A stretch of DNA of 64,000 nt, from contig CM026551.1 of the NCBI GenBank assembly GCA_015143295.1, positions 14,123,827 to 14,187,826 on the forward strand, given 5' to 3'. A program made the position numbers and the translations under genes. Source of the stretch: Tetracentron sinense (Eukaryota; Streptophyta; Magnoliopsida; Trochodendrales; Trochodendraceae). The notes below the pieces were generated by a model. That model saw only the letters and a program-made list of their open reading frames with translations, was not told the DNA's origin and did no database searches. Every line of letters begins with the position of its first letter. Within the stretch, counting starts at the first letter, position 1. Positions 1-64,000 of the stretch are shown here, one piece after another.

Positions 1-89
1 GGCGACTCACAACTCAATTACAATTTATCACTATTCCTTATTCGGATTTATCCTGATCGGGAATGGAGGGTAAAATTCAGGTACCCACA
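1..89 (+). repeat. Partial 5' LTR of the Tat/Ogre-like element
   Basis: This is the last 89 bp of the left LTR. It matches 9948-10036 with one mismatch and ends in CA immediately before the primer-binding site. The rest of this LTR and its target duplication lie left of the window. Confidence 0.9.
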
Positions 90-91
90 GC

Positions 92-109
92 TGGCGACTC
101 TGCTGGGGA
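92..109 (+). other. Primer-binding site, tRNA-Arg type
   Basis: TGGCGACTCTGCTGGGGA lies two bases after the left LTR. It is the expected complement of a plant tRNA-Arg 3' end, as used by Ogre/Tat elements. It fixes the element's orientation as plus. Confidence 0.8.
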
Positions 110-1029
110 CTCTGGTTTCGCAGACCAGTATTCAAGCCAAAATCTAAGTCTGAATCAAATACTGGAAACCACATCAGAATCTTTCAATTTCATCTATTTG
201 TTATTTCATTCATTCATTATTATTAAAACCTCAGACATTTGTTTGCAAAACTTAGCAACTTGCCTAGGGTTCCATTTTTATTCATTGTTTGATTTTGAGT
301 GATTCATTCATATTCATTGCATAATAGAATAAGAACCCTACACTTATCTAGATTGGATCTGGTAAGCTTACAATCGAGGGATGGTTATCCCCGATGCTGG
401 AGCCCAAAGATCTGTGGAAAGTATTGGTTGTAGACCGAGAGATGGTTATCTCCGGTTAACGCAACTGGTCTTTCCCACTTGCACCAATCATTCCTTTTCA
501 GGTATGTTTTATACCGGAGAGTCGCATATACGGTCAAGTGCTCCTCAACCTTATAGTAAAAAACCTGCATACACCAGCATGAGCATGTAGATTATAAATC
601 GTTGTTTCGGCATAAACCAAGAGCTACCCGTCAGAAGGGACAACCATATCTTTATTCTACTCTTGGTTTAAGCCGCTCCCTCATTTCTGTTTAGATATAG
701 GGATTTCCTTATCCCTATACCTAACCTATTTTGGAGCTTGTGTGAGCTAAATTTGATGTTAGATAGGTGTGGACCCTAACCCTTCTTAGCCAACTCAACA
801 CATGTGTGAGGCTAATACCCTAGATCAAACTGGTCAAGGGGCAACCAACCAACCTACATTATAATGGGTTGTATGGACTCTCATTTTTTCAGTTTTATCT
901 TGACCCATTTGGGCTCTGGATTCCTATCCACTCACCCCAACGGGTTACACGCGTTGAATTAGCTCACCCTTAAAATATGTTAATTCTTTCAATTCAATTC
1001 ATTCAATTTCGTTTCAAATCTCAATTCCT

Positions 1030-1470
1030 ATCGGCACCATCCATCTTCTGAGTTACATCTAATTCAGGTTTTTTTTAGTCAAAATTTATTTTGATTAATC
1101 CATATCACCATCCATTTTCTGAGTCATATCTAACTCAGGTTTTTTTTAATCAAAATTTATTTTGATTAATATCCAATCCAGTTCTGAGTTACATCTAACT
1201 CAAGTTTTTTTAGTCAAAATTTATTTTGATTAATATCCAATCCATACCAACCCATCCATCTTTTGAGTTACATCTAACTCAGGTGTTTTTAGTCAAAATT
1301 TATTTTGATTATATCACCCTAATTCATCATTTAAGTTTCCATCTAACTCAAATTTGTTTTTTTTAATCAAAACTCATTTTGATTAATTTATATTTAATTC
1401 ATTTCATCACTATTCTTTATCCAAGTTTACATCAAACTCAGGTATTGTTTTTTTTAGTCAAATTCATTTA
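1030..1470 (+). repeat. Tandem repeat, about 65-bp unit, in the element's 5' internal region
   Basis: About six or seven degenerate copies are seen. Each unit contains a short palindromic part (GAGTTACATCTAACTC), then a T-run, then AGTCAAAATTTATTTTGATTA. Each unit could fold into a small hairpin. There is no coding potential. The block lies between the primer site and the gag-like relic. Confidence 0.75.
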
Positions 1471-2222
1471 GACTAATTCACATTCAATCCATTGCATTCA
1501 AATTTATTCTTATTTGTTTCTATCAAGATTCAAATTCATTCGTTGGCATTATCATTCATCATGTTATTTTGAGCGTAACTCAGTCATTTCTTTCAAAATT
1601 TAAATTCAAATTCATTCTACTTAAATTCAATTCATCATGTGCATATCTTGATTGCATCATCATGCATTAGGTCTAGTTAAGTCTGGTCCATCTGTATGCA
1701 GTATCACATTGGCAACTGATCCTTCAAATTTGGGTAATTTCTTCAAGCCGCAGGGATTCCCCTGGCTATGAACTAGCAATGCTAGCAACTATTCCCAGAA
1801 AAAAAATGCCCTAGATCACAGATCCAAGGGGCATATCATGGTTGCTTGATTTTGTTACCCATTTATTGAAAGATCAGTAATAGAATCCGGCCCAAGCACA
1901 CAGCACTCAGCATCCATATCTTCATCATTGTATAAACAGAATGTTGTTCATTTGTATAAAGGGTCCATCAACATGTCTTGAAACACATCTTGTGCATGAT
2001 CATCATCCATCCTGTATATCACCATCTCACATTTGTTTGCATGCTCTCCTCATCTTCTATGTCCTGCATGCCATGTATCATCCTTTAAGTTATCATGTCA
2101 TCACTTACATCATCATTTCATCTTTTGAGTCTTATGTCTAATGTCAACTCGCTCTATGTTCTCAGTTCTTATCCTTCCCGAGTGGCAAATTGAGAGACAA
2201 TCTCATCAAGACCGTCTGAAAA

Positions 2223-2705
2223 ATGGAGCAAGACGAAGCATCAAAAGATCAAGAGAAAATCATAGAAATCCTCCATAGGAATGTTCAGGGCATCCAGTTC
2301 AACATGCGAAGTGTCATTCATTCTCTTGACAGGCTTACAACGGCACTTGAGCAAATCCAAAATCATCCTCGAACCGTTCAACCAGTCATCCAAAGCCAAA
2401 ACTGCATTTCACGCCAGGTTAGGGCACCATCCAGAAAGTTCACTCCACTACCCTGCAAACTTAGCCAGTTTCTTCCATTCCTCATATAGAGAGAATTAGT
2501 CGCACCCCGACATCCTACACCACTGCCAACCAATCCGTCGTGCAATTTTCACACGGACCAATACTGTGCATTCCATCAAGGGCCCGAACATTGCACTGAC
2601 CAATGCTTTACCCTGAAGCACGCAGTCCAGGATTTAATCAACCAGGGCGATATCGAAATAGGACCTGGTAATGTCTTTGTAGCTGGATACCCCTTTTACT
2701 AAGAC
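2223..2705 (+). pseudogene. Gag-like relic of the Tat/Ogre-like element
   Basis: The conceptual protein beginning at 2223 has an N-terminal helical, coiled-coil-like stretch. Sequence up to about 2700 includes a Cys/His-rich segment (CAFHQG, then HCTDQC) of the kind found in Tat/Ogre gag regions. It is broken and short compared with a working gag. No pol domains follow it. The assignment is by motif only. Confidence 0.55.
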
Positions 2706-5100
2706 AGGCCCATCCATCCAAACCAATGAGCCGCTCTGTGTCATTCGAGCTTCCAAGGCAGAAGAGATGATTACAGCATCACCAGTAAGCTTGCTATTAT
2801 GAGATTGATTAGACCATGTTTCAAACTTCGTTTGTTCAAATTTCTTTTTGTTTTTTGTTGGCCCTAGTGGTCAAGGAAGTCTGTAAAAATTCTCTTTTTA
2901 AAGTCAAGCCTTGTATAATCCTTTTTTATAAAATGGTACTCTTTTTTTAAGCATGACTCAACCTTTTTGCAAAATGTCCAAAAAAGGTTCATGATAGCAT
3001 GACCTAAGTCTTCTCAGAAAGAGTTAGTGATCTGAAGCAAGAAAAAAAAAAAAAGAGTTTTGTGCTAACTAAGCTTGTTGGTCTAATGAGGGATTGCCCA
3101 AACATTCACCAAGCCATCCACTTCAAATTCATAGTACCCAGGGGCAGCATATGTCAATGAGTAAAAAAAAAAAGGGGACCTCCCGAAAAGAGACCCTCGA
3201 CCTCGCTGAGCCAAACCAAGTAAGAGAAAACTCAATAATGACCCTAAACATGCAAAGATTAGCACCTTGCCGAGCCAAGTGTTGAGGCCGTACGGACACT
3301 ACCTACAGTATGCTTGCATGATCTCCTGAAGCACTCAATTCGCTCCCTCAATTTCAAGCTTCCAATCGTCAATACATGCAGAGCATTCATTAAGCAGATT
3401 GGGGCATCATCAGGATAGACATCTTGCAGTCTAAGACATGGGCAATGCCACCATTCGAAGCTTGATCATCCACGCATTGAAGAAATACGATACAATACGA
3501 GAGGTCAAGCTATCAAACCATAGATACTTGTATGAACAAAATCAAAGGAAGCAAAGCAAATTCCAGTACATCTCAGACAATTAAGCTGCCACATCAGCCA
3601 AGGCCACAGTCAAAGCACAGAGGAATATGATCACATCATTACACAAGAATCATTAGCTCATTCAGTACCAGGGGCAAAATATGTCCAGCTTTGAAGACCC
3701 ATATGGTTGGTCAAAGATTCTCTGAATACTCTTTAACTCAGCCACATGGATGACGAAGACCTCCCAGAGCCTGTCAGCATAGATCAGAACAGAGAAGCAA
3801 CATGCTCAATATCTTGCCAGGAAACTGCCTGTACTCTTAGTCACTTTGGGAAATGAAAGAAGGCCATGTTTGGCACACCATTCCTCCCTGTTTATAACCC
3901 ATCAAATTCATGAAGACCGCTAGTTAGCCCTTTGAGCCTAATAGCCTTTCTTTCATTACACTTTCATACTGAGACACCTTCTGCAAAAGTTTTTACAAAG
4001 CATGAACTACGTCATGACCTGATCCTGAAAAGGGTACGGTCAAATCAACCAGCTTTCTTGAGCAAACAAAAGTGTCTCAAAAGAAAAATCAAGCAAAAGC
4101 CAAAAAAAATCAAATCACAAGAAAAGACAAAAGTCAAAGCTCTACAAAACTGCTCAAGAAAATTCAAAACAAAAAGGGTGTCCCAAGATTTCGGACCCCT
4201 TAGCCTACGTTTCGTCCTATCTCAAGTCCTCCTAGATCCCTCAGAGATTAAGAGTACTGGCAAGTTGACAGACAAGTATCCAGCAGCTGTATCAAATCCA
4301 CCAGGTAATGACAGGAGATGACATTTTGACTCAGAAAATCGCAGGCCCAGTGAAAACCAGAAATGACGCTGTGGCGCAAAAATTATGCGAGCCCAGCCTT
4401 GATGTTGTTATCAGGGGCAAAAAAGGGAACAAGTAAATCAACTTCGCAGGCATGAGTGAAAATCGAAAACGGCCTCATTGCGCAAAAATTATGCGATCCC
4501 CAGACTTGGTCATTCCAAGGGTAAAAAAGGGAAAAGTTGAACTCTGATAACAGGATCTTGACAATGGTTATCCTAGATCCCCAACAACATATCTGCAAGC
4601 AGCTCAGATTGAAGAATTCAACGTCATTTACAATCCAAAGCCCTTGGCTCTAAGCAAAACCAGATTCAGCATGCAATAAAGTCAGAATTGAGTAACTATC
4701 TTCCTTGGCTGAGCACAGAAGATCAACATTGCTCATTGCTATATCCTGTCATTTGGGGGCAAAGCATTCAATCTTCAGTAAAGGCAAATCCCCTCACAAA
4801 CCAACAAACAAAGAAAACACTTATTTTGGAAAAGTCGAAAGTCATTTGTTTTCAAAACAGTTTTATTTTAGTCTGTAATCAGCGTCTAAATGTGGTTTAT
4901 GACTTGGTCAAAATCAATCTCACTATAGCAAGCTCTCCAACAAAAGCAGGCAAAGCCTAGGATCTCAAGTCATCAAGAAGTGAGAGCAAGACTGGATTAT
5001 AGAGCGAGTCGTGTTCATCGCATGTCATGCACACGCATATGTTAACTACATCGCACATTGCACATGCTTCACAAATTGCATACCAATACATGTACATTCA
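2706..5100 (+). other. Internal non-coding region of the LTR element
   Basis: I recognise no domain here. There are A-runs at about 3041-3055 and 3168-3178 and a lysine-rich open stretch at 3932-4321 that resembles no known family. Two short segments around 4380 and 4485 repeat each other (CGCAAAAATTATGCGA), which suggests local duplication. It is best read as leftover sequence of a large retrotransposon derivative. Confidence 0.6.
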
Positions 5101-5117
5101 TACCAATTTCCATTATC

Positions 5118-5340
5118 TTTGTTAGCCACCCTCATTCGGTGCACCTTAGATACATTATGTTTGATGTGTCGCTCTTTATTAACCACCCTCATTCGGTGCA
5201 CCTCAGATGCATCATGTTTGATGCATCGCTCTTTGTTAGCCACCCTCATTTGGTGCACCTCAGATACATCATATGATGCATTGCCCTGTGCTAGTCACCT
5301 CATTTGGTGCACCGCTTGATATGTTTTATTTGACACATTC
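5118..5340 (+). repeat. Tandem repeat, about 57-bp unit, four copies
   Basis: Units begin CACCCTCATTCGGTGCACC and contain palindromic GATGCATC and TGCATC cores. From 5341 to about 5820 it grades into a looser repeat of CACACATTCACAATGTTAG-type units. All of it lies in the 3' untranslated part of the LTR element. Confidence 0.75.
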
Positions 5341-6044
5341 ACTATGCACATACATTCACAATGTTATCTACACTACTTGTTTTCACATAGTTTATCACAC
5401 TACGCACACACATTCGCCATGTTAGCTCACTAGGCATACACATTAAGTAAGTCACACTCTGCATAGATTAGTTGCATTATGCTTACTTCCACTTAGGTGC
5501 ATACTGTATAGCCACCACATGTGTTTGCACTACACACACATTTGTAGCTCACTGTGCAAGTACATTCACAATGTTAATAACACTTTGCACACACATTCAC
5601 ATAGTTAACCGCACAGCATTCACAATGTTAGTTGCTCTCTGCACACACATTCCACGTGGTCAACCATGCTGTGCACACATAATCACGATGTTAGTCGTAC
5701 TATTCACAAACATCTGCACCACAAACACTCACAAAATAAGTCGCACTCTATGGAGACACATCCACGTAGTTGCACTATGCACTCATATCACACGTAACAA
5801 ACTACACACACGTCCACTAGCCAGGTGAAATAAGTGAACATTGATTCTCAAAAGGGTCTCTCAGCTTTCCGTAACCATTTCCTTGCGCTCCATGCACATC
5901 TTGGCATCCTGTATACATTCCCAGCACTCCGTACGCATCCAAACATTCTGTATGTACACCCTGGTACCTCGAGTGCACCATTCTGGCATTCCTGTGGATT
6001 GCACAACACCTGTAAACTAAAATTCATGCACTTGTCGCGCAAAC

Positions 6045-7375
6045 CTACTGGCTGACATCGCCCCGCTTGTCATCCACCCTGCCAATCTGGCTGACATCGC
6101 CTCGCTTGTCATCCACCCTTTCAGTCTGGCTGACATCGCCCCGCTTGTCATCCACCCTTGCAACCGGTTGACATCGCCCCACTTGTCATCCACCTTTACA
6201 AACCGGCTGACATCGCCTCGCTTGTCATTCACTCTTGCAATCCGGCTAACATCGCCTCGCTTGTCATCTACCATTGCAGTTCGGCTGACATCGCCCCGCT
6301 CGTCATCCACCCGTGCAATCCGATTGACATCGCCCCGCTTGTCATCCACCCTTACAATCCGGCTGACATTGCCTCGCTTGTCATCCACCCTTTCAACTGG
6401 TTGACATTGCCTCGCTTGTCATCCACCTTTCAAATCGGCTGACATCGCCTTGCTTGTCATCCACCCTTGCAACCGGCTGACATCGCCTCGCTTGTCATCC
6501 ACCTTTCAAACAGGCTGACATCGCCTCGCTTGTCACCCACCCTTTCAAACCGGCTGACATCACCCCACTTGTCATCCACCCTTTCAACCGGCTGACATCG
6601 CCTCGCTTGTCATTCACCTTTTCAGTCTGGCTGACATCACCCCGCTTGTCATCCACCATTGCAACTGGCTGACATCGCCCCGCTTGTCATCTACCCTTGC
6701 AACTGGCTGACATCGCCCCGCTTGTCATTCACCTTTGCATCTGGCTGACATCGCCCCACTTGTCATCCACCCTTGCGTCTGGCTGACATCGCCCCGCTTG
6801 TCATCCACCCTTGCAACTGGTTGACATCGCCCCGCTTGTCATCCACCCTTGCGTCTGGCTGACATCGCCCCGCTTGTCATCCACCCTTGCATCCGGCTGA
6901 CATCGCCCCGCTTGTCATCCACCCTTGCAATCCGGCTGACATCGCCTCGCTTGTCATCCACCCTTGCATCCGGCTGACATCGCCCCGCTTGTCATCCACC
7001 CTTGCATCCGGCTGACATCGCCCCGCTTGTCATCCACCTTTGCAATCCGGCTGACATCGCCTCGCTTGTCATCCACCCTTTCAGTCTGGCTGATATCGCC
7101 CCGCTTGTCATCCACCTTTCAAACCGGCTAACATCGCCCCGCTTGTCATCCACCTTTACAATCTGGCTGACATCACCCCGCTTGTCATCCACCCTTGCAT
7201 CCGACTGACATCGCCCCGCTTGTCATCCACCCTTGCAATCCGGCTGACATCGTCTCGCTTGTCATCTACCCTTGCAGTCCGGCTGACATCGCCTCGCTTG
7301 TCATCCACCCTTTTAAATCTGGCTGACATCGCTATGGTTGTCATCCACCTTTTTCAATTTGACTGACATCGTAAT
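6045..7375 (+). repeat. 39-bp minisatellite in the 3' UTR of the Tat/Ogre-like element
   Basis: About 34 head-to-tail copies of a unit containing GCTGACATCGCCCCGCTTG then TCATCCACCCTTGCAATCCG are seen. Unit lengths run mostly 38-40 bp and the linker varies (GCAACCG, TTTCAAACCG, GCATCCG). Because 39 is a multiple of three, the array stays open in several frames and gives spurious repetitive peptides such as DDKRGDVSR. Variable 3' UTR minisatellites are a known feature of Tat/Ogre elements and a known source of plant satellite DNA. Confidence 0.92.
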
Positions 7376-8431
7376 ATGTTGTCATCCCTTCTTTATGAAT
7401 ATGCTTCTTTCTTCCCTCCGCAATGAGGCAAAGAACTATCTCTCCCATATCTCGAATGTTTCATCACCAAGGATGAATCATTCATTTCTTCTCTATCCCC
7501 CAACAATTGAACATGTTTTCCCATCAACCTCGTCGTCTAGGATCTCATTTATGGCAAGCAGTCTAAGTATACTTTAGCTTTTCCTTTTTGACTCTTTTGT
7601 CTTCAAAATCACAACTTTTTCTGCACGTGCAAAATTGAGGTCTTATAACCTTTGTCGTTCACGTGCCCGCACCCTCCGACAAAGAGGGGCAACTGTAAGC
7701 ACCCCAATTTTGCACCCCTATAGCCTTTTTTATACTCTTAAAAACCCTTTTAAAAATCCTCTTTTACAACCCTCTTTTCAGGTGTTTTGATTTTCAAAAA
7801 CTACCCCTAGGGTGAAAAATGATCAAAATGCCCCTAGGGTAAAAAAATGACCAAAATACCCCTGAAAATGTGCTAAAAAGTTTTCATTTGGTTCAAAATG
7901 ATTTTACAAATTTTTTGATGAATTTTGCCTATTTTGAGGATTAAATTGGACTTAAAATGGTTGAAATTGACCGAAATGCCCCTGGAGTGTAAATTGACCA
8001 AAATACCCCTAAAAAGTTCTGAAAAATCCACGTTTTATCTAAAATATTATTTTGGATTTTACCAGTTCAATTTTGACTATTTTTGGGCTCAGAATGTGCT
8101 TAAAACGATAAAAACAGTTTTTCGGCAAATAGGAGTATAAACAAAAAAACCCAAAAATCAGTTTTTTGAAGGGCCAAACAGGCTCTAAGGGGCAAGCTCG
8201 CCCTTTTAAAAGGCGTGGGACCATGTGGGCCCCACTTCCATGGCAAACTTCATTTTTTATTATTATTTTTGTTCACAATTAAATATATTAAAATCTCGCC
8301 GTTTAAAAAGGCGCGGATTTAGAAATATCCCCGTCGACGTGTTGCCGACTTACTGTTCGCACCGCTTTACTATTCATTAAAATATAATAAATCGCGCCCT
8401 TTAAAAAGGCGCGGGCACTACTCCGAGACCC

Positions 8432-8439
8432 TATAAATA
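8432..8439 (+). promoter_or_regulatory. TATA box of the LTR promoter
   Basis: TATAAATA lies in a GC-rich context after three copies of a CGC(C/G)(C/G)TTTAAAAAGGCGCGG-like motif at about 8298, 8394 and nearby. Transcription would start about 30 bp downstream, near 8465, in a CT-rich stretch. Confidence 0.6.
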
Positions 8440-8672
8440 CCCCTCCTCCCTTCCTTCAAAAATCATTCATTTTTCACTCCTCTCTCCTTGGTTTTCCGAG
8501 TTTCATTTCCGAAACACTAAATCTTTAGTTTTTTTTGGAGAATCCCTCTTTGTCCGAAAGTTCGCCGTACTTTCAGGCAGGTAATCCCTCTATCCCTAGT
8601 CTTGCTTTCAACTTTTTAGCTTTATTAAATTGCTTAGTTTCTAGTTTTTGTCTTTAATATCTAGTTTAGACT

Positions 8673-9050
8673 ACTTGCCTGTCGAACCTCTGCCCAAATC
8701 CCGGTTCAAATATAGCCTCGCTTAGTCGAACCCCTGCCCAAATTTCAGTTCAAATATAGCCTCGCCTAGTCGAACCCCTGCCCAAATCCCAGTTCAAATA
8801 TAGCCTCGCCTAGTCGAACCCCTGCCCAAATCCCAGTTCAAATATAGCCTCGTCTAGTTGAACCCCTGCCCAAATCCCAGTTCATAGCCTCGCCTAATCG
8901 AACCTCTGCCCAAATTCCAGTTCAAATATAGCCTCGCCTAGTCGAACCCCTGCTCAAATTCTAGTTCAAAACTAGTTTCACATAGTCAAACCTCTGCCCA
9001 AATGTCAATTCAAAATATAGCCTCGCTTAATCGAACCTCTGCCCAAAAAC
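8673..9050 (+). repeat. Tandem repeat, about 43-bp unit, inside the LTR
   Basis: About eight or nine units contain TAGTCGAACCCCTGCCCAAA and CAGTTCAAATATAGCCTCGC, with one shortened unit near 8880. They lie downstream of the LTR TATA box, so they would be in the transcript leader. Confidence 0.85.
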
Positions 9051-9335
9051 CCTGATTAAACCCCAGCTAAACCCTAATTAAACCCCAGTTAATCCTGATT
9101 AAATCCCAGTTAATCCTAGTTAAACCCCAGTTAACCCTAGTTAAACCCTGATCAAGCCCTAGTTAACCCCAGTTAAACCCTGATTAAACCCCAGTTAATC
9201 CTAGTTAAAATCTAGTTAACCCTAGGTAACCCTACCTAAACCCGAGGTAAACCCTACCTAAACCCTAGCTTAACCCTAGGTAAACCCTGGCTAAACCCTA
9301 GTTAAACCCTATCTACCTATTCAAACCCTTGTCAG
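9050..9335 (+). repeat. Degenerate AAACCCTAGTT array (telomere-like) inside the LTR
   Basis: About 20 variants of TAAACCC(T/C)(A/G)(G)TT follow one another. The unit looks like, but is not, the plant telomere heptamer CCCTAAA: it is longer (about 10-13 bp) and irregular. It directly follows the 43-bp array. Confidence 0.75.
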
Positions 9336-10036
9336 AGCCTCGATTCAAACCCTGTTCAAATACCCACCGCCAGGCTCCTCAGCACGAGCTTAAAAGGCCA
9401 TTTCGCTCCCAAATCAGCGAAATCCATCAAATCAAATCATCCAAACATCGTTCCTCAGCACGAGCTTAAAAGGCCACCTCGCTCCTCAACACGAGCTTAG
9501 AAGGCCACCTCGCTCCTCAAATAGGAGCAACAACCCTCAAACCTTTCAATCACTCACAATCCAGTCCAATCAAACCAAATCAAACCATCAACTCCCATCC
9601 GGAACTACGTGTGGCTTGATTCCACTAACTGTGGATACGTAAGCAACCCTGATCGGGTTCAGCTCTTCCTAGGATAGAATCCCTATTCCGTTTCTACTCT
9701 ATCCATCTCAATTCATGTATTTCATTCAATATTACATTGCTCAGCATATAGATAAAATTGCAAGCTTCTTTATGGTTTCATTTATTTGATTCAGACTTAG
9801 GGAGTAGGTAACTATCTCCGGATGGGGGTTTAGGGGTGCCTAACACCTTCCCCTAACTCAACTGAATCCCTTACCCTGACCTCTGATTTCCAGACTAAGC
9901 CTTATCCAACAATTTCAGGGACCTATTTCCCTCAGAATTAGATAGGTGGCGACTCACAACTCAATTACAATTTATCACTATTCCTTATTCGGATTTATCC
10001 TGATCGGGAATGGAGGGTAAAATTCAGGTACTCACA

Positions 10037-11887
10037 TTCTCTTGGGAAGTATTTGGGTATCCCTTTAGATTTTGGCCATTCTAAGTCCAAGGTATTTGAG
10101 AACCTTAAGTTACGCATACTCCAAAGGATCCAAGGTTGGTCGGGGTCCCTTCTCTCCCAAGCCGGTAGGGGAGTGCTAATCCGAGCAGTGGTTCAAGCCA
10201 TCCCTGCGTTTACTATGAGTTGTTTTCTCCTCCCAAAAGGGTGGCTGAAGGAGATCCAATCGGCCATTGCAAATTTCTGGTGGCATCAGTCTAGCATTCA
10301 CAAAATCCATTAGGTCAGCGGGGCTAAACTATGCCAACCTAGAAACAAAGGTGGAGTGGGTATTCGAATTTTACAGGCATTTAATTTGGGGCTTCTGGCC
10401 AAACAAGGTCGGCGCTTAATCTCTCAACCAGATACTCTTTGGGCCAAAATTCTAAAAGGGTTATACTACCCCCACTCTTCTTTTCTTCAGGCGAAGGTAA
10501 AGCCTCGTGCATCTTGGGCATGGCGAAGCATTCTGGCAGGTCGACCTATCCCCGAGAAAGGCCTAAGATGGAAAATAGGGTCGGGCGAGCTGGTCAGGGT
10601 GGGTGAGGATCCTTGGATCCCGTCCTGTCCTTGCTTTAAACCTATTCTGTTGGCAGGCATTTCTTTGCAAGGTTTGAAAGTTTCAGATTTGATAAATCCG
10701 GAAGACAAGAGTTGGGATCTTGATACTCTCCAGTCTTTGTTTCATCAATCTACCATCTCGGAAATTAGGAAAATTTCGATCAGTATTCATAACAATCCAG
10801 ATAGGCTTGTCTGGCACCACACCTCTTCTGGGTGTTTCAAGGTTAGCTCAGCTTCACATTTAGCTCAACAGACCTTTGACGCATTGCTCCCTTCAACAAG
10901 TATCAGTTTGGACAACGATGATAGTAGAGCTTGGAAATCAATTTGGAAGATCCCAATCCTTCCAAAAATCCAGGTTTTCTTATGGCGGTTGTGTCAAAAT
11001 GCGGTGGCAGTTGGTGTCAATCTACACCGGAGACATGTTTTGGTTGATGCCACTTGCCCTCTTTGTCAGTCAGCGGAGGAATCGCCTGCTCACCTATTCT
11101 TAGAGTGCCCTTGCGCAAGAAGCATTTGGTTTGCCTCCACCCTCTCTCTTATCAGCCCAACTTCGTCATCAGATTCTATGTTTTCTTCTTGGTGGAAAAA
11201 GTGTTTTTGGTGCTAATGACTACTACCTTGCTAGGACTGTGGCCATCACGCTTTGGTGCATTTGGAAATTGTGGAATGATGTTCTCTTCAATGGGATAGT
11301 TCCGGATCCTTTATCCACAATCCACAAAATTGCTTTCTTAATGCGAGAATCTTCCAACTTCAGGGAGGCGAATACAACTCCAAATGACCCTATTCAGAAT
11401 GCTCCCTGGATTCCTCCGGACCCAGGGTGGATAAAGATCAATGTGGACGGGGCTGCTCTTCCAAACCAGATGGCTCGCAACCATGAAGGATTGGTTCTCC
11501 AGTTTTTCAGGAAGGTTTTGCATGGAGATTCTCCCAAGATAGCGGAGGCGGAAGCCATTCGGTTGGGCCTACAGGTGGCTGAGCAACGGCATCGGAGACA
11601 AATCATTATTGAGTCTTGACTCTAAAGGAATCATTGAACTTTTGGAGGGGAACCTTAGTAACGCTCATTGGGAGTTTTTGTCCGTTATTATTGAGGACAT
11701 CCAGCAACTACGAAGCCAAGGTGGCAGTGTGAAATTGCGATATATCAGCAGGACGGCCAATTCCCTCGCACACCATACTGCTCAAAAAGCTCTCAATGAA
11801 AGCATTTCCAGTTGGTCTTTTCATACCTCTGTGATTCATCCGCTGGTTTTAGGTGTCCATATTCTTTTCAGAAAAAGACATACTTGA
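10037..11887 (+). pseudogene. L1-type LINE remnant: RT tail, zf-RVT and RNase H
   Basis: Conceptual translation from 10037 gives the post-catalytic part of an L1-clade RT (YLGIPLDFG, then RIQGWSG and AIPAFTMSCF). After a stop near 10311 a second open stretch (10356-11216) carries the WRIGSG-like linker and a zf-RVT domain with CPLCQSAEESPAHLFLECPC. A frame change near 11210 leads into an RNase H domain (INVDGA, then AEAEAIRLGL), and another near 11616 splits it from IESDSKG and LAHHTAQ. The upstream half of the LINE is cut off by the LTR element at 1-10036 and lies outside the window. It is decayed, with at least one stop and two frameshifts. Some plant L1s are known to carry an archaeal-type RNase H at this position. 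Confidence 0.85.
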
Positions 11888-12372
11888 AGTGTGGGCCCAA
11901 CCTCAAATGGTTGGTCATTTGGGAGAATGAGGCCAGATCTAAGGCTAGCATTCCCCTTATATCCCATATAAACAGGAGTTCAGATGGGCCTTTTGTGTCT
12001 TACAAAGGTAGGCCCCACATTCAATAGTGGTGGACCCCATATCAAAAAAAATGGGCCCCATGTTTTTGTAAGGGTTGTTGCCCATCCGAACTCATAAACA
12101 TCTACGTCCATGAGAGTGTTGGGATTTCATGAATAAATATCTGCACAAGTTAACCGAGTGCAAATTAATTAATAAAATACATTTGCTTATTAGTTAGTTC
12201 ACAAAAAGTCACTAAGTGGTGCTTTTGATTGAGTTGTTTTATTAAGATAATCGAAGACTCCCACACCATGGGAAAAAATAGCACTATCTATGAGATTTAA
12301 CTCAGCTCAAATTCAACTCATCACGGCGAGCTTACACTACTTGTAGATGACGTGGGGGTACAAGATCACTTA
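11888..12372. other. Probable LINE 3' UTR and unassigned sequence
   Basis: No gene is seen. Up to about 12100 the sequence holds several GGGCCCCA/TGGGCCCC motifs and may be the LINE tail. No clear poly-A end is visible. Confidence 0.4.
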
Positions 12373-12692
12373 GGCTCCGTTCTTTTGGTGGAACTTTTAA
12401 AAGGCCAGAACATTAGTACTTTGGAACAAGAGGGGCAAGTGTTTGGGAGGAGAGGGGAGATGGTTTCTTACTCTTTTACACAATGGTATCTTTAATTTAT
12501 TGGGTTCAACTTAATTAAAAGTTCCACATGGATGGAACTTAAAACATCCAAAATTTTGGGTAGAACTTAAAAGTTCCATATTTGTAGAACTTATGCACTT
12601 TATGGAATAATATACCTTTAGACATTAAGCAAAATTAGGCATGAAACTATAAAAGTTCTAGACTTTAAAAATTCCACCAAAAGAAAGGACCT
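12373..12692 (+). mobile_element. PIF/Harbinger-like MITE, 320 bp
   Basis: The left end GGCTCCGTTCTTTTGGTGGA and the right end, read on the minus strand, AGGTCCTTTCTTTTGGTGGA are inverted repeats with three mismatches. They are flanked on both sides by TTA (12370-12372 and 12693-12695), the preferred PIF/Harbinger target. There is no coding capacity. Confidence 0.8.
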
Positions 12693-12968
12693 TTAGAGAT
12701 TGAGCGGATAAGTTAATCTAAAATATAGTTTCACATTTAACTGATGTATTCAATTAGGCCCAAGTTAATGTCCAAAGCATAAGTCCATCTAAACAAAGTC
12801 ATTTTAACCATAATCATGTTTAAATCTAAATAACTAATTAGTCACAGTTTCAAATAATTTATCAAATCAATCGTTAGATTAATATACCAGTTCTGATTAT
12901 TTAATTAATTTAGTCCAAATAATCCAAATTTTCTATCTCAATTTTGGCAGAGTAACACTGGGTAGTAC

Positions 12969-13187
12969 CAGGGGTGGAGCGAGGATTCTATTGCAGGGGG
13001 CTAACAATCGGGGTTCGGGGGCATATCCCCTGGAAAAAAAAAATTGGAGGGCTAGAGCCCCATCACCCCGGCTCTGCCCCTCTCCCAATTAGTTACGCCC
13101 CTGTTATTAGTATAGTTTTTTTTTTTCAAAATTTCGCCCCCCCCCCCCCCCCCCCCCCCCCCGGGGCCCCATGTGGCTCCACCCCTG
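12969..13187 (+). mobile_element. hAT-like MITE with a long poly-C tract
   Basis: The ends are CAGGGGTGGAGC and its inverted copy GCTCCACCCCTG, a common hAT MITE terminus in plants. The flanking 8-mers (GGTAGTAC and CCTGGTAC) match at only five positions, so the target duplication is imperfect. It contains a run of about 25 C. Confidence 0.65.
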
Positions 13188-13534
13188 CCTGGTACCATGT
13201 TGGTAATAGATAAATGGACTTTTAGTCCCTACGTACTTTTAGTGGAATAGTCCCCAAGTACTCGTCCAAATTATCAGTCCAATTAGCTAAGTCTCAGTCG
13301 ACTGGTCTGGTTGGTTTAGCCCCAAGATTGAGTTGGTTAGGTTGGTTTGTTAGAGACTTGTCCTGTTAGACTGGTCTAAAACTATCCAGTTGGATTGGTC
13401 TCTCAGGTCGACTAGTCTCGCTAGTTCTATTCGAAGATAAAAACGAATGATGAAGTGTTCTGCACAATTCCAACCCGGACAATTTGGCTACAGTCAAGTT
13501 GTTTTTAGTTTGGAGGTAGATGGTCTCGTATGTG
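13188..13534. other. Intergenic, nothing recognised
   Basis: No exon, RNA gene or terminal repeat is visible. There are scattered degenerate (T)TGGTTGG/ACTGGTCT words. Confidence 0.4.
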
Positions 13535-13851
13535 CATAGTTACCAAATACCCGTATTATACCCATATAATACTTTTAGGACAGTTGTCATTTATATAATA
13601 TATTTTTGTAGTGTTATATATTATATGCGTATTACTAAATAATACGCGAAATTCGTATTAAACGCATATAATTCAACGTTTTTTGCCGTACTTTTACCGT
13701 GTTAAATACATATTTAATATTAAATAATCATTTTTAGTTAATATAATGATTTCTATTTATATTTTAATTTTCATGTACTTTTGCCGTATAACACCTGTAC
13801 TTTCCGAATAGATCATTGTTGTTTTAACTGTATCCGTACTTGGTAACTATG
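13535..13851 (+). mobile_element. hAT-like MITE, CATAGTTACCAA family
   Basis: The left end CATAGTTACCAAATACCCGT and the right end TACTTGGTAACTATG form inverted repeats. The AT-rich interior is full of TATTATACG-type words. The same family is present at 53658-54031 with a perfect target duplication. Here the flanking 8-mers do not match, so this copy is probably older. Confidence 0.7.
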
Positions 13852-14376
13852 GATAGATGCAAGACTTCAAATGGTGAAAACTCTGCTCATATAACCTTTG
13901 CAACGCATATACCTTAACTTGGGTCTATCAGACAAGCTCCATGTACCAAACATTCGTACAATATGGTTGAAGTTTTGAGAAGATGAAATGAACTCCACTG
14001 CAAATCTTATACATACCAAAATTGATTTGAGAATTAGATCATTGGATCGATACCTCACTCACATTCGATTACTGGCGACACTTCCTAATGATTATAAGAC
14101 ATGAACCTAACCTGATCTGTGCACTCTTTAGCCTCACATTTGGATGATTCGGATTGACAAACATGTAACGATGTGTTTAACTTCCACATCTCTATACATC
14201 CAGGCAACTGGAAAACATCACTGTAATTAGAACACATGTAAGCATGAACATGTCTTCTCATACTGTTCATTAAAATTTAATCACAGGTTCTCTTTTCCAG
14301 GTAAGATGGGGTTGGCAGAAACTTTCGGGTTTGTTAATGGCAAAACTGTTTGTATGATATAAGAAGACGGCATCTA
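13852..14376. other. 3' flank of the minus-strand PPR gene
   Basis: This presumably holds the 3' UTR, since the stop codon of the minus-strand PPR gene is at 14377-14379. No other gene or repeat is recognised. Confidence 0.4.
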
Positions 14377-17300
14377 TTAGACAGGCAACACTGTCCTCGT
14401 ATCCTTGTGCATTGTTCTAATTACATTGGTGACTTGCTCAATCTGATCGTCGCTTGAACATGCCGAGAGGAGGACTTTGGCAGTTCCTCCATCTGGATAA
14501 CAACCAGCATCAATCATTTCTTCAAAGATTTCAATGCATCTTGTGTACAGTTTTTTTCTAGAGTAGGCTCCAAGCCTAGAAGTCCACGTCACAACATCAG
14601 GTTTTAAATTTTTGGCAGGAAGTGACCGGAACAGATCTTCCATTCTCTCGCAAAAGCCTGCCCGACCATATATATTGATCAAGATGTTGTATGTACTGAT
14701 GTCAGCTACATATGGGCCTTTCTCCATTGCATTTAAGACTTCCTCCATTTTTTCGAAGTGGCCTACCCGGCCATACATGTTGAGCATACTGTTCAGAACA
14801 AATGTGTCTGGTTTGAGCCCGGATTTGTGCATCTGGTTCACAATTTCCTCACATTTAGCGATGTTGCCGATTTTTGAGTAGGCGGATAATAGTAGCATGT
14901 GGGATTTCATAGTAGGAGTCATCCCCTGCCGTTTTAGTTCTTCAAAAACTGCCAGTGCATCTAAAAAAAGAAAAGAGTAAAACAAAGGAAGCAGTGAGAT
15001 TAATCAAGGGGTGAGAAAATTCTGAAATATTAAAAAGATATTTTTAATGCTTTGGCTAATACAAAATACATTTAATCGCAAAAATTTGGTGCACGAGAAA
15101 ATATATTAAGAAAATAGTAATCTTTTATAAGACAATTATATCACATAGGATACAAACCCAACCCAACCCATCCCATCCCAGAAGTACTCTAAGATCATTA
15201 CAGCAATCTCACAAGGGAAAATCAATTTCAACTTTTAAAGTTATATCCAACCGTATCAATTGATATGGATATTAATCCAAATTAGTATCCTTTGTTGCTC
15301 TTCCATCAAAGTCTCAAGTAAATCAGATACCAAACTATCTCTATTTGGTCACTAAGGTGTTTGAATGGTCCAGTAAGTCAACTGCTATAACTTATTAGGA
15401 GTCTCAAGTTACTGGTTTTGTCCGCACACTAATAATTTACTGGACAGGGCAATTTTGGTGCAAGTATTTGATAGAACTCTGAAATCTAACAGTAAGAGCA
15501 TTTTGAAAATGAATGGTAAAAATACTTCTACTCTTTTGCAAATTTTCAATTTGGTGGATGGGGTAATTTTATAGTTAACGCCTTAACGGTATAAATACCT
15601 AAAAGTGTTGCAGAGTTTCATTCTACTTTTTAGATTATATTAAGGTTTCACGTTCAAATTTGCAGTGACATTTTAAGGTCAGATGGTATTGATTGGGCTA
15701 CAATGCTATGTAATACATGGTGAACAATGTGGAAATAAACATATAAAACATAATTACTTTAAGTAGGGTCTTAATTTACTCATGCATAAAACTTTACCTT
15801 CATGAAGACCAGCTCTCCCATATGCATCTACCATAATATTATATGAAGCTCTATCTGGTTCACATCCCATATGCTGCATCAAAGAGAATATTTCGGCAGC
15901 CCCATAGGGAAAACCTGCACGGCTGTTAGATGACAATAGTTAAGAGCAGTATTAGGTACATCGTTGGAACATTTATTTGAAGACAATATAAGTATTAACA
16001 TGACAAAATGAACTGTATCAAATATTAACCTGTAAGCTTCCATGAGGGCGTTGTAAGCATACACATCAGGCTCATGCCCAGCTTCTTGCAACTCCTCAAA
16101 TACTTCTTCTGCTTTCTCACAAAGTCCATCCCTTGCAAATGCATTGACCAGAGCAGTATAAGTGCAGATATCAGGCTTGCATTTTTGACTTCTCATTTCA
16201 TGAAACACCTTTAAGGCCATATAAGATCTATTCGCCTGCAATAATAGAAAGCATATATGGATCTTAGATTCAACTAGGGAGGAAACACACTGAAAAAAGA
16301 AGAAGAAAGATACAATAAAATCAAAAAGAAAAATGGCTCACCTTTCCATATAAGTTGATCAACATAGTATAAGTGTCGGTAGATGGCTGGCAGCGATCTC
16401 TCTTCATCCTCTGAAAGATCTCCACAGCCCTTTGAGTGTTTCTTCCCTTCATTAACCCATCAATGTAAGCATTGTATACAACCACACCTGAGTAAAATTG
16501 AAGCTCTTTCTAGATAAATTCATGATCTGCTCCAGTTACAAGGAAGTTCATTTATTATCTGGAGTTAACAGATAAAAATTATAATCTAAGATGTCTAGAC
16601 ACTAATAAGGATACATAAATGGATTCAAGTAACAAGGGTATCAGACTACACATTTCTATCTAAGACAGATTCACATACTTGGCTTCCCATCATACGCATT
16701 GATACCTTGAGAATTATTTTCAGTGTGATTAAATCAGTTACCATGATTAAACGATATTTAGCTTACAGTCTTAGGTGTAATAAGTTACAGCACTCGGTTT
16801 ATTTTTAGAGCAATTAAATTAAATAGTTGGGAGTTCAGTAAATAATGAACCCAGAACAACAGGATGCAGGTAATTAATTATACCGAATTAGTACTCATAT
16901 CGGTACAGTAACTATAAGCAAATAGAAGTTTCCCCATTTCCAGATTATGATTACAATACAAAAAAAATGAAGTGCTTCCATTTCTGGATATCCGCTTTCA
17001 TGATTAAAAATCCATGGGGTATAATTTAAGAGATAACAAGACAGTAAACGTACTTGGAGGAAGGCCATGTCTTCTCATCTCGGCAAAGATAGCCTCAGCT
17101 TTCTCTAGCAAATTGGCTGTGCAGTAGGCCAGAATAAGAAGAGCGTATGTATCTTCAGTAGGAACACATCGGGCTTCAAGTAACTCTAAGTAAGTTGATT
17201 CTACTTTCTTATATTGGGATTTCTGCCCATAAGCATCTATGAGTAAATTATAACAGATGACATCAGGCTGGAAGGAACTCCTGTACAATATCCACTCACA

Positions 17301-17636
17301 TACCTGGACAGATGGTTAAGGTGTTACACTCAACGAGATCCATAAGAAGAGTGAAATTTCATGTAGGTAAAGTATATTTTAGTGTAAGACATGAATCATC
17401 CCCATTTATGTGATATTTGACAAGGATAATCAAGATGCGTTCTAATAATTACTACCAACAAAACACATCAAGAATCAATGTTTTAAAACGTTAAGGTGTG
17501 AGGTAAGGTGTGAGGTGTAAGTCTCAAGGCGTGAGGCTTACACCTCACAAGAAAGCTTCATGCTCTCTCATTTTAACAAATAATTAAAATAGAAGAAAAA
17601 TTACAAAAAGATTCAAAAGTTAATGAAAGACTATAG

Positions 17637-17681
<45 letters not shown>

Positions 17682-20600
17682 TATATTTGTATTTATCTAC
17701 ATTGTGTGTGTTCGTATGGGTGCACGCGTACACATGGGAAATACTATATAAATGATTTAACAAAAAAAAAAAAAAAGATAAGAAATGCAAGCAAATGCTA
17801 AAAATTTAGATTTACTTTTTTGTTCATATACATATTGAATTTGGTGTTCAATCATCAATTAATGTGGTGGATTTAGAATTCTAGTAAAAAATTGCAAATA
17901 AGTCATGAACTACATTATAGGCCGGTGGCTCCAAATTTTTGCAATGTCTACCGGAGAATTAGCGTAAAATTGTGAATTAGACTCAAAGGGTTTTTAAAAA
18001 ACCTAAATGCGTTAAACACAATAAATTAAGTGTTAGTTGAAACTAATATCATCATCATAATTTTCAATGTCTTATCTGAAATAAATAAAGTGTTATTTTT
18101 TATTAGTTGAAACTTGAAACAAATAACAAATTAAAAAAAAAAAACATTTAAGTCTTAATTGTGGCTACTGGCTAGAAACCTAATTTTAGTTAATTTATGA
18201 GACATACGCCATAAACATAAAGCGAGCTTGAAGGCATGAGGCATGTACCTCATGTGATCCTCATGGGGTTTAAGCCTCATGGTTAAGCCTCAAAGTGTTT
18301 TCCTTAAGCCTCGCCCCAAGGCGAGCCTCGAGGCATAAGCCTCACACGCTTTTTAAAACACTGTCAAGAATTGAAAATGAAACTTTAAATGAGCTAAAAC
18401 AGGATAACATAACCATTATTGCCCCTGCTTCTTCTGGTGGAACTCTAGGTTGAGGAGTTGCTCAGAAAGCTGCAAAGTTATCAATATCATTGGTTTGACA
18501 GTCAGGTTGAAGTCAGAGAATAAAGCCCAGACCTGATGCTGTCAATGTTTTTTTATGGAGTCATTTTAGCTATTCATATCCAGGGAAGTCCATGGTGCCC
18601 CTTGGGATGCATTATTTACAACACATCAGTGGTATAACTTTCAAAAGGGGCAGTCACGGTGATCAGACCGATCATTTGACGGTTCTGACCAAGGGGATCT
18701 AATAAGTACAAAAAAAAGTTCCAGGGATTGTAACCATTTATGTTATACATTTTCTGGACCATGTCTCACACTTTTTTGGATGTCCGACAGAATGTGATAG
18801 ATTGAAGGGCTGCAGAAATCCATTGGTGGATGTTTCTTGGCATAAATCTCCTAGGTATGGATTCTCAAATGGTGGTCTTTCCATTGCACCGGCAACATGT
18901 GTAAATTTCATTTGGTAGGCCTTACCCAATTGGGACCTTATATACTTTTGTTTATGTTTATGTTTATGCACACACATATTTATGAAAACATTCAAGATCA
19001 TTTTTCTCTGTCCATTCTGTTCAAACTATTGTAGTTAACAGTGCTTGGGTTAATAAACAGACCAAACAGAAAATGACTAAAATGATACAGTTATTATTAG
19101 GAAATAATTATAAGGCATTTCATTAATATAAGTATTTTAGAAGATTCATAGATTCTAGATTTTACACTTCAGAGATACACAAAGTCATCAGTATAATATA
19201 GCTCATTAGAAGGTGATAATTGAATGCAGTTTTATGTCACTAAGAACGAGAATCGGCATAAACTTGTAAGAGTTTTCCAAAAACAAAATTCTTACCAACA
19301 CAATTGGATCCCATTGCTTATTGATGCGAAGTTGAACAGCTACATTAATGATGTCATCCCATGTAGTGTGAGTTGGAGGAAGAGTATCAAGAGAGCCCCA
19401 AACTGTGTTTGGGTCCACTTCCTTCTGGAGAAAGTTTAAAAACTGCTGAGCAACGGGGCTCATCACGGGGAAGATTCCATCTACGAAGCCGGATCCATAC
19501 TTCCACCCCCGCCCCCTTAAAGAACCCCCTATACACATTGATGATTTATGAGTTCACTGATGAAAAATTAGTTCCATTCTTTTCTATCTCCCATCTATCT
19601 AATTTCTTTATTTCTTCACTTTCGATGCATAGGAACCACACATTGTATTAATATGGATATGAATCAAGTGTTACCTTTTTTTCTAGAAAGCTTTTTGGGG
19701 TTAAAGCTTCTAAATTTTCCACGTTTGTCAAGAAAAAGACCGTCACGGTTGCGCTTCTCAACAGTCCCACCATGGGAAATCTTGGCTCTCCACCTGTAAT
19801 CACTCTTACAACCAAAGAGAACAAGCCCACATCTTGATTCTAAAAAGGGATGATTTAAGGTACATTCAACAATCAACCTACAAAGATAAGATAAAAGAAG
19901 TTAACATCACTGATAAATAATCTCTGACATGTGAGTTAACTCTTCAAGTTCTCTTTCCAGTGGAAGTCTTTAGGTGCTCAAAGGAGGCAACATGAATAAG
20001 TGATGTTGAAGCACATTTTTCTCGAGTAGACTAGGAATGCATGATAAGCTACTGTACTATCTTTTCCAATTATGAAACTTATTTCAGGTAGTGGTTTTCT
20101 TTTTTCTTCTATTCATTTTATCTGTTCTTGCCTGGATAAACAAAAATTCTGAAAAATTTTAAGTATAGAGATACATATACAGTAATCCACATTGAGTAGA
20201 CTTATCTCCAATACAGCAAAATTTAGGGAATCTCTAGAATTATCGTCCTTAGCTATGATTCTGCTTTGTGAACTTCCACAGTAATAATTTTTAACATTCT
20301 GTAGTCTTATACCCGACCCATCAACTAGATGAAATAAAGATTAAGAACTTCCTCTATCAACAGCTACCTCATTCCCTAGTTCATTATTAGACTTGAAATT
20401 CCTAATTAATAATTTTAAGCTTAATATATAATTGATTAGTGAGTGAATTACACAATTACTTAAAGATACCAAAAAAATCTTAAAAACATGAAATTAAAAA
20501 GAATTTAGCAGTTAGCTACTATATTATGAACCCATTCCCAAATCTTATTAGTCTATAATAATAATATTAACCCATTCCAAAATCTTTATTAGTATGCCCT

Positions 20601-20906
20601 GAGAACCAACAGCAAATAAAAAAGAAAAGAAACTATAACCACCCCTTTTTATCCATTACCCAGATAAAATTCAGAAGAATTAAGAACCAAAAAAATATTT
20701 CATGTAAAGGAATCTCCAAACGATTTCCAAATATGTTAGCTTCTGCAATTTTTATGAGAACCCATTTCTTATAACAACTCAAAATGCTATAAAAACCAAC
20801 AAAACAATGTCAGAGTAAGAGACTAAACCAAGAAGACAACATAAATGCAGAAGCAGTTGAAATGCATACAGAAATTGAGACAGCAAGGAAAGAGAAAGAC
20901 TTACAT
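14377..20906 (-). CDS. P-class PPR protein, homologue of Arabidopsis At2g35130
   Basis: Eight exons fit together in frame: 20906-20905, 19877-19675, 19528-19296, 17303-17054, 16487-16342, 16235-16030, 15922-15798 and 14960-14377. Every junction used is GT-AG. The product is about 582 residues, close to what I recall for At2g35130 (about 590). An N-terminal basic region (DYRWRAK, then KFRSFNPKKLSRKK and RGRGWKYGSGFVDGIFPVMS) is followed by about ten 35-residue PPR motifs (for example PDVICYNLLIDAYGQ and PDTFVLNSMLNMYGR) and ends in TVLPV. PPR proteins bind organellar RNA in a sequence-specific way. P-class members usually affect stability, splicing or translation rather than editing. I see no DYW or endonuclease domain. 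The ATG appears split by the first intron, and an in-frame TGA lies just upstream of it. Intron lengths range from about 100 bp to 1992 bp, and the longest holds a MITE. The start assignment is inferred; the repeat region is firm. Confidence 0.85.
17476..18363 (+). mobile_element. hAT-like MITE, 888 bp, in a PPR gene intron
   Basis: The ends are CAATGTTTTAAAACG and, inverted, CAGTGTTTTAAAAAGCG. They are flanked by a perfect 8-bp duplication, TCAAGAAT (17468-17475 and 18364-18371). Subterminal regions are rich in GAGGC/GCCTC words (GTGTGAGG, AAGCCTCA), which can pair as long imperfect hairpins. It carries a CT/AT microsatellite. A related copy lies at 54341-55056. Confidence 0.88.
17636..17683 (+). 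repeat. (TC)n(TA)n compound microsatellite
   Basis: About ten TC units run directly into about twelve TA units inside the MITE at 17476-18363. It is likely to vary in length between individuals. Confidence 0.85.
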
Positions 20907-21527
20907 GGATGTATTAAGGAGGAATTCTCAGTTGGGTATTTGAAATTTTCAGTTGGTAAGAAGAAAGGAAGTATATTGAAGAAAGAAGATAGCTGCTAAA
21001 TAATCTATAAGCGATGAGAACTTAAACTTACTATGGGCCATATCTTTCAAGATAACAGTGTGGACATCAGAACCACTGAGAACTTCAAAAAATCTAGCTA
21101 CATAGAGACAAAAGAACAGAAGCTCCCTCTCTCTCTCTCTCTCTCTCTCTCGGGCGATATGTGGCTTTTAGTCTTTGGGCTCTAAAGCTGGTATTCATCT
21201 ATCAAGGACCCACCTAAGATTGAACGGTTAGGATCACATGATCAATGGGTCCCACCACTTTCCACTTCTAAACGGGCCCCACCTACGGTCTACAGAAATG
21301 AAGGACGGTAGACTGACTTTTAAGTATATTTGCCTCAAAACCCTGATGTGAACACCAACAGCGGCAAATTACAAGATTTGAAAATCGTCTGTAGAGGTCA
21401 GAGCTGTATCTCTTCTACTCCTTTGATTTTTAAGATTTTTTTACAGAAATTCTTGAAGTAGGATATGTATTTTTGTGTTTCTCTCTCTCTCATACACACC
21501 ACTGTTTTATGAAAGTAACTGTAATAA
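20907..21527. promoter_or_regulatory. Divergent 5' region shared by two PPR genes
   Basis: The minus-strand PPR gene has its 5' UTR exon ending at 20905, and the plus-strand DYW gene opens at 21528 or 21840. Little more than 0.6-0.9 kb therefore serves both promoters. It contains a (CT)14 tract at 21124-21151, a second CT tract at about 21479-21490, and a GGGCCCCACC-type motif near 21276. Plant core promoters often carry such Y-rich tracts near the start site. No clear TATA box was identified. An alternative donor (CATA then GTAAGT) lies in the minus-strand leader near 21025. Confidence 0.5.
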
Positions 21528-21839
21528 CGACCAGAGCTGGCTAGGTGCAGTAAGAAACTCTCAGCTCTCAGATTCAAATCGGCATTCTCAACTACTACGT
21601 CACCCCACCTTTCTAACCAACCCCACTTTAACCGACCACCAATCTCAGTCTCATGCCTAGAAGAATTCGCAGGGGATGGGACTCAAACCCTATTCAACCA
21701 CCCGAACCCCGAAATCTCTACCTTCCTCCAAAAGGGGTTCTCAGAGATTACCAGTTCGATCACTGGGAGAGCATTACATGCTGTTTTTGTTAAGAATTCA
21801 ATCCATCTCAGCATTTTTCATTCAAATACGTTGATAAAC
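21528..21839 (+). other. In-frame N-terminal extension of the DYW gene lacking an ATG
   Basis: The same frame as the DYW gene is open from just after a TAA at 21525-21527. Its translation is plausible transit-peptide sequence (RCSKKLSALRFKSAFSTTT) followed by family-like sequence (FLQKGFSEITSSITGRALHA). No ATG lies in this frame. An ATG at 21510 is in another frame and stops after 11 codons. Possible reasons are a 5' intron (acceptors TTACAG, GACCAG and CTCTCAG are nearby), a small indel, or non-ATG initiation. Confidence 0.6.
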
Positions 21840-24650
21840 ATGTACTTGAAGTTTGGAAATTTAGAAGCTGCGCGATACTTGTTTGATAAACTGCCTCAGA
21901 GAAATGAGGCTTCTTGGAATACCATGATTTCGGGTTATGTTCGAGTGGGTTTATATCCGGAAGCGATTGGATTATTCCATGAAATGCGGGGCCAGGGCAT
22001 TGAGCCCAGTGGGTTTGTGATTTCTAGTGTGATAACCGCATGTAACAGGTCGGAATCAATGATCACTCAAGGAATTCAAATCCATGGTTTTATTGTTAAA
22101 ACCGGTTTATTGTGCGATGTGTTTGTGGGTACTGCTCTTCTGCATTTCTATGGTACATATGGGTTTGTCAGTAATGCCCATAATCTTTTCGTGGAGATGC
22201 CCGACCGAAACATAGTTTCTTGGACCTCCTTGATAGTGGCATATTCAAACAACGGAGATCCAAAGGAAGCTTTGAATATATATCTGCGAATGAGGCGTGA
22301 AGGGGTCAGTTGCAATCAAAACTCTTTCGCAACAGTAATTAGTTCATGTGGGTTACTTGAGGATGAACTATTGGGTTGTCAAGTTCTTGCAAATGTGATT
22401 GTTTCAGGATTTGAATCTAATGTTTCTGTCACAAATTCTCTTATATCCATGTTCGGTGGTTTTGGTAGTGTGGAAGAGGCTCGCTATGTCTTTGATCAGA
22501 TGAAGGAACGTGACACAATCTCATGGAATTCGATGATATCTGCATATGCACATAATGGGCTTTGCAAGGAATCACTTAAATGTTTCTATTGGATGCGCCA
22601 TGCTCATGATGAACCCAATTCTACTACGCTATCCAGTTTGATATCAGCTTGTTGTTTCATAGATAATCTGAAATGGGGTAGGGGAATTCATGGTTTAGTT
22701 GTTAAACTTGGACTAGATACAATTGTTTGTGTATGCAATACTCTTATTACTTTGTATTCTGAGGCTGAAAGATCTGAGGATGCTGAGTTGCTGTTTCGAG
22801 GAATGCCCGAATGGGATTTAATCTCGTGGAACTCCATGATGGCTTGCTATGTTCAAGCCGGGGAGTGCCGAAGTGCCTTAGAAATTTTGGCTGAACTGTA
22901 TGCGACAAGCAAAATGAGGAACCATGTGACTTTTGCTAGTGCATTAGCTGCATGTTCAAGCCCTGACTCTCTTGTCGAAGGGAAGACTGTTCATGCTCTT
23001 GTAATCCATGCAGGCCTCCATGAGAATTTGATCGTGGGCAATGCATTAGTTACCATGTATGGAAAATCTGGCATGATGGAGGAAGCCGTACGAGTATTGC
23101 GAACAATGCCTGAGCGAGATGGGGTTACTTGGAATTCACTCATAGGGGGTCATGCTGAGAATGATCAACCACAGGAAGCTGTAAAATCTTTTAAATTGAT
23201 GAGAGAAGATGGCACACCTGCAAATTACATAACCATGGTGAATGTTCTTGGTGCTTTCTCCGCAGATGATCTACTGAAATACGGGATGGCCATCCATGCT
23301 CATATAGTTCTGACTGGATTTGAGTCAGATGGTTATGTAAAGAATTCCCTTCTCACGATGTATGCTAAGTGCGGTGATTTTAATTCTAGTAACTTTATCT
23401 TTGATGGATTAACCAACAAAAGTTCTGTCTCTTGGAATGCCATGATTGCTGCAAATGCTCATCATGGCCATGGCGAAGAAGCTTTAAAACTTTTTGTGGA
23501 GATGCAGCATGCTGGATTGGAGTTAGATCAGTTCAGCTTCTCTGGAGGCCTTGCAGCTAGTGCTAGCTTGGCCGTATTGGAGGAAGGCCAACAGCTTCAC
23601 AATCTGATCATTAAGCTTGGGTTCGACACATATCTCCATGTTACAAATTCAGCTATGGATATGTATGGTAAATGTGGAGAAATGGATGATGTACTGAAAA
23701 TACTTCCCAAACAAAGCATCCGATCACGCCTATCATGGAATATATTGATATCGGGGTTTGCCAGACATGGGTATTTCCAGAAAGCTAGAGAAGCTTTTCA
23801 TGAAATGCTACAAGTGGGATCAAAACCTGACCATGTCACGCTTGTGTCTCTTTTGTCAGCATGTAACCATGGGGGTCTAGTTGATGAGGGTCTTTCATAT
23901 TTTGCTTCAATGACTTCAGCATTTGGGGTCCCTCCTGGAATAGAGCATTTTGTATGTATAATTGATCTCCTTGGGCGATCAGGAAGGCTTTTCGATGCTG
24001 AAAAGTTTATTAAGGAAATGCCAATCCCACCAAATGACCTTGTCTGGCGGAGCTTGTTGGCTGCGTGTAGAACCCATGGTAATTTGGAGCTTGGGAGGAA
24101 AGCCGCTGAGCATCTTTTCAAGTTGGATCCATCCGATGACTCAGCTTATGTACTCTTATCAAATATCTGTGCGATTAATGGGAGGTGGGATGACGTAGAG
24201 AATGTCAGGAGGCGAATGAAATCGAATAATATAAAGAAGAAGCCCGCTTGCAGTTGGGTTAAGGTGAAGGGCAAGGTGACCTCATTTGGGATGGGAGACT
24301 GGTCTAGCCCACAGGCAGGGAAAACCCATGCGAAGTTGGAGGAGCTTATGAAGATGATTAAAGAAGCGGGTTATGTCCCTGATACGAGCTTTGCATTGCA
24401 TGATACAGACGAAGAACAGAAGGAGCACAATCTGTGGAACCATAGCGAGAAGCTCGCCCTTGCATTTGGGTTGATTAATGCACCGGAAGGTTCAACAGTT
24501 CGAATTTTCAAGAACCTCCGTGTTTGTGGCGATTGCCATTCTGTTTACAAATTTGTTAGTAGAATTGTCGGGCGGGAAATTCTGTTGAGGGATCCTTATC
24601 GGTTTCACCATTTCAGCGGAGGCAAGTGTTCCTGTTCTGATTATTGGTAG
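21840..24650 (+). CDS. PLS-class PPR protein with E and DYW domains, homologue of At1g16480
   Basis: The uninterrupted 936-residue reading frame starts at the ATG used in the Arabidopsis annotation as I recall it (MYLKFGNLEAARYLFDKLP). It runs through about twenty P, L and S PPR motifs (WNTMISGYVRVGLY, WNSMISAYAHNGL) to E motifs (PPNDLVWRSLLAACRTHGNL) and a complete DYW domain ending CSCSDYW. The deaminase signature is intact: H868-S-E870 and C896-GD-C899, with the C-terminal HHF...CSCSDYW. DYW proteins carry out C-to-U editing of chloroplast or mitochondrial transcripts, and the PPR tract picks the site. The frame stays open upstream without an ATG back to 21528. That extension reads like a transit peptide (basic, Ser-rich) plus a conserved half-repeat (RALHAVFVKN, then HSNTLINMY), so the real protein is probably about 1,040 residues. 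There are no introns in the body, as is usual for this class. Confidence 0.9.
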   Translation: MYLKFGNLEAARYLFDKLPQRNEASWNTMISGYVRVGLYPEAIGLFHEMRGQGIEPSGFVISSVITACNRSESMITQGIQIHGFIVKTGLLCDVFVGTALLHFYGTYGFVSNAHNLFVEMPDRNIVSWTSLIVAYSNNGDPKEALNIYLRMRREGVSCNQNSFATVISSCGLLEDELLGCQVLANVIVSGFESNVSVTNSLISMFGGFGSVEEARYVFDQMKERDTISWNSMISAYAHNGLCKESLKCFYWMRHAHDEPNSTTLSSLISACCFIDNLKWGRGIHGLVVKLGLDTIVCVCNTLITLYSEAERSEDAELLFRGMPEWDLISWNSMMACYVQAGECRSALEILAELYATSKMRNHVTFASALAACSSPDSLVEGKTVHALVIHAGLHENLIVGNALVTMYGKSGMMEEAVRVLRTMPERDGVTWNSLIGGHAENDQPQEAVKSFKLMREDGTPANYITMVNVLGAFSADDLLKYGMAIHAHIVLTGFESDGYVKNSLLTMYAKCGDFNSSNFIFDGLTNKSSVSWNAMIAANAHHGHGEEALKLFVEMQHAGLELDQFSFSGGLAASASLAVLEEGQQLHNLIIKLGFDTYLHVTNSAMDMYGKCGEMDDVLKILPKQSIRSRLSWNILISGFARHGYFQKAREAFHEMLQVGSKPDHVTLVSLLSACNHGGLVDEGLSYFASMTSAFGVPPGIEHFVCIIDLLGRSGRLFDAEKFIKEMPIPPNDLVWRSLLAACRTHGNLELGRKAAEHLFKLDPSDDSAYVLLSNICAINGRWDDVENVRRRMKSNNIKKKPACSWVKVKGKVTSFGMGDWSSPQAGKTHAKLEELMKMIKEAGYVPDTSFALHDTDEEQKEHNLWNHSEKLALAFGLINAPEGSTVRIFKNLRVCGDCHSVYKFVSRIVGREILLRDPYRFHHFSGGKCSCSDYW

Positions 24651-25680
24651 TGAGGTTACTTAGCTAAAGGAACGCCTCTCTCAAGACGCCAAGGCATCAG
24701 GATGGGGTTAGTGCAATGTAATATCGATTGATTGAGTGCTCTGGGATTCCACCGATGATAATGGGACCGATACCAAGTTGAGATTTTAATTCTTGAATCA
24801 ATTTTTATTTGGTATGCGGTCTTGAATTGTTGAATCCATTGGAAATCTTGGAAAGGAAAGTTTTAATGCTGTATTTATAAAGCTGACATAATGATCTTTA
24901 TTTTTAATTAATCTAATCCTGAATATATTTAACTGACAGAAAGATCTTGATACAATTAGTTTCTGTATTTTTATTATCATCTTTGAGTGCAACTAAAGCT
25001 GCAGTGTCTTATTAAGAACTCGTGATTCATGTGTAGCAGGTTTAAGCCGTCACAAACTGGTGCACCACATTTCTTGGGATCATCCTACAGCTGATTGGAT
25101 GGTGATGACTGGTCGATCAGACTGCTTTCAAGGTAAGAGTTCTCTGTAAGGTAGTGAGGCCCTGCTGAAGGGGCCAGAGTCATGCAAATGAGGTATATTC
25201 TTGTCAACATTAACTGTCCAATCAGTGAAATGAAATCTTTTCGGAGACCATTTTGAATGAAACCCATCTTCATCCGATGAAATAAAACATCTAATAGTTA
25301 AACTTTTTCTTCCAGACTGCTGTCGTATATTTAGCCATCCAAAAAGAATACTGTTAGTTGGGTGATTATGATCATTGAATGGTACTGAGTTTTGGTCTAG
25401 CAGATCCTCTATTTTGGACTCACTTATTGGACAGTTTGAATTAATAAGATTTTACATTAAATACCGGTGTACCTTATCTCTTTATATGGGAAAATATTTG
25501 GTTTGGGCCCTATTTCCCATGTGGGTTGAGTTCATCTCCTAGCCTAGATCAGTGGGTCATCAACTATCTTTAGATATGTTAGTTCATCCTTCCTTGGTTG
25601 GCGGGCCTCCACCTATCCTATCTCTATGTAGTATTTGTTGATTCCTCTTTCTATGGAATCGACTAACACACCCTTCTCCA
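24651..25680. other. Intergenic between the DYW gene and a LINE
   Basis: This includes the 3' UTR of the DYW gene. No further exon or RNA gene is recognised. Parts around 25320-25440 loosely resemble 61040-61140 (ATCCAAAAGAATA and TTGGACAG words) and may be an old dispersed repeat. The last part, near 25640-25680, may belong to an old minus-strand LINE. Confidence 0.4.
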
Positions 25681-25800
25681 ATGCCAGGGAAAACACTCGC
25701 TCTCCTCTTGTAGGAGTTCTCTCTCGTCCATACGAGCTTCTCTCTTATAGGTTACTATCGGAGCTTTTCTTGCTCTCTCTTGTTTCTAGGAGTGAGAATA

Positions 25801-28321
25801 ATGGATAATGATAAACTGGTGGAGGGGGTTTTGAGCATGCGTCTACCAAATGAAGAAGAAGAAGAGATCGAAGTAACAAAAGTGGACAGAACATAAGCTA
25901 TTGAGGCATGTAAAATAAGCCTTTTAGGTCGGTTGTTGATGACAAAGATGATTAACTACAGAGCGGCAAAAAATACTATGAGAACGGCGTGGCGGATGGG
26001 CGATGACCTAGTGATCACTGAGGTGGGATATGGGGTCCTCCAATTTAAGTTCTCGGCTGAGTTTCAATTACATTGGGTGGAGGATCATGGGCCATGGAGC
26101 TTTGATAATCATTTGCTCCTCTTGAGGCGTTGGGAACCAGGTTTATTGGCAAATATGATGATCTTTAAAAAAGCTTCCTTCTGGTTACAGGTACGGGGAG
26201 TCCCTTTCGAACTAATGACGGAGGATGTAGGGGAAGAAGTGGGTTGGACAGTGGGATGATTTATCAGGGCTGATGATAGATCTCAGACTGCAGAGAATGC
26301 GAGTTTTCTACGCATAAGAGTAGAATTATTGATTGATAGACCTCTCAGATGGGGAGGATTCCTAAAAAATATAGATGGATCTCGAGTTTGGGTGGATTAT
26401 CGCTATGAACGATTACCAATCTTTTGTTATAGATGTGGTCACCTGGGACACCAAGGGCCCGTTTGGCATCATTCTCACGGAATGATTCCGCGTTCCAGAA
26501 CAACCCATTTGGGAGGAGTTATGGGTTCAAACCAGGTTCGAAACGGTATCCAACGGCATGGTTTTTTTGTGGAACCAAAAAAAAAAGCTCCTTGGAACGG
26601 CACAAATGCACGCTTCTTTTGTTCCCGGGAAAAAAAAAAAAAAGCAAACACTGAGTCGTATTGAGTTGGGCGCTAGTGAAGGGAGTAGCAGGGGATGACA
26701 AAGAGGAACCAAGATCCGGCGACGATCAACTCCGGTAACCACTCCGGACGGCGACAAACCAAGATCCGGCGACAATCAACTCCGGTAACCACTCCGGACG
26801 GCGACAATGTATTCCCCTCTCTCTCTCACTCTCTTGTTTTTTTTCTGGGTACTCTCTTCCAAGCATGATCTCTCTAATGGGGTTTCCTCTTCTAGATCTA
26901 TCACTATTAGATTTTTTGGGGTTCTCTTCAACCCATGATCTCTCTAATGGGGGTTGCTCTTGAAGGACTGTTAACAAATTTTTTGGGGTTCTTCTTTGTA
27001 GATTTATTTTTATTTTTTTGGTTTCTCTTTGTTGAAATATTTTGGGTTCCTCGTTTTTTTTTAATGATGTTCTACGAATTTATTTTTCCCGATTTGCCTT
27101 CCATTAACAAAATTCTGGGGTTTCTCTTGTATATCTATCAATGTAAAAAAAAAAAAAAAAAGTTTCTCTTTGTTAACAAATTTTTGGGATTCCTCTCGTA
27201 ATTTTTTTTTGACTGCTCTGCCTACGAGATGTTTGAGATTTCTCTGTGTATATTTTCAGTTTGTCTTCCATTAACAAATTTTTTTGAGGCTCACAAATTC
27301 TTAGGCTATGGCAGAAATTCTATGTTGGTCCTGTTTGTTGGTATGTATGTAGTAGTATGAGTGAATTGCCAATTCAACTCTGTAATTCTTAGGCTACCAT
27401 CTGTTGGTATGTATCTATGTTGGCCAGATCTGTTGCTTCCTTTCAATTTTTTTCACTCTAATCAAATTGCCAATTCAACTCTGTAATTTTTTGTTGCAAA
27501 GGGCTTTGCCTTTTTACATTTATTTGAAAGTAAAACATCCAGACTAGTGATACTTTGTTGCATACAAGTCAGTCCTTTGTGATTTTGTTTTTGTTAGAAT
27601 AATGTTATTGCGATTCTGTTTTTTTTTCATCCAAACGCGATTCTGCTGTTTCTGTTCCCCGAACAGAATCAGGTTGACTGCATCCAAATGAGTACTAAGA
27701 ACAGAAACATTCCAGAAAGAATCATACTGTTCCAGGGAATAGAATCTTTTCTGATCCGGAATGATGCCAAATGGGCCCCAAGTATCGCAATGTTTTGTCA
27801 GATCATTAATTCAAGGAGCAACTGAAGAATTACAATATGGGGATTGGTTAGGAGGAAGGATGAATAGTAGGGACATGCCTCGCCGTACAAGGAGCCTAAC
27901 TCAGGCTGAACCGAATGCTGCTACACCCTCCCCTAGCCCGATGGGAAAGCGATTGACGGTCCCTCTGAAGACGGTTCAGGCTGTTAATCTCATGCACGAA
28001 GGGGAGTTAATGGTGACAGGGGTAGAGGGGACTTCGTCGGAGGTGGAGCAGAACTTAGAACAAAACCCCATGACAGTAAAGATTATATTGGAGACTCATT
28101 CGAAGCCACTGCAAGGTGCAATACCACCCTCAAAGTCAGTAATAGATGCCGATCTACCGGAAAAGGAGAATTCAACTCAAGTTGTGGAATCTTCATCACG
28201 GATACTGGAGATGACAGAGGAGACCTCTTTGTCCAAACTGTACAGTCGGGAAAAAAAATTCCGGCTACCGGTGACAGATGGAGGGGCAGTTACAGCTGGG
28301 GTGGGGGTTCCGAAATCGTAG
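25801..28321 (+). pseudogene. LINE ORF1 (DUF4283 and CCHC zinc knuckle), split by a MITE
   Basis: ATG at 25801 opens an acidic leader (MDNDKLVEGVLSMRLPNEEE) that stops after about 30 codons. The DUF4283 domain follows (ALLMTKMINYRAAK-like, then FSAEFQLHWVEDHGPWSFD). Another stop lies at 26257-26259. The zinc knuckle CYRCGHLGH at about 26427-26453 is cut by the MITE, and its last cysteine (SQC) resumes at about 27785. The C-terminal part (27785-28321) is basic then low-complexity. In L1-type elements ORF1 is the RNA-binding protein of the particle. It is not functional here. Confidence 0.8.
26455..27778 (+). mobile_element. PIF/Harbinger-like non-autonomous element, 1324 bp
   Basis: The left end GGGCCCGTTTGGCATCATTC and the right end, inverted, GGGCCCATTTGGCATCATTC form the terminal repeats. 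The flanks share CAA (26452-26454 and 27779-27781) or, if the ends are drawn one base in, CCAAG. Subterminal parts hold GGAATGATTCCG, TTCCAG and AACGG words in both orientations. The interior has a 47-bp direct duplication at about 26703-26805 and a second duplicated segment (CATGATCTCTCTAATGGGG) at about 26863 and 26933. No transposase was found. It interrupts the zinc-knuckle codons of the LINE ORF1. Confidence 0.8.
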
Positions 28322-28867
28322 GAGGGAATCATGGGAGGAGTGTGCATGCTGCTATTGTTTCAGTGGGTATGGGCAATCCTCAAACAACATTTGTAGATAA
28401 GGAAAGATTATCTCCAAGATATACTCCTTCCGATTTTAATAATGAGAGAATCTCCTCAATGCAAAAAGCACCGACTATGCTAACAAGGAAATGAGGCACA
28501 CAGTGGGTATCGGTAAAACCCATATCATTAAATCTGATGTGGGATTCGCAGGGTCCCTCTCCAATGCCCAAGGTATGCCAACCGAAAATCAACACCAAGG
28601 CCAGTTCACTCATGACCATATGCTAGCAATAAATAAAGCTAAAACAGAGGAAATATTGAAATGGAAAAAGCTTACTAGGCCAGATTTGATGCTCTAGGAG
28701 AAAGAGAAGGAAGACAGATTGCAAGTTAGAGTAAAGAGGGGAGCCCGGTTGGGTGGTCTTGAGGAAGATGAAGGTTCAAAGAAAAAAAAGGAAAAAAAGA
28801 TTGGGGAAACACAGTCAGAGTGTAGTCTGAATTTGGCAGGAGTTGCAGAGCAACCCCGCCAATCCCA

Positions 28868-29635
28868 ATGAGGCTTGTAAGCTGGAATTGTTGGGGGCTT
28901 GGGAACCCCCATGCAGTTCGAGACCTTCATCAATTGATGAAGGAAAAAGATCCCTCCATTATGTTTCTCATGGAAACAAAAATGGATTCAAAAAGAATGA
29001 CAGAAATAAAGTTTAGACTAGGCTTTCATCATGCTTTGGTGATTCCTAGTCTTGGGAAGAGTCGTGGGCTTACTCTTATGTGGAAGGATACAGTGGAGCT
29101 AATAATTCAAAATTATTCTCAAACTCATATTGATGCTCTCATCATTTTAGGGCAAAATAGTGAATGGCGACTCACGGGTTTCTACGGAAATCCGGACTCG
29201 AGTAAAAGGAAGGAGTCTTGGGCTTTATTGAAGATGTTGGGACATTTGTGCATGAAGCCGTGGATTTGCATGAGTGATTTAAATGAAATTCTATCCAGCA
29301 ATGAAAAGCAAGGGGGCAAATGCAGAAATCAACAGAAAATGATGGAGTTTCGGGAGGCTGTCGTTGCATGCCAACTAGTTGATATGGGTTATAAAAGGGT
29401 TGATTTTACGTGGAACAATATGAGAAAGGATGAAGCAAATATCCAAGAGAGGTTAGATAGAGCTATGGTCTCAACAAGCTTGCTGGACTGGTTTAAGGGC
29501 TCAGGTGTGCATCATATCCCTTCTACTACCTCAGATCATGCCTTTCTTCTCATTGAGGTGGTAGATCAATTAAATCCAAAAAAGAAAAAAAAAAGGGGAT
29601 TCACCGGTTTGAAGAGATTTGGGCCTCTAAACTAG
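28868..29635 (+). pseudogene. LINE APE-type endonuclease
   Basis: The sequence opens MRLVSWNCWGLGNP and continues with the catalytic METKMDS, GFYGNPD, the DLNEIL site and the C-terminal TTSDHAFL, which are the expected motifs of the exonuclease-endonuclease-phosphatase fold that nicks the target DNA. All main motifs are visible, so this is the best-kept part of the element. The frame is lost at about 29600 after an A-rich stretch (KKKKKR) before the linker to RT. Confidence 0.85.
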
Positions 29636-29691
29636 AATGTGAAGATATTATCCGATGGGTCTGGGAGAATGTAGCTCCAGCTGGAAGCCTT

Positions 29692-31820
29692 TTGTATCAG
29701 GTAACCGAGAAAATTAAGGAGTGTCGATACCAGCTCATTGCATGGAGCAAAAGTCCTGTTGGGAAAGATAGGGAGGTTCTCAGTAATAAAATAAAAATTC
29801 TAGAAAATTTAATGATAGACAATAAGGAGGGCAAACATCAAGAGTTGATTCATCAGATTAATGGTGAAATTAATGGCCTTCTTCTTCAAGAGGAAGTCTA
29901 CTGGAGGTAGAGGTCAATGGCTATCTGGTTAGCATCGGGGGATAAAAATACAAAAAAATTTCATCAAAGGGCTTCTCAGCGGAAAAGAAAAAAATACAAT
30001 TATAGGGCTAATGGATGAGAATGGTAGTTGGAGGGAGGATGAAGATGAGATACAAAATATTGCTACTAATTATTTTCAAGTCGAGCAACCCTCCTCTCAT
30101 TGATAGAACAACCAGAGTTATGGAAAAGGTTGTTGATCCCGATCAAAACAGAAAGATCCTGAGCCCATTCACACTTGACGAGGTCAAGAGAGTAGTTTTT
30201 CAAATGCATCCATCTAAGGCTCTAGGCCCGGATGGTATGTCTTGCTTTTTCTACCAACATTATTGGAATATAGTGGGTAGTCAAGTTACTTCGGCAGTTC
30301 TTTCATTCCTAAATTCTGGTTATATGCTTAAAAAAATAAATTTCACTCACATTGCATTGATTCCTAAGATTAAAAACCCAGCTCGCATGTCTGATTATAG
30401 ACCCATTAGCCTTTGTAATGTTCTTTATAAAATAGTGTCAAAAGTTTTAGTGAATCGTATGCAAGGAGTGTTATCAAAAATCATCTCAAACTCTCAGAGT
30501 GCTTTTCTTCCTAGGAGGCTTATATCTGACAATGTTGTTATTGCTTATGAGCTAATGCATTCTATGAATCAAAAGAGGAGGGGAAAAGTGGGGTGGATGG
30601 CTATGAAGCTGGATATGAGCAAGGCCTATAACAGAGTGGAATGGAGATTTTTAAAAGAGACGATGAGTAAGATGGGATTTGAAGATAGATGGGTTGATCT
30701 TATTATGAGCTGTGTGTCTACACCAACATACTCGGTGCTTCTAAATGGGTCTCCCAGGGGTACATAAAACCTACCCGAGGTCTGTTAGCCAAGCAAGGGT
30801 GGAGACTTCTCCAGAACACGCAATCCATTTTTTATCGAGTATTCAAAGCTAAATATCTCCCTCATGGTTCGTTTCTCAGTGCAACCATGGGATCAAACCC
30901 TAGCTATATCTGGAGGAGTTTTATGGTAGCTCAAAGTATTCTTCAAAAGGGAACGAGTTGGAAGGTAGGCAATGGAAATGACATAAATATATGACGAGAC
31001 AAATAGACACCACGACAGTTTTCTAGTAATTTTGAAGCCGACTATCTAATGAAAGTGGGGGATATGATTGATCCGGTGAATAGAAGGTGAGACGTACCTC
31101 TTATTTATAGGGTATTTAGTAATCATGATGCAGAGATTATCAAGGCAATTCCGTTGAGTGATCTTGATTTTCCAGATAAACTTATATGGTATATGGCCCC
31201 ATAGTAAATCAAGAGGTTTCTCAGTTCGGTCGGCATATTACTTTATTACTCGAGGAGAAGATGGTTCGGCTATGGTAAATGAAGCGGATGGATCTAATAT
31301 GGAGGAAACTAGAAGATTGTGGAAGCGGATATGGGGTCTTGGTATCCCAAATAAGTGCAAACATTTCATGTGGAGAGCATGTACAAATTCATTACCTACA
31401 ATGGCGAACTTGAACAAGAGAGGAGTTCCTACGGAAAAATTTTGTCGTATTTGTTCCAGTAACTTGGAATTTGTGACACATGCTCTATGGGCTTGCCCTT
31501 TGGCTAGAAATGTGTGGGCACTGTTGAAAGGAAGAGTGCAAAAAATGATTGCAACAGAGGACCTAGACTTTCGACAAATTGTCTTTGAGTTGGAGTCGAG
31601 AGCTACAAAAGAAGAGTTGGGGAAGGAAACTATGATAGCATGGGCTATATGGGATGCGTGCAACAAAATTATTTTTGAGAATTTTCAACTCCACCCGAAT
31701 CAGATCTTTCAAAGAGCAAATGTTTTATTAGACGATTTTCAGAGGTTTTCAATGCTTAGGCACTGTCAACCAAGCATTATATGCTCAACCCCTTTAGGAA
31801 TGGAAGCTACTGTTAGATGA
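29692..31820 (+). pseudogene. LINE reverse transcriptase with core deletion, plus zf-RVT
   Basis: The linker at 29692-29910 leads to RT fingers and palm from about 30130 (FTLDEVKRVVFQMHPSKALGP, YRPISLCNVLYKIVSK, KLDMSKAYNRVEW) up to LLNGSPRG at about 30760. The usual continuation with the YADD catalytic motif is missing. Sequence jumps within GYIKPTRG directly to LLAKQGWRLL, the segment well after the active site. There is also a one-base frame change at the GSPRG point. Further on are several stops and a zf-RVT region (FCRICSSNLEFVTHALWACP). It ends at 31818-31820. There is no RNase H domain, unlike the LINE at 10037. Confidence 0.85.
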
Positions 31821-31962
31821 GCTCAAAGTTCATTGTTTAGCTCCTTTCGGTTTGTAACAGGATTTGCTTCCTGCTGATTTTGAATCTGTGTACCTAAGAT
31901 TACTTTCTCAATCAATAAAAATTTCTATCTTTTATAAATAAATAAAAATGCTAGGGAAAACA

Positions 31963-33010
31963 AACTACCAAAATCCTCCCTAAGAGACGACAAGCCACAC
32001 CAAAGATCCTCTTAAAATTTAAAGACCTTACCACAACCCACCTGGAAGTAGGGCTGTAAACGGATGCAGATATTATCCGTATCCGATTCGTATCCAAATC
32101 CCTTTAGTCGGATAATTATCCGGATAGGTATCCGGCGGAGCGGATTCGGATAGTAAAATACTATCCGTTTATAATTGGATATGGATTCGGATACTGTTAT
32201 ATCCGATCTGATAAATATCCGTCCAATTATATAATATATATAAATAATATATTTTAAATTTATAAATTAATATAATCTTTAAAATATATTTTTTAAAATA
32301 AAAATTTATATATTTTTACATTTTTTAAATATTAATTTATATTTTTTAATTTTAAAAAAATCAATCGGATAATTCGGATACTATCCGGATATTTTAATCG
32401 GAGTAGGATACGGATATCATATTTCACTATCCGCCGGATATTTATTCGGATATCTGGATATATAATTGGATACGAATTCGGATATACCAATATCCACTCC
32501 GAATCCGTTCCGTTTACAGCCCTACCTGGAAGCTACTGAATTTGGAAATTTTGCTCCTAACCCCAAAATGGCCTTCCAACAACCCACCCCATGGGACCCT
32601 CACAAGCCACACCGACTTGACCCTATATCTAGCTACATTCACCTCCTTCCAAAGGCTTCACCAACACTCTAAAGTCACTTCCCTAATAAAGCCGAATTAA
32701 CCCTGACCAAAGGCTTAATCCCCAAACCCCCAGATTCTAAAGGCCAACACACAGAGCTCAACTCAACCATATGATATTTATAGGAATCAAGCTTGTCATT
32801 CCACATAAGTTCTCGTTGGATCTTTTCTAGTTTCTATTCTGTTGAGGCCAGAATGGTAAAGAGAGACATGTAGTAAATCAGCAGACTGATCAACACACAT
32901 TTGAGAGGAGTAATACGACCCCCAACCGATAGATGAATAGCTTGCCATCTAGCAAATCTCTTAGAGAACTGACCGAGAATCCTAAAAAAGACAGTTAAAA
33001 AAAAAAGCTA
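31963..33010 (-). pseudogene. Old minus-strand LINE fragment (RT tail)
   Basis: Minus-strand translation at about 33000-32760 gives post-catalytic L1 RT sequence (ARWQAIHLSVGGRITPLKCV, then KIQRELMWND). At about 32590-31963 it continues with GCGKVFKFWEDLWCG and LREDFGSLFSLA. The reading appears to run on across the target site of the plus-strand LINE into 25680-25640. This suggests that the plus-strand LINE, and also the hAT MITE at 32049, inserted into this older copy. Confidence 0.6.
32049..32524 (+). mobile_element. hAT-like MITE, TAGGGCTGTAAACGG family, 476 bp
   Basis: The ends TAGGGCTGTAAACGG and CCGTTTACAGCCCTA are perfect inverted repeats. They are flanked by the perfect 8-bp duplication CCTGGAAG (32041-32048 and 32525-32532). 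The interior is AT-rich with many ATCCGGATA words near both ends. It is related in terminal sequence to 47176-47960. Confidence 0.92.
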
Positions 33011-33097
33011 GAATAACTGAAACAAACCAATGCGAACTGAAATCAAGGAGGGAATGGCTCACTAAATAAACTGTCCCTAATAGCCCCCTCGGCGAGC

Positions 33098-33443
33098 TTT
33101 TTTTTGGTAAACTCAATCATACCACAAGGCAATGACTGAAGGCGAGCTCATCGGCAGAGATGTTCTTAAATCTGGGGACACAAGAGAATGAGATATTTCC
33201 TTGGAGTCCCAAGTCATGAACTTCCCAAATGAAATGATAGTAGCACCAAGGACCATTAGCCCATCGAATAGCCACTATCAAGTCTCCTTCCACACAAAGC
33301 AGGTAAAGACCAAGTCTCTTGCTAGTACTAGATAGTGTATGTAATCCTGCAATGAATGACCAAGTGACTGGCAGAATAACCATCATGTAAACACAATACA
33401 CTGACATGCGGTGATAGAGCCACTTCTTTCTCCTTTGGACCAT
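33098..33443 (-). pseudogene. 5'-truncated LINE with RNase H domain and poly-A tail
   Basis: Minus-strand translation gives an RNase H-like segment (LLCVEGDLIVAIRW, GPWCYYHFIWEV, then FKNISADELA). It is followed by ATTGAGTTTACC and eight A, a typical plant L1 3' end, at about 33098. It lies upstream of an RT fragment on the same strand, the wrong order for a single element, so it is a separate insertion. Confidence 0.6.
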
Positions 33444-34943
33444 ATAACATGTATTTATGTATTGTGGGTTAAGGGCCTGACTAATGGAGGATTGTTGGAC
33501 CCTTATACACCCCTGCGAAGTCTAGTACTGTGGGACTAAAGTGGGACAGTTACACGCAGCCGCTAAGCAGATTTTCTCACGAGAGAATTGGATCACATTG
33601 AAATCACCTTTGACATACCATGGGATTCTCCAAAGGAAAAAGAGGCTAGATAGTTCCACCCAAAGTCTTCTCTTCGTATGTTCTTCTCCGTTAAACATGA
33701 GAAGATCTAGTCAGGTTTGGTTCTACTAAGTATAACTATGTACAGCATTTTAGTCCTATTTTCCTCGAAGTAATCGAGATTAAATATCTTCCAAGGCCCT
33801 TAGATAATGAGTTGGCCATATTCTCTTTTGGACTTTAGACATATTTTTCTGGATTTTCCATTTTAATTTGATGTGCTAGGCATAGCAGCCTGATTATTAC
33901 AATAAATTAAGATTACTGATACTAGTTTGCTTCATATCAATAACTCTGGCAATACATATCTAAGCCAATTTCCTTTCCTGCGGATGAAAGGGATGTTTTT
34001 CAACTTATAAGGGCTCTTATTGCTTAGATTTCTAGGAAATTGTTTCACCTCATTGTTTTTCAACTTATTTTATTTGCTAAATTTTCCTGCTACGTAGGAT
34101 ATATCCAGTCTTGTGCAGTGTATGGGGTACTTTGGATTACTGATAACTTGGAAGTGATCAAGGTGAGTCACTCTTCAACCTTCGTTCTTCATCAGCTTGA
34201 TGATAGAATTACAGTTAAAGAGGTAGATGGAGACCATAGCTCTGATCATATCCCGCAGTGTTTTCATGTATTGTTGGTTGATTCTCTTCTTCCTCTCTCC
34301 CTTTTATTTATTTTTATTTTAGTATGCCTATTCTCTGGATATTAGCAGTGGTTTCTTCAAAATTTGATCCCTTCGCCAATAATGTGGTGAAAGTTTTACT
34401 ATTTTGCCAGAATTTCTTGTAGCTTGCAACCACTCAAATAAATTCTTTTGCTTCTGAGCTAAAATGTGTGGAAGTGGTTTTGTGCTGAGAAGAACTATGA
34501 GCTTTCTTCTTGATGTAAATTTTAATTGATTGTAAAATTTTGTGGCATCAGGGAAACATGTGGTTATCCATTGATAGATAAATGGTCCTCTTAACACATT
34601 CAAGGGGTGAGGATAAATCATTTAATGTTACACTGAAAAAAAGAAGTAATAATAACTTTCTTATTGGTATTATATTTTGATGTATTAGTGTTTTCTCTTG
34701 CCTTTTATATTCCTTTATCTTCTAAACTTTTAGTATCCTTGATTTTATTTTATTTTTCTAGTACCTTTACGTCTCCTAAATCCCTTCACTTTGATCTGTG
34801 CTGCTTTTAAGGCAACTGGAAATTCTGTTGAAACATATATTATTAGTTTTTATGTTGCTGTCTACGTTACGGTGGCAAAGCATATTGGTGGTATTTGACA
34901 TGCCTAGGTAGCTTTCCTACTATTATTTTTGAAATAATTGTAG
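33444..34943. other. Intergenic, nothing firm recognised
   Basis: AT-rich sequence. I find no exon with family resemblance, no terminal inverted repeats and no RNA gene. Confidence 0.4.
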
Positions 34944-35177
34944 ATGGATAGCGGCACCATCATTCAAATTGTAGCAGTTGCTGCTGGCGTCGCAGTAATA
35001 ATAGCTGTTAAAGAGGTAATGGAGGAGGAACGGAGGGAAAAACTGCTTGCTTCATCTGACTGTTGTATCATATTTATACCAAGCTATAGACGAATTAGAA
35101 AGAGGAAACTTCTGATGAGTGATGGTGCTCTATCTTCAAAGATGGACGTTATCGTCCAACAAATTAGAGAAGTGTAA
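34944..35177 (+). CDS. Small hypothetical protein, 77 residues
   Basis: The ATG lies directly after a good splice-acceptor-like TTGTAG. The product starts MDSGTIIQIV and has one hydrophobic segment (IVAVAAGVAVIIAV, about residues 9-23), followed by a charged part (EEERREKLL, RRIRKRK). I do not recognise a family. It could be a single-pass membrane peptide, a 5' exon fragment of a transposase-type gene, or chance. It has no conserved neighbour, and a LINE 3' end follows it closely. Confidence 0.25.
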   Translation: MDSGTIIQIVAVAAGVAVIIAVKEVMEEERREKLLASSDCCIIFIPSYRRIRKRKLLMSDGALSSKMDVIVQQIREV

Positions 35178-35223
35178 TTCTCACAAGTGTGTACTCTATG
35201 AAGAAGTAAAGAAAAGCTAAGGT

Positions 35224-35687
35224 TTGAGTGTAAGTTCTCATCTTTGCATTCCTTGGAGCTTCCCTTTCTTATCTCTGCTTCCCTTGGATCTTCCCTCGTC
35301 CCTCCGGAGTTTCTTATCTTGTTGGCTTTTTCAGTGTTGTTCCCATCTCCAATATGTATGGTGTGGCTTTTTCCTAGGGCTAATAGTCTGGGCCCTATGG
35401 AAGGCGAGGAATTTTTAAGTTTTTGAAGACTCTTCCTTGCCTGTTCACATGATCCAGTCTGGGTTCAGTTTCTGATTGGTGCTTGATGGGGTGTGGGGGG
35501 GAGTGGGGTGGTGGGAGGGCAGACCCTTGGGCTAATATTTTTCGTGTATTTCGTTTTGTTTGCTCTTTGGTTTGGTATTTCTATTTGTCTACTCAAGTTA
35601 TTATTGGTTTACTGTTGGTGAACCTGGTTTTGCTTCCTTGTCCTGATTCCCTTTTATAATCTATCTCTGTTTACATGTTTACCGATA

Positions 35688-35719
<32 letters not shown>
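35224..35719 (+). pseudogene. 5'-truncated LINE 3' end with poly-A tail
   Basis: A short coding remnant (GFFLGLIVWALWKARNF, the usual L1 zf-RVT tail) is followed by a G/T-rich 3' UTR and a run of about 30 A at 35690-35719. The long pure A tract suggests a relatively young insertion. No clear target duplication was found. Confidence 0.7.
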
Positions 35720-35723
<4 letters not shown>

Positions 35724-36079
35724 CGAAGGTAAAACAACGGTGTGAGGAGTCGTTTCTTGACTCAGCTTTCCATTATTTGATGGAGCATCAAATGGTTGCA
35801 AAGGCCTTACTGATAAATAATGAAAACATTGGAAGTTCTAGCTGCTTGAATTTCTTTCTCAATTTCTTTCTCAAATGTTATTGTTAGATAATATTGATTG
35901 AAAATTTATTTGGCATTATATATACTGCATAGAATTGTTAGTTTTAATGGTTTATTTTTTAGGTTGTGCGTCAGGTATATATTAGTTCATAGGTTTGACA
36001 TGTTTAAATATGCAAGAGCCAGATTGTTAAATACACAATTAAGCTCCATATACTTTGTTTTTTGCAACTTAGGGTGTCC

Positions 36080-36240
36080 CCAATCCATTTAGAACAGGAC
36101 TAGTCCACAAGGATGTGCACAAGAACCCACAGACCATGCTCATCAGGCAAGTCCGAGGGACAAGCTCGAACTCAGAATCAATGGATGCCCCTACAACCTT
36201 AGAACCACCACGCCACACCTATATTTCTGTGCAAGCAAAA
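36080..36240 (-). mobile_element. Possible tRNA-derived SINE fragment
   Basis: On the minus strand, TGGCGTGGTGGTTCTAAGG resembles a tRNA A-box region and GAGTTCGAGCTTG resembles a B box about 30 bp on. No poly-A tail or target duplication is evident. The call is weak. Confidence 0.3.
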
Positions 36241-36568
36241 TTCAGTTTCTAGATATTGGATATTGAGAATTATCTCGAACATGATATATAAACCTTGAAT
36301 TCAAGATGGTCAGGATCTCCTTCAATCCAAGTGTATGGTTGATAAGGGTGAATATGTATCAAGTATAATGCATGTTACTTGAATTAGATCAAATGAAAAA
36401 GCACACCGACAGAGGTTTAACATTTAAATCATGACCGGATAGCAATCCGATATTCTTTGTTTAACATCTAAATCATGACCAAAATCACAAGGCTTAATGT
36501 CGCATCATTTAAAATACGGAAAGGGTAATTGTAGCAAGGTGAATAAATATCGGTAACACAAGGGCGAG

Positions 36569-39500
36569 CTACTCCACTTCAGCCAGATAATCATCAATTT
36601 CAGCTGGGGTCAGTACTCTGCAACAAAACAAGCACACCAAAACTTTAGTTTTAAATTCGGGTACAGTACCTGAAACTCATCTCCAGGGGTAAATTTCCAG
36701 CCGAAGAAGTTGGAACCACCGTTTCATGGGCAACTAGGGGTATCTTTTGTGTGTGTGTGGTTGGGACCCGGGGGGTAAACGGCACCTAGGTGGAATCTCA
36801 TATGTCAAAACTTTGCCAGATCAAGTAATCATGGGCAACATAACAATTGCCTTCTGGATGGTGAAAGAAAATAAGAATGCCGTAAAAGGTTGACAAATAA
36901 GGAAGATGATTGTGTGGACTTCTGAAAAATGAAAAATCTCTTATTTGGAACCAATCCTCTGGTGGGTCCAGATGGCCAAAACATAGGCAACATATCATGA
37001 AAATGTGCTTAAATACCGACACCAACTCCTATCACACAGATCAGACATGACATTCAAAATCAATATAGCATGTTATAACAAGCATAAAAAAATTAAATAG
37101 TTTAGTTACAACTTTAAGAAATACGGGGATTGATCCAGGATTTTAACAATGTTCAAGGTCCAATTGTATATCATAGGAAAATGATCAGGTAACAACTATA
37201 TAGATAAGGGAAGAGAAAACTTGCCTGAATTTTTTGTCCGTACTGATTATCCCAATCTCAATGTTTTTAGCTGAGATTTGTCCTTCAAATCTATAACAAA
37301 TATGCAGAGGTAACTCATCAGATAACTAAAGAAACCAAATTAAATATCCAATAACTAGGAATGCTCAGGCCAGTAGGACGGGAAGAAGCCATTCTCCCTG
37401 CCTAGGCGAAAGTGTGGCATACATGCATGTGGTGCAGAAACACTGCATGGAAGCCCCAATAAAAAGACAAAATTAATCCTTAATAATTATTTTGGTCCCT
37501 TCGCTATATTCCTCTGACCGTCCAAAAGAATGCAATGTATTCCAGTTGGATCACATTTTGGGCTAGGAGATCTATCAGGTGCGACTCAATTGAATGATAG
37601 ACCTCCAATCCCTGTACATGTGTCATGTATGCCACACAGTACAGCAGAAATGAAGCATCTTCGCATCCCCCCTTTGTACTGAGTGTTTTTCATCCACTAA
37701 CATCCAAAGCAAACATTTTAGGAATTATATACCCCTCCTTCAATGTCAAAATCGCCGTGTGGACAGCATCATCAAGCTCCATGTCGTCGGTGTATCTAAT
37801 GGAAAGAAAAGCACAATCAACTTACTCTTTAAGTCATGAAGTGTAGAAAAGGACAAGTCCAAGAATTAAAGAAAGTGATGTCATCCAACAGAAGTTACTA
37901 ACGAAATTTCAAAATAGAAAGAAAAAGAAAAATGAAATACAAAGAAATGCACATATAGTTAAGTTGCAGCTCTTGAGAGTACAAACTAAATATAACCTAC
38001 CAAGTACCAACCTAGGTTGTTTCTAAAGCTGAGAAACGAGATAATCAGAAACCTTGAGGTGACCAATTGGCTTAATTCGCTCCAACAATATATAAAGTTT
38101 TCACCACAAATTCGCAAACCAAATAATATATCATCATCATGATCAAAAGCGTAGTTGTTAAAGGCGACGCCTCAGGTGGTCGCCTAGGTGACCAGGCGCA
38201 CTACTGGGCTCTGGCGACCAGCAGGTTGTCATTATTAAAAATATGATATATGTAATATTATTATTGTTTAAAGGTTTAAATTTTATTTTATTTGAATATG
38301 AGTTTAGTCAACAAAAAAGCATGCTATTGTATATATTCCTCATGTCTTCTATCATATAATATATTAGAGTTTTTATATCTAACAAAAAGAGGGTTTGCAG
38401 ATCAAAGAAAAAAAGTTAGAGATGAACAATGTCAAGTATGTTTCCCTCGTGTTAACTTGTCATCTCTTTTGCTCAATGGGTGGACTCTCCCTCCCTCTCT
38501 CTCTCTCTCTCTCTCTTTGTGGGTGGTCATATGGTCCTCTTTGTTTTTTGCATGGTTGTTAAAGGCGTTGCCTAGGCAACCAAGGCATAGCTAGACTCAG
38601 ATAGCCCAATGCTCTCATAAACTCATCTTTAAAGGGGTTTTTAATAATTTAAATAAGTTGAGTCCCAAAATTATATATATTTTACTTATTATATAATTTT
38701 TATTATCTTTATTTGGTATAATCGAGAAGAAGAAGAAGAAACAAAGAGAAAAGAAGAGTAAGAAATACGACCTCTCCCTTTTTCTCCTCTTATCTCTATA
38801 TCTCTTCCCTTGTTCAATAGTCACATTGATGTCGGGCTATTATTTATTTTATATTAATCTTGCTCTCTCTCTCACTCTCTCGTGTTAAGTTGTCGATAAT
38901 TCACTATACCTTTTTTCTATTTTCTATCCCTCACAATCCCTCCTCCCCCTTTCGATAGTCATTGTAGATTGTTTTTTTGTTATATTTTTTTTTCCCAACG
39001 CTTGAAATCCTTCTTTCTTATTCATAAAAATGTCTTCAAAAATGGTTCTATTAAACTTCATCTTGACAATGGAGATTTTGCAATTTATATGAATTACAGA
39101 ACCCCTTATTCAAAGAAATACAGCATACATGGATCTCATATTGGGGGTAGGACTTTTGTTGCAAAGAGTTCGTAAGGCGACGCCTCGGGTACCTTAGGCT
39201 ACCGCCTCAGGCATCAGTGGGGTGTGTCACCTCAAGTCGCCTTGACAACTATGATCAAAAGGTTTTCCTTAGATCTTTGCACAAAATAGTTCACATTCTC
39301 TTACTAGAACAATCCAAGAGTGGTTTTCCCCCCTTCAACCTAGAAATATGGGAAATCAACACATCCAAATTTCTTTTCAGTTCCAGATTGTTCTCCGAGC
39401 CTTAACCTGAAATAACAATTTTCCTTTGATGTCACATAAATAACCGGTTCCATAGGAGTACTCATCAAAAGGCAAGACTAGAAAATTCTCTAATACTGGT

Positions 39501-42500
39501 TTTCTTTACTTCAAAAGGGCTTTCAGATGTCATCAAAATTGGTTTCCAAAGCAGTACTCATCAAAATGCAAGACCAGAAACTTCTATCACTTGTTTTCTT
39601 TTCTTCAAATGGCTTTCAGATGGATTAGGTTCATGTCAAAACCAAAAATAATAATTTTCAAATGAATATGAAATATGTTTTTTTTAATCGATAATCATGA
39701 TGAGCATAAATAATCAAAATAGAGCTACAAAAGGAAGATTGAATAAATAAAAGTGTTTACAAGAGCGTAAACTCGAGAATAGAAAAAACAAACAAAGTAA
39801 AAAAGTAAACAGAAGCATAATTAGATTCCCTTGTGCTAAGAGAAGTCATAAAAGGTCAAACCAACAAAGCTCTAAGATCCGCCCCATCATGCTGAATGGA
39901 TGCCCATTCTAAAACCATTAAACGAGTACGAGAGCGAGAGCGAATGCGAGAAGAGACGGGAGAATCCTTGAAAATTCTCTTGTTTCTCTCTTTTCATATC
40001 ACTCATGATAGAGTCTCCAAGAAGAATCGACCAAATAGTCTTCCACGCATTATCCTCACTTAACAGAGACCAACAAGATAAAAAAATTGTGAAAGGAAGA
40101 AGAGAAAACCTATTCCACACCTAATCGGGATAGAAAATACCCGCAAGAAGGCAATGCAAAAGTAAGCGATCTACCGTCTCTTCCGCTTGAAGGCACAAGA
40201 AACAATAGTTAACTAACTCTATTTTTTAAGTGATTACAAGTAAGAATCTTATTCAATGACGCATTCCATACGAAGAAAGATACCGTTGAAGGAAATATTT
40301 CAATTAGTCCATATTTTGTACAGATGGGATCCATATTTTGTTAGTCCTCACTTTGCACTAGAACATTAAAGAGTATCAATTTGTCCAAAAAATTTCAGGT
40401 CGAACTGTTTAGAATGGAAACCCAACAACATCATGCATGGGCATGACAATTAGTTCCATCGTTTTTTTCCAAAAAGAAGATCATTTAATTACATTTTATA
40501 TTATCTGGTAACTTTTAGTTTTATAAGTGGAACCGACAATATTAAACTGTAAGGATGTAATAATGGGAATCTACAGACGAGTTCACTGATATGTTAAAAT
40601 ATGATTGCGTCACAACAGATTTGAGTGATCCAACTAACAATGTCTGACTATTGGGGAAGACACCACCATAGTTGTCAAGGCAACCAAACGACTTGAGGCA
40701 ATAGACCCCATGGACGCTTGAGTCGGTAGCCTGAGGCGCTCGAGGCGTCGCCTGATGAACTTCTTGTTGTAGAAATTCCCCCTAATATGAGATCTATGTA
40801 TGATGCATTTTCTTTTATAAGAGGCCCTATATTCATATAAATTACACCATTGTCAGGATGCACTTTAATAGAACCTTCATTAAAGACAGTTCTAAGAATA
40901 ATAAATTGGGATTTCAAGTGTTGGAAAAAAATGGAATAAAAATTAAGTCTAGAATAACTACTGAAAGAGAAGAGAGAGGGATTGTGAGGGATAAAGCATA
41001 GACAGCCAAACAGGAAAGACAGAGAGAGGAAGGCGAGGAGAGGAGAGGAAAGAGAATATAAGACTGAATGAAAAGTAGAAAATAACCTCTTAGTCAAATG
41101 TGACGTTAAACAGGCGAGAAAGAAGAGGGGTGGAGAGGAAGATGTCATACCTATTACTTTTATTTCTTTCTTTTCCTCGATTTACTCAAGATAAGTAATA
41201 AAAATAATATTGATAAGTAAAATATATAACTATAGGATCTGCACTTACTTAAATTATAAAAGACCCCTTTAAATAAGTTTATGAGAGTTTGGAGAGGCCT
41301 ATAAAAGACCCCTTTAAATAAGTTTATGAGAGTTTGGAGGGGCATAGAAGGAATTTTGGGCATTTAAAGGCTCTTAATTTGTTATTGGGTCATCTAAGCT
41401 AGCTGTAATTTAACAATCATTGTAAAAAAACAAATGGGGACTATATGGTCCACTCAGAGGGAGAGACCAATTTGGTTCACTCATTGAGAGCGAGAACAAG
41501 TTAACGTGAGAGAAACATAATTAACACTGTTCGTCTCTTCTTTCTTCTTCTATCTACAAACTTTTTTTTGTTGGATATACAAATCTTAATATATTATATT
41601 ATAAAAGACATGAGAAGTATATAAAATAGTATATGTTTTTCTTTACCGAACTATAATATTCAAATTAAATAAATTTGTATATCCTTAAACAATAATAATA
41701 TTATATATGTCAGATTTTTAATAATAACCGCCTGAGGCGGCCAGTCGCCTGAGCCCAGCAAAGCGCCTGATCGCCTAGGTGACCGCCTGAGGCGACGCCT
41801 TTAACAACTATGGACACCACAAGGGTAGAGAGAACTTCCCCTTGGTCAACTCTAGCAGGGGACAATTGCACACTATTTGTTAAAAGTAGCCTCATTTACT
41901 ACCTATTTGTAGCGCTTAATCGCCAAGACGGGAAACAAAATTTAAAGCATAATTATCTCTTAATGTCAACCACAAATAGTTGGGACAAGGAACTGATGAA
42001 GAACAAAAAGAGACAATCCATGGATTGCACTACAGATTATTTCAACTGTCAAACGAAGTGTTATTGGATGGACTCATAAAAAAGATATCTCGCAGTAAGG
42101 ATAGAATTAATAAAATTAACCCCGCTAAAGCACTGCAAATTATATCACAAGTCAAAAGAATTTCCCAATGTGAATTTGACAACCCTACAATCTAGTAAAA
42201 AAAAAACTTAACAAGGTTTCCTTTGTCAATGATAATACAAAGTCAAATTATGGAAAGGGTTGCTAAATAAAGTCACTTTAGAATGTTGTTAGCAGATGAA
42301 TTGGGTTTAAGTACCTCTTTTCAAGAAATGTCTTCGCATTGGAGACGTTTTTCCCCATTGCTGAAGCTTTCCATGAGAAGTATGAACCTGATGGGTCCAC
42401 CTAAAAGCAAAATGAAATCTGAAAGCATTAACTGAAGTTCAAAGGTTCATAATTTTGCCCGATGAAACGTGCATTATATAATTGAGTTACATATAACAGC

Positions 42501-45500
42501 TATCAAAGTTATGCAATGGCCATATCAAACCCCATTCAATGGGTACCAAAAGTAGAAGAAACTCTTTTACTTAGTACAGATACAAATACAACAAGATTAC
42601 AAGTAAATAAATACATCCACTCCAAAAGAGATAGCACGTGCTTACATCCATCGTTAAATTTGTAAAATGGCTAAAGACATAAATAAGTGATTTGTAGAAT
42701 ATGGAAAAATAAGAGAATCCAGTAATTTTTATTTAATTTTACTTTTCACATTAAATTTTCAACAACTCGCACCTTTTCTATGTGAATTATGGATTGAGCC
42801 ATAGTTTTAAACTTCTGTGTTGAATTGATTTATTTCTGTAGAGATAAGTATGTTCCCCAAGATGTACTTAACCAAATAAGTGTTGCAAAGAGGTACAGCC
42901 TGTTTCAGGCATGTCTGGGAACCATAGTTGAAAATGCAATAGCTAAAAAGGCATAGAACATGTTAACTTTAGCATGTGATTATTCGATGGTTCAGAAGCT
43001 AGGATGCAAACTCACAAATACCCAGATACTAACATACCCACCAAATAAAAATTCTAGCCCATGACAAAAAGAAGGTAATCTAGCCAAAACCAGTTAATAA
43101 TGTCAATATCAAGCTTCAAAACACAAACTTAAGTCAATAGTAAAGCAAGTTCAACAATTTACCATCCAAAAAAAACAAGTTCAACACCACATCAGGATTC
43201 GAAGTAAGTACCTGATACAATTGTGGACCATTGTCATCAAACCCCGCAACCAGCAGCGAAACTCCAAAGGGCCTTACACCCCTAGCAGAAGAAAGAAGAA
43301 ACTATAATTCAAAGAATAAAGCTCTGCCAACATATGTATATGGTCAAAATTCACACTTAATTCATGCTCATGGACCCAATTGAAGTTGATGCGAAACAAG
43401 AAAATTCACAACTCAATCCATGTTCATGCCCCAATTCAAGTTGATGCGAAACAAGGTCAAGCACTCAATTCAGGTTCTTCAAGTTTAGAAAACTAGCAGA
43501 CTGTAGTCTCCCGTTTCAACCTTCTCAAGCAGCCAACAGAGTACTTAACAATTCACATACAGGCTTTTGGATACTCAAATCTGGTTTTCTTGAGGTACTC
43601 GTCATGCTATCAGTTTTGGAAGAACACCAAGTTACCCCTTCTAACTCTTGCCAAGTGTTAACATGATTGCTTCAAGCATGCTAGCTTCTTCTTCTCCTGG
43701 CTGGGTAAACAGTAGGTTTGCAAATATACTTGTTCTAACAGGTAAGAGTTTCCTTTTGAAAATGACAGTGGATTAAATTTGATAGCAAATAAATTAAGGG
43801 CATCTCTGCTTGGTAGCAGACAAACCCTTGGATCATAATGAGCATCGTATGGTGCTATTTTGGTCCCAGGCATGATATTTGGACTTCTCTACCTTTCTAT
43901 TTACACCCAATAAAGTAAAGGTAGTTAAGAAAATATTGAAATTATAGGGTATTTTAGCCTTTTGTTTAAAAGAAAAGATGTATGTGGTATAAAACCCACT
44001 AGGGCTGCAGTATTTCGGGATTATGCCACTGTTTTATTTTTTATGAGATAAAAAAAATCTCTTCTTCTCTCTATAAGTTCTTGTGTCACATATCATTCAC
44101 TCTTTTCCTTCCCTTTGATAATTTTTCTTTTGTAGGGATTTTTGTTTGCATCATTTTGGTACCAGAGCAAGTTCCGACATCTGGCAACTAAATGCTTAAA
44201 ATATTAAAATTATAGAGTATTTTAGCCTTTTGTTAAGAAAGATGTAAGTGGTATAAAACCCACTAGGGCTGCAATATTTCAGGATTATGGCACTGGTTTA
44301 TTTTTTATGAGATAAAAAAAAAAAAGAGTCTATTCTTCTCTCTATAAGTTCATGTTGTCTGGTATCATTCCGACCCTTTTCCTTCCCTTGATAATTTTTC
44401 TTTTGTTGCGTTTTTTGTTTGCATCATTTTGGTACCAGAGCAAGTTCCGTAAACTAAAGGATTAAATTGTAAAGATCCACATAGAGGTGATTAGCTTCTG
44501 GAAGTGTTTGCCGGACATATGCAGGTATTTCAGAAGTCTGGCCGGATTCAGTACCCTAAACCCTAAAAACATCTAAATTTCTTGGCTAAGGATAGGGACT
44601 CCTACCTAAACCCTTTTGCAGTTGTGGGTTTAGCAACTACCATAAGTTCATATAGCTACCATCTCCACTGATGGGAACTTCGGGGTTTATGCTTCCAGAA
44701 GGCTTAACGGTCAAGCAAGGTTTCTTGTATGAAGAGCTTAGCTAAGAAAATCTGAGACCGGAAAATCTATGTGATTTCTGAAAGAAGCAGAAAATGGTAT
44801 TACAAACAACTGATAGTTTCTTACAAAGACAACTTCCCCTTTTATAGAAGGGTGAAAACTATAGACAGACTCAAGGAAATTTCGAGGACAATTATCAGAG
44901 GCAGGACAAGACAGAAAAAATTGAGCTGGTAACTGGTGAGGTACAATTATTATAACTTTATGAGTTAGCAATTGTACTATTGTTTAGCTAGTGGGGAGCA
45001 GAGGTCCAATCAGCTTTCAACTCATCACTTCTGCCACTACGAACACATTCCCACTGTCGGGTTGGTGTGTCACTAGACCTGTATTCAAGCTGTGCGTGAC
45101 CAAGCTTGATTCAAGCTCAAATATTCAGGCTTGAGCTTGGCTTCAACAAGCTTGCTCGATTTGTTCTTCTTCTTCTGTTGTTAGGTTGTTTGATTTGCAT
45201 CAAGCATCTACCAGCAAAGAATAATGCTACTGGACTTGGAGTTGAAAAGTGTGCACACTGATGTGGTGGAAATTTATGAATTGACAGCTACTTGTCACGG
45301 AAGTTCTTTCCCATGACTTAGACCGTGTGGCACTAGTCCTACGACCCCTCGTGGATGAGTACCTAATTCTCGTCTCTAAGAAATTTGAACATAAAAGAGT
45401 GAAAAGCGCACAAGAGAACACTAAGGAGCTTTCGAAGAATACTTTGTATTGAACCAAAGAATGCTTACAAGTTTTGTTCCCCCGGGTGAAAGAATGCTTA

Positions 45501-48500
45501 AAGTTGCGGAATGCATTTACAAATGAGGGGCTTACACATTCATATAAACATCACATGAATATTCTAGATTTCTACAATTCCCCCCCCCCCCCCCCCCTCC
45601 CAATGTACCTAGATATTTCTATAAAATTTCTCGATAGAATATCCAAGAGATATTTATTTCTGATTGGTAAGAATATCCAATGGATATTCAGTGTTTAGAT
45701 ACATCCTACTTCTATATAATTTCAGGATATTCCAAAGTCTTCTGCTCTTTTTTACAAGCTTCTACAATAATCTAGATTTCACCAAATCTTCTTCTATATA
45801 CAATATAATATACAGGACATTAGTGACAGTTCAATGACTCTTAGTACTATATATAATACCCACCAAGTGTTCGCGAAAACGTTCAGGATAAGCATTCCAT
45901 GACACTCTCCCCCACCTAACTTGGCGACATCCTCGTCGCATTTTCTTCAAGGAACTTCCATATCTCCTTTCATCCCATAGTAGCTCACGTGGAGATTCCT
46001 CTATGTCACTTATTCAAATCTTCAATAATAGGCCTGAGACAGCTCGCGTGGCTGAAAAGGTATTGGACAGGGAGACTTTAATCCGAGACTGCTTTGATGT
46101 ACCACTCTAGATGTTTCAACCATGCGCTCGGGCATCTCTTGGTCCCTTCTTCTCGTTCGAGACAACAACTGGGTTTGGTTTTCATCCATCTATGAGCAGG
46201 GCCGGATCTATTGTTTTGACCAATGTTGAGTTATTCATTCACCGCCTAAATACGGGGGAATCGTGATCGATCCCACTTTCCTTCCATCCCATGCCAGCGT
46301 GATGACCCCCATCTATATCCAATAGTTAAAACCCACACCAGCAGCATCTCACCCATCATTATGAGTTCTTTCTAACCCTTTGGTAATAGGAAAGGATCTT
46401 TCGTACTTTTATGCCAACCCCTCATGTTCCCCCAAATGTTGGGGTCAATGCTTCACCCTTATTAAGTCAGCTTCCTTGTATTCCATTAGTCGTCTTCTCA
46501 TATTCACTCGTTTCCTCTACATTTTGTAGTCGTGTCGATGTTGGTGTGTATTGCTAATGGATTTCTTTTCTCCCTTTTGGAGAGTTCTAGGGCCAACAAC
46601 ATCTTCGTGCCAATTTTGGTCCCCCGTACCAATGGGACCAATGCATGGAGATCCCTCCTCCATGATGCACAAGGAGTTGACAAATGGTATAGGTACCACT
46701 TTTACCGTCCCCAAGAACTCCATCCCTAAAATGACTTGGTAGTCATTCATTCCAATGATGGAAGGTCCACATTTCCCTTCCAGTCAACAATGTGCAGCTC
46801 TACTCCCCAAGCTGCACCATGGATGGCTTTGGCTGATGAGTTGGCAGCTTTAAGCCACCCCTTCTCTTTAGGGGAAATTTGGCATCATTCATGGAGAACA
46901 ATTCTTTGTTCTGTTTCCAGAATCGTATTTGGCATCGTTCATTTCCGTAAAGTTTTATAAGATCATTCCGTTTCTATAGGTGTTTTTTCAAAACCAAAAA
47001 AAGGCATTCCGTGGAACGATGAGCATTGCATTAAAACCTCTCTTCAGTTACCAAAAAAAAGAAATCATGAAACTCTCACCTCTCCCACTCTTCCGACAGC
47101 AGCAATGACGGCAAGGTATTCCTTTCCCCTTTCTGTCGCTGCTTTCTCTATCCACCCTTGCTCTGCCCCCTCAATTAGGGCTGTCAATCTGGCCCTTTGA
47201 TGAGGGGGGCCGACCCTACCCGACCCTAAAATAGAGGGCTTTTTTTTTCTTTAAAAGGCCCTAGGGCCGAGCCTAGCCCAATTTTCGAAGGCCCTCTTAC
47301 TAAAGGGCCAGGTTTGGTAAGAACACGGCTTGGCCCGGCCCTGCCCTGCCCGACCCTCCATTCTATATGTTATACCATATATAATATAATAATTTAAGGG
47401 ATTAAGCCTTGATTACAATGTGTATATATAATACTTTAGTGTAAGTATATTTCTAAAATCTTTCTAATATAAGTAACTTGTAATATATTTTTTTTAATCT
47501 AATAGAGGATAAGATTTGTTGTGTGTATGTGTAACAAACTAATAGTGTAGTCTCTTTCTAGAATATTTTAACGTCACCACTTGTAAGTTGTAAAGTTTTT
47601 TTTTAATATAAAAGTACTAATACTAACAATTTAACGGTAATAATAGGGGAGCGTATTAATACTAACAATCTAACAGTACTAAAACTCCATCATATTGCTC
47701 TTTGAGTTGTGCATTGTTGGTCACAAGTCCGAATAAAGGAGGAGGGTTGTATATCAAGTTGACAATCAATGTAGAAAATATCGCTAAAATATGATATAGT
47801 TTTTTTATTCTTTAGGCCCTGGCCCGAACCTGACTCTTGAGGGTAGGGCTTGAGCCTAGCCAATTCAGGCCCTTCAAGGGCAAAGGCTTTACCCCAATGA
47901 ATGAGGGTCGGGCCCGGTAAGACCTAAGCACTGCTCTAGCTCGGCCCTTTGACAGCCCTACCCTCAATCAAGCTAGTCCCCTCTCCCTCTATGCAACTCC
48001 CTATCTCGAGCAGCCCCCTTTCTCCCTCTCTACAATCTCTCTTTGGTGTCAAAGATTCCAAGTCAAACCCTAGATCTTCGAAGGCTGAGGCCTGGAATCT
48101 TTGCCGTAAATTTCTCCCACGGCTGTTATTGTATGCCTTTGTAATGTTTTCCGCCAATTTTTGTTCAAAACCCATTGTTGTCGGTCATTCTAGTTTCTTT
48201 GCCCAAGGGAGAAATATCTTTAATGGTGGTCGACGGGAGTTGAAGCTCAATTAGGAACGGGAATTGATGATTTCTAGCGTCATCAAATCGAAAATTTGAG
48301 GTTTAGTTTCTACTTTAAAATAATCATTTCGAGTATCATAGAAAGGGATCGAATTGGGCAGGAACTTGGAGAAATCATTGTCATCTTGTTCATTCAAGTT
48401 CAAGTAATCAGTGGATTGTAATTTCGGGCTTGGGAACCTATGATTTAGACGTTGATGACTGAAAAGCAATTTCGGGGCTTGGAAACCCTAGTTATATATG

Positions 48501-51500
48501 TAGAAATTTGACACTCGCAGTGTCTTCACCAGCTTCTAGAAAATTCGATGTTTGTAATTTGTTGCGGCTAGTGTTGACTTATATCGCCATAACTTGTTCA
48601 TCCACACTCTCCAACATTGTGTCCCTTGAGCAGCTGAGCCTATTAGAGTTATCACGGCCCTAGTTCTTTCCCATTAACTTAGAAGTTAGATCATGTGGCA
48701 CTCAATCCTACGACCCCATGTGAATGAGTAAGCCTAATTCCCAAGAGTTCCCTAAGCAACTTGAGCACAAAAGAGTGAAGAAAGCACAAGGGAACACTAA
48801 GGAGCTTTCAAAGAAGAACACTTTGTATTGCACCAAAGAATGCTTACAACTTGAGTGTGTTTAAAAATGACAGGCTTACCCCTTCATATAGTCATTTCAA
48901 GAATATTCTAGATTTCTAGAATATTCCCCCCTTATGTACCTAGATATTTTTATAAGGTTTCTCTATTGAATATCCCAGGGATATTCATAGTGTAGTCTAG
49001 ATACATCCTACTTCTATATAGTTCTCTATAATTTTGGCATAATCCAGAGTCTTCTACTCTCTTCTACAAGCTTCTAGAATTATTTAGATTTCTCTGGATT
49101 TTCTTCTATATACAATATATCATACTGGATCGTAGTTACGATTTAGCAACTCCCAATATATATAATGCCCACCAAGTGTTGGGAAAATGCCCAGGGTTAA
49201 GCAGTCCATGACATTCCATTAAATGCCAAACCAAGGAGAACCCCTCGAAAAGCGAGTCTAAATATCAAGAGTGTTTTCAAAAGAGCCTAAAATATATTTT
49301 GCACTATTTTAAATGTTTACAAACAGCATTCTGAGATTCCATGCATATGTGGTGCTCAATTTGCAACTTGTAATTCAGAGTCTGCAAAACGACCACAAAA
49401 TAGCAGTGGTGCAGATTTAGGGGGAAATTTTCATTATAATTTTGCGATACATTTTGCAATATTCAGCCATTCGCCATCCAACAAGACCCAAGGAACTTAG
49501 GGTGTACGAATTTCAAAAACATGGATGCTGAAAAAAAAATGAAAATAGAGAACTTTCAGTGACCAACTAAGACAGAGGGTGCTAGATTTCTCGTTATCCA
49601 AAAAAACAAAAAAGATGGTGCTAGATTATACACCAATCGTTTCGCATTAACACCAAGTGTAGTAGTCTAAAGAATCCCAACACGTCATTTAATCGTTTCA
49701 ACACCTCTAAACACATCCTTTGTTTCACTTATGAACCAAAAACTGCTTGAAAGAAATGAAATTATCCAGAATAAGAAGAAATGGTTACCCAGATTGAGTG
49801 AACTCCTGCATGACAGCCGCAGTTTCCCTTACAAGTTGCGTAACAGGTATTTGTTCCTAAGATCATGACATCATTATGAAGGTTAGAATGTCTGCAATAT
49901 AGAAGATATGGTAACTGTCATGCTAGCACTTTTTTAATTGTTTTCTTTGGTAGATAAGCTGGAAAATATAAAGAAATGAAAATAAATAAAATATGCAATC
50001 GAATTGCAAGCATATCGTCTTATCTGAAACTAAAATCGAAATACCTTAGTGCATCTCAGGGCCTTAACCATCATGGTTTAAAAACTCGCCGACACCGAAT
50101 ACGTCGGTTTCAGTTGCACCCAGGTCCTGAAACCGTGCCTTTACTTATGTTTTCCGAAAAAAATTACGACTCGCCCGAAACCGTTACGTATCGCCTGATA
50201 TGCAACGTTTTCGGCGTAGGACTCGTTCGACATTTTAATATTTAAAGGGATTCTGAAATCCCTAAACTCATTCCGAAAACGCCTCTTTCCTTCCTCTCTT
50301 ATTCTCTACTCATTCTTACCCCTTTTACCTAAAATCCTTTTATTTTTTTGCGGATTAAAAACTTGATTTGGGGTTTGAATCATCGATTTGAAGAAATCTA
50401 CATCAAGTTCTTCATTTCAGGAAAAACTCAATTTGAGAACTAAATCGGGTAAGTTTTCTCAATTTTTTTAGTTAGACCATGTTTATTTCAACCAAAACTA
50501 ACTAAATGCATGTGAGTTTCATAGATTTCACTTCTAATTTCATTATTTCTACATTTTCAACTTGATATTGGATTTAGAAATATGTTGTTACTCATTTACT
50601 GCATTGTTATTTTTTCCTATTTATTGTGATTTTTAGATTTTTTTCAAACAAAAAAGAAAAATAAAAAAACAGCCGAAACCGATACGAATCGTAGATGTAG
50701 ATCTACGGTGCTAAATACAAGTCACCATTTGAAAAGCTAGAAATAATGGCCAAACAGGCATTTACTACGCATTTATTACATACTTTCCAAACTATGAACA
50801 AAGGGGGCTTCCTTCATCTCTGATGGGACTACAATCTTCCAAGCAAGGGGAGTGATATACAACTCTAACGTGACAAAACCAAGGCAATTAGCAGACAAGA
50901 ATGAGCAATTATTAAAAGAACTACATGCCACTAAAGAAACAATAGAAGACCACGATAAAATGGAAAATAAGACTCATCGTGTGAAAGGCCTCACTGCAGT
51001 AAACACTAGGCGGTGAAAAGATTGATATCCTATACAACTTATTTATTTTATTTTAACAACTCTCAACTTCAACTGAATAAGGAAATAAGAACTAGCAATA
51101 GAGTTCCCAAATACAAGGACTGTCTATTTACACCAAATTTTGGCCAATCATCCATGTTTCCGCTCAACTAAAGAATGTGATCAGGAAACAGAAAGCAGCA
51201 AAGGGCCTCCCATCTTTCTAGAAGCAAACCAAAAAAAAATAGTCACCTTTCGCCTCTAATGGACTCGGAAAGCTAGATTAGGAAACCTAGCAGTACTATG
51301 CAAATTTATGTAGAAGAAAACGTGGAGGAAATATAAATTTAAAAATGAAATGAGCTCTAGAAAAAAATTTATGAGGAAGAGTGACAGAAAAGGAAAGGGG
51401 AGATAGCATAAAAAACTTTCCAAACTCTGACTAAATTCTGAACTCTCCTGCAATATAGTTGGAGATAAGAAGGAAACAAAAGCTTTATATTTACATGAAA

Positions 51501-54500
51501 CATTAGGTACTAGCAAGAAATTGAATATTTATTTTCTCACAAAAATGTCCAAAAAAATATACTTTCATTTGATTCAGATGTTTGTAATTTTATCAAAAAA
51601 ACATTTCCATTTCTCAATGAAAATATTCATTTCCATTTTCTGATTTAAATACAAGTTCTTCTCCATTTTCCAATTCAAATACATATTCTTCAATTTTTCT
51701 TTACTTGAACTTTTTCCTAGAGTTTTGAAGTAAAATCCAAGAAAAGAGATTCCAACTAATCACTTCCAAACTTTTGAAATCGTATGATATCATAAAACCT
51801 AGTGGCACTTATGTTTAAGAGATCTTGAAGAGAATTTATCTACTGAAACTAAATTCTACCACTAGATTCACAAACAATAGTTAAATCACAGATTAGTGAC
51901 GTCTTAAGAAGTATTAAATTAACTTTTACAAAAAAATCATAACAGGTAAGAGAAAAATGAAGATATGCATAGGAAGTAAAATTGTACTTTGTATAATCGG
52001 TGATACTGTTCTGCTTGCTTCCTACTTTTCCGAACCAAAACTCGAGAATCAGGACCCATCCCACTGCGTGAGAGAAGTCAATAATAACATTAAAAAATTG
52101 ATATTTCAAAGAATTAGAAATGGAATGCAAGATGGGAAAGAACAATAACCATGAGGATAAATACTGCGCAAAACAGGATGAAGTTGTGTATGTGATGGAT
52201 ACAAAAAAAGCTCCATGTCACCATATAGAAAGAAATACACATCTATCAAAACTCATCAGATATACCTCATAATAAATAAAAAAACTGATCAAGTGATTGC
52301 TTTCTTCAATGTGACAAGACAACTTAGACATGGATCACACCTAATGTAGTATTTAGTCAGTCAAGCATTCACCTCTTATGGTTCAGAGTTTCATTTAGGC
52401 AGCAAGACAGACTTCTTTTCTCCCTTATTTCATTTTCATCCCACATAACAAGTAGACTCCAGATTAATATAAAGGATCAACACATCGGAATAGAGGATAA
52501 AAACAAAGTGTTCCCCCTAGCTTAGGCCATAGAAGTAGTAGCATGCAAGCAAGGTCCGCGAAGTAGGACCCACATTTCAATGGGTCCCATCAAGGAAATC
52601 TACAAGCATAATCAGTTGAAATGAGTGAAATCATCCGATATATTCTATCTGTTGGATTATTCAGCAAAAATCCCCACTTTGAAGCTAATGAGCTTACAGA
52701 ACTCCTTTTTGACATTCAATATCGCTTTCCAAAACCTGAGTAGAACTATCCAATAATGTGGCATCCCTTGTGGAGCTTCTAAGCATTTATATATAGAATG
52801 TGTGCCCAAACAAGCATCTCTAATTGCAAGCCTCCAAGGCAGTCTTTCAAATTTCAACGAAATTTAAAATATGTGATTCCTGTTTCCGTTTCAATTGATT
52901 TTAATTTTCAACATTTCAAATTTTTGACCAATTTCTGTCAACATTTCCATTATTTGGACAAAATTTAAAGATTTTTTCTCAATTTTAACCATGACAAAAA
53001 ATTATGCCAAAAGCAAGATTTAAAACCTTGTTGCAAGGGCCAGCCGAACTCCCCGAGTGAAAATTGATTGAGATGGTTTGGAAAAAAAATTGAGAAAATT
53101 TGGATATGTTTGACGAAGAATGTGACAACACTTGTGAGAAAGACCACATTCATGAAAGTTGAAGGCTATAAAAGTAAGGGAAAGGCTGAAAAGGACATGG
53201 ATGGAAATGATAGGAAAATTTTGGTAAAGCACGCTCAATCAAATATATGGCTCCAGAATTAATAAGACTTAAATGGTGGAACAGAATTCTTGTTGCTAAC
53301 TCCAAATCAGGGTTACCTAGTTCGATGTGTACTAGAGTGAACCGCGAACTGGTTCGTGAAATTGAGCAAACCACGTGTTGTTCCAAACAGTCTTGGTTCA
53401 CTGAATTTTGTTTTCAAGTTCACTGATTTTTTTCTTTAGGATTGGTGAATTTATAGTTTGGGTTTGACAAATTTTTCTTTTCAGTTTGCGAACCGCTAAT
53501 AAAAACACATTTTTGTGGTTTTTCAAAATAAGTACTTATAATATATTTATTTACATGCTTAAAATATATATTTACATGCTTAAATAAGCGAACCAAGATA
53601 GTGAACTAAATTAAAGAACCTAAGCGAACCGAGAAACGAATTGTCTCATCCTATCCCCATAGTTACCAAGTACGGATACGTGTACAGGTATAATACGACA
53701 ATAATCCGTTCGGGAAGTACGGGTGTTATACGGCAAAAGAACAGGAAAATTAAATAATAATTAATAATTATAAATAAATAAAAATCATGATATTAACTAA
53801 TAAAGATCATATAATACGGAATATACATTTAACACGGTAAAAGTATGGTAAAAATATGCATATTGTACGTGTTTAATACGTAATTCGTGTATTAAACGAG
53901 TATTATACGACGATACGGGTATTAAAATATAATTCGTAATACAACAAAAGTACGGAATTTTAAACAACGACCTCCCCTAAAAGTATTATTCGAATACTAT
54001 GCAGGTATAAAACAGATGTTTGGTAACTATGCCTATCCCTGTTGAACCAGTTTCACTCTAGAGTAGCAAACTGCAAACCCAAATTCGAACCAAGTGAACC
54101 GACAAACCAAGTAACATTGCTCCAAATAGTTTGGACAAGACACTGACAAAGAGGACATTGGGGACAATATATTAACATTTTCCTAATGTTATTTAGTCTT
54201 TCTTTTTGTAAGTTGATGTTTACAAAACAAAGACATTTTTAAATTATATTTACATTGTTTTTATTTTTTTATGAAAATTATTCTAGGTACATACCCTTGA
54301 TATTTTTTATATGTATCATTTGAATGATGATATGGGGCCAGGCTCAAGGAAAACACCTTGAGGCTTAAAACCTATGAGGCTAACACCTCAAATTGTGAGG
54401 CCCACTTTTATGGCTGAGGAATGTGCCTCATACATTAATCAAAAATAGGGCTCAAACCATAAAATTAATACTTTAATATTAAATTATAAGGTGTGTGCCT

Positions 54501-57500
54501 CATAAACTCTTATCGATAAAAAAACAATAAATTGTTTTCTTTTTTCATTTTGTTATTAGTCTAAATTAACACTTAACCAACATATTTAAGCTTTTGCAAA
54601 TCGTGTTGCGTATATTTCACTCTAATTTTCATAGTAGACATTGCAAAGATTTGGAGTCATTGTCTTAATATATGTAGTTGGCGCCTAGTCTATAATTGTT
54701 TGTTGGAACCCAAAATCAACCATGTGATTGACATAATCCCTTTTTCAATATATATAAGAACACAAAAGGTAAATCTAAATTTTAGGTTTTCTTGCCTCTT
54801 GAATTTAATTTTTATGGCTAAATAATTTACATAGTATTACATTATACATATGTGAGTGCATACACACATATATTTATTTATATATTACATTTAATTATTT
54901 TTTTATTATTATTTTGCAAAATTTTATTTGTTTGTTAAAATGAGGTAGCATAAGTCTTTCTTATGAGGCTTAAAAACCTCCCGCCTCCAGGATTACACCT
55001 CACACATCTTGAGGTCCTAACTCCACGCCCTATGACTTCGCTTTTTAAAAAATTAATGGGGCCATATTGACGATAAACGTCATTATCGAATATTGAGGAG
55101 TCTTGGTACACCCCTTGATATGGATACTTTGAGGTTTAAACTTGTAGAGCCCCGGATCTCACAATCACTGTTCATGTGAATAGTGTTGTGAATACAGTTT
55201 TTCAAGGCCTAAAGCCTTAATGTAATTGTGGTTTCATATTTTAAAAAAAAATGAGGTATTTTGAATGAATTAAAGTATGTATAGAAATTATTTAGGGGTG
55301 TTTGGGATGGAGGAACAAGAGTATAGATACTCTTAAGTGTAAAAAAAAAAAAAGTGATTGTTTTCACATACCCTCAACTTTAGGGAACCCTAGTTTGGTG
55401 ACCGTTGATCGGAATCAAATGATTCTTCAGCCATTAGAAAGATATTGAAACTCTCTTCGATGTTCATGTTTCACACTTTTCCAGATTTTGACTCGAAGTT
55501 AGCTTAAATGTTGGTTTTTCGAAGACTGGTCTGCTGTAATTTGTCTCTGGAACAATCAACTTTAGGGTCAATTTAGACCATGAATAATTCAGAAGTAAGA
55601 TTTGTCCATTAGACGTAAATTTGATCCCCCTTGAATGACGAGTCCAACGCAAGTTGAATGTACCAGCTCATCGACGAGTCTAATCGGGGGCCAACAACTC
55701 GTCGACGAATTGCCCCAAAAACGCCCAAAACAGGGTCACCGACCTTGGAGATATTTTTTAAGGGCTTTTAAAGGTTTTGACAACCTTTGGCCTATAAATA
55801 AAACTCAAATTTGTGGGTTTGAGTTTACCAAACCCAAAGAATCATTTTGGAAAGAGAATTGAAAGAGAAGAAAAGAAAGCTCAAGTCTTGCTTGGGTGCT
55901 CTGTTTTGGTTCGTGGGTTCGAATTTTCAACCAAAGAGAAGCCTAAACTTCACTTCTCAACCAATCTAAAGCACCTAGATCAAAGGGCTTTGATCTAGAA
56001 AAGGTAGATACTTTCTTCGAGCTTTTAATTTCATACTTCCCAATTGAAAAACCATGATGAAAACTTATATATTTTGAGGTGATGTGTTGATGCTTTAAAC
56101 CAAAGAATAAAAAGTGGTTATGTGATGAATTCAAGTTTATGACGTGTATTTGATTTCGAAATGAACTGAAATGATGAAATGAAATAAAATAGAAAAGCAT
56201 GAGTTAATGGTTAAGTGTTTTCAATTGTCTATATGTTATTCACAATTGCCACATGAACACGGAAGTGCATGATTCGAGTTTTGTATATGCATATGGACCT
56301 GAAAAGTGAAAGTAGAAGTATTGAACAAATTAAGATGTTATTGGGATGAGGTTAATGGACTCTACTCCTTGAGGGTAGGCATTAATTCTCGATTCCAAGG
56401 AAATATAAAAAGTGCAATTGGAAGAATGATAGTGGTATCTTATCAGTTAGATAAGGCAGTATCATTTGATCCAAAGGAATGCATCTGGAAGGATGATAGT
56501 GGTATCTTATCAGTCAAATAAGGCAGTATCGTCTGGATCCAAAAGAATGATGTGCAAAGATACCAACGGGGAGGTTGGTTTTCGGATGTTAGTATGCTAT
56601 GACCAGGGACGGCTACTAGACATACCCAGTTATGTGATGCTAATGGACTCTACTCCTTGAGGATAGGCATTAGTAAAGCTCTCATAAAAGTTGTGCAAAT
56701 CAAGTGAAATGTTTTGAGTGCAAGTGTAAATGAAATGAAAAGAAGCTATGAGAATATGTTCTGAATGATAAGAAGCAAAGAAGTATATGTTCTGTAAAGT
56801 ACTCACGTGTATTTGAAAAGAGGTTTTTTGCATTTGTTTGCATGTGTATTTGATAAATTGTTCATATGAAAGCATGTGTGTGTTCTACATGTGATATGAC
56901 ATTACAATCTAGTGGTTGGTATACGCGGAATATTCAATACTCAGCCGAACTATTACTTCGGCAGGTCCATTCAATATTTGTGGCGATCTTCCTCAGGAGC
57001 TGTGGGTTGAGGAAGAATATGTTGAGGAGGAGCCGACTCCGGAGGGTCTTCAGGAGCAACAGAGGGTCTTTGCTAGGTGGCCCGATAATGAGTGATGAAA
57101 GCAAGAGATTTGCATATATACTTTTTGATGAGTGAGGAAGTTCACTCTTTACTTTAGTTTGTTTATAAACTTGGGCATACAGTATGTATAGAAGAACTAT
57201 TGTATTCTGCTTCCGCTATAGTATATCTGATGTGTTCTACAGGATGATTTGGTAATGAATTCACGACTCAAAAGTATCGTAACTCTTAAGGGGTATTTTG
57301 GGCCGTGACAAAACCATGCATAGAACTTATCAATTGAAATAATAACACTAAAATACTATATGAAACTGTTTATTTAGTATTTTTTTTTATTCAGTCAATA
57401 CAATTAAAGCCAACCATGAGCAGATATTTTCAAATGTTAAAACAGACTTGATAGAGTTCTCTTAAAGTCACCCCATTAAATCTTCCTAACATTGCTACTG

Positions 57501-60500
57501 CTAGTCAAAAACTAAATTTCTCCGTCACCTAAATGCATAAACAAGGGCTTCTTGCCTTCTTTTGGTGGAACCCGACGATTTCATAACTTCAGAGTGCAGA
57601 GAAAGATTTCATTACACAATAGACATGTAACTTATACAAAATCAATGTGAAACAACACCCCAGTTCTATGCATGATTTAAAAATTAAAGTATCCATATCA
57701 GGCTCAAATCTAAGCTTACTTTGCAAATTCTTTTACTTAACTTGGTTTATCATTTCAGCGGCTCAGTCCTAGTACTAAGGCATTATATTTATATACATAA
57801 TCACATTTCTTTCACATTAAAGCTAAACATGCAATCTTCCTGATAAAGGTTACATAAATTTTGTAAACAAACTGAAGTTATAAGAAAATAAATTGGGTGC
57901 CTAGAGTCAAGGCCCCTCTTTCGCTTTATTGACAGTGCACTCTTCTATTATTCCTTTGAATTGGGGCCCACTTTGAAAATTATTAATATCAGACATGAGT
58001 AAGACCCATCCATGAGGAGCCTATACTTGAGAGGCCATAGCATGCAGAGGTGTTCTCACCAGAAAACTACGAGAAATCGAAAATGCATTGATAGCCAAAT
58101 TCAGAGGTCTGATTATTGTAATTATTATTGGCTCAATGTCAGATGCAATATGGAACCTACTGTGTAATATAAGCAATAAAAATTAACCTTCCTAAATACC
58201 AACAGAAGCACAAAAGACAACCTGTATACAACTCCAATGTTTGGTGTCAAAAGCTGAATCTTTTGAACCTGCAATTAAAGAATTTCAAATTTTACAAACA
58301 GCCCATATTATGTGGTCTGAACTGAAATAGTAGAAGGAAAAAAGATAAAAACAGGATGCTTCTGGAAGTTACTCCTACTTAGTCAAAGATGGAAACGATG
58401 AGTGTGTAATGCAAGGAGATGTTTGAAATGGAACAAATGAACTTCGCAAGGAACTTGAAATGCTTAGCTAGTTAGCTCTGAAAAAACCAGAAATTTCTGT
58501 TTCACTCCATTCTCTTATCAAATGAGATGAAGAAATTTACCCATAAACGGAAAACATTATATCAAAATACAATTGTAAAATTCAGGCCAGATTCATAAGT
58601 AGGTAAACTACAGGCATTTCATGCAGAAGCTATGCAGCTAAAGTGGTTTTCATCAGCTAAGATTTTTCATGCAAAACGTGGTAAAACTATCAAAACTCAT
58701 CTATGAGCCATATACATGAGCATCATTATCATAGTTGTATAATTGTGCACACACTACACATAAAGAATACTATACTCATGCCCATAGTCCAAATGCACCA
58801 GCCAAAGTTCTTTCAAGAACTTCATAGGCAAATGCATCAAGTTTGTCACATCTAGTAGAAATCAGATGCAGTTTCCTGTAATTAGGAGCAAGCAGAAACT
58901 TGAAGAAAGGATAGTGTAGTGTATATTGAGTTGAGACTTCAAATTTATGGGTATGGGAGAAATAAATAAGTCTAAGGAACTATTGGTGATCCATTAAATA
59001 CTATAAAGCATGGTTCAAAAACCTGAAAACTCGACTCGAAAGTTAGACGGGTCGAGTAACTTGGAAAACTCGAAAAAAATTGACTTGGGCAATTACCAAT
59101 TTCTTAGCATTTTATCCAAGATTGAACCACAAATAACTTGAAAAATTGATTAAAAGAACCCAAAGTAGGCTGATTTTGCAACCTCAAACCTAAAAATCAG
59201 ATTTAACAGAACTCATAGTAGGTTAGCTTTGCAACTCCCAAAAAATATGATGCAAAAAAAGTGTAGTGTTTAAGTTTATGTTTTCAAAAAATATGAAAAT
59301 GATTAAAACACCATTTTGTGGCTCGATAGTCTAGCAAGTCAAAAAACTCAGCTCGACCGAGTCACCCGAATAACTTGCTAAATAGTGTCTCCTTCGAGTT
59401 TTGAGGCAACTCAACTAGAAACTCAATCGAGTCAAGAAACTTGGCTGAGTACGCAAGTGACTTGCTTGCTGAGTTTTAGAACTATGCTATAAAGTAACGA
59501 GCATAGAAAGAAAATGACAATTGCCCTACAAGAGGTTATTGTGAATCAATAAGGAAACAAACAAGAAAAACATTAATCATAGCTAGTGCTATGACTAAAA
59601 TAATAATGAAATAAAGAGGAAAAAATATCATAGATAGTGTTAAATGACAGAACATAGCCAGTACTAAATGCCAGAACTAGTAAACCTGTGCTCAAATAAA
59701 CTACTGAATAAACTATTTACTTACAGATGCTTCATCAACCAAGATGGATGGTAGTTTCTTCTCAGTTGCAATAACAACACCATTAGCAGCTGCAAATATC
59801 AGCCAAAAAACATATAAATGGCAATAATATATAAACTTCAAACACTAGATGATTTAGGAAGTCATAGTAAAATTAGCTGCATTTTTCTATCAGTAATCAG
59901 AGACATATTATATAAATCAAAGACGCAAGAAAGAATGTACATATTGATTTCACAAGAGAGTAAACTCAAACTAAGTGCGCATCAAAGCAAAACAAAGCAA
60001 AAACAATACATAACAAAAAAGGCCTACCCAACCGTTACAATGAAATATGGAAAGAGTGCCCAACTAGTGCTACAATAACTTTCTAGTAAGCCAACCAAGT
60101 CCTCCACCTCCCTTTGAATGGAACACCAAAATAGTACTAGTTGCCTAACCCTCAGGCATAGAGGGGTTAAGTAGGTAGAGGAATTTAGAACACTTCCATG
60201 TTTCTTTCTTTCCACAAGACTCCACGCAATGGGCCTCCTAAAGACAAGACCAAATAACAGTTCAAGAGTCCTCCAAACTCACTATGAACCAACAAGTTAA
60301 GATGTACCAAAAAGAGGAAGGGAAGATCCAACACATCCCCAACCATGTAATAAAAATCGCCGAAACCAATATGAAACGGACGATACGTATAGGTATCGGT
60401 ATCCCCTTGTACAATATTTATACCGATACAAAACGAGCGATACGTATCTTTTACTAATTATGTATGTTTTAATCAAATGTATATGTATGTTTTTATTAAA

Positions 60501-61610
60501 TGTACAATTATAATTGTGTTTGCTACTTTGTCTTTGAGTCGCCTTTCATGACTTTATAATTGGCAAATTTGATTCTTATAACTCATTTGATTTTTAAAAA
60601 AATTGATTTGATTTGTTTTTATTTTTTTAAGAAAAAGAACAAAAATTATACGTATCGTCCGAAACCGATACGTATAGGTTTTGGTTGGGACCAATACATT
60701 CCTCAAAACCGTATTTTTAATCCTTGTCCACAACTGAGAAAGGAAATTTCCCCCAAACAGTAGAAGCAAGGAACAATGCAAAAGCAAATGATCCACCAAC
60801 TCCTCCTCGAGATGGCACATATAAAAGCGATTCAATATCCTCCACCCTCTACTCTTCAAGTGGGGATCTTGTACATATAATCTCATGATATTATAGTTAA
60901 CAACTACTAATACATGTTCTTATCAATGCAAAACATTCAATAAGTGGGCGTAGGTAGATCTCTTAGACCAAAAACATTCTGATCAGATGATACTAATCAC
61001 ACAATAATAAATTTTTACCTAGATTAAGACCCTAATTACTTTTGTCCATCCAAAAGAGTATAGCTGGTTTAATGGTTAGTAATTAGGATCACCAAAAATA
61101 TCTGAATTTCTTCTTAATGGACCACTAATTGGACAGTCCAGAGTGCTAAGAACTCACAGCACTTATACATAAAGTACCATTATACTACAAGTATGATAGT
61201 TCCGTGACTATCCCCTGTTTCCCCCAATTCACCACTTGTTAATAAAGCACAAACAGTGACTTAAGGCAAATTACAGAAACTACCGCACATCTCGACACAT
61301 TCATGTTGATTCCCCAAATGGAAACAGATTTCTACTCAAACTAGGATGCATAAAAATATAGAAGATAATCACAGGTAGAGAGAGTGTTATTAATTTATAA
61401 TACCTTTGATCCCTAGAGATGTTTGGCCTGATCCAACAGCTGTTAGGGCATGTTCAATCTGTACGAGCTTCCCGGAAGGACTGTTTCATGGTAGATCATA
61501 GTAAGATAAATCAGAACATCATAAATAGGAGATACATATCATATGGATATACGGGGAGGGAGTCATTACCTGAAAGTGGTGAGAGAGAATGAGTACTGAC
61601 TATCTCCCAT
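36569..61610 (-). CDS. PAB1: 20S proteasome subunit alpha type-2
   Basis: Eleven coding exons join in frame to exactly 235 codons plus a stop, the length of Arabidopsis PAB1/PAB2: 61610-61570, 61480-61404, 59789-59725, 58268-58222, 52063-51988, 49856-49789, 43281-43212, 42400-42315, 37795-37733, 37290-37225 and 36617-36569. The start is [20 protein letters not shown], the N-terminal alpha-subunit signature that forms the gated ring. Further on are [71 protein letters not shown] and the end [13 protein letters not shown]. Alpha subunits are non-catalytic: they form the outer ring of the 20S core and bind the 19S regulator. Residue 83 is Ser where Phe or Tyr is usual. All splice sites are GT-AG except the last, which is GC-AG. 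Introns of 6.5, 6.2 and 4.5 kb are packed with transposable elements, yet no exon is damaged, so it is probably functional. Whether it is PAB1 or a paralogue cannot be told. Confidence 0.95.
36618..37224 (-). other. GC-AG intron, last intron of the proteasome alpha-2 gene
   Basis: Exon 10 ends TTCAG and the intron begins GCAAGT. It ends TTGCAG before AGTACTGACC. The coding frame (KKFR|VLTPAE) demands exactly these borders. GC donors in the context AG|GCAAGT are the main accepted non-canonical class in plants. Confidence 0.85.
38150..39253 (+). mobile_element. hAT-like MITE A, 1104 bp, in proteasome intron 9
   Basis: It starts CGTAGTTGTTAAAGGCGACG and ends, inverted, CATAGTTGTCAAGGCGACTT. It is flanked by the perfect 8-bp duplication ATCAAAAG (38142-38149 and 39254-39261). 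Subterminal GCCTCAGG and GTCGCC words occur in both orientations. A second start-like sequence (CATGGTTGTTAAAGGCGTTG) at about 38551 suggests a nested or rearranged copy. The interior near 39000-39170 is shared with MITE B. Confidence 0.9.
39677..40235 (-). pseudogene. LINE 3' remnant between two MITEs
   Basis: Minus-strand sequence from about 40235 reads as a zf-RVT-like segment ([20 protein letters not shown], then [12 protein letters not shown]). It runs on through CTTGTAAACACTTTTATTTA, a common plant L1 tail, to an A-run ending about 39677. It is broken and 5' truncated. Confidence 0.6.
40667..41812 (-). mobile_element. hAT-like MITE B, 1146 bp, opposite orientation to MITE A
   Basis: The ends are CATAGTTGTCAAGGCAACC and, inverted, CATAGTTGTTAAAGGCGTCG. 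They are flanked by the perfect 8-bp duplication GACACCAC (40659-40666 and 41813-41820). Read on the minus strand it lines up with MITE A, including the interior GGTTCTATTAAA and GACAATGG segment. It contains a local 48-bp direct duplication near 41255-41345. Confidence 0.9.
41821..43934. other. Proteasome gene introns without recognised repeats
   Basis: Apart from exons at 42315-42400 and 43212-43281, nothing is recognised. The sequence is AT-rich, as expected for plant introns. Confidence 0.4.
43935..44455 (+). mobile_element. Tandemly duplicated LTR end with a copia-type primer site
   Basis: Two direct copies of about 265 bp (about 43935-44197 and 44205-44455) share ATTTTAGCCTTTTGTT, GTGGTATAAAACCCACTAGG and a shared terminus GCATCA. 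Each is followed by TTTTGGTACCAGAGCAAG, close to the initiator tRNA-Met primer site of copia elements (TGGTATCAGAGC). It looks like the tail of an LTR plus primer site, duplicated. It is a fossil fragment with no coding region seen and is probably old. Confidence 0.5.
44456..45292. other. Proteasome intron 7, unassigned
   Basis: No gene is seen. The part at 45080-45150 is rich in CAAGCT/AGCTTG words and could be one end of a worn MITE. Confidence 0.35.
45293..45904 (-). repeat. LTR of the gypsy fragment, 612 bp
   Basis: It is bounded by TGTCATGG and CCGTGACA on the minus strand. It shares long stretches with 48650-49213 (for example GTACCTAGATATTT and GCACAAGAGAACACTAAGGA with small changes). 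A run of about 20 C near 45580 is specific to this copy. Confidence 0.75.
45293..46870 (-). mobile_element. Ty3/gypsy fragment: protease region, 3' tail and LTR
   Basis: On the minus strand there is a retropepsin-family segment at about 46750-46500 ([11 protein letters not shown]-like, then [11 protein letters not shown]). It is followed at about 45940-45905 by a tail ending in a purine tract (GGTGGGGGAGAG) and then an LTR at 45904-45293 that begins TGTCATGG and ends CCGTGACA. RT, RNase H and integrase are missing, so the element is a broken, internally deleted fossil. The left side is lost. A related LTR stands alone at 48650-49213. Confidence 0.65.
47176..47960 (+). mobile_element. hAT-like MITE, TAGGGCTGTCAA family, 785 bp
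   Basis: The ends TAGGGCTGTCAATCTGGCCC and GGCCCTTTGACAGCCCTA are inverted repeats. They are flanked by the perfect 8-bp duplication CCCTCAAT (47168-47175 and 47961-47968). GGGCC/GGCCC-rich subterminal zones flank an AT-rich core. The first eight bases match the MITE at 32049. Confidence 0.92.
47969..48649. other. Proteasome intron 7, unassigned
   Basis: CT-rich then mixed sequence, with no feature I can support. Together with 47050-47175 it was one continuous CT-rich stretch before the MITE at 47176 inserted. Confidence 0.35.
48650..49213 (-). repeat. Solo LTR of the same gypsy family, 564 bp
   Basis: It is homologous to the LTR at 45293-45904 in the same orientation, ending at CATGACA on the plus strand. 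No internal sequence lies on either side, so it is a solo LTR, the usual product of LTR-LTR recombination. No target duplication is evident, which suggests age. Confidence 0.7.
49214..49788. other. Proteasome intron 7, proximal part
   Basis: No repeat or RNA gene is recognised between the solo LTR and exon 6. Confidence 0.35.
50060..50725. repeat. Probable dispersed repeat with CGCCGA/GCCGAAACCG words
   Basis: It starts CATGGTTTAAAAACTCGCCG and ends near CAGCCGAAACCGATACG. Similar words occur in the element at 60345-60727. The ends do not form a clear inverted repeat, so this is probably a truncated MITE. It lies in proteasome intron 6. The remaining part of that intron, 50726-51987, shows nothing. 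Confidence 0.4.
52064..53299. other. Proteasome intron 5, unassigned part
   Basis: AT-rich intron sequence with no recognised repeat ends or exons. Confidence 0.35.
53308..54119 (+). mobile_element. hAT-like MITE (outer), interrupted by a second MITE
   Basis: The ends are CAGGGTTACCTAGTTCG and, inverted, CAATGTTACTTGGTTTG. They are flanked by the perfect 8-bp duplication CTCCAAAT (53300-53307 and 54120-54127). GCGAACC/GGTTCG words line both arms. Without the inner MITE it is about 430 bp. Confidence 0.9.
53658..54031 (+). mobile_element. hAT-like MITE (inner), CATAGTTACCAA family, 374 bp
   Basis: The ends are CATAGTTACCAAGTACGG and TGTTTGGTAACTATG. They are flanked by the perfect 8-bp duplication CCTATCCC (53650-53657 and 54032-54039). 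It belongs to the same family as 13535-13851. It is nested in the MITE at 53308-54119 and is therefore younger than it. Confidence 0.92.
54341..55056 (-). mobile_element. hAT-like MITE relative of the 17476 element, worn
   Basis: GGCTCAAGGAAAACACCTTG at the left matches the inverted right arm of the MITE at 17476-18363, and the right side shows CTCACACATCTTGAGG then CGCTTTTTAAAAA. An identical 8-mer, TGGGGCCA, lies at both edges (54333-54340 and 55057-55064) and may be the target duplication. The left terminus lacks about 50 bp relative to the other copy. Confidence 0.6.
55143..57310 (+). repeat. Solo LTR, Ty3/gypsy type, 2168 bp
   Basis: It begins TGTAGAGCCCCGGATCTC and ends GGGCCGTGACA. 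The flanking five bases are AAACT and AAACC, a near-match target duplication. A TATAAATA box lies at 55793-55800, giving a U3 of about 650 bp. The downstream part holds an imperfect direct repeat (GATAGTGGTATCTTATCAGT at about 56428 and 56493; GGACTCTACTCCTTGAGG at about 56357 and 56644). No internal element sequence adjoins it. The lineage is uncertain; the ends suit a chromovirus. Confidence 0.7.
57311..58221. other. Proteasome intron 5, exon-proximal part
   Basis: AT-rich, no feature recognised. Confidence 0.35.
59009..59486 (+). mobile_element. hAT-like MITE, CATGGTTCAAAAAC family, 478 bp
   Basis: The ends are CATGGTTCAAAAACCTG and CTGAGTTTTAGAACTATG. They are flanked by the perfect 8-bp duplication CTATAAAG (59001-59008 and 59487-59494). 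ACTCGA/TCGAGT words are dense in both arms. It lies in proteasome intron 4. Confidence 0.9.
60060..60886 (-). pseudogene. LINE 3' remnant split by a MITE
   Basis: Minus-strand translation from 60886 gives a zf-RVT motif ([19 protein letters not shown], then NFLSQLW). After an interruption at about 60345-60727 it resumes with the L1 tail [13 protein letters not shown] at about 60200. It is decayed and 5' truncated. It lies in proteasome intron 3, in the same orientation as the host gene. Confidence 0.65.
60345..60727 (+). mobile_element. MITE-like element with GCCGAAACC/ACGTATCG words
   Basis: The left side TAATAAAAATCGCCGAAACC and the inverted right side GGATTAAAAATACGGTTTTG are similar. Internal ACGTATCGTCC and GGACGATACGTAT are inverted. 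No target duplication was found, so the ends are approximate. It interrupts a LINE remnant. It is probably related to the repeat at 50060. Confidence 0.5.
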
Positions 61611-61780
61611 GGTGTGTTAGAATCGAGAGAGCCCTGAAGAGTGATAGTAGAAACTGAGAGGAATCAGAAGTGAACAAGACTATTAAAATAATATATATTC
61701 TCTTGTTTAAAATTTTGAAAATTAGGGAAATATCACAAGAAGCCCCAAATTCAATCACATCAGAAAACATGATATTAGAC

Positions 61781-61957
61781 CTCCCCCGTTTGCTCCAGTG
61801 GTAGGGTGTATCCCCTTTAGGGGCAAAGGCGGAGGACTCGGGTTTGAGTCTGGGCGATGTGGCAGTTGCAGGCCCACCATTTGTACTAACCTAACCTAAC
61901 TCCTAACCAACCTATTAACCTAGATAAATGGTGCCTTCAAAAAAACAAAACAAAAAA
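61781..61957 (+). mobile_element. tRNA-derived SINE in the 5' UTR intron of the proteasome gene
   Basis: TTGCTCCAGTGGTAGGG resembles a tRNA A-box region and GGGTTTGAGTCTGG, about 35 bp on, resembles a B box. The head is followed by a tRNA-unrelated body and an A-rich tail (TTCAAAAAAACAAAACAAAA). This is the usual SINE layout. No clear target duplication was seen. Confidence 0.6.
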
Positions 61958-62434
61958 AGGCATTCAAACCCAAACAACTACTCAAAAATCTGAGTCCTCT
62001 AGGTACAAAGATCTAAATTCTCATCTTTCCAACAACCCCCCAAATCCATTCTTCAAAACCATCAAATTCGGTATATAAGTACAATCAACAACTTACCAAC
62101 CTCAAACAATCAAATATGGTTTAAGCTCCCATCCATTAATTAAAAATCTCAAACATCAACCCACAACTCAGACCAACGAGTACACTACACAACCAGTAAT
62201 TTAAAGATAGAAATACAACGAATCAATCTTTCTGATAGCATAACAACGAACAGATGCAGAACACAACTCAGCTTTAATCTATCATCAGAGATCAGAGATA
62301 TGAACTAGATCGACATTACCAGTTAAGATAGAAATAGCATAAATCAATCAAACATAAGAGTTTGACGGATATTCGAAGGGTTTTAGGAGAATTTCAGGAA
62401 ATGAAAAATCAAAACCATCGATTCTATGGCTTAC

Positions 62435-62530
62435 CTTTGGATCTGATCTTTCTTACTTGCAAAAAGAAAGGGATGTCTAAACATTAGGGTTTCCGTCTGA
62501 TGTTCGTCACTGCCTTGTCGAGGATGAAGG
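62435..62530 (-). other. Probable 5' non-coding exon of the proteasome alpha-2 gene
   Basis: On the minus strand an exon ends CCAAAG with a strong donor GTAAGC at 62434. The matching acceptor TTCAG lies at 61634, 23 bp before the ATG at 61610-61608. The resulting leader intron is 801 bp. The sequence GAAACCCTAATG upstream is typical of plant leaders. The start site is a guess. Leader introns often raise expression of housekeeping genes. Confidence 0.6.
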
Positions 62531-63878
62531 TAAAGACTAAGGGCTTGTTTGGATAAACTTCCCCGAAAATCAGCAGAAGAACTTCCTGAGAACGTAACTC
62601 TTCGGGAGAGTAGGTAAAAGTTATTTTAAGGGACAAATGTTGTTTGGTTTGTTCTTACAAGAAGTAGCTACTCAATACGTGAAGTCAAAATGTGCGTTTG
62701 GCTTTCCATAACAACGAGTAGCTTCTCAATTTACTAACTATGGTTTATCTAACTCATACCATGAACTAAAAAAAATTGCTGAAACAACACAATAGGTTTT
62801 GTTATTTTATAAATTGTTGTTTTAAACACTTGATTCAAGTACACATTAAAGCAATGAACAGGTGAAACAATTGGTTTTGTTGTTTTACACATTGAAACAG
62901 AACATGAAAATATGAACAGAACGTAATGAATGCTTTTGCTGTTTTTTTAGTAGTAACTATTTATCTTTGGTTTTTGGAAGCAGTGATTGAATATGCTAGT
63001 TATGAATTTCAGTCTATTTGATTTTGGAATCAAATTATGGTTCATGTTTCAAATACCCATCGAGTTCTCGAATCACTTAATAGAACAAGATTGATGGCAA
63101 GCATTGATGGCCAACCAATATGATCTTTACTTACCCACTTCAACCCCCAATAAAGATCTGAGAAAAGCAAAAAGCTTAGGCTATGTCTCTAAATTTGTGA
63201 AAAAAACAAATGGAAGTTTTGAGATGGGTTAAGAATTAGATCAACCCCCAAAATTACTCCACAACAGGCGGTTGTTTAAAATGAATAGGAAATTCGAAAC
63301 CCTTCTTCTTCCTAAAAATAAACCATCACTAATCCATTCATAAAACCTTTCCTCTATCCATAAAACCCCCATCTCCATCCCATTCATGATCTCTTCTCCA
63401 TTACAAGTTAAATCACACAAAAAAAATGGAGAATAAGTAGAAAGAGAACGGTTCCCTAAAATTTAACCCTAGGATGAGAGAAAAACACAAAAAACAAAAA
63501 AGAGGAAAGAGGAGGAAGAAGAAAGCTGCAAGAGGACTTACCGTTCAGGAATCAGGCGAACGGCGGCAAGTTGAACGGCGGAAGTTTCTCTCGAGAGCAG
63601 GGGTTGAACACGGGATGGAGGGTCCTTCTCAGGATGCCTTGCGAATGAGGAAAAAAAAACCCTCAAATGGGGTTTAAAAAGAGTATCAAGGCAAGGTCTG
63701 ATGTTTCTTGTGGAAGAAGAATAGAAGAGTGGGCCGGGTGCCAGTTTTCAGACTACCCCCGTTAACCCGCCCCGCTTTTAAGGATTCGGTTTGGAATTTT
63801 GGACCACCAAGGATTGTCAACGGGCTGGATGGGCCGTTTCCGCCAAGTTGCTGCCCAATTATTAAACAGACTTCAAGG
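62531..63878. other. Upstream region of the proteasome gene, otherwise unassigned
   Basis: AGGGCTTGTTTGGATAAAC at about 62540 looks like a MITE end, but no partner end is clear. On the minus strand a strong donor (GAACG then GTAAGT) occurs near 63540, in a CCGCC-rich stretch that could be the first exon of another transcript. Neither point is firm. Confidence 0.3.
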
Positions 63879-64000
63879 TAGGGGATGGCAACGGGGCGCT
63901 CCCAACCCTCCATTCCCATCCCAAACCCGGGACGGGTTTGGGTCAAAAATCTCATCCCCGAATATTTAAAGTGCCTCTCAAAACCGTCCCCTCCCGCTCC
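63879..64000 (+). mobile_element. hAT-like MITE, left end only
   Basis: TAGGGGATGGCAACGGGGCG, followed by GGGACGGGTTTGGG-type words, is a classic plant hAT MITE terminus. It runs off the window. The target duplication on the left would be CTTCAAGG. Confidence 0.55.

What the first reader, a model, noticed from the sequence alone, without database searches (positions are those of the whole stretch)
36569..62530. A 705-nt proteasome alpha-2 coding sequence stretched over 25 kb by transposable elements, with every exon intact
The eleven exons give exactly 235 residues with no stop or frame error, while single introns reach 6.5, 6.2 and 4.5 kb. Essentially all large introns hold LTR, LINE or MITE insertions. 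A core, dosage-sensitive subunit that tolerates this load says something about intron splicing capacity in this genome. Exon lengths and phases come from the sequence; functionality is inferred.
Basis: partly seen in the sequence, partly recalled or inferred. Interest (0 to 1): 0.75.

Follow-up and report, generated by a model that had tools for sequence, protein, structure and literature searches.

The report
Proteasome gene with transposon-swollen introns
This is an intact, apparently single-copy plant proteasome gene whose introns were lengthened by old transposable elements, which is not unusual for this genome or for plants with large introns.

Summary
On the minus strand, 11 exons (61610 to 36569) join into 705 nt plus stop and give a 235-residue 20S alpha-2 subunit (PAB), 227/235 identical to spinach alpha-2. 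Introns total 24,334 bp; nine are GT-AG, one GC-AG. Dispersed repeats were found in all 6 introns over 1.4 kb and detected in none of the 4 shorter ones. Four insertions look hAT-like, with perfect 8-bp target duplications; a solo-LTR-like repeat, an LTR pair and a LINE remnant are also present. Assembly statistics match Tetracentron sinense. No second PAB copy was found.

PAB is among the longest genes sampled but not alone: a beta-6 locus spans at least 24.2 kb and a beta-1 locus at least 25.1 kb, and 2 of 21 chaperonin-family loci have longer minimum spans. Transposon-lengthened introns in expressed plant genes are well documented. Two points are useful: the gene clashes with the published 283-bp mean intron for this species, and LTR divergence of 0.25 predicts that intron 6 was expanded before the split from Trochodendron.

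The parts
61570..61610 (-). exon 1 (start codon), 41 nt
61404..61480 (-). exon 2, 77 nt
59725..59789 (-). exon 3, 65 nt
58222..58268 (-). exon 4, 47 nt
51988..52063 (-). exon 5, 76 nt
49789..49856 (-). exon 6, 68 nt
43212..43281 (-). exon 7, 70 nt
42315..42400 (-). exon 8, 86 nt
37733..37795 (-). exon 9, 63 nt
37225..37290 (-). exon 10, 66 nt, followed by a GC donor (CAG|GCAAGT)
36569..36617 (-). exon 11 with stop TAG, 49 nt
60341..60919 (-). intron 2: LINE remnant (weak zf-RVT fragment) with a ~380-bp dispersed repeat inserted in it (6 other matches listed); imperfect (7/8) target duplication read by eye
59009..59486 (-). intron 3: hAT-like element, 478 bp, perfect 8-bp duplication CTTTATAG
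55143..57310 (-). intron 4: solo-LTR-like repeat, TG...CA ends, 5-bp flanks GGTTT/AGTTT (4 of 5)
54336..55058 (-). intron 4: further dispersed repeat; part also matches window 17508-17970
50067..50691 (-). intron 5: dispersed repeat, no target duplication found
45293..49213 (-). intron 6: LTR pair (79% identical over 538 aligned sites, K2P 0.25), purine-rich tract before the downstream LTR, same strand as the gene; flanking 5-bp duplication not found
47176..47960 (-). intron 6: hAT-like element, 785 bp, nested between the two LTRs; perfect 8-bp duplication ATTGAGGG
40667..41812 (-). intron 8: hAT-like element, 1146 bp, perfect 8-bp duplication GTGGTGTC
38150..39253 (+). intron 8: second member of the same family, inverted relative to the first, 1104 bp, perfect 8-bp duplication CTTTTGAT

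Best explanation
This is the working, apparently only, gene for the 20S proteasome alpha-2 subunit of Tetracentron sinense. Six of its ten introns carry separate, old, probably non-autonomous transposable-element insertions: hAT-like elements, LTR pieces and a LINE remnant. The insertions lie inside introns and leave the 5' and 3' splice sites in place, so the spliceosome can still remove them, and they drifted to fixation as they apparently did in other genes of this repeat-rich genome (shown: exons, splice sites, insertions with target duplications, no second copy found, loci of similar length; inferred: transcription, splicing, drift). Where the elements are methylated, read-through to the last exon probably relies on the conserved plant IBM2/EDM2/AIPP1 pathway that prevents premature polyadenylation in heterochromatic introns (inferred from rice and Arabidopsis papers, not tested here).
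For: Intact 705-nt frame with GT-AG (9) or GC-AG (1) ends at all ten introns. 227/235 identity to spinach alpha-2, chain 7qve_i. No other PAB locus in two protein searches of the whole assembly: hits outside the window are 24-41% identical over 57-229 residues, or short pieces of 20-32 residues at 50-75%. Four insertions with perfect 8-bp duplications. Repeats found in 6 of 6 introns over 1.4 kb and detected in 0 of 4 shorter ones. Comparable length elsewhere: of 26 proteasome-family loci with two or more exon hits, 4 have minimum spans of 19.7-25.1 kb; fragments of two of them were identified as beta-6 and beta-1. 11 of 21 multi-hit PF00118 (chaperonin-family) loci span at least 12 kb. The assembly matches the published T. 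sinense one: C1 64.6 Mb, C24 33.1 Mb, C25 only 21.7 kb, against 24 chromosomes of 33-65 Mb in the paper.
Against: No transcript evidence was available. About 53% of the intron sequence was not assigned to a repeat. PAB is in the upper tail of what I sampled: only 1 of 26 proteasome-family loci and 2 of 21 PF00118 loci have a longer minimum span, and relative to its short CDS (25,042/708, about 35-fold) it is at the stretched end; compact loci exist too. The published T. sinense annotation gives a mean intron of 283 bp (PMC7709256, passages), which at face value would make this gene an outlier; the sister species Trochodendron is reported at 2,308 bp (PMC6859433, passages). The IBM2/EDM2 step has no evidence from this genome (one search failed).
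Confidence: 0.9

Rival explanations
1. The locus is a silent or decaying copy, and a compact functional PAB gene lies elsewhere or in unassembled sequence.
For: The published assembly captured 93.4% complete BUSCO genes, so a gene could be missing (PMC7709256). Two rounds of whole-genome duplication mean up to four copies once existed.
Against: No frame lesion, no broken splice site, and only 8 differences from spinach in 235 residues. Two whole-assembly searches found no other PAB, although each picked up 8 of the window's 11 exons as pieces of 25-38 residues, so a compact copy should have stood out.
Confidence: 0.04
2. The long introns are functional: intronic heterochromatin makes PAB output respond to the silencing state, as the methylated intron of IBM1 does in Arabidopsis.
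For: The gene appears single-copy and carries several transposon pieces of kinds that plants usually methylate (recalled). Intronic heterochromatin controls transcript completion at many plant genes (PMC7145194, abstract and two sections read; PMC11265718, passages).
Against: No methylation or expression data. Unrelated genes of this genome reach similar lengths, so no PAB-specific role is called for. The LTR pair is old and degenerate.
Confidence: 0.05
3. The size is partly an assembly artefact (false joins inside introns).
For: The genome is a 2020 long-read assembly of a repeat-rich tree.
Against: No N in the window. Four perfect target-site duplications. Intron 7 matches only itself in the genome. 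Similar sizes at independent loci and a 2.3-kb mean intron reported for the sister species.
Confidence: 0.02

Closest known systems
Heterochromatic-intron genes of rice and Arabidopsis (IBM2-dependent)
   Same: Intact genes carrying transposon-bearing long introns. In rice, 4,227 of 37,866 gene models have heterochromatic introns and many of them are transcribed (PMC7145194, section 6 read).
   Different: Methylation and IBM2 dependence are measured there; here only sequence is known.
Long-intron genes of Ginkgo and conifers
   Same: Exons conserved while introns grow by repeat insertion. Ginkgo's average intron is 7,884 bp, with 16,939 introns over 20 kb (PMC5118899, passages).
   Different: Ginkgo's genome is far larger and its repeats are reported as mostly LTR; in this gene hAT-like pieces are prominent.
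Trochodendron aralioides genes (sister species)
   Same: Published mean intron of 2,308 bp (PMC6859433, passages) against 2,433 bp for the ten PAB introns.
   Different: The PAB orthologue there was not available to compare.

Membership tests
Plant 20S proteasome alpha-2 (PAB) | Full-length alpha-2 sequence | tested here: met
   235 aa; best PDB match spinach 7qve_i, E 4e-147, 227/235 identical; the next best, 5a0q_B, is named alpha type-2
Plant 20S proteasome alpha-2 (PAB) | Expressed and assembled into the 20S core | not testable with these tools
   no RNA or protein data
hAT-type DNA transposons (five candidate insertions) | 8-bp target duplication and terminal inverted repeats (criterion recalled) | tested here: met
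   4 of 5 candidates have perfect 8-bp duplications and roughly inverted ends (introns 3, 6, and two in intron 8); the fifth, in intron 2, is 7/8 when its ends are set by eye (at the ends used it does not match)
hAT-type DNA transposons (five candidate insertions) | mobilised by a hAT transposase | not tested
   no autonomous partner was sought
LTR retrotransposon (intron 6) | paired LTRs with TG...CA ends and a 5-bp target duplication | tested here: inconclusive
   LTR pair 79% identical with a purine tract; outer ends TG and CA, inner ends partly degraded; flanks TGGAA/AGTAG do not match
IBM2-dependent heterochromatic-intron gene | methylated intron whose loss of IBM2 causes premature polyadenylation | not testable with these tools
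   no methylome or mutant; a search for an EDM2 family failed because the accession I recalled is not in the library
Gene with introns unusually long for its genome | span beyond that of comparable genes in the same genome | tested here: not met
   beta-1 locus >=25.1 kb and beta-6 locus >=24.2 kb, two PF00118 loci 29.3 and 32.2 kb; PAB is nonetheless in the upper tail of both samples

The most novel reading that the evidence does not exclude
The only alpha-2 gene of this tree keeps transposon-filled introns whose silencing state gates how much full-length transcript is made. Proteasome assembly, which needs every subunit, would then be tied to the health of the plant's heterochromatin, as the methylated intron of IBM1 ties that gene to it in Arabidopsis.
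Probability: 0.04. Interest if true: 0.6.

Novelty: new member of a known kind. Interest (0 to 1): 0.2.

Why it matters
As a single locus it adds little: introns of essential plant genes are known to absorb transposons. It has two practical uses. First, it is a clear case where gene callers working on a repeat-masked genome could split or lose a core gene, and it sits badly with the published 283-bp mean intron for this species. Second, the LTR pair inside intron 6 gives a dated, testable prediction about when introns grew in Trochodendrales.

Tried and rejected
Considered and rejected: (1) Pseudogene. No lesion, and no compact copy found elsewhere. Residues that first looked odd against my recalled Arabidopsis protein (L67, S83) are also in spinach. 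(2) One large fold-back element in intron 8. The inverted arms are two separate insertions of one repeat family, each with its own duplication. (3) PAB as an outlier in its genome. Not borne out by proteasome and chaperonin-family spans, though it lies in the upper tail. (4) Coding transposons in the introns. Ten open stretches (of 209 of at least 45 aa in 36000-62600) were scanned against Pfam; one gave a weak zf-RVT match, three gave implausible weak matches and six gave none. ARAGORN found no tRNA in the window. A literature search for plant PAB gene structures gave nothing usable in the 10 papers listed of 20 (listing only); one for large introns in housekeeping genes returned 3 papers, of which one was used.

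Limits. Spans are minima from exon hits grouped by distance (35 kb and 30 kb). PAB itself gives only one hit, so genes made of short exons are under-measured by that method. For one search I copied 93 of the 101 rows. The 8 left out were the single-exon chaperonin on C18, six lone hits, and one hit (C4:39617196) next to a kept hit. Some PF00118 loci may not be CCT genes (a few lie in open frames of about 750 codons). One search used all 72 rows. Repeat counts are lower bounds because 40 candidates were scored each time.
Full report
WHAT IS THERE. A recalled alpha-2 query located the exons. After correction of my first boundaries, eleven minus-strand exons from 61610 to 36569 give exactly 705 coding nt plus TAG and 235 residues. 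Nine introns have GT-AG ends and intron 10 is GC-AG (CAG|GCAAGT). The protein is 227/235 identical to spinach 20S alpha-2, chain 7qve_i.

WHICH GENOME. The host assembly has 1.161 Gb in 1,479 contigs. Contig 1 is 64.56 Mb, contig 24 is 33.09 Mb and contig 25 is only 21.7 kb. The Tetracentron sinense paper reports 24 chromosomes of 33 to 65 Mb and a 1.17-Gb assembly (PMC7709256, passages). I take the species as T. sinense, by inference from these numbers; no label was given.

IS IT THE ONLY COPY? Two protein searches of the whole assembly, one with a recalled Arabidopsis-type protein and one with the window protein, found PAB only in the window. Hits elsewhere are 24-41% identical over 57-229 residues (other 20S subunits) or short pieces of 20-32 residues at 50-75% identity. 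Each search picked up 8 of the window's own 11 exons, as pieces of 25-38 residues, and missed the other three, so a compact copy should have scored far higher. The paper infers two whole-genome duplications, so other copies were presumably lost.

WHAT FILLS THE INTRONS. Searches of the own genome with intron sequence found dispersed repeats in all six introns longer than 1.4 kb (introns 2, 3, 4, 5, 6, 8; together 22,385 of 24,334 bp) and detected none in the four shorter ones (introns 1, 7, 9, 10). Intron 7 has a single match, itself. In one search the matches other than the query itself lie downstream of the stop codon, not in introns 9 or 10, with 40 of 85 candidates scored. Four elements have roughly inverted ends and perfect 8-bp target duplications: two in intron 8 (1,146 and 1,104 bp, same family, opposite orientation, 70% identical to each other), one in intron 6 (785 bp) and one in intron 3 (478 bp). 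The 8-bp duplication and the CATAGTTGT / TAGGGCTGTCA ends point to hAT-type elements; that assignment rests on recalled criteria. Intron 4 holds a 2,168-bp repeat with TG...CA ends and a 4-of-5 duplication, best read as a solo LTR. Intron 6 holds an LTR pair at 45293-49213 with a purine-rich tract before the downstream LTR; the LTRs agree at 79% of 538 aligned sites, K2P 0.25, but the flanks do not form a duplication. Intron 2 holds a LINE remnant (zf-RVT, E 4.2e-4, below the Pfam cut-off) with a further dispersed repeat inside it. Identified repeats add up to about 11.5 kb, 47% of intron sequence.

AGE. With the Trochodendrales rate of 3.25e-9 per site per year (PMC7709256, passages) the LTR pair dates to about 38 million years. 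Methylated elements mutate faster than synonymous sites (recalled), so this is an upper estimate. It is older than the published split from Trochodendron (30.7 million years), which gives a clean test.

IS IT UNUSUAL HERE? It is long, but not alone. The Pfam PF00227 search (72 hits; all grouped) gives 35 loci, 26 with two or more exon hits, all 26 with exons in the expected order. Four have minimum spans of 19.7, 20.2, 24.2 and 25.1 kb; one of the 26 exceeds PAB's 25,042 bp. Short stretches of two of these loci were translated and identified by sequence as beta-6 (best match 7qve_t, E 6.6e-45) and beta-1 (7qve_o, E 7.8e-35). Three loci that look like one other alpha-type subunit (31-36% identical to PAB) have apparently single introns of about 6.4, 8.9 and 10.6 kb, two of them larger than any in PAB. 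Among 21 PF00118 chaperonin-family loci with two or more hits, two have longer minimum spans than PAB (32.2 and 29.3 kb; the first rests on two hits far apart) and 11 reach 12 kb. Against this, compact loci exist too (for example 0.7-0.8 kb between hits), and relative to its short CDS PAB is at the stretched end of this small sample of two families.

HOW IT WORKS. The simplest account is ordinary gene function. Insertions that fell inside introns and spared splice sites were tolerated and drifted to fixation, while the coding sequence stayed under purifying selection. In rice, over 10% of genes carry heterochromatic introns, many are transcribed, and completion of transcripts at a set of them depends on OsIBM2 (PMC7145194, abstract and sections 6 and 10 read). 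In Ginkgo, introns average 7,884 bp and 16,939 exceed 20 kb (PMC5118899, passages). [quoted passage not shown] Transcription and splicing of the PAB locus, and any role of IBM2/EDM2 in this tree, are inferred and were not tested.

A DISCREPANCY WORTH CHECKING. The T. [quoted passage not shown] 5.4 x 153 is 826, not 1,304, so the figures do not agree with one another. PAB's ten introns average 2,433 bp, and 19 intron estimates from adjacent exon hits in other proteasome loci average 2,639 bp. These 19 were picked by hand (two larger gaps whose hits overlap, 8.8 and 10.4 kb, were left out; one locus appears twice as near-identical contigs), and the method biases which introns are seen. The sister species is reported at 2,308 bp. 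The published mean intron is probably too low.

VERDICT.

Noticed in passing
window 36569-61610 and loci: The published mean intron length of Tetracentron sinense (283 bp) is hard to reconcile with PAB and other proteasome genes (means of about 2.4-2.6 kb here) and with the paper's own exon and CDS averages.
   Followed up: partly
window 37219-37224 (intron 10 donor): Intron 10 uses a GC-AG splice pair in the context CAG|GCAAGT.
   Followed up: no
window 36039-36470: Short dispersed repeats downstream of the stop codon; the strand printed holds a GTTCGAGC stretch that looks tRNA-like, possibly a SINE.
   Followed up: no
window 61654-62434 (approximate): Likely 5' leader intron (donor CCAAAG|GTAAGC near 62435, acceptor CTCTCAG|TTTCTAC upstream of the ATG), by eye.
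   Followed up: partly
window 6050-7371 and 8677-9311: Long tandem arrays of 38/77-bp, 44-bp and 11-bp units.
   Followed up: no
window 28826-31820: LINE-type open frames (endonuclease, reverse-transcriptase and zf-RVT-like by eye) in separate pieces.
   Followed up: no
window 21528-24650: A 1,040-codon uninterrupted frame resembling a DYW-type pentatricopeptide repeat protein (by eye).
   Followed up: no
G000:C2 11071678-11086694 and 11138594-11155978: Two PF00118-family loci about 67 kb apart with nearly identical exon scores but different minimum spans (15.0 and 17.4 kb), so their introns appear to have changed since duplication.
   Followed up: no
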